Source: Gautieria morchelliformis (lineage: Eukaryota > Basidiomycota > Agaricomycetes > Gomphales > Gomphaceae). Taken from it: 64,000 nucleotides of DNA. Positions 1 to 64,000 of the stretch are shown one piece after another (position 1 is the stretch's first letter; each line of letters opens with the position of its first letter). The position numbers and the translations under genes are program-made. Below the pieces are notes generated by a model. That model ran no database searches. It was given only the letters and a program-made list of their open reading frames with translations, and was not told the DNA's origin. The stretch is from assembly GCA_015179125.1 (NCBI GenBank), contig WHVA01000004.1:310001-374000 (forward strand). Reading direction: 5' to 3'.

Positions 1-600
1 AGCGTTCTTCGCTAGCAGCTCAAGGGCCCACATAGGGCGGCGTGCAGCGGCAGCCTCCTTACGCTGCCAGTGTGCAACTTCGAGCTCTAGGCTCTCGGTC
101 ATCGTTTCAGAGTCAGGCTCTGAGGCGACCTGTTCCCTCATGATCTGCTGGATCGCCTTGCGGCTGTCCATTGGGGCGGCCGGTTGCTCTTGGTGTTCAT
201 TCCTGAACCTCACGTCCTGTTCGACCGGGACGGCTGGCGGCGGCATTCACTGCCTGTCTAGTTCCTTTCGTCGCAGGTCTTCCATGTCGTTACCGGGTTC
301 ATTACCTGCGGACTGTCGTGAGCTTGGACATGTTGCGTCATGTTCCCCATGTGCACGGAGGGCCATTTGGACGTTCTCCAGCATGGCTGCATCCTGCAGC
401 CTGATCTCCTCCACCTGGTGGAGTTCCTTGCCAATTGCCATTATGGTGGAGGCAATGTTGTCAAGCTGCGATGCCACCTGATTGTGCTTGTGGTGCATGA
501 GCGCGCTCTGGTGCAGCACATCCTGCACCTTCTCGTTCAGTGCCTCTGCCGTCTCGTTGTCGATGGCTTGAGTTCTCGAGCTCCCGCGACTTGAGCTGGA
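1..600 (-). other. Coiled-coil, gag-like remnant of unknown family
   Basis: Minus-strand open frames are present at 528-247 (about 93 residues) and, in another frame, from about 240 to the window edge. The first is rich in alternating hydrophobic, Gln, His and Glu residues and reads as a coiled coil; the second contains a Glu/Ala-rich helical stretch. Both styles occur in the N-terminal part of fungal LTR-retrotransposon gag proteins, but no zinc knuckle or other diagnostic motif is visible, so the assignment is inference only. The segment is the site into which the LINE at 601-3428 inserted, because the LINE tail abuts it directly. Confidence 0.3.
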
Positions 601-635
601 TTTTATTTTATTTTATTTTATTTTATTTTATTTTT
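601..635 (-). repeat. (TTTTA)n tail of the minus-strand LINE
   Basis: About seven TTTTA units, read on the minus strand as (TAAAA)n. It sits immediately downstream (minus sense) of the LINE RNase H region, where a LINE 3' tail is expected, so it marks the 3' end of that insertion and is not an independent microsatellite. Confidence 0.75.
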
Positions 636-835
636 ATATCCAATTTTTAGTCTTTTGGGGCAATGCCCTATGTAAGACTTGTTTCTACAAAGTGCCAGTC
701 TACAGGTTTGTCTGTCTTTCCTCTCTTTCTCTATCCCTGCTTGTGCTCCGTGGGCGATGCCCTGGGCGTGTCCATGCCTGGTTAGGCAAGGTGGGTTTCA
801 TTGCACCTGGCGCTTGTTGCCGTCTCTTCGGCCTA

Positions 836-1906
836 TCATCTCTGTCCCTCCCCTGGCTCCTGTCGCAATTGGAGATCTCTGTATGTGCTCTGTAGTCTCC
901 CAGTCTCGTGAACGTATCTGAACAGATGTTTCTGTGCTTTTGGCTTTCTGAGGACCATCCTTGCCAATGTGGCTCCGCGTCGTAATTGCCATTGCATAGT
1001 TTTCCTCTGTTGGTCATACGCTGGGCATCTAAATAGAAAATGGTATACTGTCTCCTCTGCTCGTTTGCACGCTGGGAATATAGGTGTCTCGGCCTTGCCT
1101 ATCTTGTGTAAGTGTCTGTTAAGGGCCGCGTGGCCCGTGCGGAGCTGCACTAGCAGGCTGGAGTGTCTGCGTGGGAGTCCTTTGCAGAGTCTGGCGTAAG
1201 CTGTTGACAGCATGGAGGGGTCGATCTTGAGTGCGATTCTAGCTCTAGGCGACCTGGTGAACTTCTCCATTGCTTCCCCTTTGATATGTTTCTGGAACCT
1301 CTGTAGTTCCGCCGCTTTGCTCCTGGGAAGATTACCCCTGCACTCGATGGGTATAAATCTCTCCTCGCTATTCTCTCCTTTCGCCGCCCTCTTTTCTTCC
1401 TCGTCAGCCCTCTCGTTTCCTCTTATGCCCTCATGTCCTGGGACCCATCTTACGACCACCTTTGACGCGGGCTGCCGCTGGTGGACGGCTTGTAGTTGTC
1501 TGTGGAGTGCTTCCACTAGGTACTGCGCGGGCATGGACTTTTCTTTCCTAGTTGTCCGTATGGCGGCTTGGTTGTTCACCGCTATCACGTACCTGACCCC
1601 TCTCTCTGTTCTCAGCAATTTAGCGCCTATTGCCGCCCCTGCTAATTCAGCCTCGAACACTGTGTGGTCCTGGTCGGTGCCCATGTGTAGCCTGACCACC
1701 TGCTGTTTGACACCATTCCTGTACAGCACCGCCGCCGCCCCGACTCCCCCTTTGATGCTAGAGCCGTCTGTGTATATCACTACCTCTGCATCTTCCCCTT
1801 CTATCTCTTCGATAGCGCTCTGCTTGTCCTGAGGTATCCTGATCTCATGGGAGGGGGATCATTTTGGTCCCAGGATAACTGGCCGTATCTTTTCCATTTC
1901 CTCGGG
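836..1906 (-). pseudogene. LINE ORF2 fragment: RNase H and C-terminal CCHC-like region
   Basis: The minus-strand open frame from 1780 carries an RNase H fold with the catalytic Asp in VIYTDGSSIKGG, Glu in TVFEAELAGAA, Asp-position motif VIAVNNQAAI (Asn where Asp is usual) and WVPGHEGIRGNERAD. It is followed by a conserved LRTGHAALNRHLHKIG block and a Cys/His cluster (FPACKRAEETVYHFLFRCPAY), which lacks the first Cys of the CxxC seen in the other LINE. The residues just upstream (PEEMEKIRPV) continue the RT fragment on the other side of the solo LTR. The domain removes RNA from the RNA:DNA hybrid. Confidence 0.8.
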
Positions 1907-1911
1907 CTGTA

Positions 1912-2401
1912 TGTCAGGGGACACCCTGTTTTCCATTTCCAATTCTGACACCACACCCAGTTCCGACTCCATTTCCGACTCCGCTTCCAGTTCCGATCCC
2001 ATCTCCGCTTCCGCTTTCGGAAATGACTCCGCTTCTGGGAGAACTTCCACCAGTTCTGTTCGCCTTGCCAGTTCCACTCCAATTTCCGACTTCCGCTCTC
2101 GGAACAGTGTCGGAAATCAAGCGACTCGCGTAATAGGTGGCATCAAGGGTCGATCAAGGGTCAGGGAGGTCAGGAGGATGCAGGGTTGATGGCGGGTGCC
2201 AAGTGTTGTCCCTGGCTGCGCAGCATAGTATAATACAGGCTCGCTGACATTGGGGGTCCTTAGACCTTTCTCTTTGGATTTCCCCTTGTCAGGTGAGAAT
2301 CCCCTCTCTTGTATACTCTGTTCATTTATACATACTTTGGATTTCCCCTTGTCAGTTGTGTGGTAGTGTGATCTCCACAACCAGCCAGGGTTGCCCTTAC
2401 A
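1912..2401 (+). mobile_element. Solo LTR of a Ty3/gypsy chromovirus, with target duplication
   Basis: A 490-bp LTR starting TGTCAGGGGACA and ending TTGCCCTTACA. It is flanked by the 5-bp direct repeat CTGTA (1907-1911 and 2402-2406). The same sequence, in inverted orientation, is the 3' LTR of the chromovirus at 59,533-60,012. Inside the LTR the block TTTGGATTTCCCCTTGTCAG occurs twice, about 60 bp apart. With no internal region and an intact target duplication it is best read as the product of LTR-LTR recombination after insertion into the LINE. Similarity to the 3' LTR at 59.5 kb is above 90% by eye, suggesting a fairly recent insertion. Confidence 0.9.
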
Positions 2402-2406
2402 CTGTA

Positions 2407-3428
2407 GGTCAAACGCGTGCATCATCTCATGAAGGGGGGTTCTATGCTTTTTGATGTATCTTTTGGCTGCTCTCTGTGCCCTGGCAGCGAGCGGGTGTTC
2501 TCCTGGTAGGCAGGCTATTCTGACCCCCGCTCTATGTACGACCTTGGCAACTAGCAGCGGGAAAGGGTGTAGGTCCGCGTGCACGTCCAGCATGTCGTTT
2601 GCGATGGTGTTCATGGCCCCTGTTATAGACAGAGCCGCTTGCCTTTGTATTCTCGCAAGCTTGTTTATATACCCTTTGGTGCCTTTGTTGTATTTTGTGC
2701 CTGGTATGAGAAATATGTCAGCGGTGTACAGCATTTTAGGGATGGCAACAGCAAGGTAATATTGTCTCATATGCTTAGCTGTGGTTCCTTTTGTCATTTT
2801 CGTCAGCCTCCTGTATTGCGCTATGTACTTCTCGCCCTTCTTGAGCGTGTAGTTTGCGTGCTCTCTGAATTGCAACTCCTGGTCCAGGATGGCCCCCAAG
2901 CACTCGTGAGCCGTGGTTGGTTTGACGGTGTGGCGGCCTATTATGATAGATGGTCTCGCTGCGGGCCTGGTTTTGCCGGGCCTCCCAGGGTCCTTCTCCC
3001 TCCTCCTGGTGAGCCCCATGAGGCCGAATTTGCTTACCTCCAACGAGCATTCATGTGTGTCGGCCCATTCTAGCGCACCTGCCGTCCTGGTCATGATGTC
3101 CTTGAGCTTGTTGAAGGCTTCATGCAAGTTTGCCCCTTCGGCCATGAGGGTGGTGTCGTCTATGAATCCCATGCAGTCTTCTCTGTTCCTACAGCTGACC
3201 ATCTCCAGCAAGTCGGCATTGTAGTACTGTTGCGCAATTGCTGACACCGGGTACCCTTGATCCATCCCACCTTTGACTTGCCTCGCCGGTGCCATGTGGT
3301 CCTCGAAGCTTATGACGGTGTCTCAGCCCTCTACCCTTCTGCAGATCCAATTTGTGTATTCCGTAGGCATTCCTCGCCGCCTCATATTGTGTCTCAGTCT
3401 ATCCAGCACTATACTTGGGAAGGCAGGC
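2407..3428 (-). pseudogene. LINE ORF2 fragment: reverse transcriptase, C-terminal half
   Basis: Reading on the minus strand, the fragment begins with the RT block containing AFPS and DRLRHNMRRRG, continues through GMDQGYPVSAIAQQYYNADL (fingers/palm) and the catalytic FIDDTTLMAEG motif (FIDD in place of the usual YVDD), and then the thumb-like region with HECLGAILDQEL. One in-frame TGA lies at 3323-3325; downstream the frame is open from 3295. Equivalent blocks are found in the same order in the intact-looking LINE at 33,770-34,800. It encoded RNA-dependent DNA synthesis for retrotransposition and is inactive because it is truncated and split. Confidence 0.8.
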
Positions 3429-3574
3429 ATACCACCCCTGTACACACAGAATCTCGGGCTCACACACCTGCTTCGCACAATTCTTCATCTCATTCGCATC
3501 ACTCACATGCTTCTTCGCACTCTTCGCAGGTCCTTCGCAGTCTTCACCACTCGGTACATAGTGACCATACTTGA

Positions 3575-4801
3575 GTCAGTTCTCAACAGACTCCCCCTCG
3601 CGAGGAACCTTTGGCGGATCAGGGACATCACGCTGATCCTGCGCCCGAACAACATCTTGGCTATCCCCTTAGTGGTGTGCCCTATTATGATCCGAATGCT
3701 TTGCCATTCGGAGGTACCCCACCTCCATTCGCAGGGCAACCTCACCCGTTTGTGGTACAACCTCCCCTGTACCAACCTCCAGCCCAGATTCCTGCCCCAC
3801 CTGGCAGGCCTGAGCCTTTCCCATTCACGGGACAACTTGACCCCTTTGCGGGACAACCTCCCCCGCAACAGCCCCCGGCCCAGATTCCTGCCCCACCTGG
3901 TGGGCCTGCGCCTTTTCCATTCACTGGACAACCTCTCCCCTTCGCGGGACGACCTCTCCCACAGCATCCTCCGGCACAGATTCCTGCCCCACCTGGTGGG
4001 CCTGTACCTCCTCCTCCACCACCTCTCGGGCCACCATTTCCCCATTTCGGAGTGCCTCTGATCGGACCTCCCGGGCCACCCGGGCCCCCTGGACCTCCTG
4101 GCCCACCCCCACCCCCTGGTGGAGGGCCTTGGCCACAACCAGGGTTCCCATGGAACCCCTACTATCCCTTTCCTTTCGCCTACCCTCAGGCCCCCCCTGA
4201 TGGTGATTCCGATGCTGCGAAGCCTGACAAATTCACAGGGAAAGAACCTCACCTTCTCTGAACATTCATCACTAGTTGTATTATGGTCTTCAACAACAAG
4301 CCCCGAAAGTTCCAGCAGGAATGACAGCGAGTCTCCTATGCAGCATCCTACCTCAGTGACATTGCCTTGATCTGGTGGCAACCTTTTCTCATTCAGGTCC
4401 CACAGCCTCCCACTGGGAGCAACTGGCTTATCTTTGTCGACAAACTTAATCGTCTTTTCGGTCAGGCCGACATCATCCAGGTCTCCGAGCGAGCTATTCG
4501 CAGGCTCAAGATGCTCGACACCCATCGTGTTAATTGCCACATGACCACATTTGCTGAGTTGTCCTCTTACATCGAGTGGAACGATGCTGCCCTTTACGAC
4601 GCTTTCTACAACAGCCTCGCCGAGCGCATCAAAGACCACATGCTCTCCTACGAATGTCCCGAAAGCCTCGACGATCTCAAATGTCAGGCTCTTCGCATTG
4701 ACAATCGCTACTGGGAGTGCCAAGGTGAAAAGCAGATTACAACCTCTATTCGTCCCCCTTCCTCTTCCTCTTCCGAACCTTCTTATACACAACGTGCTAA
4801 C
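3575..4801 (+). pseudogene. Ty3/gypsy gag, N-terminal part
   Basis: The region opens with a Pro-rich stretch of repeated PPAQIPAPPGGP-type units (about 3611-4190), typical of basidiomycete gag N-termini, followed by the capsid-like Retrotrans_gag core with DIALIWWQPF, VDKLNRLFGQ and YNSLAERIKDHMLSY motifs. Gag packages element RNA in virus-like particles. The reading is cut at 4801 by the copia insertion and continues on its other side. It is a fossil in more than one frame. Confidence 0.7.
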
Positions 4802-5022
4802 TGTGGAACGAAGGAGATATAATAATCTGCTATTCTATGACCTGTACAAGATCATCTGTCTTTATATACTAATTATGATGTTCCTATATTACCAATCTCT
4901 TCGAGCTGCTGTGCCGATGCGGTGCCGGTGCACCAGCAACCCGGGGTCGAGAGCGATCTCGAACCTCCGGCTAAGTGCGTGCCGGCTCTGCCTCGGTGGT
5001 GTCATTGTCCCGATTACTAACA
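4802..5022 (-). repeat. Copia 3' LTR
   Basis: 221-bp terminal repeat matching 9054-9274 at about 98% by eye. The copia coding frame runs just into it (stop near 4971). Confidence 0.93.
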
Positions 5023-7577
5023 CTCCCCCTCAGCGAGAAGTCCCTTTGACAAAATCCTAATTTCCCTAATAGATACCTGTGTTGGTGTAAATCCAATCCC
5101 TTTGTAAATATGTCCGCTACGTTCTCCTTCGTCGGTACGTATGTAAGTGATGCCTCGTGAGAGGCCACTTTCTCACGGATGAAATGATATGCGACATTGA
5201 TATGTTTGGTACGCGCATGATACGTTGCGTCATGCGATAGTGTAATGGCGCCTAGATTGTCTGATCGAAGTGACGTGGGCTGGGTTTGATCGATTCCAAG
5301 TTCCTCGATGAAACGCCTCAGCCAGATTAATTGCTTGGCGCCCTCGGTAAGTGCCATGTATTCGGCCTCCGTGGTAGATAGCACGATCGTTCGCTGCTTC
5401 TTCGAGCTCCATGCAATGGTTCCTCCTCCTAGTATAGCTACGTAGCCACTAATAGATAGTGCGTCGTTTCTATTAGCATAATCCGAGTCGACAAATATTT
5501 CGAGGTCGAGACCAGCGTCTCGTCGGAAGATTATGCTGTCGTCACGTGACCCTTTGAGGTACCTGAGCGCGTGTTTGATCGCCGTCCAGTGCTTGGTTCC
5601 GTAAGTAGTAGTGAATTGGCTCAGATGTTGTACGGTAAAGGCCAAATCAGGTCGCGTGCTGAGTGCTGCATACATGAGTGATCCGATCGCTTTGGCATAT
5701 GGTACTTCGGCAGTTGGACCTGTTGAGTCCATGGGTGTCGTGAGTTTGATCATTTTGTGTAGGGGTGTAGATACCGAATGAGCCGTTGTCATGTTGAATC
5801 GATCGAGTATGATGTCGATGTAATGTCCTTGAGACATGATCAGTGTCCCCTCATTCCTATTCCTCTCAACTCTAATTCCCAAGATTTTCTTCATTTCTCC
5901 TAAATCTGTTAAAGGGAATTTTCCATGAAGCTCCCCCTTGAGCTTAATCATCCCTCCCTTGGAGTCAGCAAATAGTCCGAAGTCGTCCACATATACTGAT
6001 ATGACTTCGATTGAATCCTTATCTTGTCTGATGTAGACGCATTCATCGGCTGTACTTTGATGGAAGCCGAGATCGAGTAGTAATTTGCGTAAGCGCTGAT
6101 GCCAAGTTCGTCCCGATTGTTTGAGTCCGTAGAGCGCTCTGTATATTCTTAGAACGCGTCCAGATCCATCATCAAAACCATCGGGCTGGCGCATGTAGAT
6201 CTCCTCATCTATGGTTGAATTGAGGTAGGCGCCTTTGACATCCATCATTTCGATTTCCCAATCGAGTGTGTTTGCGATCGCTAATAGAACACGTAGTGAA
6301 TCGAATTTGACCACGGGTGAGGTTATCTCGTAGTAATCCATCCCTGGCCTCTGTGTGAATCCTTGAGCCACAACCCTTGCTTTAGCCTTATCGAATTGTC
6401 CGTCCGGTTGTGTTTTGACAGCGTATACCCATCGGCAACCGATAGCTATTCGTCCGGGTGGTAGTTCTGTTAATTCCCATGTTCCTAATGTCTTGTGTTG
6501 ATCCATCTCAATTTCCATCGCTTTCTCCCAGATCGGCGCATCATCACGTGATACCACCGCTCTGTAATTCTCAGGTTCAGTGACGATTTCTCTCGTTATG
6601 TAAACCTGCTCGGTGCGTCCTGAATTATTCAATTTCCGGTAATCCGGTCTTTGAGTGATACGCGCGCTCCGTCGAATCTCTGGAGCCGGCGCTTGTTCAG
6701 GTGGATCAGGAACGGGCGTCGTGTGGGGTGATGACATCTGTGGGGTAGATGTGATCGGGTCCGGCACATGCTCGCGTGGTGAGTGCTCCCCCTCGAGCGG
6801 TGCCGTGTCGTCATCGTCGTTATCTGGGATAGGGTAGAGTTTGTTGTCGTTTTCGTCGAATGTAATATTTCTCGAAATTTGAACATGTTTTGAGGCTTTA
6901 TTGTAATACCTCCAGGCTTTTGCATGTTCAGCTACTCTGATGAAGATATGTTCTTCTGCCTTTGGATCAAGTTTGGCTCGACGTTGATCCGGCACCATAA
7001 CCCAACAATTTGTCCCAAATTCCTCTAGACGTGCTATGTTCGGCTTCTTGCCGAATAGTGCTTGGAACGGCGTTGCGTCATCTCCAAGCGCTCGCGTGGG
7101 TGATCGATTTTTGATATAGCATGCGTAAGCCATGGCCTCGGGCCAGAGTATTTTTGGCAGGTTCTTGGCAAATATCATTGCCCGTGCGTGCTCGAGTAAG
7201 GTCCGGTTGAGTCATTCGGCGATTCCATTCTGGGCTGGGGAGTATGGAGCTGTAGTCTCCATGATAATGCCATATTTTGCACAAAATTCCTTGAAATTTT
7301 TATTGACATATTCCCCTCCATTATCTGAGCGAAACCTCTTCAGTTTCTGACCTGTTTGGGTCTCGAGGAATGCCTTGTACGTCTCGAAGTGTTTGAGCGC
7401 TTCATCTTTGGCGCTTCCGAAATAAATGACCGTGTACCTAGATTTGATGTCCGTGAAAGAATAGAAGTATTTTTCACGTGATGGTCCCTCGGTCTGGGCA
7501 GGCCCCCATACATCGGATACTGTCAGGTCACCGACCTGTTCTACAGTGTCCTCGGCTCTTTTGGGGAACGGCTCCAC
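4971..7577 (-). pseudogene. Copia integrase, reverse transcriptase and RNase H region
   Basis: The integrase core appears first (SDVWGPAQTEG, then FRSDNGGEYVNKNF and TAPYSPAQNGIAE), then, in a 735-residue frame, the C-terminal integrase region (FGTNCWVMVP), RT_copia (WVYAVKTQPDG, VKGAYLNSTIDEEIYMRQP, GLKQSGRTWHQRL, catalytic ISVYVDDFGLFA), and RNase H with DSDYAND-like DSDYANRND, SSTTEAEYMALTEGAKQ-like motif and HINVAYHFIREKV. These copy RNA into DNA and insert it. Codon-level conservation is high for a fossil, consistent with the young LTRs. Confidence 0.9.
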
Positions 7578-8974
7578 ATGCCGCTTGCCTTGTATGTATC
7601 ATTTGACTCGTCGATCTCGAGTCCAGTAACTAGGTCGTTAGATTTCAACAACTTTATAGAATTTATGTTGACGTGCCCTAGTATCCTGTGCCATTTGTCC
7701 CATGACCGTCCCTTTGCCGCTGCGGCAAAGTCCCGTGCCTCGACTGATCGAGTGACCCGTGCCTTCATACAGAACAGCCGCCCGCGCTTCTGTCCCTGTG
7801 CGAAGGTAACTCCGGTGCGCGTTTTGAATTCGACGCCGGTGCCTGAAAATGTGGCCGTGTTACCCTTATCAGTTAGACGCCCTACACTGATAAGGTTGTT
7901 CGGCGCATCTGGTGCGTGTTTGACGTCACGTAGCTCGATCGTGTTCGTCTTGGCGCCGATCTTGAATTCCATGTATATAGTGCCTCGGCCTTGTGTATGT
8001 AGTACCGCATCAGGTGAAATTCCTTCAATCTCTGATGGTTCCTCGGCATAGCTAGCGAAATCGTTTCGGCTTCTAGCTATATGTGTTGTTGCCGCTGAAT
8101 CGGCTAGCCAGTCGGATGCAGATATAGCACTGTATGCTACCTCCTTAGATACAAATGCGAAGTCTTTTTCTTCTGCTTGTTTGACTGTTTCTTTGTTCCC
8201 TGATTTGAACCATTTCGGTGCTTGGCCTTCCTTGCCGCCACCTTTTGCCCAACAGTCCTTCACGTAATGACCCTTCTTGCCGCAATTTCGGCACTTTCCC
8301 TTTGTTGCTCCTGAGTCATCTTTCCTAGGTCTGTGACGTTGTTGCGCCTTAAGCGCCGTCTGCCGTGCCGATCCAGCTTTCCGTGCTCGATCCTCATCGA
8401 GGACCCGAGCTATTAATATATCAGCTGTTGTCCCAGCTCCACTGGCGTTTACTGCCGTAATAAACGCCGACCAAGAATCTGGTAATGACGTCAGCAACGT
8501 GTTCGAGAACTCGGTGTCACTGATGTAATGCCCCCGCGCATTCAATTCCTGTTGAATGCCGCGGAGCTTGCGTACGTGCTCCTCCATGTTCGCACCATCC
8601 TCGGCAAGCGTCCGGAAGAAATCTCTTCGGAGATTTACAATCCCCACTGCTCCCTTAGATTCGAATATTGCTTGTAGACTAGTCCATACAGCAAACGCAG
8701 ACATCGTCTGATTGATGTAAACTAGTTGTTCATCGGCAACTCTGAGGCAAATCTCTTTTCTAGCCTTCTTGTCCTTCCTTCTCCAATCGTCTATCTCCTG
8801 CTGTTCGGTCGCAGTGACGTTATCGGCATCTGCCGGTCTCGGTTCCGTCTCCCTGCCGATAGCCACGTCCCACAGATCTAAGTCATCGAGTATCCACTCG
8901 AGCCGCCGGCGCCACGCCGCGTAATTATCCCCGTTCAAGGGATCGATCTTGTACGTGTTATTGCTACTCGACAT
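7541..8974 (-). pseudogene. Copia gag and protease region
   Basis: Open for about 477 residues. Domains in order: an N-terminal Retrotran_gag (UBN2-like) domain with NYAAWRRRLEWILDD and AVWTSLQAIFESKG motifs (residues about 15-190), a CCHC zinc knuckle CRNCGKKGHYVKDC (about 235), the aspartic protease active site WLADSAATTHIA (about 290), and the start of the GAG_pre-integrase region with WHRILGHVN (about 430). Gag forms the particle; the protease cleaves the polyprotein. The start at 8974 gives MSSSNNTYKIDPLNGDNY, the usual copia N-terminus. Confidence 0.88.
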
Positions 8975-9053
8975 CGTCGATCGGTATTGAGTTATTGGAG
9001 TATAGAGCGTAGTTAGATTTGTAGTAGTTTAGTTATGCGCGGGGCCCATAACC

Positions 9054-9274
9054 TGTGGAGCGAAGGAGATATAATAGTCTGTTATTCTATGACCTGTACA
9101 AGATCATCTGTCTTTATATACTAATTATGATGTTCCTATATTACCAATCTCTTCGAGCTGCTGTGCCGATGCGGTGCCGGTGCACCAGCAACCCGGGGTC
9201 GAGAGCGATCTCGAACCTCCGGCTAAGTGCGTGCCGGCTCTGCCTCGGCGGTGTCATCGTCCCGATTACTAACA
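9054..9274 (-). repeat. Copia 5' LTR
   Basis: 221-bp terminal repeat, upstream in the element's own orientation. TG...CA ends; flanked outside by CTAAC. Confidence 0.93.
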
Positions 9275-10290
9275 CTAACGCTCGACCCAGACCCTCGGCC
9301 GCAGCCAAGCCCGACGAACAGAAAGATCTTTCCGGTATCCTCGATGCTACCGGATGTCTGACTGAAGCCGAGAAAGAGCGACGAAAAACCAAAGGCCTTT
9401 GCCCTTATTGCGGCGAACCCCCCACACATCACGCGAAGGGGTGTCGCTTTCAGGAGTCTGCCTCAACCACTGGCAGGGCTATCTTCACCTCAAAAGTGAC
9501 CCTCAGGTTGCGATTGTCGAAGAGGTTCCCGAAGATAGCGAAGGCTCTCCCACGGAAGATTAGCTCACAGTCCTTCTGTGGTGTTAAGAATGGGTCATTT
9601 TTACTCCTTCAGACAACGACCCTACCCACTCTGTATAAACCCTGTATCTGTTCGCTTTGACTATCCTGTCCCCCCTTCATCTCTCCCCACCCATGTACAC
9701 CTTCACAGTCTCTAATCCCTTCCTACGCTCATCGACTCTGGTGCCATGCCGAATTTCATTGATAACTCGTTCCTCTCTCATCCTATTTCTTCAAAATCCA
9801 CCAGGTGTCTTTTCTTCTCTTCGCCCTTTCCTATCCCGAAACTTTCTGTTTTCGCGCAGACGTTCGACATGGACGGCAAACTATTCAATACCTCTGTGCA
9901 GCCTACCGAGCATCACTCTGCCGAGTCCTCCATATTGATGCTCGTTATTCGTCCCCACTATCCTTGGGCTACGCCCCAAACACAGCGATTGGACCACTCT
10001 ATTACACCTTGGTCCTTCCACCAGACGTTCGACATGGATAGCGAACCATTCTCTCTTCCAACAGCATCCCGAACCACCCTCACACATTTTACCCGTCGGG
10101 GCGACGTGTACCATAAAGGGGGGATGGGTACTCAAGCATTGGACAAACCCTCACAACCCCTACATTCGGAAAACTTGGCGATCACTCCGGCGCCCTTCAC
10201 ACAACTTCACCAACACCTCCAGTTGAATTCCCTTAGAGCCACTTTCACCTACTTTCACATGAAGTCCCCTAAGAGACGTAAGGCTTAGGA
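9275..10290 (+). pseudogene. Ty3/gypsy gag zinc knuckle and protease remnant
   Basis: This continues the gag cut at 4801. At about 9397-9441 a CCHC-like knuckle (CPYCGEPPTHHAKGC) is visible, preceded by the Leu/Glu-rich linker usual in this family. At about 9735 the protease active-site motif IDSGAMPNFID appears. Two imperfect repeats containing QTFDMDG/QTFDMDS (about 9860 and 10,025) follow. Fossil with several breaks. Confidence 0.6.
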
Positions 10291-10323
10291 CACCATCTAG
10301 GGCTTCAAGAGAACAACGCTTCT

Positions 10324-11950
10324 ATGTTCACACAAAATTATCACAATAAACTCTACTCTATTTCGTTAATTTCCGGATCATCGCCTGGACCCCCTCTAGT
10401 TCTAATACCTCTCCGCTTAAATCGTTCAACTTCCAGGACACACTCCTCATCAGCTCCTCCGACCTCTCCACCAGCTCCTCCATTCTCTCCTCGCCGGCCA
10501 GACTAGATGTTTGGGTGCCTTCGGGGGTATCTGAGGATCAGCCAGAGATGCTCGGAAGGAGGGCACAGCAGGATTACCAAGGACGCCCTTCGATGAAATT
10601 GAGGACGGACCCGTCGTCAACCCTTTTTCCTTCACCTTCCCCTTGCTCTTCCCCTTTGACCCTCACTCTTTCACCTCCGGCTCTTGACCATCATTCTCAT
10701 CCTTCGCCACGTACTCTAGAGGGGGGACAAGGACTCCACATGAGTTCGAACGGTGTAGGACGAATGGAAAAGGAAGAGACTTACCCTCTGCTGCGACACA
10801 GCCCTGGCGATCACGAATGCATCGCCCACACATCTTCCCTGCCTCGCCGCTACAGGTGTGACCATAGCGAAGCCATCGCCCACACTTCGCAGGCCTCTTC
10901 AGTACCTCATGCTACGGAGAAGCACACAGTCAGCGGGCGAATTACGTCAACAAAAAAACTATGCTGCTTACCCCGTTATAAATTAGCCAGCCGAGCAAAT
11001 ACGCATGCTCGGGGTAACCATGTTTCACCACCAATTGTGGGATCTTGTCCAATTCACTAATTCACCCAACCCTTGCAACAATGGGCAGGAGTTGGCTCAA
11101 TTGCAATGATCTCTGGCGTAGGAGTCCGAGCGCATTCCTTCCGTGCCTTCTTCGGTGTTCGGGTATTCTCGCCTTCGTCTTCGGACGATAGGAACATGGG
11201 CCGCCGTTTCGTGCGCATGGGCTGGACTGTGGCCGATTGTCCAGCTGATCAAGCAAAAGGCTCAGCTGCATGAGCGGGATCTTCGAGAGGACTTTGAGTC
11301 AGGATGGCCAGCGAACGAAGATGTGTCACGTACTTTCAGGCTCCCTTGTCCTGTCCCCCTCAGCTCTGGGCTCCTTCGCAGCATCCCCCACTATTTCGGG
11401 TTCCTTCGACGGACCTCGCGACGCTGTCGGCTCTGGCACCTCATTCATCTTGGCATTGAGGAACTCAGGGCTAACTAGGAAGCCTATACTCCCTAGCCAC
11501 TCTTTCGCTTCCTTCACCTCCTTCGCCAGGTCGTCCACATCCAACGGACGTTCAAAGTTGGGTTCTGTGATCGCTTCAACGCGCAATATGGTCTGCAGCT
11601 CGGCCTGTGATAGGGTGGGCAACGAAACACTGGATAGGGGAGCTCTCTTACCTGGAGTTCTTCAGCCTCGGCAACCCACTGCTCCACCTCTTTGTGCAAG
11701 GCTCCCCGAAGGTCAGGATGAACCTTCAGCTTGACCCGCGTTCGCTCGATGAGCACAGAGAGAGAGGAAGACTCATTAGAGGCCATGAGGGGTCGAATGA
11801 TGGAATGAACCCATCGCCTCACGTCACAACGCCTTTTAAAACCCAGGGCCGAGCCATGCACAGACCAAGTGGCAAGAGATCATATCGGGGGTACTATTAC
11901 GTCCTCAGACTCGTCCCCCACCCAGCGCACTACGTCATTGGACTCCGAAG
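10324..11950. other. Unassigned remnant between protease and LTR-like debris
   Basis: No RT, RNase H or integrase motif can be read on either strand. On the minus strand, 11,861-11,326 holds two short Glu/Leu-rich frames (for example LSQAELQTILRVE and DVDDLAKEVKEAKEWLGS) that look like a coiled-coil, gag-like N-terminus. The purine run GGAGGGGG near 11,954 resembles a plus-strand polypurine tract. Probably retroelement debris. Confidence 0.35.
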
Positions 11951-11964
11951 CTAGGAGGGGGTAC

Positions 11965-12836
11965 TGTCATGATGCGTTTATTTCCCATACTCGGATGCCC
12001 CGTTTTCCCATTTCTCACTCCATCTCCGTGTTCGTTGCAATCGCCCTCGCCGTGTTCGGCAACCGATCCTCGCTGTTCGCCCCATTTACCATAGCCACAC
12101 CATCAAAGCACGATCGACTTCTTTGGACTGACTTGGCAGTCATCGCTGAGCCTATCACCTCCTCTGCTCAACCCTCTTTCGATGATGTTCCTATGATCGG
12201 ATTGTCATGACGTGTGTATTTCCTACACCTTGTTAGCCCCATTTCCCCTTTCGCCACTTCTCCTCGGTGTTCGCTCGGCTTTGCCCTCCACCTCAACCAC
12301 TCCTGCCCTATGTCATCTCCGTTCGCCCTTCCTTGCATTTCGCCGAACAGCCACTCGCTGCTCGCATCATTCACCAGCAGGCACACCATCAAATCATGAT
12401 TGATATCCCTACCCGGCATGATGGCTCGTCAGTAGCTCCATCAGCTTCTCGGTCCAACCCCCTTTTGGTGTTCATATGAGCAGGGTGCGCTTGCAGGATG
12501 TCCTACCCATAGGTCGTGTGGGATCAACCCAGTAGATGAAGAACCCGCGCAGGGTGGTGTGTATGCGGGCCCCAAGACATGATTTCGTACATAGGTGCCT
12601 TCGCCACCTTCACTCTCCATCGTTTCATGTTCTCCCTCTTCTCTCACTCTATTGTATGTTTATTCCATCTACTTAGTATCATGACTGCGCACCCCTATCC
12701 AACCCTGACTCACGACAGCCTCTTTCCTATTCGCTGATACCTTACGAGCATTCAATATAAGTAGCTTACATTCGCATGTATATTCCCCAGTTCAATTATC
12801 ATATGTCGTCCATCTTGTGAAAACTTGACCTCACTG
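11965..12836 (+). repeat. LTR-like debris with two TGTCATGA starts
   Basis: TGTCATGATGCGTTTATTTCC begins at 11,965 directly after a polypurine run, and a related TGTCATGACGTGTGTATTTCC begins at 12,203. Both are followed by C/T-rich, TTCGCC-rich sequence. A TATA-like AATATAAGTAGC lies at about 12,757. This looks like one LTR interrupted by, or next to, a second diverged one. Ends and target duplications could not be fixed. Confidence 0.35.
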
Positions 12837-13236
12837 TGATCATCGTCTTAAGCCTTCTCTTGGAGATTTCTATCTTCGACCAGCAGAGGACTTAGGCATC
12901 ACTGGTGAGTTCTCATACTTCATCTTCGTTACCGTAGCCTTCGAACTATTTTCTGTGCTGTTGGCGAAGGGCTCCGAAGGAGCACCTTCGCCGGCGAAGG
13001 GATTGTCCCTACTTAGACAGCCCTTCCGTGACACCTTGCACGTTACATTGTCAAGTGCCACAGGCCATTTCGCTACGACTGTAGATAGGGCGAGCCCCGT
13101 TCAGGCAACCCTCTTATCTTGTGAACAATCATTGGTTCACGTATTCGCCGAATGGCATACTTATTCGCACAAGTCATTCGGGCATTCGCTGTGTTCACTA
13201 ATACACGATATTAACGGCTAAAAACCAATATTAACA
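12837..13236. repeat. 400-bp TG...CA repeat, copy 1 (LTR-like)
   Basis: Starts TGATCATCGTCTTAAGCC and ends CCAATATTAACA. A second copy of exactly the same length lies at 21,774-22,173 in the same orientation, at roughly 90% identity. TG/CA termini and length suit a solo LTR, but no internal region or flanking target duplication was found, so the class is inferred. Confidence 0.6.
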
Positions 13237-14980
13237 CGCGCGACATTGCGGCCAAGCGGCTGTCACAACATGATGTCACAACATCATGCTGGCTGCAGCT
13301 GAAGCAATATACTGTCACATCCATGTAATTATAGTACATGTATATGTTATATTATATTAATAAGTTCTTAAAGCTGATGTTTTGGCCATGTAGAAAGCTG
13401 AAAAGGCTGAGAGCAGGCAAACAGACATGCACCTCTCCCCCTGTCCATAACCAGCTGATTACCAGCTTGTTTTCTGTGTCAAACATTTATACATGTACAT
13501 TACTATAATCTGAGTAAGTTATAGCCCTTATTGGAAGAATTTCAGGGCATAATGATGCATATAAGCGAAATTATTCAAATATTAAATAAATCATAATAAG
13601 CCATGTTCTTTATATGTAATTGTAGCTTCTACACAGTATATAATGTGCACCAAGTTCCACCTCTTAATCGTCAGTGGTTGGAGAGATACAGCTCAATATG
13701 TTTCGGCAGCACAGGGCGGCATGGATTTCAGACTCCACCTTGTGTACCCGAAATAGCTGTAATACACAGTCTTGTCTCGCGGCCGCGAATGGGTGATGTG
13801 ATGGTGACGGAATAAGTCATATAGGCGGCGAGTTCTTGGAGGTTCAGGTAATCTATCTTGTTCGTGATATATGTAAAACATCTCACAAGGGCCAATATTC
13901 TAGGTCACTCTGTCTCAAAGCTGTTGCAGTGTATTCAGAAGTAGAAATGTCCTGCCCTCTATTTTATTCCATCACAATTAATGTATTTTCCATACTTGAA
14001 CTCATCAGTGTTCAGTGTTACGGGTGATCGAATTTATTCTAGGTCAGTCTGTCTCAAAGCTGCTGCAGCGTATTCAGAACTAACTCTACTTTATTCCATC
14101 ACAATTATATAATCTATCTTTCATACTCAAATTCATCAGTGTTCATTGTTACTGGTGATTGAAGTTATCCACATCCCAATTAGGCTCATACCCAGCAAGT
14201 AATAATATGAGTGTAAAAGGATACTTATCAGTCACTCGAAATTTAGAGTGAAGCGTGGTGAGTTTAGGAGCTTTGGCACATCTGCGTATACTCATGCACA
14301 TCCAGACTGTACGGCGCCCGCATGGAGTATAAATATATGGTATGCTATCTGTATGATGGGAATATCAGTGTCCGTCATGATTGGGTATGTGACGCTCTCA
14401 ATTTAATGCAATGTCTGGCTCCATCCAGGCCAAACATTGTGGATACTCATGAGCATCACAATGGGGTCTTGCATACTTGCGTCTGACAGGGTGTTGGAGG
14501 GGGTCATGGGTTCATGGCATTCCCCCAGGGTTTTTTATTGCCATGAGATACCAGCCCCCTGATCCTGCCCCAGATTTTCTCTAGAGTACATGTATTCCTT
14601 GGACTTCGACTTAGCGTACTTGTCATTCCACGGACTGTCTATGCACTCTCTTTTTGGCAGGCAGGCGTCTTGTCAGATGCCGGCCGTTATACCTAAACCA
14701 CTCACAAACATGCAAGGCCCCTGAAGGCCACCACAATTCAAATAAATTATGAAGAAAGTCAAATTTGAAATGTCACAGAATATATGTGTATCTACGGGTT
14801 TTTGATGGTATGGGTTGGCAAGAGTGAGCAGATAGCCACATAAGTTGCTGCATGTTACTCTGCTAGTGGGTCTGTATTGGAATTGTGCCTATGATGCATT
14901 AGCTTGGATGCTGTCATTAAGCCTCTGCCATTCTTCCAGATCCTACTGACATATTAACCAGTGCTTTAAAGAGACACCAA
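13237..14980. other. AT-rich intergenic stretch, no gene seen
   Basis: AT-rich, many stops in all frames. It contains a local repeat (TGTCACAACATGATGTCACAAC near 13,262) and the 139-bp tandem duplication listed separately. No convincing coding or RNA gene. Confidence 0.6.
13897..14172 (+). repeat. 139-bp tandem duplication
   Basis: ATTCTAGGTCACTCTGTCTC... at 13,897 is repeated at 14,036 with about 10-15% difference; shared blocks include TCTCAAAGCTG, TTTATTCCATCACAATTA and CATCAGTGTTCA. Two units, direct orientation. Confidence 0.75.
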
Positions 14981-16645
14981 CTACTCACCAGAGGCCATAT
15001 TCCCAGCAAGCTCTACATCTCCAGGACATCCAGTTGTGTGAGGAAACTCATCCAATTCTCTCCCAGCTGACCCAGCCTCTTCATGTGACTCCTGGCCTTC
15101 CTGATCAGCCACATTGTCCTCCAAATCCTTTGCATTAAAATCCTCCCTGCTCAAGTGAGGGTTCCCAAATTCAGCCACTATGGAACTGTGAACACTTTGT
15201 CTGGCTGCATGGAAGCTGGTGAATGACAGAGAGGGTAAGGAGGGGCTGTTAAGTTGACTGTGTCTCTCTTTGAGAGTTAGATGGAACCGGCAGATGATAA
15301 TTACTGATAAGCTGGTTATGCCCTTTTAGTACAATCATGTTTTTCTCCGTTAATTGGTGAGATAATACCTGTTCTGAAAGTTGCCTAAGATGGCTTGAAG
15401 GCTTGGCTTTAGGCCATAAAGCAGCTGAAGTTAGCCATTCTTTTATCATGATCAAAGTATTACATACCCTCAATACCTGAAATGTAAAAGAAGAGTGAGT
15501 AAGCCCTCAAAGCTCAATGTCTTTATAAGTAACAATACCTCAGTTGTGACAGTATCAGGCAAACTAATTGTACGCACAAATCTAAATATGAATCAACATA
15601 TGCAATATCATAGGAGTAATATTCCGCACCCATATCTGACAAAGCCTTACTTGTAGATTAGTGATATGTTCATATATATAAGCAATATTTTGTATGCTCA
15701 CCTTGGTAAATGACTAGACTAATGAGAGATTTCTTATCCCAAATCTCACCTTTCCACCAAAGCCTCAGGGTTTGAATTGAGCTCAGAATGGTTATTATCA
15801 CAACTCCAGTGTCAAAAAGGATTCCAGCGACATTGATCATGGGGGCCACTGTCAAAGGTATTCAGAGACAAATTGGACAAATACAGGTCCCTAGATATTA
15901 CACCTGATGAATTCGTTAGTGTTCATCTAGCCAGAAAGCCCTAGTCCATACTGACAAATTCAATGTATTCAATTGTGAACTAGTGGGATTGCAGTTTTGC
16001 AAAACAGACGAGTACTATATCCAGTGAAATGAATTTATGCTATTCATACAAAGTCTGCACAGGGACATACCACGCCGAGGATAATAGCACCAAGAAAAAG
16101 CAGCCCAAGGACACCCAGAACTCTTTGATTCTGAAGGGAAATAACATAGGTGCGAGCTAGCAGAATGCCTAGATAATAATATGTGCTGATCCTTCTGCCT
16201 GAGAAATATATGGGTATAATCACTCACCCTGTATACCACTCAGACAATGAAGCCCTACAACATCAACTAGGTGAGTTAGAGTATTACATTTCCTTTGAAT
16301 ATATGAGTCTCTAGGTTGCTTCTTCATAAAGAATGAAAGTCATACTAGATACTCATTCCAATCAGTAAGGACATCACAAGAGCATTGTCATAATATACCT
16401 CAAGGGACAGCTTAGAGAAATCAACATATATGGCAACAAGAACAAAAGCCAAGGTCATGTAACGAGCGAGTAAATAGAGAATGGTGCCGATTTTGACGGT
16501 CTTGCACCAAATGTGCTTGATCTCAGATGGTAGGGTGAGAAGAGTGTTGTAGATGAGCAGTGCTGTATAACAAGCTATGGAAATCGTGGAATTAGATAGG
16601 GGATATGTACGCATACCAAACGCTGCGACGAGGACAGAGTTGACC
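14981..16645 (-). pseudogene. DUF6533-type multi-pass membrane protein, start lost
   Basis: A minus-strand host gene with short introns. The exon at 16,574-16,399 reads YNTLLTLPSEIKHIW and ILYLLARYMTL, the core of the fungal DUF6533 domain, followed by GTATAT donor. Next exons carry ARTYVISLQNQRVLGVLGLL (about 16,190-16,070), MINVAGILFDTGVVIITILS with LISLVIYQGE (15,855-15,708), a short exon near 15,630-15,550, one near 15,470-15,360, and a polar tail ending NMASGE-stop at 14,981. Several strongly hydrophobic segments indicate a plasma or internal membrane protein of unknown function. The first exon (donor at 16,616, acceptor at 16,575) has no ATG before an in-frame TGA just upstream, and the gypsy element starts there, so the true start was probably removed. 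Exon joins are by eye. Confidence 0.65.
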
Positions 16646-18050
16646 ACAAAGGTAGTTCAGGTAAGTTCTTCTGCATCTCACGAAGAGACAGTGGCCCACA
16701 GCCACACCACTCAGCTGCCCGACGAGCAGCTCACGCAAGCCGTACAAGTCGCACGGCAGGTGCGCGAAGCCTACAATAGCAGGCTACGGATCCGCAACAC
16801 GGGACTGACCGGGGACACCAGGCACAAAACGCCCCCGGAACCGAGAGCACAAAATGCTCCCGATCCCGAGCCCGATCTGGACCCAGGGCCCGCCAGGGCA
16901 TATAACAGCCTGCCCCACGCGGCATCACAACCGCGCGAGCGATCCATGGCCCCAACGGAAGGCCAGGGAATCCCTGACCAGGCTGACGTCGTACCAAGGG
17001 AGCCGTATGACAGGATCACACGGATGATCCGCGTGGCGTTAGCAGACGCCGCGGACACAGACCCGGAGAAGTCTGTGCTAGCGAAAGCCGGCGTAAAATT
17101 GGCCCACCCGAGCCATACGCCGGGGGATCTGACCTCGAAGAGTTTGAAATCGTCGTGGCAGCCATCCTACGATGGCTAAAAATGAATTGCCTCCTAGGGC
17201 CGACCAGCATTGACATGCAGGTCGGCTATGTGGGCACTCACCTCACCGGCGAAGCCCAGGAGTGGTTCCTTAGAAACGTTGAACGCTTCGATCGCCAGGT
17301 CCGCAGCTGGATGCTGGAAACCGTGATGCAAGGCCTTCAAAAAAGGTTCCTGCAAACACTGACATACCATCACGCATCGAATAAATTCGATGCGGTCATG
17401 CAAGGCATGAAAACTGTTCAGGAGATGCTGAATGAGCTCACGAAATACGCGGCGCATATGATACAGCCGCCAGACAACTACACGTTCCAGAGACGGTTCG
17501 TGTCGGCGCTGCGTGAAACGCTGCGCAACGAAGTCCTCAAAAAGGGCTATAATGCCGAGAGCAGCTCAATAGAGCCTCTTTGAGATGGCCCGAATGATAG
17601 AGGAAGCATCCTGATACAATATGGGGATGCCGCCGCGCAGAGAGCGCAGCGGCAATGGCAAGTGCTGCCCGGCTTACAGGGAGCAAGCCGTTGACACAAA
17701 CGGGCCTGACCAGGCCCAGCCTGTTCGCAAGAAGCGGAACAGGACAACAGCTACTGCCCTCACACCCAGCACAAGCTGGACGCCTGCCTGAAGCTAAACA
17801 GCCTCAAGCGTCAGGGTCGTCCCCACGACCTGCCCCACCGACGAAAATGTCGAGCCGGCCTAACGATAGGCCGAGCGGCAGCCAAAGCAACACCACATGC
17901 TTTGAATGCGGCCAACCTGGCCACAAGAAGGCAGAGTGCCCCCGGCTTAGGTCCGGTATAAGGACAGCGGCCATGAGGCATGACGGTGAAGCCGAATATC
18001 CGGAGACGGATCTCGGTCAAAATTCTCTTCAACAAATTGATGAAGAGGGG
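16646..18050 (+). pseudogene. Gypsy gag with CCHC zinc knuckle
   Basis: An Arg/Pro-rich N-terminal part (about 16,670-17,150) precedes the capsid-like Retrotrans_gag core, with YVGTHLTGEAQEWFLRNVER and FQRRFVSALRETLRNEVL (17,155-17,583). A classic knuckle CFECGQPGHKKAECP lies at about 17,900-17,944. Gag forms the particle and binds element RNA. Confidence 0.8.
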
Positions 18051-18106
18051 GAGGGTGATCCCCAACCCAACGACACTCCGGACAACGGAGAGGCGCCCAC
18101 TGAAGA

Positions 18107-18772
18107 ATGCCAGAGCCGTCCCAATACTATGAATGGGACGAGGAGGTGGAAGACACCATCTACAGGTCCAGCCTGATCAGATTCGCACTGGAAGACGAAA
18201 CCGCCACAAAGGTTATGGCGGCACACACATCGGTCACGCCAGACAAGGTGGCCAAGCCGGTGTATCACCACCGAAGCAAACACAGGACGCGGCCAACGCG
18301 TCCGCGCAGTGAGAACCATACCCTATCGGGGTACTGGGAAATAAACGGCGTAAACGCGCACTGCCTGCTAGATGGCGGCAGCGAAGGGGTACTGCTGTCC
18401 CCCGAATTCATGCGAGCTACAGGGATGAAGACATTCTCCCTGGAGCAATCAATTGCGCTGCAGCTAGCCTGCATAGGCAGCCGTTCCACGATCAACTATG
18501 GAACGAACACGACCATCAAGTTTGGTCGTGGGACATACGTCGAATATTTCGACGTAGCAAACGTCGAATATCACGACGCGATCTTAGGGACACCGTTCCT
18601 AAGGAGATTCGGCATAGCCCTGGACTTCTCGAGCCCAGGGATGATTCGCAAGAGGAACGAAGTGACCCCCACAGGCAAGGTCTCATTCAACGACGACAAA
18701 TCGACGAACAAGGACAAAGGGCCACGGGTGAGCAGGATCACCCAGGCACCGAAGCCAAACCTGGCTCATTGA
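18107..18772 (+). pseudogene. Gypsy protease domain
   Basis: An open stretch of about 220 residues with the retropepsin pattern: GYWEINGVNAHCLLDGGSEG (active-site region) followed by hydrophobic strands and DAILGTPFLRRFGIALDF, the usual ILG flap-distal motif. Cleaves the Gag-Pol polyprotein. Confidence 0.8.
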
Positions 18773-18918
18773 AGCCAGGAGGACGAGTCGCGGGACAACT
18801 CGTCCTTGAACTCACCCTACAGCCGTAGGGAGAGACGCTCTCGCCTAACGGTGAAAGCGATGGGAAAAAGGAAAGCGGGCCTGCGTGCCGCGGACCTAAT
18901 AGATGCCAACAGCCCCTA

Positions 18919-20335
18919 ATGGCATCTAAGCCAACCACCACCATCATCCATGAGGATGATGACCTTCCTCGCCTCCGCGAGGAATGGATGGAACGAATCA
19001 CTGACCTAGTCAGTGGAATTCCATTAGAACTCCCGCCACTACGGGAGATCAAGCATGAGATCAACTTCATTGATCCCAACCAAGACATGCGGTATCGACT
19101 ACCGAAATGCCCTGAACACTTCCGAGAGGAACTGTCCGCTAAGATAGAACGATACACCACTGCAAAGTGGTGGATTCCGGCAGTAACGCAGCAGGCAGTG
19201 CCCATGCTGTGTGTGCCGAAGAAGAACGGTACATTGAGAACCGTCTTCGATCTGCGCCAGCAGAACAAGAACACGATGAAGGACGTCACGCCCTTCCCGG
19301 ATCAAGATATCATACGCAGTGACATGGCTCGCTGCTGATATCAAACAAAACTCGATATGTCAGGAGCATACGAACAGATCCGGATCCATCCGGATCATGT
19401 AGCAAAGACAGCCTTTGCCACGATCCTTGGCACCTTCAGGAGCCGGGGGACTGTAAGGCCCCATCAACATTCCAACGGCTGATGACAGCCATTTTCCACG
19501 ACTGCATAGGTCGCTTCGTCCATGTATACATGGACGACATCTTCATTTTCTCACTCTCAATACAAGAGCATGAAGAGCACCTCTACATCGTCTTTGACAG
19601 ACTGAGGAAGAATCACCTCTTTCTGAGCAAGAAAAAGGTGGACCTCTACTCCATCCGAATGGAGTGTCTTGGCCATATGATCGATGGCCGAGGGGTACAT
19701 GCCGACGAGGACAGGATGCAACGCATCCGCAAATGGTGCAGGCCACGGACGTTCAACGACATCCAGCGTTTCCTTGGGCTGGTACAGTATCTGGCACACT
19801 ACATGATGGATGTTAGCACATATACCACCCCGCTATCGGGCTGTGCACGTAATAACCGTCCATTCGAATGGACACCACTACTGGACAAATGCTGGCAAAG
19901 CATTAAGGCGTTGGCCTGTAAGGCCCCAATCCTGCGTCCAGTAGACGGAAGGTGCCCAGAGCCGATCTGGGTAATCACCGACGGATCAAAAGCCGGCATC
20001 GGTGCAGTCTACGGCCAAGGTCCTGACTGGAAAACCTGTCGACCAGCCGGCTTCTTGTCAAAGAAGTTCAGCGTTGCTCAGCAACACTACCGGACTCACG
20101 AGCACGAGACGATCGCGGAGCTCGAGGCTCTCATGAAATGGGAGGACAAACTGCTGGGGCGAAGGTTCACCCTTGTAACAGACCACAAAGGGCTCGAATA
20201 CTTCGAGACCAGAAGATCCTATCTGACCACCAGGTCAGATGGTGGGAGTTTCTCTCCCGGTTCAATTTCAACACCGTTCATGTGGACGGTATAGAGAACA
20301 AGGTAGCGGACTGCCTGTCGCGCTACTACGAGAGT
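18919..20335 (+). pseudogene. Gypsy reverse transcriptase and RNase H
   Basis: RT blocks in order: PMLCVPKKNGTLRTVFDLRQ, the KLDMSGAYEQIRIHPDH block, and the catalytic VYMDDIFIFS (about 19,520) followed by GHMIDGRGVHADEDRM. RNase H motifs follow: WVITDGSKAGIGAVYGQG, HEHETIAELEALMKWEDKLL and FTLVTDHKGLEYF, ending with the DCLSRYYESD block at about 20,310. Fossil. Confidence 0.85.
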
Positions 20336-20677
20336 GACACGAGTGATGACAATCACCCGGACCATGTCTTCGTGAACACGGATGCGCGTTTGGACCCGGA
20401 CGGTGAATTATTGCCCACCGACCGGTATGTCGAGTTGCGAACAGCGGCGACAAGACACTCTAAACGCCTCGCTGAGAAGACAGAGGCGAGAGTAATGGAA
20501 GCCGCCGCATTAAACGAGGGCTCACCAGAGCCCGCGAATGTTGCCATGTCCCGCGACGACGACGATGATGATGTCACAGTCACCGCCGCAGGAAATGACG
20601 GCGCGCCCCTGCACCGGGTCGTCTAGCAAGGCGTAGACCTGTCTAAGGTCCTACGAGATGCATACCACAGGGACACC

Positions 20678-21773
20678 ATGTTCACAAAGATCATGGCGCA
20701 CCCGGACGCGCACCTGAGATTCAGGATCCGGGACGGGCTGATCTGGACTAAGAATCAGCTCAAAAGAGACATCATTGCCGTCCCCCGCTCTGTTCTTCAA
20801 GGGGGAAGGAAGCTGATCGAAGTTATCATCGATCAGGCACATCAGATAGTCGGCCACTACGGCCATCTGAAGACTTCGAACTACATTCGAAGAGCATATT
20901 GGTGGCCGGGCATTAGCCCAGACATAGAAGCATTCTGCACATCGTGCGCGAGGTGTCAGATGATGAAAACCGGGCCACAACGGCCCAAAGGCCTACTACA
21001 CAGCCTACCCATTCCAGATAGGCCGTGGCAGTCGATTGGCATCGACTTCATGGGGCCCCTGCCCAAATCCAATGACTGTGACTACCTGATGGTAGTCATC
21101 GACCGACTAATGTCGCTCGTACACCTCGTACCTGTAAAAAGTATCGTCGGCGGGGTTGCGTATGCATGGGGAATCGTAGAGTTCATGGATAGAGAGAAAG
21201 GGAATAGGGGATGGGAAAACAGCTATGGCTGTATGCGTGAACACCATGCGCAGTGGCAGCGACACTAAACACCAACTGACATCAACGTCCAGTCATAAGC
21301 CTCATGGCCTAGAATAAGAACACAATGCTGGGGATTTACTGCCTGAAGTTTTCTAAATACAATACTAACTATTTAACTGGTAGTGGCGCTTTGATAGTAT
21401 GTAGAAGGGTCGCAGGGAAATCAAGTGCCGCCGGCGCATTATCATGCGCCGGTGCTCAACCTCGGTCAGGGGATCCGAACCTGCGCTTCGGAACTTGGTC
21501 TAGGCATTAATAACAGTACCAACCACGACGAGCGTGTCAGCCAAGGGAGTAGCCTGGCTGTTTCTGAAGGAGGTCATCCGACTCCACGGAGTTCCCGACT
21601 CCATCGTCTCAGACAGAGACTCGAAGTTCACGTCGATCTTCTGGCGTGAACTACAGCGACTCATGGGGACTAAGCTCCTCATGTCAACTGGCTTCCATCC
21701 CCAAACGGATGGAGCAACCGAGCGGGCAAACCGCTCGATCAGCCAGATATTGCGCGCAGCTTTGACCTCGCCA
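20678..21773 (+). pseudogene. Gypsy integrase, split by a SINE-like insertion
   Basis: The HHCC zinc-binding region is seen at 20,830-20,970 (DQAHQIVGHYGHLKTSNYIR, then CTSCARCQMMK), then the catalytic core with WQSIGIDFMGPLPKSNDCDY. After the insertion (about 21,144-21,515) the core resumes with LHGVPDSIVSDRDSKFTSIF and ends near TDGATERANRSISQILR, where the 400-bp repeat cuts it. Confidence 0.85.
21144..21515 (-). mobile_element. SINE-like insertion with tRNA-type promoter boxes
   Basis: About 370 bp that interrupts the integrase. On the minus strand it opens with GTGGTTGGTACTG (A-box-like) and, about 35 nt later, GGTTCGGATCC (close to the pol III B box GGTTCGANTCC), the spacing found in tRNAs and tRNA-derived SINEs. 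A GC hairpin follows (CCGGCGCAT...ATGCGCCGG). The 3' end lacks a clear A tail and no long target duplication is seen, so the SINE call is tentative. Confidence 0.4.
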
Positions 21774-22173
21774 TGGTCATCGTCTTAAGCCTTCTCTTGG
21801 AGATTTCCATCTTCGACTAGCAGAGGACTTAGGCATCACTGGTGAGTTCACATACTTCATCTTCATTACCTTAGCCTTCGAACTATTTTCTGTGCTGACG
21901 GCGAAGGGCTCCGAAGGAGCACCTTCGCCAGCGAAGGGATTGTTGAGACTTAGACAGCCCTTCCGTGAGACCTTGCACGTTACATCGTCAAGAGCCACGG
22001 GCTATTTCGCTATGACTGTAGATAGGGGGAGCCCCGTTCAGGCAACCCTCTTACTTTGTGAACATTCATTGGTTCACCTATTTGCCGAACGGCATACTTA
22101 TTCGCACAAGTTATTCGGGCATTCGCTGTGTTTACTAATACACAATATCAACGCCTGAAAACCAATCTTGACA
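21774..22173. repeat. 400-bp TG...CA repeat, copy 2 (LTR-like)
   Basis: Starts TGGTCATCGTCTTAAGCC and ends CCAATCTTGACA; same length and orientation as 12,837-13,236. It cuts the gypsy integrase on its left and abuts the tyrosine recombinase on its right. No target duplication found. Confidence 0.6.
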
Positions 22174-24220
22174 CCTATTTCTAAATCTGCTGGTCCAAAG
22201 GGACAGAAGGTGCCAGTGGAAGCAATAAGTCTTGCTGGGCTAGCCGCAGACAAAGAAGCATCCTCCAAGAAGTTCGGCAAGGCACCAGCTATGACGGAAA
22301 AGTATGGACAACGCCAGCAACAGGGTTTTAAATGGCTGAATGACTTAATGGCTGCGGAAGCCAGAACACAGCAGCCTCTGGGGTGTCCCAGTCAAGGGAG
22401 TTTGCAGGATGCAAGCACAATGTTTAGCCTTGAGGTTCTCACGCATGCGTTCGATAAAATACCTACGCAGGCATCTCCCTGGGTTCTGGCCCTCTTTATT
22501 GCCTCAAAGTGCTTTGGAGATAATGCCTGTGGCCCTGCCACTGCCTGGCAAATTTATTCAGCCTTCAAAATGATGTGGCACCACGCGTGGGTGTTTTGCT
22601 TCAATCAGATATTCCTTTTTGGGTAATACTAATGCCTCTGATATATACATAGTGACCCAAACGGGAAATACCAGGGGTGCTAGAGGTGGGATGAAGAACA
22701 GCATTGTGGCCAGGTAATCCCGCTCAATCGACTGAGGTGGATGACATACTCACAGTGGTGAAGAATAGAGATGGTGCTGAGGGGACACGCTTCCACTCCT
22801 GTGCGATGAAACTGGAATACATGGATCGGATCATGGAGTGGTCCAGTACGCAGTGTCCTTCTACAATACTATGGGAATTAGGTCGCCTCCACGGTGAAGA
22901 GTACCACCTCCGCTTGCCTAAAGCAACGAAGCACTATTTCATGCGTGCATTTGCAGCAAGTGGCTGGACTATCTGGACAAGGTGAGTATGCTTATTGTGT
23001 ATCCTGTATGCAATGCACTAATCTACTTTTAAGATTGAACTTGCAAAGCTCCAATACAAGCATATTATCGAAGATGCTTGGACGGATGATAGGTACAGGT
23101 TCCGGCACTTGGTTGTCATTCTGGAGCATCAGAAAGGTTGGCAAAACAAGCTAAGTAAAGAGATCTATCTACAGGGTTAGTGCCAGTGCAAATCTTGCAC
23201 TTTTAGCTAATTTATTTGGTTACAGGACATCGGTACAAAATACATTCACAGCGTGAGATGCCTTTGGTTGACATGGAATTTCACCTGCGTGAGTGGCTGG
23301 TATTCCTTCGCGCATTTGTATAGGGTCGTGACCTTGAAGACGGTGACTACATATTTCCATCTGTGAACACAAAGGGTCTCACACAGCCTGGCACGGCTAT
23401 CTCACATGACACCATTCAAAAGTGGCTGGATGAGTTTGTGACTGGTGCCGGTATCAAGCTCGGGTGTGCTCGGTTGACTACACACTGCTTCCGCCAGGGT
23501 GGTGCACAGTATCGTTTCATGCATGCGCCAGTAGGGAAACGATGGAGCCTGGCCACCATCTGCTGGTGGGGCGGATGGGCCGAGGACAAACACGTGAGCT
23601 TCATGCTTAAAACAAAAGGGGGAGCTTACTACAGCGGTTGACAGTGCGACACTCTTATCCATTACCTGCTAGATGAGTTATACTACTACAAAGATGGCCA
23701 TGGTGACGCCCTTCGGCCAATCTCCACAGAGGCGGACAAGTCCTTCTTAGGTGAACATACGGAGATCAGGCCGGCTACAAAACAGGAAATCCAAGCCATC
23801 ATTAGCACACAGCTTGAAAACGTAACAGCAAGGATAGTCAAGGCTTACCACTCGCACCCTCGGTTTGGACTGACGACCTTTGGAGCGCCTTCACAGCCTC
23901 GGTGCGGTGAACATAATCCTACTGCAGGGCCAGCTCCTTGTGCCATGGAGCCTACAAGTCTAACGCTCGTACCTACCTCCCAAACCGGCACCGATCCTCC
24001 GCGTGACCTTCACATCCCACCACTACCTAAAAGGGGGCCCATGAATGCCTGCTGGAAGCAAGCCGTGAGTGACTGGCAAGAGCGGGACCTTTCCCGAAGC
24101 CATTCCGTCGCCCTCAAGGACTGGCATCCGACCTGGTACAGCGGAGCGAACCGAGAGGCTTTCGGCGTGCAGTATGGGAAACGAAAGCTGATAGCACTCG
24201 AGTTTTTAGACAGGTGAGAG
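22174..24220 (+). pseudogene. Crypton-like tyrosine recombinase with introns
   Basis: A site-specific recombinase of the type carried by Crypton DNA transposons, common in Agaricomycetes. The N-terminal SAM-like part is at 22,170-22,590 (TEKYGQRQQQGFKWLNDLMA, FIASKCFGDNACGPATAWQI). Later exons read VDDILTVVKNRDGAEGTR, YFMRAFAASGWTIWTR, then (about 23,030-23,150) LQYKHIIEDAWTDDRYRF and LVVILEHQKGW. The catalytic C-terminus has TTHCFRQGGAQYRF (the HxxR motif), WWGGWAEDKH and, after a 49-nt intron from 23,594, the presumed nucleophile region YLLDELYYY. A 170-residue tail ends at about 24,219 with WYSGANREAFGVQYGKRKL. An in-frame TAG occurs near 23,320 (AFV-stop-GRDLEDGDY), so this copy is probably dead although nearly full length. 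No element termini were identified. Confidence 0.75.
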
Positions 24221-24462
24221 CACGCAGTTTCAGGGTCGCGCGTCCGGCGGGTTAACAAGCCCGAGGGGACGGTGCGCGTCGCCCCCCCTGCCTGCTTTGA
24301 CCGCGGGCGATCCTAGGTGCTGCTCAAGGTGCTGCTCAGTGCCGCAGTCAAATGGATCGAGGAGCGTGAGCGCGCGTGCACGTGACCGTAGCCGTCGCCC
24401 GGTAGCTCGGCGCGCTGCCGGGCGCGCGCCGCGTTTGGAACCCCGACGTAAATCTGGCGAGG

Positions 24463-27400
24463 TAAGTATATCGATCCTTGCAATTGCAATTACTGGACCG
24501 TGGGATGCTTCCTCAGGTCTACACCGACCAAAGACATCACGAATATCAGGGCCCCTCGAGACCAGTACGATATCCTCGCGCATGCACCGTCGGTGGAGGG
24601 ACATTTGCCACATCCGAAGATGGCTCGAGATGTGTTGTCGCTGGCAAGGACGGTTCGTTTCCAACGTCGTCATTCCGTGTGTATGTGGTGTTTGACATAC
24701 CCGATGCTATGACTTCGCTGTGTAGTACTTCGAATTCTATGCATAACTGACCCCATTCGCGCGCGGAAGTCGCCACCTCGACCCCACATTAGGCCGATTT
24801 CTAGCGGCAGCTCGACGGATGCCAGAGTATGCACTAATTCTGGCGGTGCGAGCATCGAAATTGGGACCAACGTGTGGACGGGTTCGGGGTTGAAGATTGA
24901 CAGTGCTCCGACCGATGTCATGTGGTAAGTATGGTGCGTGGGCGTGGGTTTCCTGCGTTACCCAGAAACTCACATTACATTAACACAACCAGAGACGAGG
25001 ATAAAGGAACACAAACGCGCAGTCAATAAGCTGGCTATCTCTCCATTCCTACCCTACCTCTTTGCGAGTGGCTCACAGGACAGGCACCTAACGCTTATGG
25101 GTAACGTTTACCCTCTGCCAAACTCTCAGTATTTATGACCTGCTTCGCGCTCTAGGACCTCCGGAGCCCGCCATCTTCCATTATAAAAGTGTACCATCCC
25201 ACGGGGATCCGCGCTCTAGCTCTATCTCCCGTTCCCTCAAATCCCATGACTGTCTGTACTGGTCTGGAGAGCGGTAATGTCGAGCGGTGGCTGGATTCAG
25301 TCGTACCATAGTCCACGTCGTGTTCATCATTGGAACTGCAGATGGGACCTCCGTAATCGAGCACTCCCCCTGGAACGAATCACGCTCGCGCACTCATCGT
25401 CCGTACTATCAACGGACTGGCAGCTACCCAGTATGAAAGAGACAGGCTTGGGGTGGCTCATAACTAGGGGGATGGATCGCCAAGTGAAGGTATTTGCTCA
25501 TGTGCTAATCACCACTGCGCAGTCTCAGTCTCACGCGTCGTTGCAGGTTTGGGACCTCTGCTTGCCGCCAGGGGCTTCCATTCCTGCAAATATGAACGAT
25601 CGCGACGCAATGCTACCGAATAAGAAGATATGCCCGAGTTCCTTCCGTACGCTTCACACGCCCTTCCCGGTGCGGAATGTGTGTTGGCGACCGGGCTACG
25701 ATTGCGAGGTTGCTGTGTGTATTTGAACTTATTCATCCGTCGTTTTCGGTTATGATTCAATGGCATACAGATCGTGTCTAACAACGAGTCTGAGAGCGAG
25801 ACGGTCGAGATTTGGGACATACGTCGCGCGTGGATCGGTAAGTGGGCTCTGGATGACGCGGAGGGCGGCATCACCGGTGCGCGGTGAAAATATTGAGTTG
25901 TGTTCGTGTGCAGACTTGCAAGGCAGACATCGCCTTTGCCGGCTCGCACAAACTGTGGGCGCAACACGTCAACGGCACGTTTGCACAGCACGACCCCCGG
26001 GAAAGCTTCAGACCTCTCTACGCAATTCCAAGAGTGGCCATGTCCTGGACTGCGTACGACAGTCTCGCTTTTGTCGCGAACAACTACCCAGTCGTCGAAC
26101 GGCCGTATGATGATGTGTAATCTTATATATATCACCTGCGTACGCTGTGTTATGTTTATGTCTACTCTTATTAGCAACCCATACGGTGTGGACGCGCTGG
26201 AAGAGCTATGCCTCCGCCCCAAAGCAACGAGTGATCCTGTTTATGTGCCCTATCAACAAACCCTTGGCGTCGAAGACATTCCTCTTTTTGACCACTCGGC
26301 CTTGGAACGCCTGGCAAAATCGTATGTCTTCGATGGAGACAGACTGAGGGTATGCGAGATTAACGCGGAGGTATGTAGGTCCTTATGTTTCACACTCTTC
26401 ACGGGGTTTGACGAGTTTACAGCGAGCAAGGGAGGCTGGACAGTTCCATGCTGCTCAGACGTGGCTGCTCCTCCTGTCCCAGCTTGTGGACTTGGAAGAT
26501 ACGTCACCGACTTCTGAATACTCCTTGAAGCCGTCGTCGCATATCGAGGCGCCGAGCCAGCTATCTCCCAAATCTGTGTCAGCCCTCCGTGGCCGCGACT
26601 TTTTCAATGGCCATATCGCCCCCGCTACAGTAACATCGGGGAGTACACGCATTGACACGCATACCATAGAAACAAGCCCGTTATCGTACCGCACTAGAGC
26701 TGATCAGACGACAAAAAGCACGCCTTCCTCCTCGTCGCCATCCCCCCGCTCGAAACCAAGTCCGATTTCCTTCCGTCTACCACTTCCTTTCTACCCGAAT
26801 TCCACGCACGATGCATCTATGTCATCCTCCACCAAGTTGAGCACGGTATCGCGCCGCGCCTCCGCCGCTCTTCCCGTCCTTCCTCCTACACACCGCCTCG
26901 CCATGCGTCGGGCCTCGATATCGACCCCCAGCACCGGTGGAGATCTGTCTGTCAATGAACAACCTGTGGCCTTTCAGCATGCCCATGTTGGCGAAGGCGC
27001 TCTGGACGACTCAGCGACGAGCAGTGGAGCTGAGGGTCAGCACCCGCGCAGACCAGTCTCACCCACGATATGGCAGGCTCACAGGGAGGACCGTAGGCCT
27101 CGTCATCCGCCGTTGCCAAACTACCCTGTGATCCAGCGCCGCCTTGCGGTCTCTTGTTGAAGGTTCCTGCGCCGCGTGAAGATTCTCCCGATGACCGTGA
27201 CGAAGAAGGCAGTGTCAGCGGCTATGACACCGATACGTCGACGAGTCTCGCTCGCCGCCGTCCCCGGCCTCGCCCTCTTCATCTGAATCTGCCGCGCGCA
27301 TCTCCCATTCTAAACTCTCACAAGCGTCGAATCAGAAACATGAACAGCCCGGTCAGGTGCCAGTGCCAGTGTTATCTGGACTCAGTGTTCAATGTCATCA

Positions 27401-28146
27401 AGCTCCTTCTGGCCTGGGAAGACTCAATCCCCAGCCCCAGAAATCATCAATGGTCATCGTGGGACAAGCATGGCCTATTCCCAGCGATCTCTTACCACGC
27501 AGAAATCACAGAATAGTATGCGAACCGTCACCGTAGCGCCTTCTAATACGGCGTCAGCCTATGCGCCATCCATAGACCGAGTCTCGTTACCAGATCCTGC
27601 AGCTGACGGTCGCATGGCCGTTGCCGAAGAGATAGATGTCCACACGCCGGCCGTCTCCTCATCATCACCGCGCTGTGTCTGCCACAGTACCCGCGCTTGG
27701 TCTATCGAATATGGATGACACGAGAAATATGCAGCCGAGCAGCCTCGTGCTAAGCATTACTTACCCTACCAGGCTGAGCGAGGAGCAGACGCAGCTGATC
27801 GTGGGGGATGAAGGGCATTTACGGCAGATTGGCTGGACGGCGCTGCGAGACTCCTCTCCTCGCCCTTGCTGCCGACACTGTCTTCGAGCAGGCCAAAGCG
27901 CGCCCCCAGGAACCATCGCCCACGCTGGCAATCCCCTCGCCCACGACGCCACATGAGGGGGACCCCTTCCTCGCCCTCATGACGCTCTCAAACGCGCTGT
28001 ACACGCACGCGTGCGTCCCCCCGCTCCTGCGCTTCCCCGTGTGCGTGGTGGCGGTGCGCTGTAGGATGGGCGAAGGTGAGCCGGTGATTGAACTTGTGCC
28101 GAACAAGCTGCGCATGGCGGGTTCTTGTCCGTGGTGCGTAGTCTGA
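24463..28146 (+). pseudogene. Rtc1/WDR24-like WD40 gene, left-arm copy
   Basis: The gene matches the WD40 part of Rtc1/WDR24, a subunit of the vacuolar SEA complex (GATOR2) in TORC1 nutrient signalling. Exons read GGTFATSEDGSRCVVAGKDG (about 24,590), NVWTGSGLKIDSAPTDVMW, EHKRAVNKLAISPFLPYLFA with SGSQDRHLTLM, DLRSPPSSIIKVYHPTGIRA, CTGLESGNVERW, VWDLCLPPGAS, TLHTPFPVRNVCWRP, EIWDIRRAW and HKLWAQHVNGTFAQHDPRE, then the post-propeller helix KSYVFDGDRLRVCEINAE and REAGQFHAAQTWLLL. Ser/Pro-rich linker follows to 27.7 kb, then LRQIGWTALRD. No C-terminal RING is recognisable. Compared with the right-arm copy, the exon encoding NKIVTSAMNGEIIYWDVNKS is deleted at about 24,926, and later frames shift, so this copy is not functional. 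Confidence 0.75.
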
Positions 28147-29848
28147 GCACAGGGAGCACGAGCGGGGGCGCACGGTTGGTGCACAGATGTCACCCTTCGC
28201 ATAGAATATTTTCAGCATTCAGAACATACTAACACTTGGTTTTTCCAATTACAACGGCGCTAGCCATTATTTGCACACTACATTACAGCCTGCCGAGTCA
28301 CTCATCCATCTTTTCTCCTCGCATCATCTCCTCGTCGCTTCCTTCGGGCTCGCTTCTCCTTGCCCATTTATTTCTTCCAGGTACAGTACCTCAGTAAGTG
28401 TTGTGTTGGGGGGGATGTGGGTGAGATAGAGTGTAAATACACCGAAGAACGAAGTCTGTCTTGTGCTTGAGCAGTTTCATAGTGAACTCAAAGTACTAAT
28501 TGCAATCTCACCATAGTCCCATTTCCACATCAGAATCAGCATGCGACTGATGAGCTGAAGACCGGTCGGCGGCCATGCAAGCATGCAAACCCGGCCTCGG
28601 CACCAGGTCGGGTTGCCATCAGAAAAATCTCGCAAATATCATAAAGGATTGTACTGATATTATAATATATGTCATCGCAATAAGTGCTGAAATGGCATAC
28701 CTGACATTGTGACGATGGTATACCCAAAGGTTATGTCCTTGTCACTGGGTACCATGGAGATACCATGTGGCCGTGGTACAACCATCCGCTCCCATGGGCT
28801 GCAACGATGATGTGTTGCAGCCACGATTATCACATCTGGTATTAGTTGACCAGGGAATCACAAGCCACCTGACATTTAGATAACTAAGACTGCACACCGC
28901 CTGACACCAAGATACCATCTGTAGCTCATAAACGGGCAATGGAAGATATATAAGATGCAGTAGCAGCTGTTACAAAATAGTACTGGGCCCTCATGGCCTA
29001 CTCAGAGGCCTCCAATTGCACCAGCATCTGCCCATACAGTGTCTCCTTCGGTTCAACATATTCATGTGCGGTGACAACGAGTCGTTCATATTGTTGCTTG
29101 TTGGCGCGAATCCTAGAATATGTCAGTATCAACAGAGCCCAGAGGAAGATGGGGACGGCTTACTGAGAATCAGCTTCAAAGAGACCATCATGAAGATAGT
29201 CTCAAATCAACGCCAAATTGCTATTTCCGAAATGACACGCCGGCCGGGAAAGAGGGTCATGTTTCCTATCATGAAGGCAACGAACGGTTAATGGATACCG
29301 ATTACATATTAAAGGGATGCAAACGGCTTCTTCTTATTGGCCGGGCAGTTGAGTGTAAACAGGGGGTCTGTGAGCAAGGTGGTCACCACGCTTGATGCGG
29401 CCGCAGCCCCACTCCCACCCCTCCATCCACATGGTCCTCATACGGATTATCCTCTATCTGCGCTGCGGCTTAAGGTACGGCAGCGCAGGTCTCTCCCTTA
29501 TCTCATACATGGCTGATGCAGCGATAGCACCCGTCCCAGTGCTGCTCGTACTATCCCCCGAAGCGGTCCGGTGCAGCACATGTTGCGACACGGCCGTGCT
29601 CTTGGCCAAATTCCACCCGTACGCGGAGTCGGCGCGGTTCGGAAGGTCATTCTCGTCATCCCTGTGAGTAGGTGTCGGCGACGCAAGAATTAAAACTAAA
29701 AATCAAAAAGAATGGGGCAGACGGCGAAAATAATAGAACATAAAGGTCCACACTCCTCCTCCACGGAATGCGCACACGAAAGGGGTTGCGCCGTACAGCA
29801 AGTGGGGACCGGCGCACGGAACGACGGAAGCAGCAGAAAAGGACATCA
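24463..29848 (+). repeat. Left arm of large inverted duplication, outer part
   Basis: Matches the reverse complement of 47,618 down to about 42,960, covering the Rtc1 copy and its 3' flank. Identity by eye is about 94% in a conserved exon and about 84% across an intron-rich stretch. A segment at 28,618-29,333 has no counterpart in the right arm. The arm is cut at 29,848 by the LINE and resumes at 36,418. Confidence 0.85.
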
Positions 29849-29860
29849 ATGGAAGCATCC
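28200..29860. other. Left-arm 3' flank with a 715-bp arm-specific segment
   Basis: 28,200-28,617 and 29,334-29,848 are shared with the right arm (about 43,870-43,510 and 43,500-42,950). Between them, 28,618-29,333 is AT-richer and found only here: either an insertion in this arm or a deletion in the other. No transposase, clear TIR or target duplication seen. The frame at 29,392-29,667 (YGSAGLSLISYMADAA...) is kept similar in both arms but resembles no family I know. Confidence 0.5.
29849..29860 (+). repeat. LINE target-site duplication, left
   Basis: ATGGAAGCATCC; pairs with 36,418-36,429. Confidence 0.93.
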
Positions 29861-30021
29861 GGAACTCCTTTTGCACTCCGACCACCACCATCGCCTGGGC
29901 GCACTTTCAGTTCTTCCCCTATTTTACTTTACTTCTCCTCTCCATACACACACCACTGCATCTACCTACGTACATACACACTCTGAGCGCCCTGCACACG
30001 CCTGCCACGAAATCCGGCCTC

Positions 30022-31938
30022 ATGTCGAACGACACGTCGGCTAGCGGGGCAAAAGGCAGGAACACGCCTACACAGCGCCCAGTCACGACACCGTCCATGG
30101 CACAGGCCAGGCTCGACGCACAGGGAAGAATCCAGCCTAGGGCAGCTGCGGGCCCTGCACGAGAGAAGCAGACAGAACCGACGAAAAGAAGCGAGAACGC
30201 GGCTGAGAAAAAGGCACAGGCGACCCGGGTGACCACCAGAGGGGCGGCGCCGGACCAGGAGGCACTCACAGGGGAGGAGATAAGGGTCTTACCGGGGCAG
30301 GAGATAGTGGATGGCGAAGCAGGTAAGCTCTACTTGGAACGTACCTTGCTGACGGTACCCGGCGCGCCCTGGACAGTCGGCGCGCTGTCCACCGCCATAT
30401 TACAGGTGACCCAGTATAAGGGACTACCGCGCCAAGCGATAAACGCGATGAGGTCCATCGCGTTCGTACTGGAGGAGGTGGAGGATGATGCCAGATATGA
30501 GAAGATCGTGAGCCAGGTCAAGGAGGGTCTCGCCGCGGAAGGAAACGTGCTATCAGCCAAGATTGCAGAGGCAACAGCTCTGATAGATAAAGCCACCGCT
30601 GCGGCTGAGACCTCGGCAAGACTCTCTCACCAAGTTACCGAGGACGCGGCCGCGGCGGTCCAGACGATCCAGTCGGTGTCAAATACGGTCGCTACCTCGG
30701 CGACCCAACTCAACGAGACGTCGACTACGTATAGAGACGCCGTATTGAAAGCAGCAGCGACACCGACATCGCAACACACACTGCCCGGCACCGTCACGCT
30801 TGATGCCAGAGTCCGGGCAAGGGAGGGCATCAAGCAAAGACAAGTGCTGGTGGATGCCACGAGCGCAGGAGAGCGCATCCTTGCTGACCTCGACGACATC
30901 GGGCTGGCCTTAAAAGCCAACGAGACCATAAGCGACCTGGACCCAGGGGGGGAAAGGCTGGTTGTCAGCGCGAGGCGGTTGGTCAACGGCGGGGTGCTGT
31001 ACGAGCTCAACACGGAGGAGGCGGCGAGGTGGCTCAACGAGGCGGGGAATAGGACCCGATTCACAGAGGCCCTAGCGCCCGACGCGAGGATGAAAACGAG
31101 GTCATTCCCGCTCGTGATCCAGTTCATACCACTGCACTTTGAGCCGGAAAGGGAGGGAGACCTGCGGGGCATAGAGGTGGTCAACAGGCTCCCGAGGGAT
31201 GCGATCAACAAAGCCAGGTGGATCAAGCCAAAGCAGCGTAGGGCAGCTAGCCAAACCTGCGGCCACGCCATCATCACGTTCGCCACGCCGGAAGCGGCCA
31301 ACAAAGCAATCACTGACGGACTTATAGTCTGTCAGAAGAGGGTTTACGCGGAAAAGTGCAGGAAAGAGCCCACCAGGTGCCTCAAATGTCAGGGGTGGAA
31401 TCACCTGTCATACGCGTGCCCACAGGAACACGACACCTGCGGCACCTGCGGGGGGAGGCACAAGACGTCCACTTGCGATCAGACCGGACGGCGGTGCGTT
31501 TCCTGCGGGACAGACAGCCATGCTAGCTGGTCCAGGGCTTGCCCGGTCTTCCTGAGCAAATGCGCGGAACTCGACTCTAGGTTGATTGAGAACCTAATGC
31601 CGTATTTCCCTACTGAAGAAGTGTGGACCCACGTCTCACAGCCCTCCAAAGCGTTGGCCCTTTTGCCCCCGCAGGCAGGGCAACAGGCCGCGCCACAGCA
31701 CAATGGGGGTTGGGAGACGGTCGCGAGACACACGGGCCGGCTCAGGCAAACGATACTCCCTTACGAACGGCGAGCTCCGGGGCCGGCAGCGGATAATCAC
31801 CTGCGAGCGAGTCCCTCACAGCCTGTGCGGCAGCATGGGAGCCCAACCACCTCTTCCAACAGCATCGCCCTGGGCCCCACCAATAGGTGGGGAGACACAG
31901 AAGGACACAACGGGCCGCCCTCCTCTGCCCTCCACTGA
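30022..31938 (+). CDS. LINE ORF1 protein with three zinc knuckles
   Basis: Open for 638 residues from the first ATG after the 5' UTR. The N-terminal 100 residues are basic and low-complexity; residues about 150-260 are Ala/Thr-rich and predicted helical or coiled (KATAAAETSARLSHQ, VQTIQSVSNTVATS). The C-terminal third carries three Cys/His knuckles in a row at about 450-510: CLKCQGWNHLSYAC, CGTCGGRHKTSTC and CVSCGTDSHASWSRAC. ORF1 proteins of this group bind element RNA in the ribonucleoprotein particle. The stop TGA (31,936-31,938) overlaps the ORF2 start as TGATG. No break was seen. Confidence 0.9.
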   Translation: MSNDTSASGAKGRNTPTQRPVTTPSMAQARLDAQGRIQPRAAAGPAREKQTEPTKRSENAAEKKAQATRVTTRGAAPDQEALTGEEIRVLPGQEIVDGEAGKLYLERTLLTVPGAPWTVGALSTAILQVTQYKGLPRQAINAMRSIAFVLEEVEDDARYEKIVSQVKEGLAAEGNVLSAKIAEATALIDKATAAAETSARLSHQVTEDAAAAVQTIQSVSNTVATSATQLNETSTTYRDAVLKAAATPTSQHTLPGTVTLDARVRAREGIKQRQVLVDATSAGERILADLDDIGLALKANETISDLDPGGERLVVSARRLVNGGVLYELNTEEAARWLNEAGNRTRFTEALAPDARMKTRSFPLVIQFIPLHFEPEREGDLRGIEVVNRLPRDAINKARWIKPKQRRAASQTCGHAIITFATPEAANKAITDGLIVCQKRVYAEKCRKEPTRCLKCQGWNHLSYACPQEHDTCGTCGGRHKTSTCDQTGRRCVSCGTDSHASWSRACPVFLSKCAELDSRLIENLMPYFPTEEVWTHVSQPSKALALLPPQAGQQAAPQHNGGWETVARHTGRLRQTILPYERRAPGPAADNHLRASPSQPVRQHGSPTTSSNSIALGPTNRWGDTEGHNGPPSSALH

Positions 31939-34900
31939 TGAACTATACGACGGGACCAACACCAACGAGGCTGAGGATCTATCAACAAAACCTGAACAAA
32001 TCTGACAAGGCCCAGTTCGACCTCGTCAATTCGGCCGTCCACAAGGAGTGGGATGTAATATTGCTTCAAGAGCCGTACATTGATGCGCTAGGAAACACCA
32101 AAGCGAATCACAACTGGCGCGTTCTTTATCCTTCCTCTCACCTAACTAACGATACCCCGAAGCGCTCGGTGATATTGGTAAACACGTCTCTAGATACTAA
32201 CAGGTGGTCACAGATATCGGTCAAAGGGACAAATGACGTCACGGCGATGCAGCTCAGACACCAACGGGGCAAGGTCACGATCTTCAACATCTACAACGAC
32301 TGTGACCACTCGGCGTCGCTGCGGATCGTCGACGACTACGTCAGCAAGGAGCGGCACAACATAATACAGAACGAGGCGGACTCGATGGTGTGGTGCGGGG
32401 ACTTCAATCGGCACCACCCCATGTGGGACGAGGAAAGGAACCATCACTTATTCACGGCTGAAGCGTCCAGGATGGCTGAGGAGTTAATTTCTATGGTGGC
32501 TGACTACAATATGGTGATGGCCCTCCCCAAACGCCTCCCAACCCTGCAGTCCATGTCCACCAAGAACTGGACAAGGGTTGACAATGTCTTTTGCACGGAC
32601 AACATTGTCGACTCCATCATCAGCTGCGACACCTCTCCCAGCAGGAGGGGGCCAGGCACCGACCACGTCCCTGTCCTCACAACCCTCGACATTGACGTAG
32701 AGATCAAGGGCCCGGAGCCCTTCCGCAACTTTAGAATGGTGGACTGGGGCGAATTCCGGGAGCAGCTGGCGGAGCAGCTAGAGGGAGTGCCGGATGCGAA
32801 AGAGCTGGAGAGCATAAGTGAGTACAACGAAATGGTCACCGCGCTGACGATCGCCATCCAGGACACCATCGCCATAGTGGTCCCGCTGTCGAAGCCAGTG
32901 CCGCACTCCCACAGGTGGTGGAGCAAGGAACTGACAGATCTCAAGAAGTCCAAGAACAGGCTAAACCACCTCTCCTACATCCACCGCGCAGTTGCCGACC
33001 ACCCGTCCCATGAAGAGCACAGGGAAATCACAGAGAGATATGGTAAGGCGATCAGCAAGGCTAAATCACAGCATTGGGCCGAATACCTGGAGGACCTCAA
33101 TGACGGGATGCTATGGACGGCGAACAAATACTTGGTCAACCCGGCTACGGACGGGGGCAGATCAAGGATCCCAACCCTGCAGGTGACCGGAGTCGACGGC
33201 ACTGCTAATGCGGCGGAAACCAATGAGGATAAGAGCGCAGCCCTCGCGGCAGCGTTCTTCCCGCCCAAGCCGTCTGAATCCCAAGTCCCGCCAAACCACC
33301 GGTACCCGAAACGCGTCACCCACAACTTCCAAATCCACGAGACGCAGCTGAGGCGACACCTGAACAAGCTAAAGCCCCATAAGGCGCCGGGCGACGACGG
33401 GATCCCGAACGTGGTCCTGAAGGAGTCCGCTGACCTGATCGCTGAGTATCTCCTGTGTATCTTCCGCGCGACATTCGCTCTGAACACGTACAGTGACAAT
33501 TGGAAGACCTGGATTACAGTCGTACTTCGGAAGCCAGGCAAAGCGAATTATGAGGTCCCAAAGTCCTACCGTCCAATCGCCCTGCTCAACACGATCGGGA
33601 AGCTCCTCACGGCGATAGTCGCCGAGGATATCGTGTACCTGACGGAAAAGCACGGCCTGCTCCCGAACGCTCACTTCGGCGGGAGACCTGGGAGGACGAC
33701 TACCGACTCTCTACATCTGGTGGTTAACAAAGTAAAAGGGGCATGGAGGAGAAAAAAGGTGGCAGTTATGCTCTTTTTGGACATCGAGGGAGCATTCCCG
33801 AACACTGTTACTGACCGTCTACTCCACAACATGAGGAAACGAAGGGTGCCCGAGACATACGTGGCGTTCGTGGAGCGGATGCTAGCGGGCAGGCGCACCA
33901 GGCTGAAGTTCGACGACTACTTATCAGACTGGGTGCCCATAGACAACGGGATAGGCCAAGGTGACCCCCTGTCTATGATACTCTACCTGTACTACAACGC
34001 GGACCTGGTAGAAGTGGCTACAGGGAAGGGGCGAGCGGCGGTGGCGTATGTGGACGACGCCAACCTGTATGCGGAAGGCGACACGTATGAGGAGGCATAT
34101 GAGGGCATTAGGGACATGCTCCTCAAGGAGGGCGGGGCAAGGGAGTGGACGCGCACTCACCAGTCCCGGTTCTAGAAAAACAAGTTCGCCATTATAGGCT
34201 TCTCATGTCGCAGAGTCCCCGACCCTGCACGACCATGCAAGACCCTGCGGGAGCCAAGGCCGAGCTTCATCTATGAGGACGTGACCATACAACCATCGTC
34301 GGCCCACAAGTTTCTGGGCGTGCTACTGGACGAGGAGCTGAGGTGGAACGAGCAGGCGGAGAAGGCGACAGCGAAGGCGGTAAAGTGGACTCTATTGGCA
34401 CGCAGGCTAACTAAACCATCTACAGGAGTCCGCGCAACCTACATGAGACAGCTCTACTGCGCAGTAGCCATCCCGAAGTTTACCTATGCCGCGGACGTGT
34501 GGTTCACGCCGATACAAAGGACGGAGGGACGAAAGAGGGCGACGGGATCGGTAAGGGTGGTGCGTAAGCTGACGTCGGTGCAGCGCCTCGCCACCATAGC
34601 GATCACTGGAGCGATGAGTACAACCGCCAACGACGTCCTAGAAGCGCACGCCAACGTGATCCCGATAGAGCTGCTCCTTCTCAGTGTGTGCTATAGGGCG
34701 ATCAGTCGAATGGCGACCCTCCCGAGGGCACACCCCCTACACCAGCCTCTCCGTACCTGCGCCCGTCGACTGGTTAAGAAGCACCCATCCCCGCTCCATG
34801 TGCTGACTCACATGTTCGACATCACCCCCGGAACATACGAGGAGATCCGACCCTTCGTGCACGCGCCGGACGCACCACAGCAATACACGACTGGGATAGC

Positions 34901-35890
34901 GGCCTCCAGGGGCGAGTCCAGAGAAGATGAGGCAGCTAACGAGGTGGAGGTCAAGATATACACGGACGGCTCAGGCACAGAGGGTTGCGCAGGCGCGGCA
35001 GCGGTACTGTACAGGGAGGGGAGGAGGAAGGGGACCTTGAGATACCACCTAGGCCCCCTGGAGAAGCACACCACCTTCGAGGCAGAGGCGGTGGGGGTGC
35101 TCCTCGCGCTGGAGCTACTGAGCCGCGAGAGAGGCGTCAGAACGGCCGCGATCCTCCTCGACAACCAAGGGGTGATTCAGGCGGTCGGGAACATACGCTC
35201 CAAGCCGGGACAGCACATTCTAAGTCAGATACACGTCGCGGCTAACAAGCTAGCGCCCCAGCGAGGAGAAGCAAGACCGACCTAACTATAACCTGGGTCT
35301 CAGGGCATGACGGGGTCAAGGGTAACGAGGAAGTCGACATCGAGGCCAAGAAGGCGGCGACGGATGTCACCAATCAGATGAGTCCTCTCCCGCCCCTTCT
35401 GGAAACTGAGCCCCTCCCATGCAGCCTGGCGGCTGCACGACAGGCGTTCAGGGCGGATACAAGGCGGAGATGGAGAGCACTGTGGCAGGAGTCCCCTCGC
35501 TACGCACGGCTCTCGAAGATCGACAACAACCTGCCTTCTGGCAGCTACCTCAGCGACACAGCTAAGCTGACTAGGGCCCAGTGCAGCCTGATCACGCAGT
35601 TGAGGACGGGACACGCCCCACTCAACAGGCACCTACACAGGATCAAAAGAGCGCCCTCGCCGCTCTGCCCTGCCTGTTCCAGAGCCGACGAGACCGTCCA
35701 CCACTACCTGTTCGAGTGCAGGGCGTACGAGCACGCTAGACACGGGCTGAGGAGGAAGCTGGGCAGGAAGGCCACGTCCATCAGAGAGCTGCTAGGGAAG
35801 CCGGAGCCAATGCTGGCGTTGCTGGGCTATGTGGCAGCTACAGGGCGCCTGAAAGGAACATTCGGTGATGTGTCCCCCCCACCTGCCTAA
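31938..35890 (+). pseudogene. LINE ORF2: APE endonuclease, RT, RNase H, CCHC
   Basis: Starts at the ATG overlapping the ORF1 stop, giving MNYTTGPTPTRLRIYQQNLN. APE-type endonuclease (residues about 10-240): QQNLNKS, VILLQEPYID, SMVWCGDFNRHHPMWD, GPGTDHVPVL. RT (about 470-780): HKAPGDDGIPNVVLKES, YRPIALLNTIGKLLTAI, LFLDIEGAFPN, NGIGQGDPLSMILYLYYNAD, catalytic VAYVDDANLYAEG. RNase H (about 1005-1150): VKIYTDGSGTEGCAGAAAVL, TFEAEAVGVLLALELL, ILLDNQGVI, WVSGHDGVKGNEEVD. C-terminal CPACSRADETVHHYLFEC. Expected length about 1,317 residues. An in-frame TAG at 34,173-34,175 follows the RT core, and a frameshift lies near 35,285 inside RNase H. The protein nicks target DNA and primes reverse transcription there. 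Confidence 0.92.
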
Positions 35891-36417
35891 CGAGAGAGAC
35901 GGTTCATGCTTCCAGACAGGGTTACACAGGAGATACGCCCGAGGAACGCACACCAGGGATATTGTCAACAGATCTATTCACGACACACTAGACACTTGCC
36001 AGGCTTACAGCCACAACAACATGCCACCATCACACCAGCTCGGGCAACGGCAAGATCATGAAGACCCCTACGGACCTTTCTTTTCTTTGACTGCGGCGCT
36101 CACTCTCGTCGTGCTGGACCGCCTCGGCGGCCGAGCACTTATGAAGTCAGACCCCCACGCACACGAACATCCATCAGGGAAAGAGAGTGCCTTGCCTCAC
36201 AAGAGAGGGGGGCGGAAAACGGTTCAAGGAACCGGGCTACCGGGGGGCATGGAGCCCGTCGGCAGTGCATCCGCCCACTCGAGGACGCAAAATGATGGGA
36301 GTCCCAGGGAGCGAGGGGAAAGGCCCACCTATTGTAGGTACAACGCGTGTAGCGACCACCATAGGCACAGCCTGAGGTCAAATAAAATGACAAAAAAAAA
36401 AAAAAAAAAAAAAAAAA

Positions 36418-36429
36418 ATGGAAGCATCC
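36418..36429 (+). repeat. LINE target-site duplication, right
   Basis: ATGGAAGCATCC directly after the A tail; pairs with 29,849-29,860. Confidence 0.93.
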
Positions 36430-38470
36430 AGCGTCAAACTCCGAGTACAGAAGCATGGCGGCAAGTTGTCGATCACGAGGAAGAAGCGCAAGAAGAGTAC
36501 ATAGCCAGGAACCGAAGCCGAAGGAGCAACGCTAGGGACACGTGGCGCCGTGCGGCCAATTCATCTCTCAAGCGCCCGATGGGTCACGTGGGAGTAACCG
36601 TCGTCGCCCGGGAGATGCAGGACGTCTCACTCGCAACCGAATCCAGTATTGACGGTTAATGACGATTTACTGTGACGGCTCGAGGTGGGAACTTGAAGGA
36701 CACCACCGATAGCCTCGCTCGAGCGGAGAACGGATGGCTTGGCGGGTATGCAGGTTGGGGTGCGGGGACAACGCGCGAGGAGGTGCAGAGGTTGATAAAG
36801 GCAATCTGGTCAGCTAGACTGGTGGGGGACGGGGAATATGGGAGATGTGGTAGGGGCGTCGTCGGCGTCGGAAGGATGGGCTCCACGCGTGATAGAGGAG
36901 GGAATGCGCGGTGGAAGAGGTGGGACTGGCGGGAATGTGTGCTGGTAGGGTCGGGAGCGACGAGACCAGCTGACGGAGAGCGGGCTGGTTGGTTGGCTTC
37001 GGTAACTCCACGGTAGATCGCATTGTCCGGCCTTTCCAGAATGATTCTGTCTTGGACGTAGGCGTCGAGGGACTTTCTGTTTTTTCCCCGACTTTCCTTG
37101 GGTCAATGTCATCCTTACGTTGGCCAGAACGTCAACTCAAGAATATGGAGGAGGATGGAACATTTCAAATATCAGGTATCCGCCTCACCGAGGGCTTCCC
37201 TCCAAGTATGTGTCGAACGCAAGTTGTTTACGCTCAACACTATGGCCGAATACCTCAGAATCACGCTGGGTGGGTTAGGATGAGTGTGGGCTGAATTGAT
37301 TCAGGATCGACTCATTGGCTCCTTGACGCACTGCAGTGTCGATGTGTCATCCATCGTACTCATTAACTCAAGAGGTTTCGTCGGTCCTTCATCATTCGTG
37401 CGTGGCATTGTCTTACCGTTCCATCGTCCGATGTCGTACTCTCATCCTTCCATCTCATTCTCATCCAGTTGTCCTCTCATCTCATCGTCACACCCCGTCA
37501 TTCTCCCTTGTCTCAGAGTCCATGCGGGTGCGAGCGTGGGCGCTCGTCCATCCGAGTCGTCCCGCACCTCATGGCCTCACATTGTCCTCTCACCCTCTCG
37601 TTTCGTTGTCAAAACGCCATCACCATCACATCCTCTAGCTCCAGCGACACCCATTGGCACCATTTAACTCCCCTCAACTCCATGGGCCTACACAAACATG
37701 GTGACATAAAGACAGGCGGACGTAAAGCAGCCTTCAACGCCGTCGAGCTGGATACCAGGACGGGACGGAAGGTTTGGAGAGTGTGTGTGAGTGCGTCTAC
37801 TGCACCGCTGGCCGTCGACGCGTGCGAGGTTGCCAGCAAAGGACGCACTGCAGAATGCCATACTACGCCACGCCCGACCTGACAAGGCTGTTAGGCGAGA
37901 ACGCGAGATGGCTTTGGGACGCGAATATGCAAAGGGAGGACGCCCCCCCTGAAGGAACGCGGGACCCAAGCCACACCACGACACACCCGACGCATGGCGT
38001 CTGAGACAGAGGGTCTGATTGCCTTGCGTTCTACCGGTAGTCGTATGGTGGAGTGGGTGAAGGCGAGAGCAGTGCGTATATGGAGAGTAGTTGCGTGGTG
38101 GAACGGGAGGCAGAATGGGAAGCGGAATGGAGAGAGACAGGAAAGGAAAGAGAACGAGGGAACACCAGGAAAGGTGCAGTGCCAAGGGGCAGACCGTACC
38201 AGCTCAGGCACGCACACGCACACTGCCAGGGGATGGAAAATGGGAAGAGAGAACAACCGTGGAAGGTGGACGGAGAGTCTCAGGACAGATATACTGTAGG
38301 GTCGATAGAACGGCTCTAGCAACACACGGCCACTGAGAATCGCCAGTTACGCACAATGATGACGTGCCGCATCTCGACCCCGATCAGGCACGCGCCACCC
38401 GATCACGATCATGCCACCTGCACGCAATTACGCCACGCGATCACGATCACGCGGGGATCATCCATCACGC
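36430..38470 (+). repeat. Left arm of inverted duplication, inner part
   Basis: Continues the left arm after the LINE. It matches the reverse complement of about 42,950 to 40,960. Frames shared by both arms include LPKPTNQPALRQLVSSLP and RWPERQLKNMEE. Similarity fades near 38,470, where about 2.2 kb without counterpart begins. No known gene recognised in it. Confidence 0.8.
36656..36886 (-). CDS. Short ORF conserved in both arms, left copy
   Basis: 76-residue frame with the core ADQIAFINLCTSSR and SVVSFKFPPRAV. The right-arm counterpart (42,478-42,705, +) is 75 residues with the same start and stop, and the two differ by one whole codon (TPTTPLP versus TPTPLP), so the frame is kept across an indel. 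This hints at real coding sequence, perhaps one exon of a larger gene; no family recognised. The frame VELPKPTNQPALRQLVSSLP lies just upstream on the same strand. Confidence 0.3.
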   Translation of the reverse strand: MEPILPTPTTPLPHLPYSPSPTSLADQIAFINLCTSSRVVPAPQPAYPPSHPFSARARLSVVSFKFPPRAVTVNRH

Positions 38471-38673
38471 CACATTTTCAACGTGTGGAAGTAGGGTGCC
38501 GAGCACTCAGTATATATATATCTCGGCTACTCACGCTCGGTGATATAAGAAGAAGCATTTCTGGGTCCCACACCCGGTGACCCGGATCGTCTCGTCCTCG
38601 GATCTCGAGACGATGCGCTGTCTGGAGAGAACGCTACCGAGTAGACACCTGATGGATCATACGTCTCCTCGCT

Positions 38674-38990
38674 CATGGACAAAAAAGGGTTGCGCCGTGC
38701 ACAAAGTGGGGACCGGCGCTATAAGTCTATAACCTGCACACGGAAGTACGGAACAACAGAAAAGGCAATCAACGGAAGCATCCAGCGCCAAGCTCCGATT
38801 GGCAACAGGCAAGTTGCCAAGATCGGGAGGAAAAGCGCAAGAAGTGACGTAGCCAGGAACCCGAAGCCAGGCACCCGAAGCCAGGAACCCGAAGCCAGGA
38901 ACCCGAAGCCGAAGGAACGCAGTAGCAGCGCTCGCGACACGTGCCCGGCAGCGCACAATTCATCTCTCAAGTGCCGGATGGGTAGTACAC
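38674..38990 (+). repeat. Third copy of a 300-bp unit found in both arms
   Basis: Matches 29,766-29,860 plus 36,430-36,600 (left arm, either side of the LINE) and the reverse complement of about 43,015-42,790 (right arm). Shared blocks include GGTTGCGCCGT, GTGGGGACCGGCGC, GGAAGCATCCAGCG and CAATTCATCTCTCAAG. It lacks the LINE. A third, independently placed copy means the unit is itself repetitive; ends and type are unclear. Confidence 0.65.
38853..38908 (+). repeat. 14-bp minisatellite, four units
   Basis: CCAGGAACCCGAAG repeated four times (one unit with A to C), inside the third copy of the 300-bp unit. The two arm copies have only one such unit, so this expansion is local. Confidence 0.85.
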
Positions 38991-40800
38991 ATCTCATCGG
39001 GACAGCTTAGCTTGGGGACCTGTGCCGTGGGTATATAGCAGTGAGACATTTAGCAAAAATCTTCGGGAGTCAACTTAACTTCACCCCCATCGGTCTACAT
39101 GGGTTGATCCTGATACCGGGGCGCCGCCATTAGAGCGCACGTTTTAGCTTGGGGAGCTGCGACGCAATGGCTGTGTTACGCACGGAGGCTATCATCTTCG
39201 CGTGCCTGACTCATGCATGCCAGATAAACGTCTTGACTGGGCCATTATGGTATGTCCTTTTCACCAGACGTATTCGCGCTGGCGCTAGCAACAGCCTCCT
39301 TTGCGCTGACCTCGTCGCGGATGGTCGATAGCCTACTATGTCAGAAAACACCTGTAATATTACAATATTTGATAAAAATTATTTGTTGGTATACATAAAG
39401 ATTCGAAGCTAACTGTGAATGCGAAGAGCCTCGGACAGGTGTCGACGTGGGGCTCCTTGACCTCTGGATACTCCAACTAGCTACTTAATTTCAAAAGTTC
39501 CATGTAGCCTCAAATGGAACCCTGTTTTAGAATCCGAGGATGCGGCCTGTCTAACGTTTGAGCGGTCAGTTGTTATATTCGGTTCACTCCTATTCGGAGT
39601 TCTAGAGAGCCGATCTATCTAGGGCCTTGACAAGTATGTACATGCAGCCTCTCAGAGGCATTGTAGCATTTATAAACCAACCCCTTGAACGCAATGGCTC
39701 TTTGTGGCGACACAGGACTGCTGGACTAGGTCAGTCGATGTGCGTCATACTAAAGTCCTGAGTGTTTTGATTTACGCTCACCGCACAACGTCCTGATCTA
39801 GTAGATATCGAACACGAAGTTTTCATTTCGATCCCTCAGGCTTGTGGGTATCATAACTACTGCGCTGAATTCATGGTCGAATCTTACAAACCCTGTGTCT
39901 TGCAGCCGGAACAATCCATGTGCTCAGTGGATTCCCAACCATCCAGTGAATGTCTTTGGCGTATTTCCCACCTACCACCGTCCCAATGTTTGACCCTGGC
40001 CTCCCATTGCTCAGGGGCGACTAGGATAATTGTCTCCAGGACAGAAGCAAGAACGAGATCCGCATATGGAATTCGTGCCAACAGGCGTGATAGGTTCTGC
40101 ACTACGAGTGGCCTCATTGTGCACTGAATACTTGGCGCCAGATGCGTCCCTCACGCGTTTCATGATGAGCGCTGGCGACACATCGGAATGAGGTTATGAG
40201 TGCGCATCAGGTAAAAGGCAAGGAGAAACACACCTCGGTGCTATGTATGTTCCTCTACCGCTGCCTGAAATTCCCTCCACCGCCTAGAAGTCCCTATCAA
40301 TAATAGGACGTGACTATGTGATGGCTTCGATTCAGGACTCCGCAGACCATTGTGCGCGATGGACCGTCGGTCAGGAGAGGGTTGCATGTCTGATGTACTG
40401 TCGTACTGTCGATGTCCTGCCTGCCCGTATGGTGCGTGTTTGTCAACATCTCTGCCATGGAAGGTCAGCACCATGAATGTTCTTCGTATACCATCGTTAC
40501 AACCTCGCACAGATCAAGGCACAGGGTCACTTCAGGATACCGACCCTTACATAATTCACCGGTGCGTACCTAACCGTTATACCGCCACGTGTGATAAGTC
40601 GCAACCGAATCGAAGGTAAGTGCGGCACCACGCGCTGCCGGGTGCCGAGAATAGAAACAAGGGATTCGAAGATCGGAGCAGGCGCGCGCTTCTCACGATG
40701 AGTGCTTGCTTCAGGGCTTCTGCTTCCCAAATTGATGCATGCCTTGTGGCGTCGCCAGCGAAGCGGCCTGCGCGCTTGACGTGAATCGACCCTAAATGGG

Positions 40801-40912
40801 TATATCATCAATATCTGATCCACGGTCGATCGATCACTTCGCTCAGGCGCAGTTTATATCATGATCGTGATCGAAGTGATCGATCGACCGTGGATCAGAT
40901 ATTGATGATATA
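40801..40912. repeat. Perfect 41-bp hairpin at the axis of the inverted duplication
   Basis: 40,801-40,841 and 40,872-40,912 are exact reverse complements (inner ends GATCACTTCG / CGAAGTGATC), with a 30-nt loop. The similarity continues outward for about 30 bp with a few mismatches, and the larger arms follow. It marks the symmetry centre. Confidence 0.92.
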
Positions 40913-42477
40913 CCAATTTAGGTGCGATTCATGTCAATTTGGGAAGCAGAAGCGTGCGAAGCGTATGTAATTGGCTTCGCGTGGCGTGATCGTGATCGCG
41001 TGGCGCGTGCCTGATCTGGTCGTGATGCGCCACGTCATCGAGCGTAAATGGCGATTTTCAATAGCCGCCCCTCCGACCATAGATTGAATCTGTCATGAGC
41101 CACTCTTCGTCCACCTTCCACCCTCTTCCCATTTTGGGGACCCTGGTAGTGTGCGTGTGCGATTGTTCTGCCTGAGCTGGTACCGTCTACCTCTTGGAAC
41201 TCCACCTTTCCTGTTGTTCCCTCGTTCTGGTTTCCTTCCTGTCTCCCTCCATGCCGCTTCCCGCTCTGCCTCCTGTTCCATCACACAAGTCCTCTCCATA
41301 TACGCACTACTCTCGTCTTCACCCACTCCTCCACCATACGGCTACCGGTAGAACGTAAGGCCATCAGACCATCTGACTCAGAACGCCATGCGTCGGGTGT
41401 GTCGTGGTGTGGCTTGGGTCGCGCGTTCCTTCAGGCGGAGCGTCCTCCCTTTGCATATTCGCGTCCCAATGCCATCTCGCGTTCTCGCGTAACAGCCTTG
41501 TCAGGTCGGGTGTGGCGTAGCATGGCATTCTGGAGTGCGTCCGTTCCTGGCAACCTCGCACGCGTCGACGGCCAGCGGCGCAGTAGAAGCTCTCACCCAC
41601 ACTTTCCAATCCTTGCGTCCCGTCCTGGTATCCAGCTCAACTGCGTCGAAGGCTGCTGCACGTCCGCCTGTCTTTATGTCACCATGTTTGTGTAGGCCCT
41701 TGGAGTTGGGGGGAGTTAAATGGTGCCGATGAGTGTCGCCGGAGCCGAGGATGTGATGTTGAAGAGGGTGGGAGAATGGGACGAAACGGTGAGAGGACAA
41801 CACGAGCCAATGAGGAGTGGGACGACACGCTCGCACCCGCATGGACTCTGAGACAAGGGAGAATGGCGGGTGGGGACGACCAGATGAGAGGACGACGGGA
41901 TGGGGATGAGATGGAAGGATGTGAGAATCACCTGGGACGAAGAAACGGTAAGACAATGCCACGCACGAACGATGAAGGACCGACGAAACCTCTTGAGTTA
42001 ATGAGTACGATGGATGACACATCGACACTGCAGTGCGTCAAGGAGCCAATGAGTCAATCCTGAATCAATCCAGCCCACACTCATCCTAACCCACCCGGCG
42101 TGAGTCTGAGGTATTCGGCCATAGTGTTGAGCGTAAACAACTTGCGTTCGACACATACTTGGAGGGAAGCCCTCGGTGAGGCGGATACCTGATATTTGAA
42201 ATGTTTCACCCTCCTCCATATTCTTGAGTTGACGTTCTGGCCAACGTAAGGATGACATTGACCCAAGGAAAGTCGGGGAAAAACCAGAAAGTCCCTCGAC
42301 GCCTACGTCCAAGACAGAATCATTCTTGAAAGGCCGGACAATGCGATCTACCGTGGAGTTACCGAAGCCAACCAACCAGCCCGCTCTCCGTCAGCTGGTC
42401 TCGTCGCTCCCGACCCCACCAGCACACATTCCCGCCAGTCCCACCTCTTCCACCGCGTATTCCCTCCTCTATCACGC

Positions 42478-42705
42478 GTGGAGCCCATCCTTCCGACGCC
42501 GACGCCCCTACCACATCTCCCATATTCCCCGTCTCCCGCCACCCTCGCTGAGCAGATTGCCTTTATCAACCTCCGCACCTCCTCGCGCGCTGTGCCCGCA
42601 CCGCAACCTGCATACCCGCCCAGCCATCCGTTTTCGGCTCGAGCGAGGGTATCGGTGGTGTCCTTCAAGTTCCCACCTCGAGCCGTCGCAGTAAATCGTC
42701 GTTGA
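42478..42705 (+). CDS. Short ORF conserved in both arms, right copy
   Basis: 75 residues with ATLAEQIAFINLRTSSR and VSVVSFKFPPRAVAVNRR-stop. Counterpart of 36,656-36,886 on the other arm; see that entry. No known family. Confidence 0.3.
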   Translation: MEPILPTPTPLPHLPYSPSPATLAEQIAFINLRTSSRAVPAPQPAYPPSHPFSARARVSVVSFKFPPRAVAVNRR

Positions 42706-43939
42706 CCGTCAATACCGGGGATTCGGTTGCGAGTGAGACGTCCTGCGTCTCCCACGTGACGACGGTTTCTCCCACGTGACCCATCGGGCGCTTGAGAGAT
42801 GAATTGGCCGCACTTCGGCTTCGGTTCCTGGCTATGTACTCTTCTTGCGCTTCTTCCTCGCGATCGACAACTTGCCGCCGTCCCTGCGATGCTTCTGTAC
42901 TCGGCGTTTGGCGCTGGATGCTTCCCTTGATTGCCTTTTCTGCTGCTTCCGTTCCATGCGCCGGTGCTACCTCCGGTCCCCGCTTGCTGTACGGCGCAAC
43001 CCCTTTCGTGTGCGCATTCCGTGGAGGAGGGGTGTGGAGACGTTTATGTTCTATTATTTTCGCCGTCTGCCATTCTTTTCGATTTTTAGTTTGAATTCTT
43101 GCTCCTCTCCACGCACACCAGATAGTCGCTGACACCTACTCACAGGGATGACAAGAATGCGCTTCCAAAACCGCGCAGACTCGGCGGACAGGTCGATTTT
43201 GGCCAAGAGCACGGCCGTGTCACAACGTGTGCTGCATCGGACCGCCTCGGGAGAGAGTACGAGCAGCACAGGGACGGGTGCCATCGCTGCATCAGCCATG
43301 TATGAGACAAGGGAGAGCCCTGCGCTGCCGTACCTTAAGCCACAGCGCAGATAGAGGAGAACGCGGATGAGGATCTTGTGAGTGGAGGGGCTGGAGTGGG
43401 GATGCAGCCGCCCCAAGCGTGGTGACCACCTTGCTCACAGACAAAAGGTGGGTCGCCTGTGTACGCCCAACTGCCCAATAAGGCAACCGGACCTGCTGCC
43501 GAGTCCGGGTTTGCATGTTTGCATGGCCGCCGACCGGTCTTTAGCTACCGGTCGCATGCTGATGGTGATTTTGAAGTGGGACCCTGGTGAGATTGCAATT
43601 TAGTACTTTGGGTTCACTATGAAACTGCTCAAGCACAAGACAGACTTCGTTCTTCGGTGTATTTACACTCTATCTCACCCACATCCCGGCCAACACACCG
43701 CTTACTGAGGGACTGTACCTGGAAGAAATAAGTGGGCAAGGAGAAGCGAGCGCGAAGGGAGCGACGAGGAGATGATGCGAGAAGAAACGAAGGGTGAGTG
43801 GCTCGGCACAGGCTGTAGTGGAGTCTGTGTACATAATCGCTACCGCCGTTGTAATTGGAAGAACCAAGTGTCAGTATGTTCTCAATGCTGAAAAGAGTCT
43901 ATGCGAAGAGGAACACAGCTCGTCCCGCACAAGTTCAAT

Positions 43940-46900
43940 CACCGGCTCACCTTCGCCCATCCTACACGCGCCGCCACCACGCACACGGGGAATCGCAGGA
44001 GCGGGGGCACGCACGCGCGCGTGTACAGCGCGTTTGCGAGCGTCGTGAGGGCGAGGAAGGGGTCCCCTCATGTGGCGTCGTGAGCGTGGGGTTTGCCAGC
44101 GTGGGCGATGGTTCCTGGGGGCGCGCTTTGGCCTACTCGAAGACGGTGTCGGCAGCAAGGGCGGGGAAAAGCGTCTCGCAGCGCCTTCCAGCCAATCTGC
44201 CGCAAATGCGCTTCATCCTCCACGATCTGCCGCGTCTGCTCCTCGCTCAGCCTGGTCGGGTAAGTAATGTTTGGCACGAGGCCGCTCGTCCGCATATTTC
44301 TCGTGTCATCCATATTCGATAGACCAAGCGCGGGTACTGTGGCAGACACAGCGCGGTGATGATGAGGAGACGGCCGGAGTGTGGACATCTCTTCGGCAAC
44401 AGCCATGCGACCATCTGCTGCGGGATCTGGCAACGAGACTCGGTCTATAGACCGACGCCGTATCAGAAGGCGCTACGGTGACGGTTCGCATACTATTCTG
44501 TGATTTCTGCGAGGTAAGAGATCGCCGGGAATAGGCCATGCTTGTCCCACGATGACCAGATAACACTGGCACCGGCACCTGACCGGGTTACTCATGTTTC
44601 TGATTCGACGCTTGTGAGAGTTTAGAACGGGAGATGCGCGCGGCAGATTCAGATGAAGAGGGCGAGGCCGGGGACGGCGGCGAGCGAGACTCGTCCGACG
44701 TATCGGCGCCATATCCGCTGACACTGCCTTCTTCGTCACGTTCATCAGGAGAATCTTCACGCGGCGCAGGAACCTTCGACAAGAGACTGCGAGGCGGCGC
44801 TGGATCACAGGGTTGTTCGGCTATGGCGGACGACGAGGCCTGCGGTCCTCCTTGTGAGCCTGTCATGTCGTGGGTGAGACTGTTCTGCGCGGGTGCTGAC
44901 CCCTCAGATCCACTGCTCGACTCTGAGTCGTCCAGAGCGCCTTCGCCAAAATGGGCATGCTGAAAGGCCACAGGTTGTTCATTGACAGACAGATCCCCGC
45001 CGGTGCTGGGAGTCGATATCGAGGCCCGACGCATGGGGAGGCGGTGTGTAGGAGGAAGGACGGGAAGAGCGGCGGAGGCGCGGCGCGATACCGTGCGCAA
45101 CTTAGTGGAGGATGACATAGATGGATCGTGCGACGAATTCGGGGAGAAAGGACGTGACAGACGGAGGAATGTGGACTTGATTTCGAGCGGGGGGATGGCG
45201 ATGAGAAGGAAGGCGTGCTTTTTTTTCGTCTGATCAGCTCTAGTACGGTACGATAACGGGCTTGTTTCTATGGGATGCGTGTCAATGCGTGTACTCCCTG
45301 ATGTAACCGTAGCGGGAGCGGTATGGCTATTGAAAAAAGTCGCGGCCACGGAGGGAAGATGCTAACACAGGCGTTGGAGACAGCCGGCTCAGTGCCTCTA
45401 TATGCGACGACGGCTTCAAGGAGTATTCAGAAGTCGGCGACGTATCTTCCAAGTTCACGAGCTGGGAAAGGAGCAGCAGCCACGTCTAAGCAGCATGGAA
45501 CTGTCAGCCTCCCTTGCCGCTGCAGACTCGTTCAAAACCCGGTTAAGAATATGAAAGATAAGGACCTAGCTCCGCGTTAATCTCGCATACTCGTAGTCTG
45601 TCTCCATCGAAGACATACGACTTTGCCAGGCGTTCGAAGGCCGAGTGGTCAAAAAGAGGAATGTCTTCCACGCCAAGGGTTTGTTGATAGGGGACGTACA
45701 CAGGATCACTCGTTGCTTTGGGGCGAAGTCATAGCTCTTGCAGCGTGTCCACACCGTATGGGTTGCTAATAAGAGCGACATAAACATAGCACAGCGTGCG
45801 TGGGCGATATATATAAGCTCACACATCATCATACGGCAGCTCGACGACTGGCTGGTTCTTGGCAGCAAATGCGAGACTGCCGTACGCAGTCCAGGACATG
45901 GCCACTCTTGGAATGGCGTCGAGCGGTCTGAAGCTCTCCCGGAGGTCGTGCTGTGCAAACGTGCCGCTGACGTGTTGCGCCCACAGTTTGTGCGAGCCGG
46001 CAAAGGCGATGTCTGCCTTGCAAGTCTGCACACGAACACAACTGAATATTTTCACCGCGCACCGGTGATGCCGCCCTCCACGTCATCCAGAGCCCACTTA
46101 CCGATCCACGCGCGACGTATGTCCCAAATCTCGACCGTCTCGCTCTCAGACTCGTTGTTAGACACGATCTGTATACCATTGAATCATAACTGAAAACGAC
46201 GGATGAGTAAGCTCAATCCACACGGCAACCTCGCAATCGTAGCGCGGTCGCCAACACACATTCCGCACCGGGAAGGGCGTGTGAAGCGTACGGAAGGAAC
46301 TCGGGCCCATCTTCTTATTCAGTAGCATCGTGTCGCGATCGCTCATATGTGCGGGAATGGAAGCCCCTGGCGGCAAGCAAAGGTCCCAAACCTGCAACGA
46401 CGCGTGAGACTCAGACTGCGCAGTGCTGATTAGTTACAGGAGTAAATATCTTTATTTGGCGATCCATCCCACTCGTTACGAGCCACCCCAGGCCTGTCTC
46501 TTCCATACTGGGAAACTGCCAGTCCATTGATAGTACGGACGATGAGTGCGCGAGCGTGATTCGTTCCAGGGGGAGCGCTCTATTACGGAGGACCCGTCTA
46601 CAGTTCCAACGATGAACACGACGTGGACTATATATAGTATGACTGAATTCACCCACCGCTGAATATTGCCGCTCTCGAGACCAGTACAGACGATCATGGG
46701 ATGGGAACGGGAGATAGAGCTAGAGCGCAAATCCCCGTGGGGTGGTATACTTTCATAACGGAAGGCGGCGGACTCCGGAGGTCCTACAGCGCGAAGCAGG
46801 TGATGATACTGAGAGCTTGGCAGAGGGTAAAACGTTACCCATAGGCATAGGTGCCCGACCTGTGAGCCACTAGCAAAGAGGTAGGGCAGAAATGGAGAGA

Positions 46901-47600
46901 TAGCTAGCTTATTGACTGTGCGTTTGTGTTCCTTTATCCTCGTCTCTGGTTGTGTAATTTGAGTGTCTCTAGGTTACCCAGGACGAAACCCACGGCCACG
47001 CACCATACTTGGACCCCGACTTGTTAACATCCCAATAAATAATCTCTCCATTCATCGCACTAGTCACAATCTTGTTGTCGAACGCTTCGTGCGTGTCACG
47101 CTGGGACGCGTCGCAAGCTGATGAAGAGCGAAACACTCACTTCCGCGTGCCCACATGTCGGTCGGAGCACTGTCAATCTTCAGCCCGGTCAGCCCGGAAC
47201 CCCTCCACACGTTGGTCTCAATTTCTAAGCTCGCACTGCCTGAATTAGTGCATACTCTGGCGTCCGTCGGGCTGCCGCTAGAAAGCGGCCTAATATGGGG
47301 TCGAGATGGCGACTTCCGCGCGCGAATGGGGTCATTTATGCGTAGAATTCGAAGTACTACATAGGGAGGTCATAGCATCAGGTATGTCAAACACCACATA
47401 TACACGGAATCACGACGTCGGAAACGAACAAACCGTCCGTCCCAGCGAGAACACATCTCGAGCCATCTTCGGATGTAGCAAATGCTCCTCAACCGACAGT
47501 GCATGCCCAAGGATATCGTACTGTTCTCGAGGGGCCCTGATATTCGTGATGTCTTTGGTCGGTGTAGACCTGAGGTAGCATCGCACGGTCGAGTAATTGC
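43940..47600 (-). pseudogene. Rtc1/WDR24-like WD40 gene, right-arm copy
   Basis: Same gene as at 24.5-28.1 kb, on the opposite strand. It keeps the exon missing in the left copy: FDNKIVTSAMNGEIIYWDVN lies at about 47,075-47,020 with a GTGCGT donor. Also visible are TGLESGNIQRWV, VWDLCLPPGASIPAHM, LHTPFPVRNVCWRP, HKLWAQHVSGTFAQHD, DYEYARLTRS-adjacent helix and the Ser/Pro-rich linker with SEEQTRQIVEDEAHLRQIGW near 44,230. The N-terminal exon carries a TGA where the left copy has GGA (TVG-stop-GAFATSEDGSR, about 47,498). So this copy is also probably dead, broken at a different place. A functional Rtc1 gene would have to lie elsewhere. Confidence 0.7.
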
Positions 47601-47619
47601 AAGGATCGAGATACTTATG

Positions 47620-49157
47620 GGCCGCCCGCAGACTATCCCACGGTGAGGGCACGTGACCTCTCGCATTTTCTCACCGTGTAAATTCGGTGGAATAATTTGA
47701 GGTACGTTTCGGGGAGTCCAAACTAACACACAATGCCAGATCCACCTGTGCGTACATCGGATGCGCAGGGGTGAGAAACGATGCCCCTTCCGTGCGAACG
47801 TTTCGACATGGTCTGCGGTAAATGTACAGGATGGTAAGTTGTCTTGCAGATGGTCGTCGCACTCTAATACGTCCATCCAGGCTCATAGCCCTCATGCACA
47901 CGTGCAAATTAGTTCGGGGTGCCGTACGGTGGAGGTGCACCGTAGTGAGAGGCAAGATAGTGTGACGTGTAAGAAGTCGGATTGAGCGGACCTCGAAAGA
48001 CTTGGAAGGATTCGCTGAGGACATGTAACTACCAAGTCGTAGTTCGGGGTCAAGAAGCTCTACGTACATGTCTTATATACTGTACTGTTCTACGAGAGCT
48101 GTTTCTCGGCAATAAATGGGTATCTGTTCGGGACCCAAGTTGAGTCTTGTACGGTACAACGTGCACGTACAAAGAAGTGGGATACGGTCACCGTATGTAG
48201 AGGCGTAAGGACGGCCGGCCGCAGAATTTATGGCCCACACAAAGGATGTCCTTTTCGAGCGACACGCAAAAATATTAGCAATCAGCGCCAGCTTCGGGGC
48301 GCCTTAGACTTGGCCTCTACAGAATTAGACTCTTTACACTGTAGGAAACAAGTATACACTTGCTCTTATATATTATATACAAAATTTTTGGCAAAAGATA
48401 ACCTGTTTCCGGGAGCACCCCGTCCTGTATCTCTAAATGTCGTTGTTTTCCCAATTACGTGTATCTGGGTCGCCGCTCAATGGTTTAAGCTATGTGTATT
48501 GTGTCAATGGTGGTTCGATTCTGGTGCTGCATTAATAAAATTTCTATTGATTATAACATGGAGCAGTTAAGCTCACGAGGCACTCATACTATTTGAAATG
48601 CACGAACGAGGCTTTAGCGACTGGTGTGGGGGCGAGGGAGGGTCGGGTCGGTGAATGGTCGGTCCTCTTCATGCGCCTGGCAGACGCGATACAAGTGAAA
48701 GTACCTTTTCCATTTTTGTCTCATTTTTTATGGTTTATGTTTTATGTTTATTATGTTAATTCCCACCCAATGCCATGCCCCGACCACCCCAGCTCCTATG
48801 AAAGAACTAAGAGACAATATCTCGAAGTCCCAAAGGTGCTCGGTGAGTGTCTATCCCCGAAGTATCCTGGCGCTAATTGCTATGCGTGTCGCTCGAAAAG
48901 GACATCCTTTGTGCGGCTGTACATCCTCGGCGGCACCGTATGTGGACGCGAAGAGACGGTTCAGGTGAACCGGATGTGGAAGTTTGCACACGCCTGTATG
49001 TTACAGCAGGTTGTACATGTACGTTTCCAGCAGCCGGCGTCTGCTCCCACTTCAACGGGACGCCGGGAACACGTGGCAGCTGTAAGCTTCGAAGTCCAGT
49101 ATAATGCGGCGCCTCGTGTCTTTTTCCATCTACCACCCACCTTGAACACTGCTAACT
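47620..49157. other. Intergenic region upstream of the NLR gene
   Basis: Unique sequence between the inverted duplication and the receptor gene. A 192-codon frame at 48,593-49,171 has no recognisable domain and is judged spurious. AT-rich TATATATTATATAC near 48,365 could be promoter-like but is far from the start. The NLR promoter must lie here. Confidence 0.5.
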
Positions 49158-52100
49158 ATGAACAACGTTGAGGGCAACGCCGAGGACAACGTTCAAGGCA
49201 ACGTGACGGCACCGTAAGTCCACGATCACTTCTCTAGTGAGCCAACTGTTCACTCTACCCGTTCACTCTCCACCCCGAAGTACTCCTGCAGCAATAAGGG
49301 CGATCAGTGTTACAGGAAAGACTCTTTCGTTTGCGCTGTCTATTGTATACTGACTCTACGCGATCGACAACAGACTTGAAATGCGATCACCTTCCCAATG
49401 TCGGACTGTTCTGCAAACGTCCTGGTAACTACTACGTAAAACTCTTTGTCGATAAGGATGTCAAGAAAACTGCGGTAGCTGCGAGAGGAAATACTGCCTC
49501 GTGGAATGAGACACTCTATTTGTGCGTTTAATTCCAGTGTTATTACCTTCCCGCGACTTAGATCCATGCCCAGCAAAGACTTGCATGGGTCCTCCGTATT
49601 ACACATCGAAGTCTACGGGCGTCGTATCTTTACACGTGATGAATGCATCGGCTTTGCAAAGGAGAGGATTGAGATACTGGTTGCAGAGGGAGCAACAGGA
49701 GGTCAGTCCTCGTCGCTCGACGATTGAGTGCACACCTAATCATCGAACACAGCAGCCGTTCCTCGCACTCTGCACAAATCCGATAAGGCAGGGAACATGC
49801 ACAAGGTTCAGACTGTCGTAGAGTTCACTCTCACCTCTTTCAAGACGTCCGATGAGGCGCAGGAGCCCGAGTTGAGCAAAGCAGTCAACGAAGCGACAGC
49901 CGCGGTCGATAATATGAACCCCCCGCCGTCCCTGCCTATTGGTCCAGGGAATGTGGTCGACTGCGCCACTCCCATCACCAATACTGCCATCTCGATAACG
50001 TCGGCTTGGGGCTCCCTCTTGGACAATATCAGGCTGTTTACCGAGATCGTAGATAAGGCCTCAGAGGTATAGTTCAAACGCCGGGGGTCTCCCAGGTCAT
50101 CCGATTGACACGGTGTGCTTTGATTCTAGATCCATCCTTATGCGAAAGCGGCATGGTCTATCCTGTCTCTTGCACACAAGGTATGTCTGACATCCACCAG
50201 TCGGATAGATATAGCTGACATCTGGGGTTGACTCTATTTAGACGATCATTGATCAGATGGACCGGGACGATAGCATCCATGGTCTTGCGAAGATTATTGG
50301 GGACACATATGCATTCGTCCAACTGGCGGAGCCGTTGAAGAAAATTGAATCGCAGAAGCCAATTTTCTTAGCCTTGGCGCAACAGACGTTAGAGTGCAGC
50401 TACTTTGTCCGCGCCTACGCAAAAACAGAGGGCTTTTGTATGTTGGACCCACTGTCAGGGGGCCATAGCTGATGACCATCATTCAGGGAAAAGAACCGCG
50501 AAAAATCTAGTGTCGGATGTCGACAGCAAGATCAAACAATACCAGGAATCTTTCGACACACTCCAGTTGGAGTTGCAACGACTTGGCGTGATTCATACTG
50601 AAATCATGGTACAACGTGTTGAAAGCGCTGTACATCGTGTTGAAATCACTGTACTACGTGTTCTGAATGTTGTCGAGGAAATCAGCGAGTTTTCTGATTT
50701 TGCGGCCTTTGCCCAGGCTAATACACTTTGCAACCAGCCGGGGATGTTCAACTTAATGACATGCCCTACGCAGATGGAGCTGGTTTCGATCCTGAAAAAG
50801 GATGTCTTCGGGATACTCGGGAGACAGTTCTTGCGGAGATCTGGGAGTGGGCCAACCGGGAGAGCGAGGACGCCCCACGGATATTTTTCTTGAACGATGT
50901 CGCGGGTGCTGGCAAGTCTACCGTCGCCCACGAGGTCGCTAAGCGATTTAGTAACATCAAACGACTCGGGTCGTCGTACTTTTTTGACCGGGCTCTTCAG
51001 GTACAGCGATCCCCCGAGAATGTCTTTAGCACGATTGCTCGTGATCTGGCTGATCTGGATCCACAACGAAAAGCATCGTTGCTGAAAGTGGTCGGGGAGC
51101 AGAAATCACTTCGGACCACACGCGTACCTCGTGAGCAATTCCAAAAGTTCATTCTGGACCCCTCCAAGGACCTAACGGCCGTTGGACCGAGCGTGATCGT
51201 TATTGATGCATTGGATGAGAGCGGAGATGAGAAATCTCGCCATGGTCTTTTGTCTGTTCTTAGCAACGAAGCTGCAAAACTGCCGTCCAATTTTCGTGTT
51301 CTAATCACTTCCCGTGCCGAAGAAGACATACAGGGCGCTCTTAGGAAGAAGCACGTTCTTTCCAGGTCCATAAGGCAGAGTGACCCCAACCCCGATGAGG
51401 ACATTTCCCTCTTTGTGCAAGCCCAACTGAGTAACATTCCGGCCCTCGACCAGAAATGGCCCAACCAAGCTTGGTGTACATTTTTAGTCGAGAAATCGGA
51501 AGGCCTATTTCAATGGGCATCCACTGCTTGTCTATTTATAAAAGGAGATGGCTTGAAGGGTTCAGATCCTGTCGAGCAACTTGATATCCTTTTGGCATCG
51601 CAGAACACGCACCTTAGCCGGTTGGATGAGCTGTATCATACAATACTCACGCAGTTATTTGGGCAGGGGGATAACGATAGCGTTGTGCGTCGATTCCAAT
51701 CGGTCATGGGCTGCTTACTCGCGACCAAAGAGCCCCTGTCTATATCTGCCCTCCAGAAGTTGCACAACGACGGATCGGGAAATGCGGTGGATCTGATGGT
51801 TAGGCCAATGGGATCTCTGTTGAGCGATGTCACCCAAACATCTGACCCAATTCGTCTGCTACACACGTCTTTTCGTGACTTCTTGACAGATCGCGACCGG
51901 AGTGGACCATACTACATCGACACATCTTTACACCAAGACCGCTTTGCGCGCTCATCCTTGCGCGTGATGAAGGATGAACTTTGTTTCAATATTTGTCAGC
52001 TTGAAACTTCACATCTGCGCAACGACGACGTTGTCGACTTGGAGACACGGACCAAGAAGTATATATCCTCCCAGCTTTCCTACTCTTGCCGTTTTTGGGC

Positions 52101-54613
52101 GAACCATGTTCGCGCCACAGCCTTTACGCCGGAAATAGGTGCAAAGGTCATGGAGTTTTTCGAGACTAATCTACTGTACTGGCTAGAAGTTTCGAGTTTG
52201 ATCAAGGGGTTATCCGATGCATCAGCAGCGCTCTCATCAATAATGGACTGGAGTCAGGTCAGTGCGCGTGTTGTTAGGAGCTCCGACGTGAGTCTAATGA
52301 GCTTTAGGATAATGACATTACAGCGTTCGTAACGGATACCAGCAATTTTCTACATGTGTTTGGGAATGTAATCTCTCAAAGTGCTCCCCATCTCTATCTG
52401 TCGGCACTCCCGTTTGCACCTGAGAGGTCGAAACTATGCGAGACTTACCTACCACATTTTCCACGACTACTCCGCGTCGAGACCGGGAAAGCGACGACGT
52501 GGCTACCTATTCAAACCGTTCTGGTAGGCCACACCCACTGGGTTACGTCGGTGGCGTTCTCGCCGGACGGCAAGCGCATCGTCTCCGGATCTGTTGACAA
52601 GACGATCCGTGTGTGGAATGCAGACACCGGGGAGGTCATTTCAGCACCATTCGAAGACCACACCCACGCCGTCTTGTCGGTGGCGTTCTCGCCGGACGGC
52701 AAGCGCATCGTCTCCGGGTCTGAGGACAAGACGATCCGTGTGTGGAATGCAGACACCGGGGAGGTCATTTCAGCACCATTCAAAGGCCACACCCAGGGGG
52801 TCACGTCAGTGGCGTTCTCGCATGACGGCAAGCGCATCGTCTCCGGGTCTAGTGACACGATCCGTGTGTGGAATGCAGACACCGGTGTCATTTCAGCACC
52901 ATTCAAAGGCCACACCCAGGGGTCCAAGTCGGTGGCGTTCTCGCATGACGGCAAGCGCATCGTCTCCGGGTCTAGTGACAAGACGATCCGTGTGTGGAAT
53001 GCAGACACCGGGGAGGTCATTTCAGCACCATTCGAAGGCCACACCAGCTACGTCAACTCGGTGGCATTCTCGCAGGACAGCAAGCGCATCGTCTCCGGGT
53101 CTAGTGACGAGACGATCCGTGTGTGGAATGCAGACACCGGGGAGGTAATTTCAGCACCATTCGAAGGCCACACCGAGCTGGTCACGTCGGTGGCATTCTC
53201 GCATGACAGCAAGCGCATCGTCTCCGGGTCTTATGACAACACGATCCGTGTGTGGAATGCAGATACCGGGGAGGTCATCTCAGCACCATTCGAAGACCAC
53301 ACCCAGGGGGTCACGTCGGTGGCGTTCTCGCAGGACGGCAAGCGTATCGTCTCCGGGTCTCAAGACCAGACGATTCGTGTGTGGAATGCAGACGCCGGGG
53401 AGGTCATTTCAGCACCATTCGAAGGCCACACCGACTGGGTCACGTCTGTGGCGTTTTCGCAGGATGGCAAGTGCATCGTCTCCGGGTCTCGTGACAAGAC
53501 GATCCGTGTGTGGAATGCAGACACAGGGGAGGTCATTTCAGCACCATTCAAAGGCCACACCCTGTTGGTCACGTCGGTGGCGTTCTCGCATGACGGCAAG
53601 CGCATCGTCTCCGGGTCTAGTGACGAGACGATCCGTGTGTGGAATGCAGACACCGGGAAGGTCATTTCAGCACCATTTGAAGGCCACACCCACGAGGTCA
53701 CGTCGGTGGCGTTCTCGCACGACGGCAAGCGCATCGTCTCCGGGTCTGCAGACAAGACGATCCGTGTGTGGAATGCAGACACCGGGAAGGTCATTTCAGC
53801 ACCATTTGAAGGCCACACCGAGTTGGTCACATCGGTGGCGTTCTCTCATGATGGCAAGCGCATCGTCTCCGGGTCTTATGACAGCACGATCCGTGTGTGG
53901 AATGCAGACACCGGGGAGGTCATTTCAGCACCATTCGAAGGCCACACCGCGATGGTCACGTCGGTGGCATTCTCGCATGACAGCAAGCGCATCGTCTCCG
54001 GGTCTTATGACAGCACGATCCGTGTGTGGAATGCAGACACCGGGGAGGTCATTTCAGCACCATTCAAGGACCACACCTTCTGGGTCATGTCGGTGGCGTT
54101 CTCGCCGGATGGCAAGCGCATCGTCTCCGGGTCTGGTGACAACACGATCCGTGTATGGAATGCACACACGGCGGAGGTCATTTCAGCATCATTTGAAGGC
54201 CACACCAGCGATGTCAAGTCGGTGGCGTTCTCGCAGGATGGCAAGCGTATCGTCTCAGGGTCTCAAGACCAGACGATCCGTGTGTGGAATGCGGAAGCCC
54301 CCACCATGGGTTCGGGACCACTCGCAGGTCAAGAAGATAGTCAGTATTTGTCACCTTGATTTGTCTGAACATGGTGGAATATGCTGATATTCTTTGAACA
54401 GCCAAGTGGACTGGCTTTCGAAATGACTCAGTACTAGAAAATGGCTGGTTACTCAACTCGCCCTCAGAACTTTTGTTCTGGGTTCCACCCTGGTCTCAGG
54501 GAGGTTTGTGGCGGCCGGCGAATACCGCTGTTATTGCAAAGAGGTCCACAAAACTTGATCTCAGCCAATTTGAGTATGGGACTTCATGGATGCAATGCAG
54601 AATGGCTGCATGA
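49158..54613 (+). CDS. C2-NACHT-WD40 NOD-like receptor (STAND NTPase)
   Basis: Predicted protein of about 1,600 residues from roughly 11 exons. The start ATG at 49,158 gives [16 protein letters not shown]. Clear introns: 49,214-49,280, 49,702-49,752, 50,067-50,129, 50,181-50,241, 50,438-50,486, 52,258-52,307 and 54,328-54,401; three more are less certain. Order: C2 domain ([40 protein letters not shown]), a helical linker ([35 protein letters not shown]), NACHT with Walker [18 protein letters not shown] and Walker [11 protein letters not shown] (50,890-51,215), [10 protein letters not shown], then 14 WD40 repeats and a conserved tail ([28 protein letters not shown]). Such receptors sense nonself ligands through the WD40 part and oligomerise via NACHT; some trigger heterokaryon incompatibility death. 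Role here is inferred. The join near 49,340-49,375, at the start of C2, could not be resolved in frame. Confidence 0.85.
52527..54297 (+). repeat. 14 tandem 129-bp WD40 repeats
   Basis: Fourteen units, each 43 codons, with the pattern GHTxxVTSVAFSxDGKRIVS, [15 protein letters not shown], VISAPF. Unit spacing is exactly 129 bp except in the third, which lacks two codons (SSD-TIRVW and DTG-VIS). Identity between units is very high at DNA level, and differences cluster at the two residues after GHT and around GSxDx. Fourteen blades fit two seven-bladed propellers. Confidence 0.95.
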
Positions 54614-56030
54614 GTTTCCCAGGGCAGAGACTCATTGACACATGGATCTTGCATCTCTTGCTATCATATTGGTTTGACTTCCTATATTGTACCCTCCAAT
54701 AGCCTGTCTTTGGCATAGTCTGTCCTGCCAGATCAGGAAAAGGATTAGGATGCTAAAATGGTAGATAGCTAGGTGTAAGTGTATGTGTGAACTATATTAT
54801 TCTCTGTGGATAGATACTGCCTGCACTGTACATAACACCGATGACACAGTATATAGGGTATATACCACCTACGGGTGGCTTACCATGTCATCCAAAATTC
54901 CAAAAACCAACTTTTCTTGCACAACTTCTATAAAAGCGATAGCTAGTCATCTACAGGCACACACTAGCTATAGCATCAGTGCTTCTACGGAAAAGAAGCG
55001 ACAAAAAGGGCCATGCCACCCACCTCAGAACCACACCTGCGTGCCACGTCACAAGGGCAGACTGGACGAGCCAGGGCCAGTACACAAAATGCAAGCATCA
55101 AAAGCAAGGCCGACCTGCTAGCGGACCTAATAAAAACACAAAATTTTATTATAGTTTTTTTACATAAAAAACACTAAAAATATTTGGAAAATCTTTACAG
55201 TTTTTTCAACAGTTTTTCAGATAAGAAAACTGTTGTATCCCTGCAGTGAAACATATATTTTCTGTCTGGGTACGGCTGCTGATACATGTATACAGCCGAT
55301 AGCTAGTATCTGCATTCCACTGCTCTACACACCTCGGAACCGAATTCTTGTCCCCAGTTCTGTACCCCTTTCAACCAATCTCCACAGGTAACCCACCACC
55401 CTGCGTGCCTCCTTGATCCACCCCAAACCCCAGGCCCAGGGCATTGGAAACTGGAAGATGGAGAAAGACAGGATCGAGTCTTGTGGTTGGGGCTGGATAG
55501 AGGAAAGCAGTGAGGTTGTGAGTTTGAGCTCTGCGGTGGGGAGAGAAGTTGACTGATTTCAGTATCAGTGAATAATCACAATGGGTGTCATACCTTGGCA
55601 ACAGTGTTGACATATCAGCTTCGGTATAGTATACGGCAAACTTTCTCAAGCACATAGATTAGTCTCTAAGAGAGAGAGAGAGAGAATATCAATTATAGTG
55701 CTGGAAGCGCAAGGCGCTTATGGTGCACTATATCTACAAGTGTACTAGCAATCCCTAACGATAGAGTGAACTAATGTGTCTAAGTGTGTGAGTCAGAGAT
55801 GGGAGTGAAAATTGCGTATCCACAGATGCACCTGGCCCTGGGCGGGGCTGGAGACTCAATTCTAAACCTGCCGTGCTCTTTCTTTATATATGGAGATGGT
55901 TGCATCTCTGGGTCTATGCCTCTTGCCACGGAGGGAGCCCGTCACTGGTCCCCCAGTGACGGTCAAAACTCCTCGAATATCCAGTGCATCTGTGGGCGCA
56001 TATACATGATATGGTGCAGTATGTCAGGGG
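54614..56030. other. Intergenic, no gene seen; (AG)n microsatellite
   Basis: AT-rich sequence with an (AG)8-9 run at 55,669-55,685. Frames such as 55,655-55,371 (minus) are short and without recognisable domains. Confidence 0.55.
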
Positions 56031-56032
56031 GG

Positions 56033-56396
56033 TTAAGGGCAGGGTAGGACACAGGGCAATAGCAGAGGGACTGGGGTGTATATGAATTGGCCGGGGAGGC
56101 ATGGGAGGGCCAATCCCTCATGGAAGGTGTTCGGCAGTAAGTGAGAGCCGAGGTTTAAGTGGTAGGTTTCTGTGAGAGCTGGGTCAGCGTGAGCGTTGTT
56201 CAGCAGAGTTACGGGGGGATGGCTTAGTCTCCAAAAATTTAAAACAGGGTTGTCCTCGCGTGTCACTACATCAGTATACCTGTCGAATCTAGCTGTGTCC
56301 TGGATGTATTGAAGAGTGGCAGGGAGGATCTTTGGGTCTCCTAGTAGGCGTGATATAGAGTGACTTCCTGCTCCAGTCACTGGATTTCTGCATCCA
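56033..56396 (-). pseudogene. C-terminal scrap of a LINE ORF2
   Basis: The minus-strand frame reads ISRLLGDPKILPATLQYIQD and TARFDRY, which matches in pattern the very end of the LINE ORF2 at about 35,790-35,860 (IRELLGKPEPMLALLGYVAATGRL). It is the extreme C-terminus after the CCHC region. The hAT element end lies just upstream (minus sense), so the rest of this LINE was probably separated by that insertion. Confidence 0.5.
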
Positions 56397-56404
56397 TCTC
56401 GCGA

Positions 56405-59400
56405 GTAGTGTTCTCCGGGATCGGGCCAGGCTCAAAAGCCCGGGTCAGGGCTGGGCTTTTGAGGGCTCGGGCTCCCCAAAATTGAAGCCCGGCTCAGGAT
56501 GAGGGCTCGGGCCCGGCCGGGCTAAAGCCCGGGCCTGTGAGGGAGGGAATATTTCGATAAATGTACATATGGTAGATATTTAACTACATGACGACCGTTT
56601 CGTCCAGGACATTTTCCAATTCAATCTCAAGGTCGCTGTCTAAATCCACGACCACTTCACTTGAACCGGGCACTTTGCCATCGCTGATGATCTCAAGCTC
56701 AAGTGAAGATGATGGGACCTGGTCTCGGGTGAGCAGGTCGTTCCTGAGAGCGCATTTAATGACCTGTAAAGCCTCCACAAGATCCCCCTTCAATCAGTTG
56801 CGTCGTTTACTGATGGTGATGCCCGAGCTTGAAAACACTCGTTCACTAGACACCGAGGACGCCATGATGGGTAAGTAGTCGAAGGCGAGTGATGCCCAGA
56901 TGGGGTAGAGTCATTCATGGACTCCCCACCACTCAATAAGATCCATACCCTCAGGTAGCTGCTCCACTGGCCCCAGGTATGCCCGGTAAGCTTGTTGCCA
57001 AGGTGTCTCAATCTCCTGGAGGCTGCTGGAGCTGCTCAACGTTCGGACCACTGCATTTCCAGGCTCATCGTCCTCGTCACCGCTCAGTGCGCCAAGAAGC
57101 AGCTTGAAGCGATGCTTCTTAGGATTGGGAGCAGTCTCGCATTCTCCGACGGTGCCGCACAGTTTCTCCCAGCGCTGCTGGAACTGCACTAGTAGTCAGC
57201 ACATACACCGTTAAGTAACACGTCCTTACGCACAATCCCCTTGACCGTTTGCGTGACCTTGATGATGAGCTCATCGCCCCAGTGCTTCTTGAAGTGTTTC
57301 ATCTTGTATTCTGGGTGAAGCACTGCAAATCAACTCAGTAAGTGTATGTGTCCCGTTCGTGCGCAGAATATACGCACCCATGCTCATTATATAGGCAGGC
57401 GAGTCTTCCGTTTTGTTGTAGTATTCAGCTAGTTTGTTGGTGCCAGCCTGCAACGGTCCCTCGAATTCCTTGTATCCACTTCGTGCGGCTAGGCGGCTGG
57501 ACCACAGCTCATGGAGCCCTTCTAAAGCTGGGATTGCCATGTAGAGGGTGGAGTACTTTTCCGCAGAAAATTCATGCTGGGCAGTGTCAGCAAACTGATG
57601 AAAATAGTAGTTAGGATACACACCACTGTCATAGTTAACAGTACTCACCCAGAGAAGTTGTAAGAATGTTTTAACCGAGTCCCACTCTCCAGGGGTTAGA
57701 GCAAGCTTCATCATCTTCATAGATTTCATGTGCTCCTTCTCGAGGTGGGTGATTTCGAGCACAAAGCGGTTGATGTGCTAAACAAGCTGTCAGAATTAGC
57801 ATAACTTATGAAATCCAATACATACCTCTCTGTTGCGATAGGCCTGATCAAGCATGATGTATGTCGATGACCAGCGAACTACCATATCGAGCAATAGCGT
57901 CGTGGGATGCTTGACATCATGCCGCCGCTGAAGTCTCTGAAATATATCCTTGTGCTTGGCTGAGGACCGCTCCTACACACTCCTATCAGCATCTGGAAGA
58001 CATTAAAGAAACCCAAATACTCACCTTGACACAGATTGCACGGATGAGACCCACGGCATCTCGTTTTACTGCATTTGTGTCAGGGATGTGCTCATCCGGT
58101 CATTCAGGATCATAATGCGGGGCCTTGGAGTGTGTCGATAAAACCGCCTGCGTGGCCAGGTTGATGCAGTGGGACAGGCATCTGAAACAGTCAACACTGG
58201 CCTGAAAGCACTGAAATTTGATCTTACCTGATGCGATGTTCCACTGGACAGTATTTTTCCCCCGTGCGTTCCTCAATGCGACATGATAACTCCTCCATCA
58301 TGGTGGAGTTGTTGCTGGCGTTGTCACATGTCACCCAACCGATCTATTATGACATAGATTAGAGTGACAGTAATACAAGAACGAAACACGTACTTTCGAG
58401 ACAGCGCCCACGCGGTCAAACACTTTGAACAGTGTTTGACCGAGACGCCTACCTGAATGTGCGCCATTGAGCCGCACAAAACCGAGGCGAGCATTCTGCA
58501 ATGCCAAGACCTCTCTGGGATTTTTCTCCAGCCAATGACCAGTAACTGCGAAGTATCCATCCACATTTGATGCTTGCCATGCATCACATGTGCATGAGAT
58601 CAAGCCTCGAAGATTGGGGCTCTAGAAATAGCGCTGAAGTTAATTACTTTTAATTGAAATCATTTAACTCACAGAAAATCGTGATTTGAGATCGCGCAAG
58701 TGCCCCTGGAATATTTGTATTACCTCCAAGCGAGCCAGCTTGGGACCAGGAATTTTGACGGTCTCCTTGGAATGTGACGCCATTACCAACATCTCCTTGA
58801 AGTGCGGGTTATTGAAGACAGTCACAGGCTAATCACAATGAGATTAGAGTAGTGAAATATGTGATGTGAAACATTAACATACCTGATCGGTTGCAACCAT
58901 CCATTGTACAGCGAGGCGTGTAAATGCATCATCGGTATATGGAGCTGTGACCCTTTCGGCCTTGGCAGGGGCTGGACCAAAATTGTCAGTCAAAAGGTCC
59001 TTGGCAACCACCTTGGCGTCCTTGACTGCATTTGGCAACTTGCTAATGAAGCCAGTCTTGGCACACCACTTCTTATATTTCCCCTGAATGTGTAGATATC
59101 GTATTATCAATTGAATTAGTATACCTGAATTAAATGACACACCTCATGCATTGACTGCACGTGGCGACGCAGTGTAGAGACATTGTGAACGAAAGTTATT
59201 CTCTGCCGGCTATGCTTGCTAGTTCTAAAGTCAGCGATCGTGGTGTCTCTGGGTGGGGCTGTTCAGACGCACCGGCACAACTTGCAATCCATTACCTTTT
59301 TCCCCATTTGCTCATGCAGATTGTCAAAAAAAAAACTGTATGTCTACAGTACGCTCTTTATTCTTCTTGGCGCCTGCCTCGGGTAGATCCTCTATTCCAT

Positions 59401-59532
59401 AGAGATCTTTGAGCCAGCCTTCCGGGTGTGCCTCGTCATGAATAAGCGTGGCAGGTGGTAACTCAGGGACATCTGTATCTTATCAGTACCCGATATATCA
59501 ATGATGTGAATACACAATACGCACCAGGCACA
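56405..59532 (-). mobile_element. hAT DNA transposon, far end cut by chromovirus
   Basis: The 3' end (transposase on minus strand) begins about 56,405 with TAGTGTTCTCCGGGATCGGG, a hAT-like terminus, followed by about 150 bp of GGGCTCGGGC/GCCCGGGC-type subterminal repeats typical of Ac-like hATs. Possible 8-bp duplication near TCTCGCGAG at the terminus could not be paired because the other end is not in view: the gypsy LTR at 59,533 interrupts the element. Confidence 0.75.
56590..59480 (-). pseudogene. hAT transposase with BED finger and hATC dimerisation domain
   Basis: Minus-strand gene with several short introns. From the N-terminus: DEAHPEGWLKDLYGIEDLPE (about 59,410), BED zinc finger with DCKLCRC and TLRRHVQSMHE (59,290-59,150), GKYKKWCAKTGFISKLPNAV, NPHFKEMLVMAS, RNase H-like core with CTCDAWQASNVDGYFAVTGH and the second Asp in GWVTCDNASNN, HRIRCLSHCINLATQAV, RWSSTYIMLDQAYRNRE, YYFHQFADTAQHEFS, YNKTEDSPAYIMSM, and hATC with DLIEWWGVHE, ASSVSSERVFSSSGITISKR (56,830). 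It cuts and pastes the element. In-frame TGA stops lie at 59,263-59,265, 58,100-58,102, 56,911-56,913 and 56,794-56,796, so it is dead. The C-terminal acidic tail ends at 56,584. Confidence 0.88.
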
Positions 59533-60012
59533 TGTAAGGGCAACCCTGGCTAGTCGTGGAGATCACACTACCACACAACTGACAAGGGGAAATCCAAAGT
59601 ATGTATAAATGAACGGAGTATACAAGAGAGGGGATTCTCACCTGACAAGGGGAAATCCAAAGAGAAAAGTCTAAGGACCCCCAATGTCAGCGAGCCCGTA
59701 TTATACTACGCTGCGCAGCCAGGGACAACACTTGGCACCCGCCATCAACCCTGCATCCCCTGACCCTTGATCGACCCTTGATGCCACCTATTATGCGAGT
59801 CGCTTGATTTCCGACACTGTTCCGGGGGTGGAAGTCGGAAATTGGAGTGGAACTGGCAAGGCGAACGGAACTGGTGGAAGTTCTCCCAGAAGCGGAATCA
59901 TTTCCGAAAGCGGAGGCGGAGATGGAATCGGAACCGGAAGCGGAGTCGGAAATGGAGTCGGAACTGGGTGTGGTGTAGGAACTGGAAATGGAAAACAGGG
60001 TGTCCCCTGACA
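59533..60012 (-). repeat. Chromovirus 3' LTR
   Basis: 480 bp, TGTCAGGGGACA...TTGCCCTTACA on the minus strand. Same family as the solo LTR at 1912-2401. Rich in GGAATC/GGAAC-type short repeats and containing two copies of TTTGGATTTCCCCTTGTCAG. Confidence 0.92.
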
Positions 60013-62938
60013 TCACCCCCCCTCTAGCGTGCTGCGTCCTCGAAGCACGGGATACGAGGGATTGAAATGCCAGCGAGCGGATTCGGCGAGGGGCACCGGG
60101 ATGTGTCCTATAGAACTCCCCGAGCTTGTCCGGGGCGGAAACATCTTGCTCCGGGACCCACGAATTCTCTTCGTACCCATACCCTTCCCACTTCACGAGG
60201 AATTGGAGTCGTCCTCGCACAAACCGGCTGTCCAGGATCCGTTCCACCACATAGTGCTCCTCCCCATCTACAATCTCTGGCAGAGGTGGCGGATGAGCCT
60301 TCCGACCTGGAATTGGGTCCTCAAGCATAGGGAGCAACTTCACCACGTTGAAGACGGGGTGGAGGCGGGACATGGACATCGGAAGTCGGAGGCGGTATGC
60401 ATTCCGTCCAACCCTCCGCATCACTGTGAAGGGCCCAAGGTAGCGGTGGGCAAGCTTCTGTGAAGGGCGTGTGGTGCGGATGTCACTTGCATCTAGATAC
60501 ACCTTGTCTCCAACTTGGTACTCTGGGGCAGGAACCCGGCGTTGGTTGTAGTACCTCGCCATGTCATCCTTGGCCTTTGCAAGGGCCGACTTGGCTTCCG
60601 AAAGGGTGGAGTCCATGCGGTCTCGGAACTCATTGACCGTCTCGAGTCGGGACTCAGCCTGGCGTGGTTCGAAGCCCATCCGCGGGTGTCGTCCGGAGTC
60701 GAGCATGAAGGGAGTCTGTTGTGTGGCGGAATGGACATGGTTGTTGTATTGGAATTCCGCCAGCGGAAGTAATTCATCCCAGTCGTCCTGCCTCTCATTG
60801 ACAAAGAGGCGGAGATATTGCTCCAACTCCTGATTGACCCGTTCCGTCTGTCCGTCACCCTGCGGATGGTACGCCGTGGTGGTAGCTAGCTTTATGCCGA
60901 GCAGGCGGTAGAGCTCCCGAGTCAGTTCCGCGACAAACTGCGGACCTCGGTCGGAAACAACTTGCTTCGGGAGCCCATGCAACTTCCAGACATGGGCTAG
61001 GAACAGGCGGGCCGCTCCGAGGGCTGTGATCGTCGTGTGCGTCGGAATGAAGTGGGACACCTTGCTTACCGAATCCACGACGTTCATGATCGCGTCGTAG
61101 CCATGGGACTCTGGGAGTTCAACAATGAAGTCGACGCTGATGGTGTCCCAGCGGGATTCGGGAATCGGGAGCGGAACAAGTTCTCCGACGGGTGGGTGTC
61201 GTTGCGCTTTGGTTCGGAGACAAAGATCACATGTCTTCACGTACTGTCCAATGTAGCGGGACATCTGAGGCCACCAGTAATTCCGAGCCACTAACTCCAG
61301 CGTCTTCCACCTGCCAGCATGCCCAGCGACCCGCGTGTCATGGTGCTGGGACACGATGCGGCGGCGGAGGTCCGCCCCATCTGGAACGTAGACCTTGCCT
61401 CTGAAGTGGAGCAGCCCATCCCGTTCCGACCATTCCGCTGCCCGTACCGACCGTGAGTGCCCTTTCCGAAGTTCCTCCACTGCCTTCACCACCGACTCCT
61501 CCTTCTCTCCATTCCGGTACTGTCTCCGGATGTCCCGGAGCATTTCCGCTTCCGCTCCAACTGCAGTCACCCCTTCGAGGGCGCGGATTGCGAAGAGACC
61601 TGGGCGGAGCAGTGTCATATCCGCATTGTCTCCGCTTCCGCTTCCATGATCCGCACGGCGGGATAGGGCATCGGGCTTGCCCATGGTGCGGCCCGGGCGG
61701 TGGTGGAGCATGAAGTCAAACCGGGACAGGTGTAGGGACCACCGTGCTTGTCGTCGGTTCAACTTCTTAGACGTGCGGAAATACTCAAGGTTCTTGTGGT
61801 CTGTCCAGATCTCAAATGGGCATAGAGCACCCTCGAGGAAGTGTCGCCACTCCTCCAGCGCTCGGATGATTGCCAGCATCTCCTTGTCGTGGATCTCATA
61901 GTTCCGCTCGACCGGACTGAGACTCTTAGAGAAGAAGGCAATCGGATGCCACCCCCCGCCTTCTTCCGATGACTGTTGCGACAAGACCGCTCCGGTAGCT
62001 GCGTCGGAAGAATCCGCCTCGACTCGGTAAGGGCGAGAGTCGTCGGGAAAGATCAGGACCGGGGCGGAAGTGATCAGCTCTTTGAGTTTGTCAAAGGAAG
62101 TCTGTTCCGGCTCTCCCCACCGCCATCCAACCTCCTTCTTGGTGAGGTCAAAGAGGGCACGGGCGTGGCAGGAGAAGTCCTTGATGAACCGCCGGTAGAA
62201 ATTGACAAACCCAATGAAGGACTGGACTTCCTTCTTGTTCCGCGGCACCGGCCAATCCGACACACCGGAAACCTTGACGGGGTCCATTTCCACCTTTCCT
62301 TCCGACACAATCACCCCAAGATACTCTATCCGCGTCCGCTCAAATTCGCACTTTTCCGGCTTGAGACACAGGTTGTACTCCCGGAGTCGTTCCAGCACTC
62401 TCCGCACGACTTCCCGATGTTCGGACATTGTTTTTGTGAAGATGAGGATGTCATCGAGGTAGACGCAGACAACCCCTTCTGCTATCATGTCACGGAAAAT
62501 GTCATTCATCATCGTCTGGAACGTGGCAGGACTATTGGTGAGGCCAAAGAACATGACCTGTGGCTCAAAGAGTCCTCGGTTGGTGCGGAATGCGGCCTTC
62601 CACTCATCTCCCTCCCGGATCCGGACATTATTGAAGCCCCAGCGGACATCCAGCTTAGTGAAGTACTTCGCCCCGCGGAGTTGTGTGATCAATTCGGAAA
62701 TGAGCGGAATGGGGTACCGGTTCTTGATCGTGATCGCATTCAAGGCCCGGTAATCCTGCACCAGTCTGAGCGAGCCGTCCTTCTTCTTGATGAAGAACAC
62801 CGGAGATGCCATGGGTGACTTGGAGGGGCGGATCCTCCCTGTACGGAGATTTTCCGCAAGGAATGCATCGAGCTCTACCTGCTCCTTGGGTGACAGCGGG
62901 TAGACCTTGCAGTTGGTGGGCTTCGACCCAGGCTCCAA
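59687..62938 (-). CDS. Chromovirus pol: RT, RNase H, integrase, chromodomain
   Basis: Open frame of 1,083 residues. RT: SPVFFIKKKDGSLRLVQDYR, YFTKLDVRWGFNNVRI, catalytic VCVYLDDILIFTK. RNase H: YRVEADSSDAATGAVLSQQS, NYEIHDKEMLAIIRALEEW, FEIWTDHKNLEYF, DALSRRADHGS. Integrase: HHCC zinc region (VAGHAGRWKTLELVARNYWW, CDLCLRTKAQ), core VSDRGPQFVAELTRELYRLL and TAYHPQGDGQTERVNQELEQ, GPF-like YLGPFTVMRRVG. Chromodomain at about residue 935: YVVERILDSRF, LQFLVKWEGYGYEENSWVPE. Chromodomains target integration to marked chromatin. The frame continues for about 110 residues into the 3' LTR. Fossil virus-like element; described at family level only. Confidence 0.93.
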   Translation of the reverse strand: MEPGSKPTNCKVYPLSPKEQVELDAFLAENLRTGRIRPSKSPMASPVFFIKKKDGSLRLVQDYRALNAITIKNRYPIPLISELITQLRGAKYFTKLDVRWGFNNVRIREGDEWKAAFRTNRGLFEPQVMFFGLTNSPATFQTMMNDIFRDMIAEGVVCVYLDDILIFTKTMSEHREVVRRVLERLREYNLCLKPEKCEFERTRIEYLGVIVSEGKVEMDPVKVSGVSDWPVPRNKKEVQSFIGFVNFYRRFIKDFSCHARALFDLTKKEVGWRWGEPEQTSFDKLKELITSAPVLIFPDDSRPYRVEADSSDAATGAVLSQQSSEEGGGWHPIAFFSKSLSPVERNYEIHDKEMLAIIRALEEWRHFLEGALCPFEIWTDHKNLEYFRTSKKLNRRQARWSLHLSRFDFMLHHRPGRTMGKPDALSRRADHGSGSGDNADMTLLRPGLFAIRALEGVTAVGAEAEMLRDIRRQYRNGEKEESVVKAVEELRKGHSRSVRAAEWSERDGLLHFRGKVYVPDGADLRRRIVSQHHDTRVAGHAGRWKTLELVARNYWWPQMSRYIGQYVKTCDLCLRTKAQRHPPVGELVPLPIPESRWDTISVDFIVELPESHGYDAIMNVVDSVSKVSHFIPTHTTITALGAARLFLAHVWKLHGLPKQVVSDRGPQFVAELTRELYRLLGIKLATTTAYHPQGDGQTERVNQELEQYLRLFVNERQDDWDELLPLAEFQYNNHVHSATQQTPFMLDSGRHPRMGFEPRQAESRLETVNEFRDRMDSTLSEAKSALAKAKDDMARYYNQRRVPAPEYQVGDKVYLDASDIRTTRPSQKLAHRYLGPFTVMRRVGRNAYRLRLPMSMSRLHPVFNVVKLLPMLEDPIPGRKAHPPPLPEIVDGEEHYVVERILDSRFVRGRLQFLVKWEGYGYEENSWVPEQDVSAPDKLGEFYRTHPGAPRRIRSLAFQSLVSRASRTQHARGGVMSGDTLFSISSSYTTPSSDSISDSASGSDSISASAFGNDSASGRTSTSSVRLASSTPISDFHPRNSVGNQATRIIGGIKGRSRVRGCRVDGGCQVLSLAAQRSIIRAR

Positions 62939-63921
62939 CTCGATGGCATGGTCCCACAGTTTCCGGGAGGCAGGGCATCAAACGACTCCTTGGAGAAGAC
63001 GTCCTCAAACTCTCGCAGGTACTCCGGAATTTCCGCCTCCACTCTATCATACCTCTTAGAGGCTTCAGCAAGGCGTTGCGAAATATTTCCGGTGGCACGG
63101 ATGTGTTCCGCCTCCGGCGGAAGGTTTACGTACAGCAAGCGCTCCCCTTCCGTCAGAGTGTCTTCCAGGCCGAGTCGGATGACGTCGGAATCGGAATTGG
63201 AAGGGGGATCCGGGTCAAATTCCGCTTCCGAGTCTTCTTCTGCAAGCAGTGGATGGGGGCCGGAACGACAGGTCTGTATGAGCCGTTCGGTCTTCCGCTG
63301 CTCTTGGCGCTCCTTCCGCACTTCCGACCGGCACATGTGACACTTGGCTGGACATCGACTCATCAGTACCTTCCGAGTCTGCCAATTGATCTCCGGGTTG
63401 TGCTCTTGAAGCCAGGTAAACCCGAGGATGATGTCTTGCTTCCCCAGGCTGGTGACAGCGAAGGAAGTGCGTTCCGAGTGTCCATCGTAGCGGAGAATTG
63501 TGTCCACTATCTCCGTGATGGACCCTGCCTCATTGGGGCTTCCATCCACATTGAACACCGGGATTGCACGTTGCAACTTCCGCGTGGTCAGTCGGTTCCG
63601 TTCCACATAGTCCCGGTCCATAAACTGACCAGTGGCCCCGCAGTCGACAAGGGCGGGTCCGGATTTGACTTCCGCCGTATCGGTCGTCTGGATCTCTACC
63701 TTAATGACTAGTGACTTGGGGCCAGGGGTGGCAGCAACAACATAGCGCTTCGGAAGGCGTCTCTCCCAAGGGCGGATGCGGGATAGACTGGGGGTCGGAT
63801 TTGGCTTTTGTGTGACTTTATCCGGTGGGTCTGTATGAAGTGAGGGGAGTCGGGGCTTTTCATTCTCTACTTCAAGACAGGCAAACCGGTTATGTACAGG
63901 CAGCAGGGGCACACATCTCAC
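62875..63921 (-). pseudogene. Chromovirus gag end and protease region
   Basis: Minus-strand frame of about 348 residues with a retropepsin-like active-site region (GPALVDCGATGQFMDRDYVE) and DIILGFTWLQEHNPEINW, the standard gypsy protease flanking motif, followed by the acidic linker that leads to RT. Gag proper is beyond the window. Confidence 0.82.
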
Positions 63922-64000
63922 CCGCTGCGCGTCACAAAATCCGACGCATCTTCCGCTTCCGATGCGCCATGTTCCGCATTTTCGGAAATTCCTTCCGCAG

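What the first reader, a model, noticed from the sequence alone, without database searches (positions are those of the whole stretch)
24463..47618. A 23-kb inverted duplication carrying two dead Rtc1/WDR24-like genes
The sequence 24.46-38.47 kb (minus the LINE) is repeated in inverted orientation at 47.62-40.91 kb. Divergence by eye is about 6% in a conserved exon and about 16% in an intron-containing stretch. This is too diverged for an assembly fold-back and implies an old event. The exon/intron contrast suggests the copies were constrained for some time before dying.
Basis: partly seen in the sequence, partly recalled or inferred. Interest (0 to 1): 0.75.

Follow-up and report, generated by a model that had tools for sequence, protein, structure and literature searches.

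The report
Repeat family carrying truncated Rtc1 genes
The two mirror-image stretches look not like one folded-over duplication but like two patchwork copies of a repeat family that carries the broken front half of a nutrient-sensing gene, some copies of it beside an immune-receptor-like gene, while one intact original sits elsewhere in this fungal genome.

Summary
The inverted match is real: window 24463-38431 (minus a 6.56-kb LINE) against 47617-40967, at 84-91% identity in six main blocks. It is not one 23-kb inverted duplication. The Rtc1 segment occurs in 33 copies (635 bp or more) on 17 contigs of the host genome. The arms are not sisters (AU p 6e-9, 1.9e-6, 4e-47) and are unequally truncated. 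Contig C232 holds the same inverted pair with the same spacer and no LINE.

An intact gene lies on C804: 15 exons, 1201 aa, best PDB match WDR24 (E 1.2e-44); its C-terminal half is single-copy. It stands 131 bp from, and divergent to, a NACHT-WD40 (NLR-like) gene; the window's right copy keeps that arrangement. All 19 non-host places that reach the truncation point share one junction, implying one truncated founder. None of 22 copies checked is frame-intact.

Private mutations ignore codon position; shared ones are mostly synonymous or intronic. The exon/intron contrast thus reflects constrained source lineages mixed by gene conversion, not constraint on these two copies. How the copies spread is inferred; one Helitron family was tested and its end is absent.

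The parts
24450..39214 (+). Left copy of the dispersed repeat (positions 749-8217 of the reference unit in L012), interrupted by the LINE; it runs about 780 bp further inward than the right copy
24505..27848 (+). Left truncated Rtc1/WDR24 pseudogene (start codon position to fusion junction); 99% identical to the C588:45348 copy; 6 frameshifts and 1 stop against the intact gene
29861..36417 (+). LINE inserted in the left copy; endonuclease/RT ORF; 12-bp target-site duplication 29849-29860 / 36418-36429; absent at the equivalent place on C232
39215..40966 (.). Spacer between the arms; its part 39215-40500 that was compared is 98% identical on C232, and C232 continues through the rest
40776..40937 (.). 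162-bp palindrome (140 of 162 positions self-complementary) about 30 bp from the inner end of the right copy; role unknown
40967..48329 (-). Right copy of the dispersed repeat (reference unit positions 1-7465); it runs about 710 bp further outward than the left copy
44176..47581 (-). Right truncated Rtc1/WDR24 pseudogene (start codon position to fusion junction); 7 frameshifts and 4 stops against the intact gene
42700..44175 (-). Non-Rtc1 sequence fused to the truncated Rtc1; also occurs at places without an Rtc1 match (C970, C14)
49158..54359 (+). NACHT (NPHP3_N)-WD40 NLR-like gene divergent to the right Rtc1 copy (start codon assigned by eye); aligned parts 86% identical to the gene divergent to the intact Rtc1 on C804

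Best explanation
The arms are two mosaic copies, lying in opposite orientation, of a dispersed and partly tandem repeat family with a unit of about 8.3 kb. Shown: the family carries the 5' half of an Rtc1/WDR24 gene (start codon to codons GWKALR), cut at one shared point and fused to other sequence, so it most likely descends from one truncated founder. Shown: an intact full-length Rtc1 sits at C804, 131 bp from and divergent to a NACHT-WD40 NLR-like gene, and some truncated copies, including the window's right copy, have the same divergent neighbour. Shown: copies are mosaics of each other, and each copy's private changes are neutral. Inferred: an ancestral block [NLR gene, then 5' half of Rtc1] was amplified by ectopic (non-allelic) recombination and segmental duplication in repeat-rich clusters, Rtc1 riding along as a passenger. 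The inverted pair was one such arrangement; it was copied as a block to two places (C448, the window, and C232), then received the LINE in the window copy only, while gene conversion scrambled the Rtc1 half.
For: 33 copies of the Rtc1 segment of 635-977 bp, intact gene included; 17 contigs, 21 same-contig pairs against 0.48 expected, maximum 8 in 20000 draws. Head-to-tail units in L012, L015, L017. Arms not sisters: AU p 6e-9 (exon segment), 1.9e-6 (Rtc1 half) and 4e-47 (3' half). In the 3' half left is sister to C232-left and right to C232-right; C232 has the spacer and an uninterrupted LINE site. One junction at all 19 non-host places, 18 of the 22 non-host rows, that reach it. Intact gene of 1201 aa whose C-terminal half gives one match in the genome. 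Divergent NLR-like gene at C804; 6 of 33 copies, C804 included, have an NLR 5' end divergent within 3 kb, counting only the 40 scored of 331 NLR candidates. Private variants flat, shared ones biased to third positions and introns. Near-site incompatibility 0.208 against 0.325 +/- 0.006 shuffled, 0 of 500 as low.
Against: The copying mechanism was not observed. 27 of 33 copies show no divergent NLR 5' end among the 40 NLR matches scored; three copies (L015-L017) have part of the NLR 5' region upstream in the other orientation; the closest NLR relatives on C508 and C684 (98-99%) are on contigs without a match in the Rtc1 search. So the two also move apart. The wider clade left + C588 + right is not rejected on the exon segment (p 0.24), though it is on the Rtc1 half (p 4e-6). 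Passenger status does not by itself explain why shared variants are so strongly synonymous when the copies already share the truncation.
Confidence: 0.68

Rival explanations
1. A transposon (for example a non-autonomous Helitron or another gene-capturing DNA element) picked up the Rtc1 half and other fragments and spread them (transduplication).
For: The unit is a chimaera of Rtc1 and other sequence; another small repeat joins an Rtc1 exon to actin sequence in three places; the genome has 150 scored Helitron_like_N matches of 865 candidates; fungal precedents exist (PMC6710886).
Against: The last 200 bp of one autonomous Helitron family (three copies compared) have no match beyond a 13-bp chance hit in the window and the other loci fetched by then. 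My own hairpin-CTRR scan of the window is no evidence: it missed the known terminus when tested, and a relaxed version that finds it gives 18 and 21 sites on the two strands. Copy ends differ, copies are clustered, introns are retained, so not a retrocopy.
Confidence: 0.22
2. One in-situ inverted duplication, whose sister relationship was later erased by gene conversion from other family members.
For: Mosaicism is strong and the pair is compact; the exon-only tree cannot exclude the clade left + C588 + right (p 0.24).
Against: In the 3' half, where both window arms match the C232 arms one to one, left and right were already distinct lineages; the arms end at different unit positions; 31 further copies exist.
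Confidence: 0.07
3. The truncated Rtc1 copies were for a time functional genes (WD40 propeller without the RING domain), for example as partners of the divergent NLR-like genes, and died recently.
For: Shared variants show a codon-position signature of purifying selection (cp1 0.088, cp2 0.084, cp3 0.179, introns 0.186) although the copies share the truncation. Private decay is of similar size in all copies (about 0.5-3% per site class), which a single gene sampled at different times would not predict (inference). The third-position excess does not fall off towards the junction.
Against: 0 of 22 copies checked is frame-intact now; divergence just after the junction (0.062) equals that at first and second positions (0.064, 0.057), so the post-fusion age may be younger than the synonymous diversity; gene conversion from functional Rtc1 alleles would give the same pattern.
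Confidence: 0.1
4. Assembly artefact (fold-back, or unmerged haplotypes joined head to head).
For: The assembly is fragmented (1113 contigs) and the region is repetitive.
Against: Divergence near 10%; the same pair and spacer appear on another contig; the C-terminal half of Rtc1 gives one match only, so the assembly does not seem to hold two alleles of that gene.
Confidence: 0.03

Closest known systems
Transduplication of histone H3 in Mycosphaerellaceae (PMC6710886: abstract and first part of the discussion read) and in Pyrenophora (PMC3538342: search listing only)
   Same: A housekeeping gene fragment is amplified to many copies in a fungus; in Mycosphaerellaceae the copies are inactive except the original.
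   Different: There a hAT transposon carries a transcript copy and RIP inactivates the copies. Here introns are retained, no transposon ends were found, C>T is not raised at CpA, and NLR-like genes are neighbours of some copies.
DNA methyltransferase amplification in Zymoseptoria tritici (as told in the abstract of PMC6710886)
   Same: One gene amplified to tens of copies.
   Different: There the copies including the original were inactivated; here an intact Rtc1 remains.
NACHT-WD40 (HNWD-type) NLR families of fungi (PMC4986451, PMC1805685; search listings only; the HNWD comparison is recalled)
   Same: NLR-like genes with many near-identical WD40 repeats in a large family.
   Different: Here a fragment of an unrelated housekeeping gene travels with some members.
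Helitrons with captured genes in Pleurotus ostreatus (PMC4289320; passages read)
   Same: A fungus with many Helitrons and mobilised gene sequences.
   Different: The end of the Helitron family tested here was not found at the Rtc1 copies; [quoted passage not shown]

Membership tests
Rtc1/WDR24 (SEA2, GATOR2 subunit) | WD40 propeller with sequence match to WDR24/Rtc1 | tested here: met
   Hand-joined query from the arms: WDR24 E 1.5e-9; C804 protein: WDR24 E 1.2e-44, Rtc1 (8adl) 7.3e-12
Rtc1/WDR24 (SEA2, GATOR2 subunit) | C-terminal RING-like zinc domain | tested here: not met
   Absent from the window copies, which are cut at GWKALR. The C804 gene has it: zf-RING_16 E 5e-6, 26.5 bits, just under the cut-off of 27.4
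Rtc1/WDR24 (SEA2, GATOR2 subunit) | Open reading frame | tested here: not met
   0 of 22 non-host rows without a frameshift; left 6 frameshifts and 1 stop, right 7 and 4
Single inverted duplication | The two arms are each other's closest relatives | tested here: not met
   AU p 6e-9, 1.9e-6, 4e-47
Helitron (non-autonomous) | 3' end shared with an autonomous family | tested here: inconclusive
   The terminus of one autonomous family (three copies) was not found in the window or the other loci held; other families not tested; the pattern scan failed its positive control
TIR DNA transposon / transduplication | Terminal inverted repeats and target-site duplication at unit ends | tested here: inconclusive
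   Junctions compared: variable ends, no shared repeat or duplication seen; the ends of copies fetched only as short pieces were not seen
NLR-linked segmental duplication | NLR-like gene divergent to Rtc1 at source and at copies | tested here: inconclusive
   Met at C804 and the window's right copy, and at 6 of 33 copies in all, C804 included, by position among the 40 scored NLR matches; not met at the other 27 in that capped list
LINE (insert at 29861-36417) | Endonuclease and reverse transcriptase, A-rich 3' end, target-site duplication | tested here: met
   PF14529 and PF00078; 12-bp duplication and A-run

The most novel reading that the evidence does not exclude
Truncated Rtc1 copies (WD40 propeller without the RING domain) were, until recently, selected partners of the divergently transcribed NLR-like genes: a fungal paired-receptor or decoy system built from a TORC1-pathway subunit (GATOR2/SEACAT), amplified with the receptors and now decaying. 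The mostly synonymous shared variation among copies that carry the same truncation would be the trace of that period.
Probability: 0.08. Interest if true: 0.8.

Novelty: new member of a known kind. Interest (0 to 1): 0.42.

Why it matters
It turns an apparent two-copy inverted duplication into a 33-copy family and points to its source. It shows a housekeeping-gene fragment that in part travels with an immune-receptor-like gene family and is mixed by ectopic recombination. It separates neutral decay (private variants) from ancestral constraint (shared variants) in one data set, and leaves a sharp open question: where did the mostly synonymous shared variation of an already truncated family come from?

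Tried and rejected
Transposon ends: compared 5' and 3' junctions of the copies; the apparent 5' end at 47617 is followed outward by a fast-varying GC-rich stretch that other copies share in part, and 3' ends differ. Helitron carriage: defined the 3' end of one autonomous family from three copies and searched for its last 200 bp; not found. A first fetch lay beyond the element and shared nothing. A hairpin-CTRR pattern scan found no site, but it also missed the known terminus when tested; a relaxed version that finds the terminus gives 18 and 21 window sites, so the scan is discarded. Subtelomeric location: TTAGGG x4 occurs only at C60, so it could not be tested. The PF17120 search of the genome gave no hit; the C804 domain scores just under the cut-off and has an intron in it. 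RIP: Ts 396, Tv 342; C>T at CpA 26/239, CpC 29/259, CpT 24/219, CpG 40/281, G>A after C 58/281, so no CpA preference. Selection on the truncated family: inconclusive, because downstream segments also exist outside the family. Pfam on ORFs of the unit outside Rtc1: nothing above cut-off. Literature: no listed title or abstract start reports amplification of Rtc1/WDR24 fragments; only these searches stand behind that. Confidence in the best explanation was lowered from 0.70 to 0.68, and the transposon rival raised from 0.20 to 0.22, after the scan failed its control.
Full report
Observation. Self-comparison of the window confirms the inverted match at the stated coordinates, at 84-91% identity in the six main blocks. 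The left arm carries a LINE at 29861-36417 with a 12-bp target-site duplication. Between the arms the differences in the Rtc1 part are 64/909 first, 43/909 second and 95/906 third codon positions and 56/501 intron positions.

It is a family. A search of the window's own genome (122 Mb, 1113 contigs; the window is C448:310001-374000) with 25500-26350 gave 42 matches, 40 of 41 candidates scored. From the loci fetched, 33 copies covering 635-977 bp of a 976-bp segment, the intact gene included, were extracted and aligned; five loci with only short pieces were left out. They lie on 17 contigs, with 21 same-contig pairs against 0.48 expected (maximum 8 in 20000 draws; the other contigs were taken as equal in size and C448 as 374 kb). 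The reference unit (L012:341-8700, its start chosen by me) is about 8.3 kb long and occurs head to tail in L012, L015 and L017. The window's right copy spans unit positions 1-7465 and the left copy 749-8217, so the arms are unequal.

The arms are not sisters. The left arm is 99% identical to a copy on C588 over 24448-28748. A clade of left and right is rejected on the exon segment (p 6e-9), on the Rtc1 half (p 1.9e-6) and on the 3' half (p 4e-47). Against this, the wider clade left + C588 + right, which I named after seeing the matches, is not rejected on the exon segment (p 0.24), but it is on the Rtc1 half (p 4e-6). On the 3' half left pairs with C232-left and right with C232-right, both starred. 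C232 also has the spacer at 98% over the part compared and an uninterrupted LINE site. So the inverted pair most likely existed before the C448 and C232 blocks parted, and the LINE came later. In the Rtc1 half the C232 and window arms no longer pair, which fits recombination: near informative sites are incompatible in 0.208 of pairs against 0.325 +/- 0.006 in shuffles, 0 of 500 as low, and the closest relative of a copy changes from stretch to stretch. The C804 gene has no 300-bp stretch above 97% to any copy compared, so recent exchange with it is not seen.

The source. L010 (C804) holds an intact Rtc1/WDR24: 15 exons, 1201 aa, introns of 48-74 bp, one with a GC donor (splice sites placed by eye). 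PDB matches are WDR24 at 1.2e-44 and Rtc1 (8adl) at 7.3e-12. The C-terminal zinc domain is recognised at E 5e-6, just below the Pfam cut-off. A DNA search with the C-terminal half finds one place only, C804. Downstream lies a Ras-family GTPase. Upstream, with 131 bp between the start codons (start codon of the NLR assigned by eye), lies a gene on the other strand whose aligned parts are 86% identical to the NACHT-WD40 gene at 50190-54790 of the window (Pfam was run on the window's gene only). In the window that gene is likewise divergent to the right Rtc1 copy, 1.6 kb away. By position, 6 of the 33 copies (C448, C588, C804, C821, C823, C270) have an NLR 5' end divergent within 3 kb, counting only the 40 scored of 331 NLR candidates. 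The other 27 do not in that list; three (L015-L017) have part of the NLR region in the other orientation; two close NLR relatives (C508, C684) are on contigs without an Rtc1 match. Linkage is partial.

The truncation. The junction after codons GWKALR (GCTGCGA^GA..) is the same at all 19 non-host places that reach it, in 18 of the 22 non-host rows; the other four (L019, L022, L026, L028) do not reach it. L023 is rearranged soon after it. The fused sequence also occurs at places without an Rtc1 match: in C970 the match starts at the junction and other sequence continues upstream. One truncated founder is the simplest reading. Against the C804 gene, none of 22 copies is free of frameshifts. In the 976-bp segment, 8 of 33 rows (the C804 gene included, one partial) have neither frameshift nor stop.

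Constraint. Over 16 non-redundant copies, private variants per site are 0.226, 0.208, 0.226 (codon positions) and 0.198 (introns), leaving out those equal to the C804 state (3, 4, 11 and 0 more). Shared variants that differ from C804 are 0.088, 0.084, 0.179 and 0.186; those equal to it add 5, 3, 42 and 16. A 26-row count on the segment gives the same contrast (0.270, 0.274, 0.284, 0.302 private; 0.147, 0.155, 0.272, 0.302 shared). Its exact source is open. Divergence next to the fusion (0.062) equals that at first and second positions (0.064, 0.057), while third positions and introns reach 0.114 and 0.101. That fits extra synonymous variation brought in by conversion from functional Rtc1 alleles. 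But segments further downstream are at 0.083-0.104, and the third-position excess does not fall off towards the junction, though it is nearly absent in the first 340 bp, so selection on truncated genes is not excluded.

Mechanism. Inferred: ectopic recombination and segmental duplication among repeat-rich clusters, with Rtc1 as passenger. Helitrons are abundant (150 matches scored of 865 candidates); the 3' end of the one family tested has no match, beyond a 13-bp chance hit, in the window and the other loci held then. A pattern scan for other Helitron ends failed its positive control and is discarded. No shared terminal repeats or target-site duplications were seen at the ends that were fetched. 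C>T changes show no CpA preference, so no RIP-like spectrum.

Known parallels. Amplified and inactivated housekeeping-gene fragments are known in fungi (PMC6710886: abstract and first part of the discussion read; PMC3538342: listing only). They differ in being carried by a hAT transposon as a transcript copy and, in the first, in being inactivated by RIP. That the organism is a basidiomycete is my inference from intron size and gene content; no call named it.

Noticed in passing
window 52526-54295: A run of near-identical 129-bp WD40 repeats (14 WD40 stretches by Pfam; 83-89% identity between shifted copies) in the NACHT-WD40 gene; the related gene on C804 shows about three.
   Followed up: partly
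L042, L043, L044 (C451, C382, C226): A separate dispersed repeat (copies 96-97% alike) joins one Rtc1 exon to actin coding sequence (Pfam Actin E 2.7e-38 in L044).
   Followed up: partly
L040, L041 (C102, C1049): Two loci 94-96% alike that carry rearranged Rtc1 exon pieces.
   Followed up: no
window 40776-40937: A 162-bp palindrome beside the inner end of the right copy, within the stretch shared with C232; role unknown.
   Followed up: no
window 4801-9276: LTR retrotransposon (Copia-type by recall) with two 224-bp ends 97.8% identical.
   Followed up: no
window 59687-62977: LTR retrotransposon polyprotein with integrase and chromodomain matches in a long open frame.
   Followed up: no
genome G000: Helitron-rich genome: 150 Helitron_like_N matches scored of 865 candidates, many in long open frames; one family ends in a hairpin and CTAG.
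   Followed up: partly
window 1911-2401 and 59533-60013: A 491-bp inverted match of 94% between the two ends of the window, also found near the C588 copy (L009:9005-9494).
   Followed up: no
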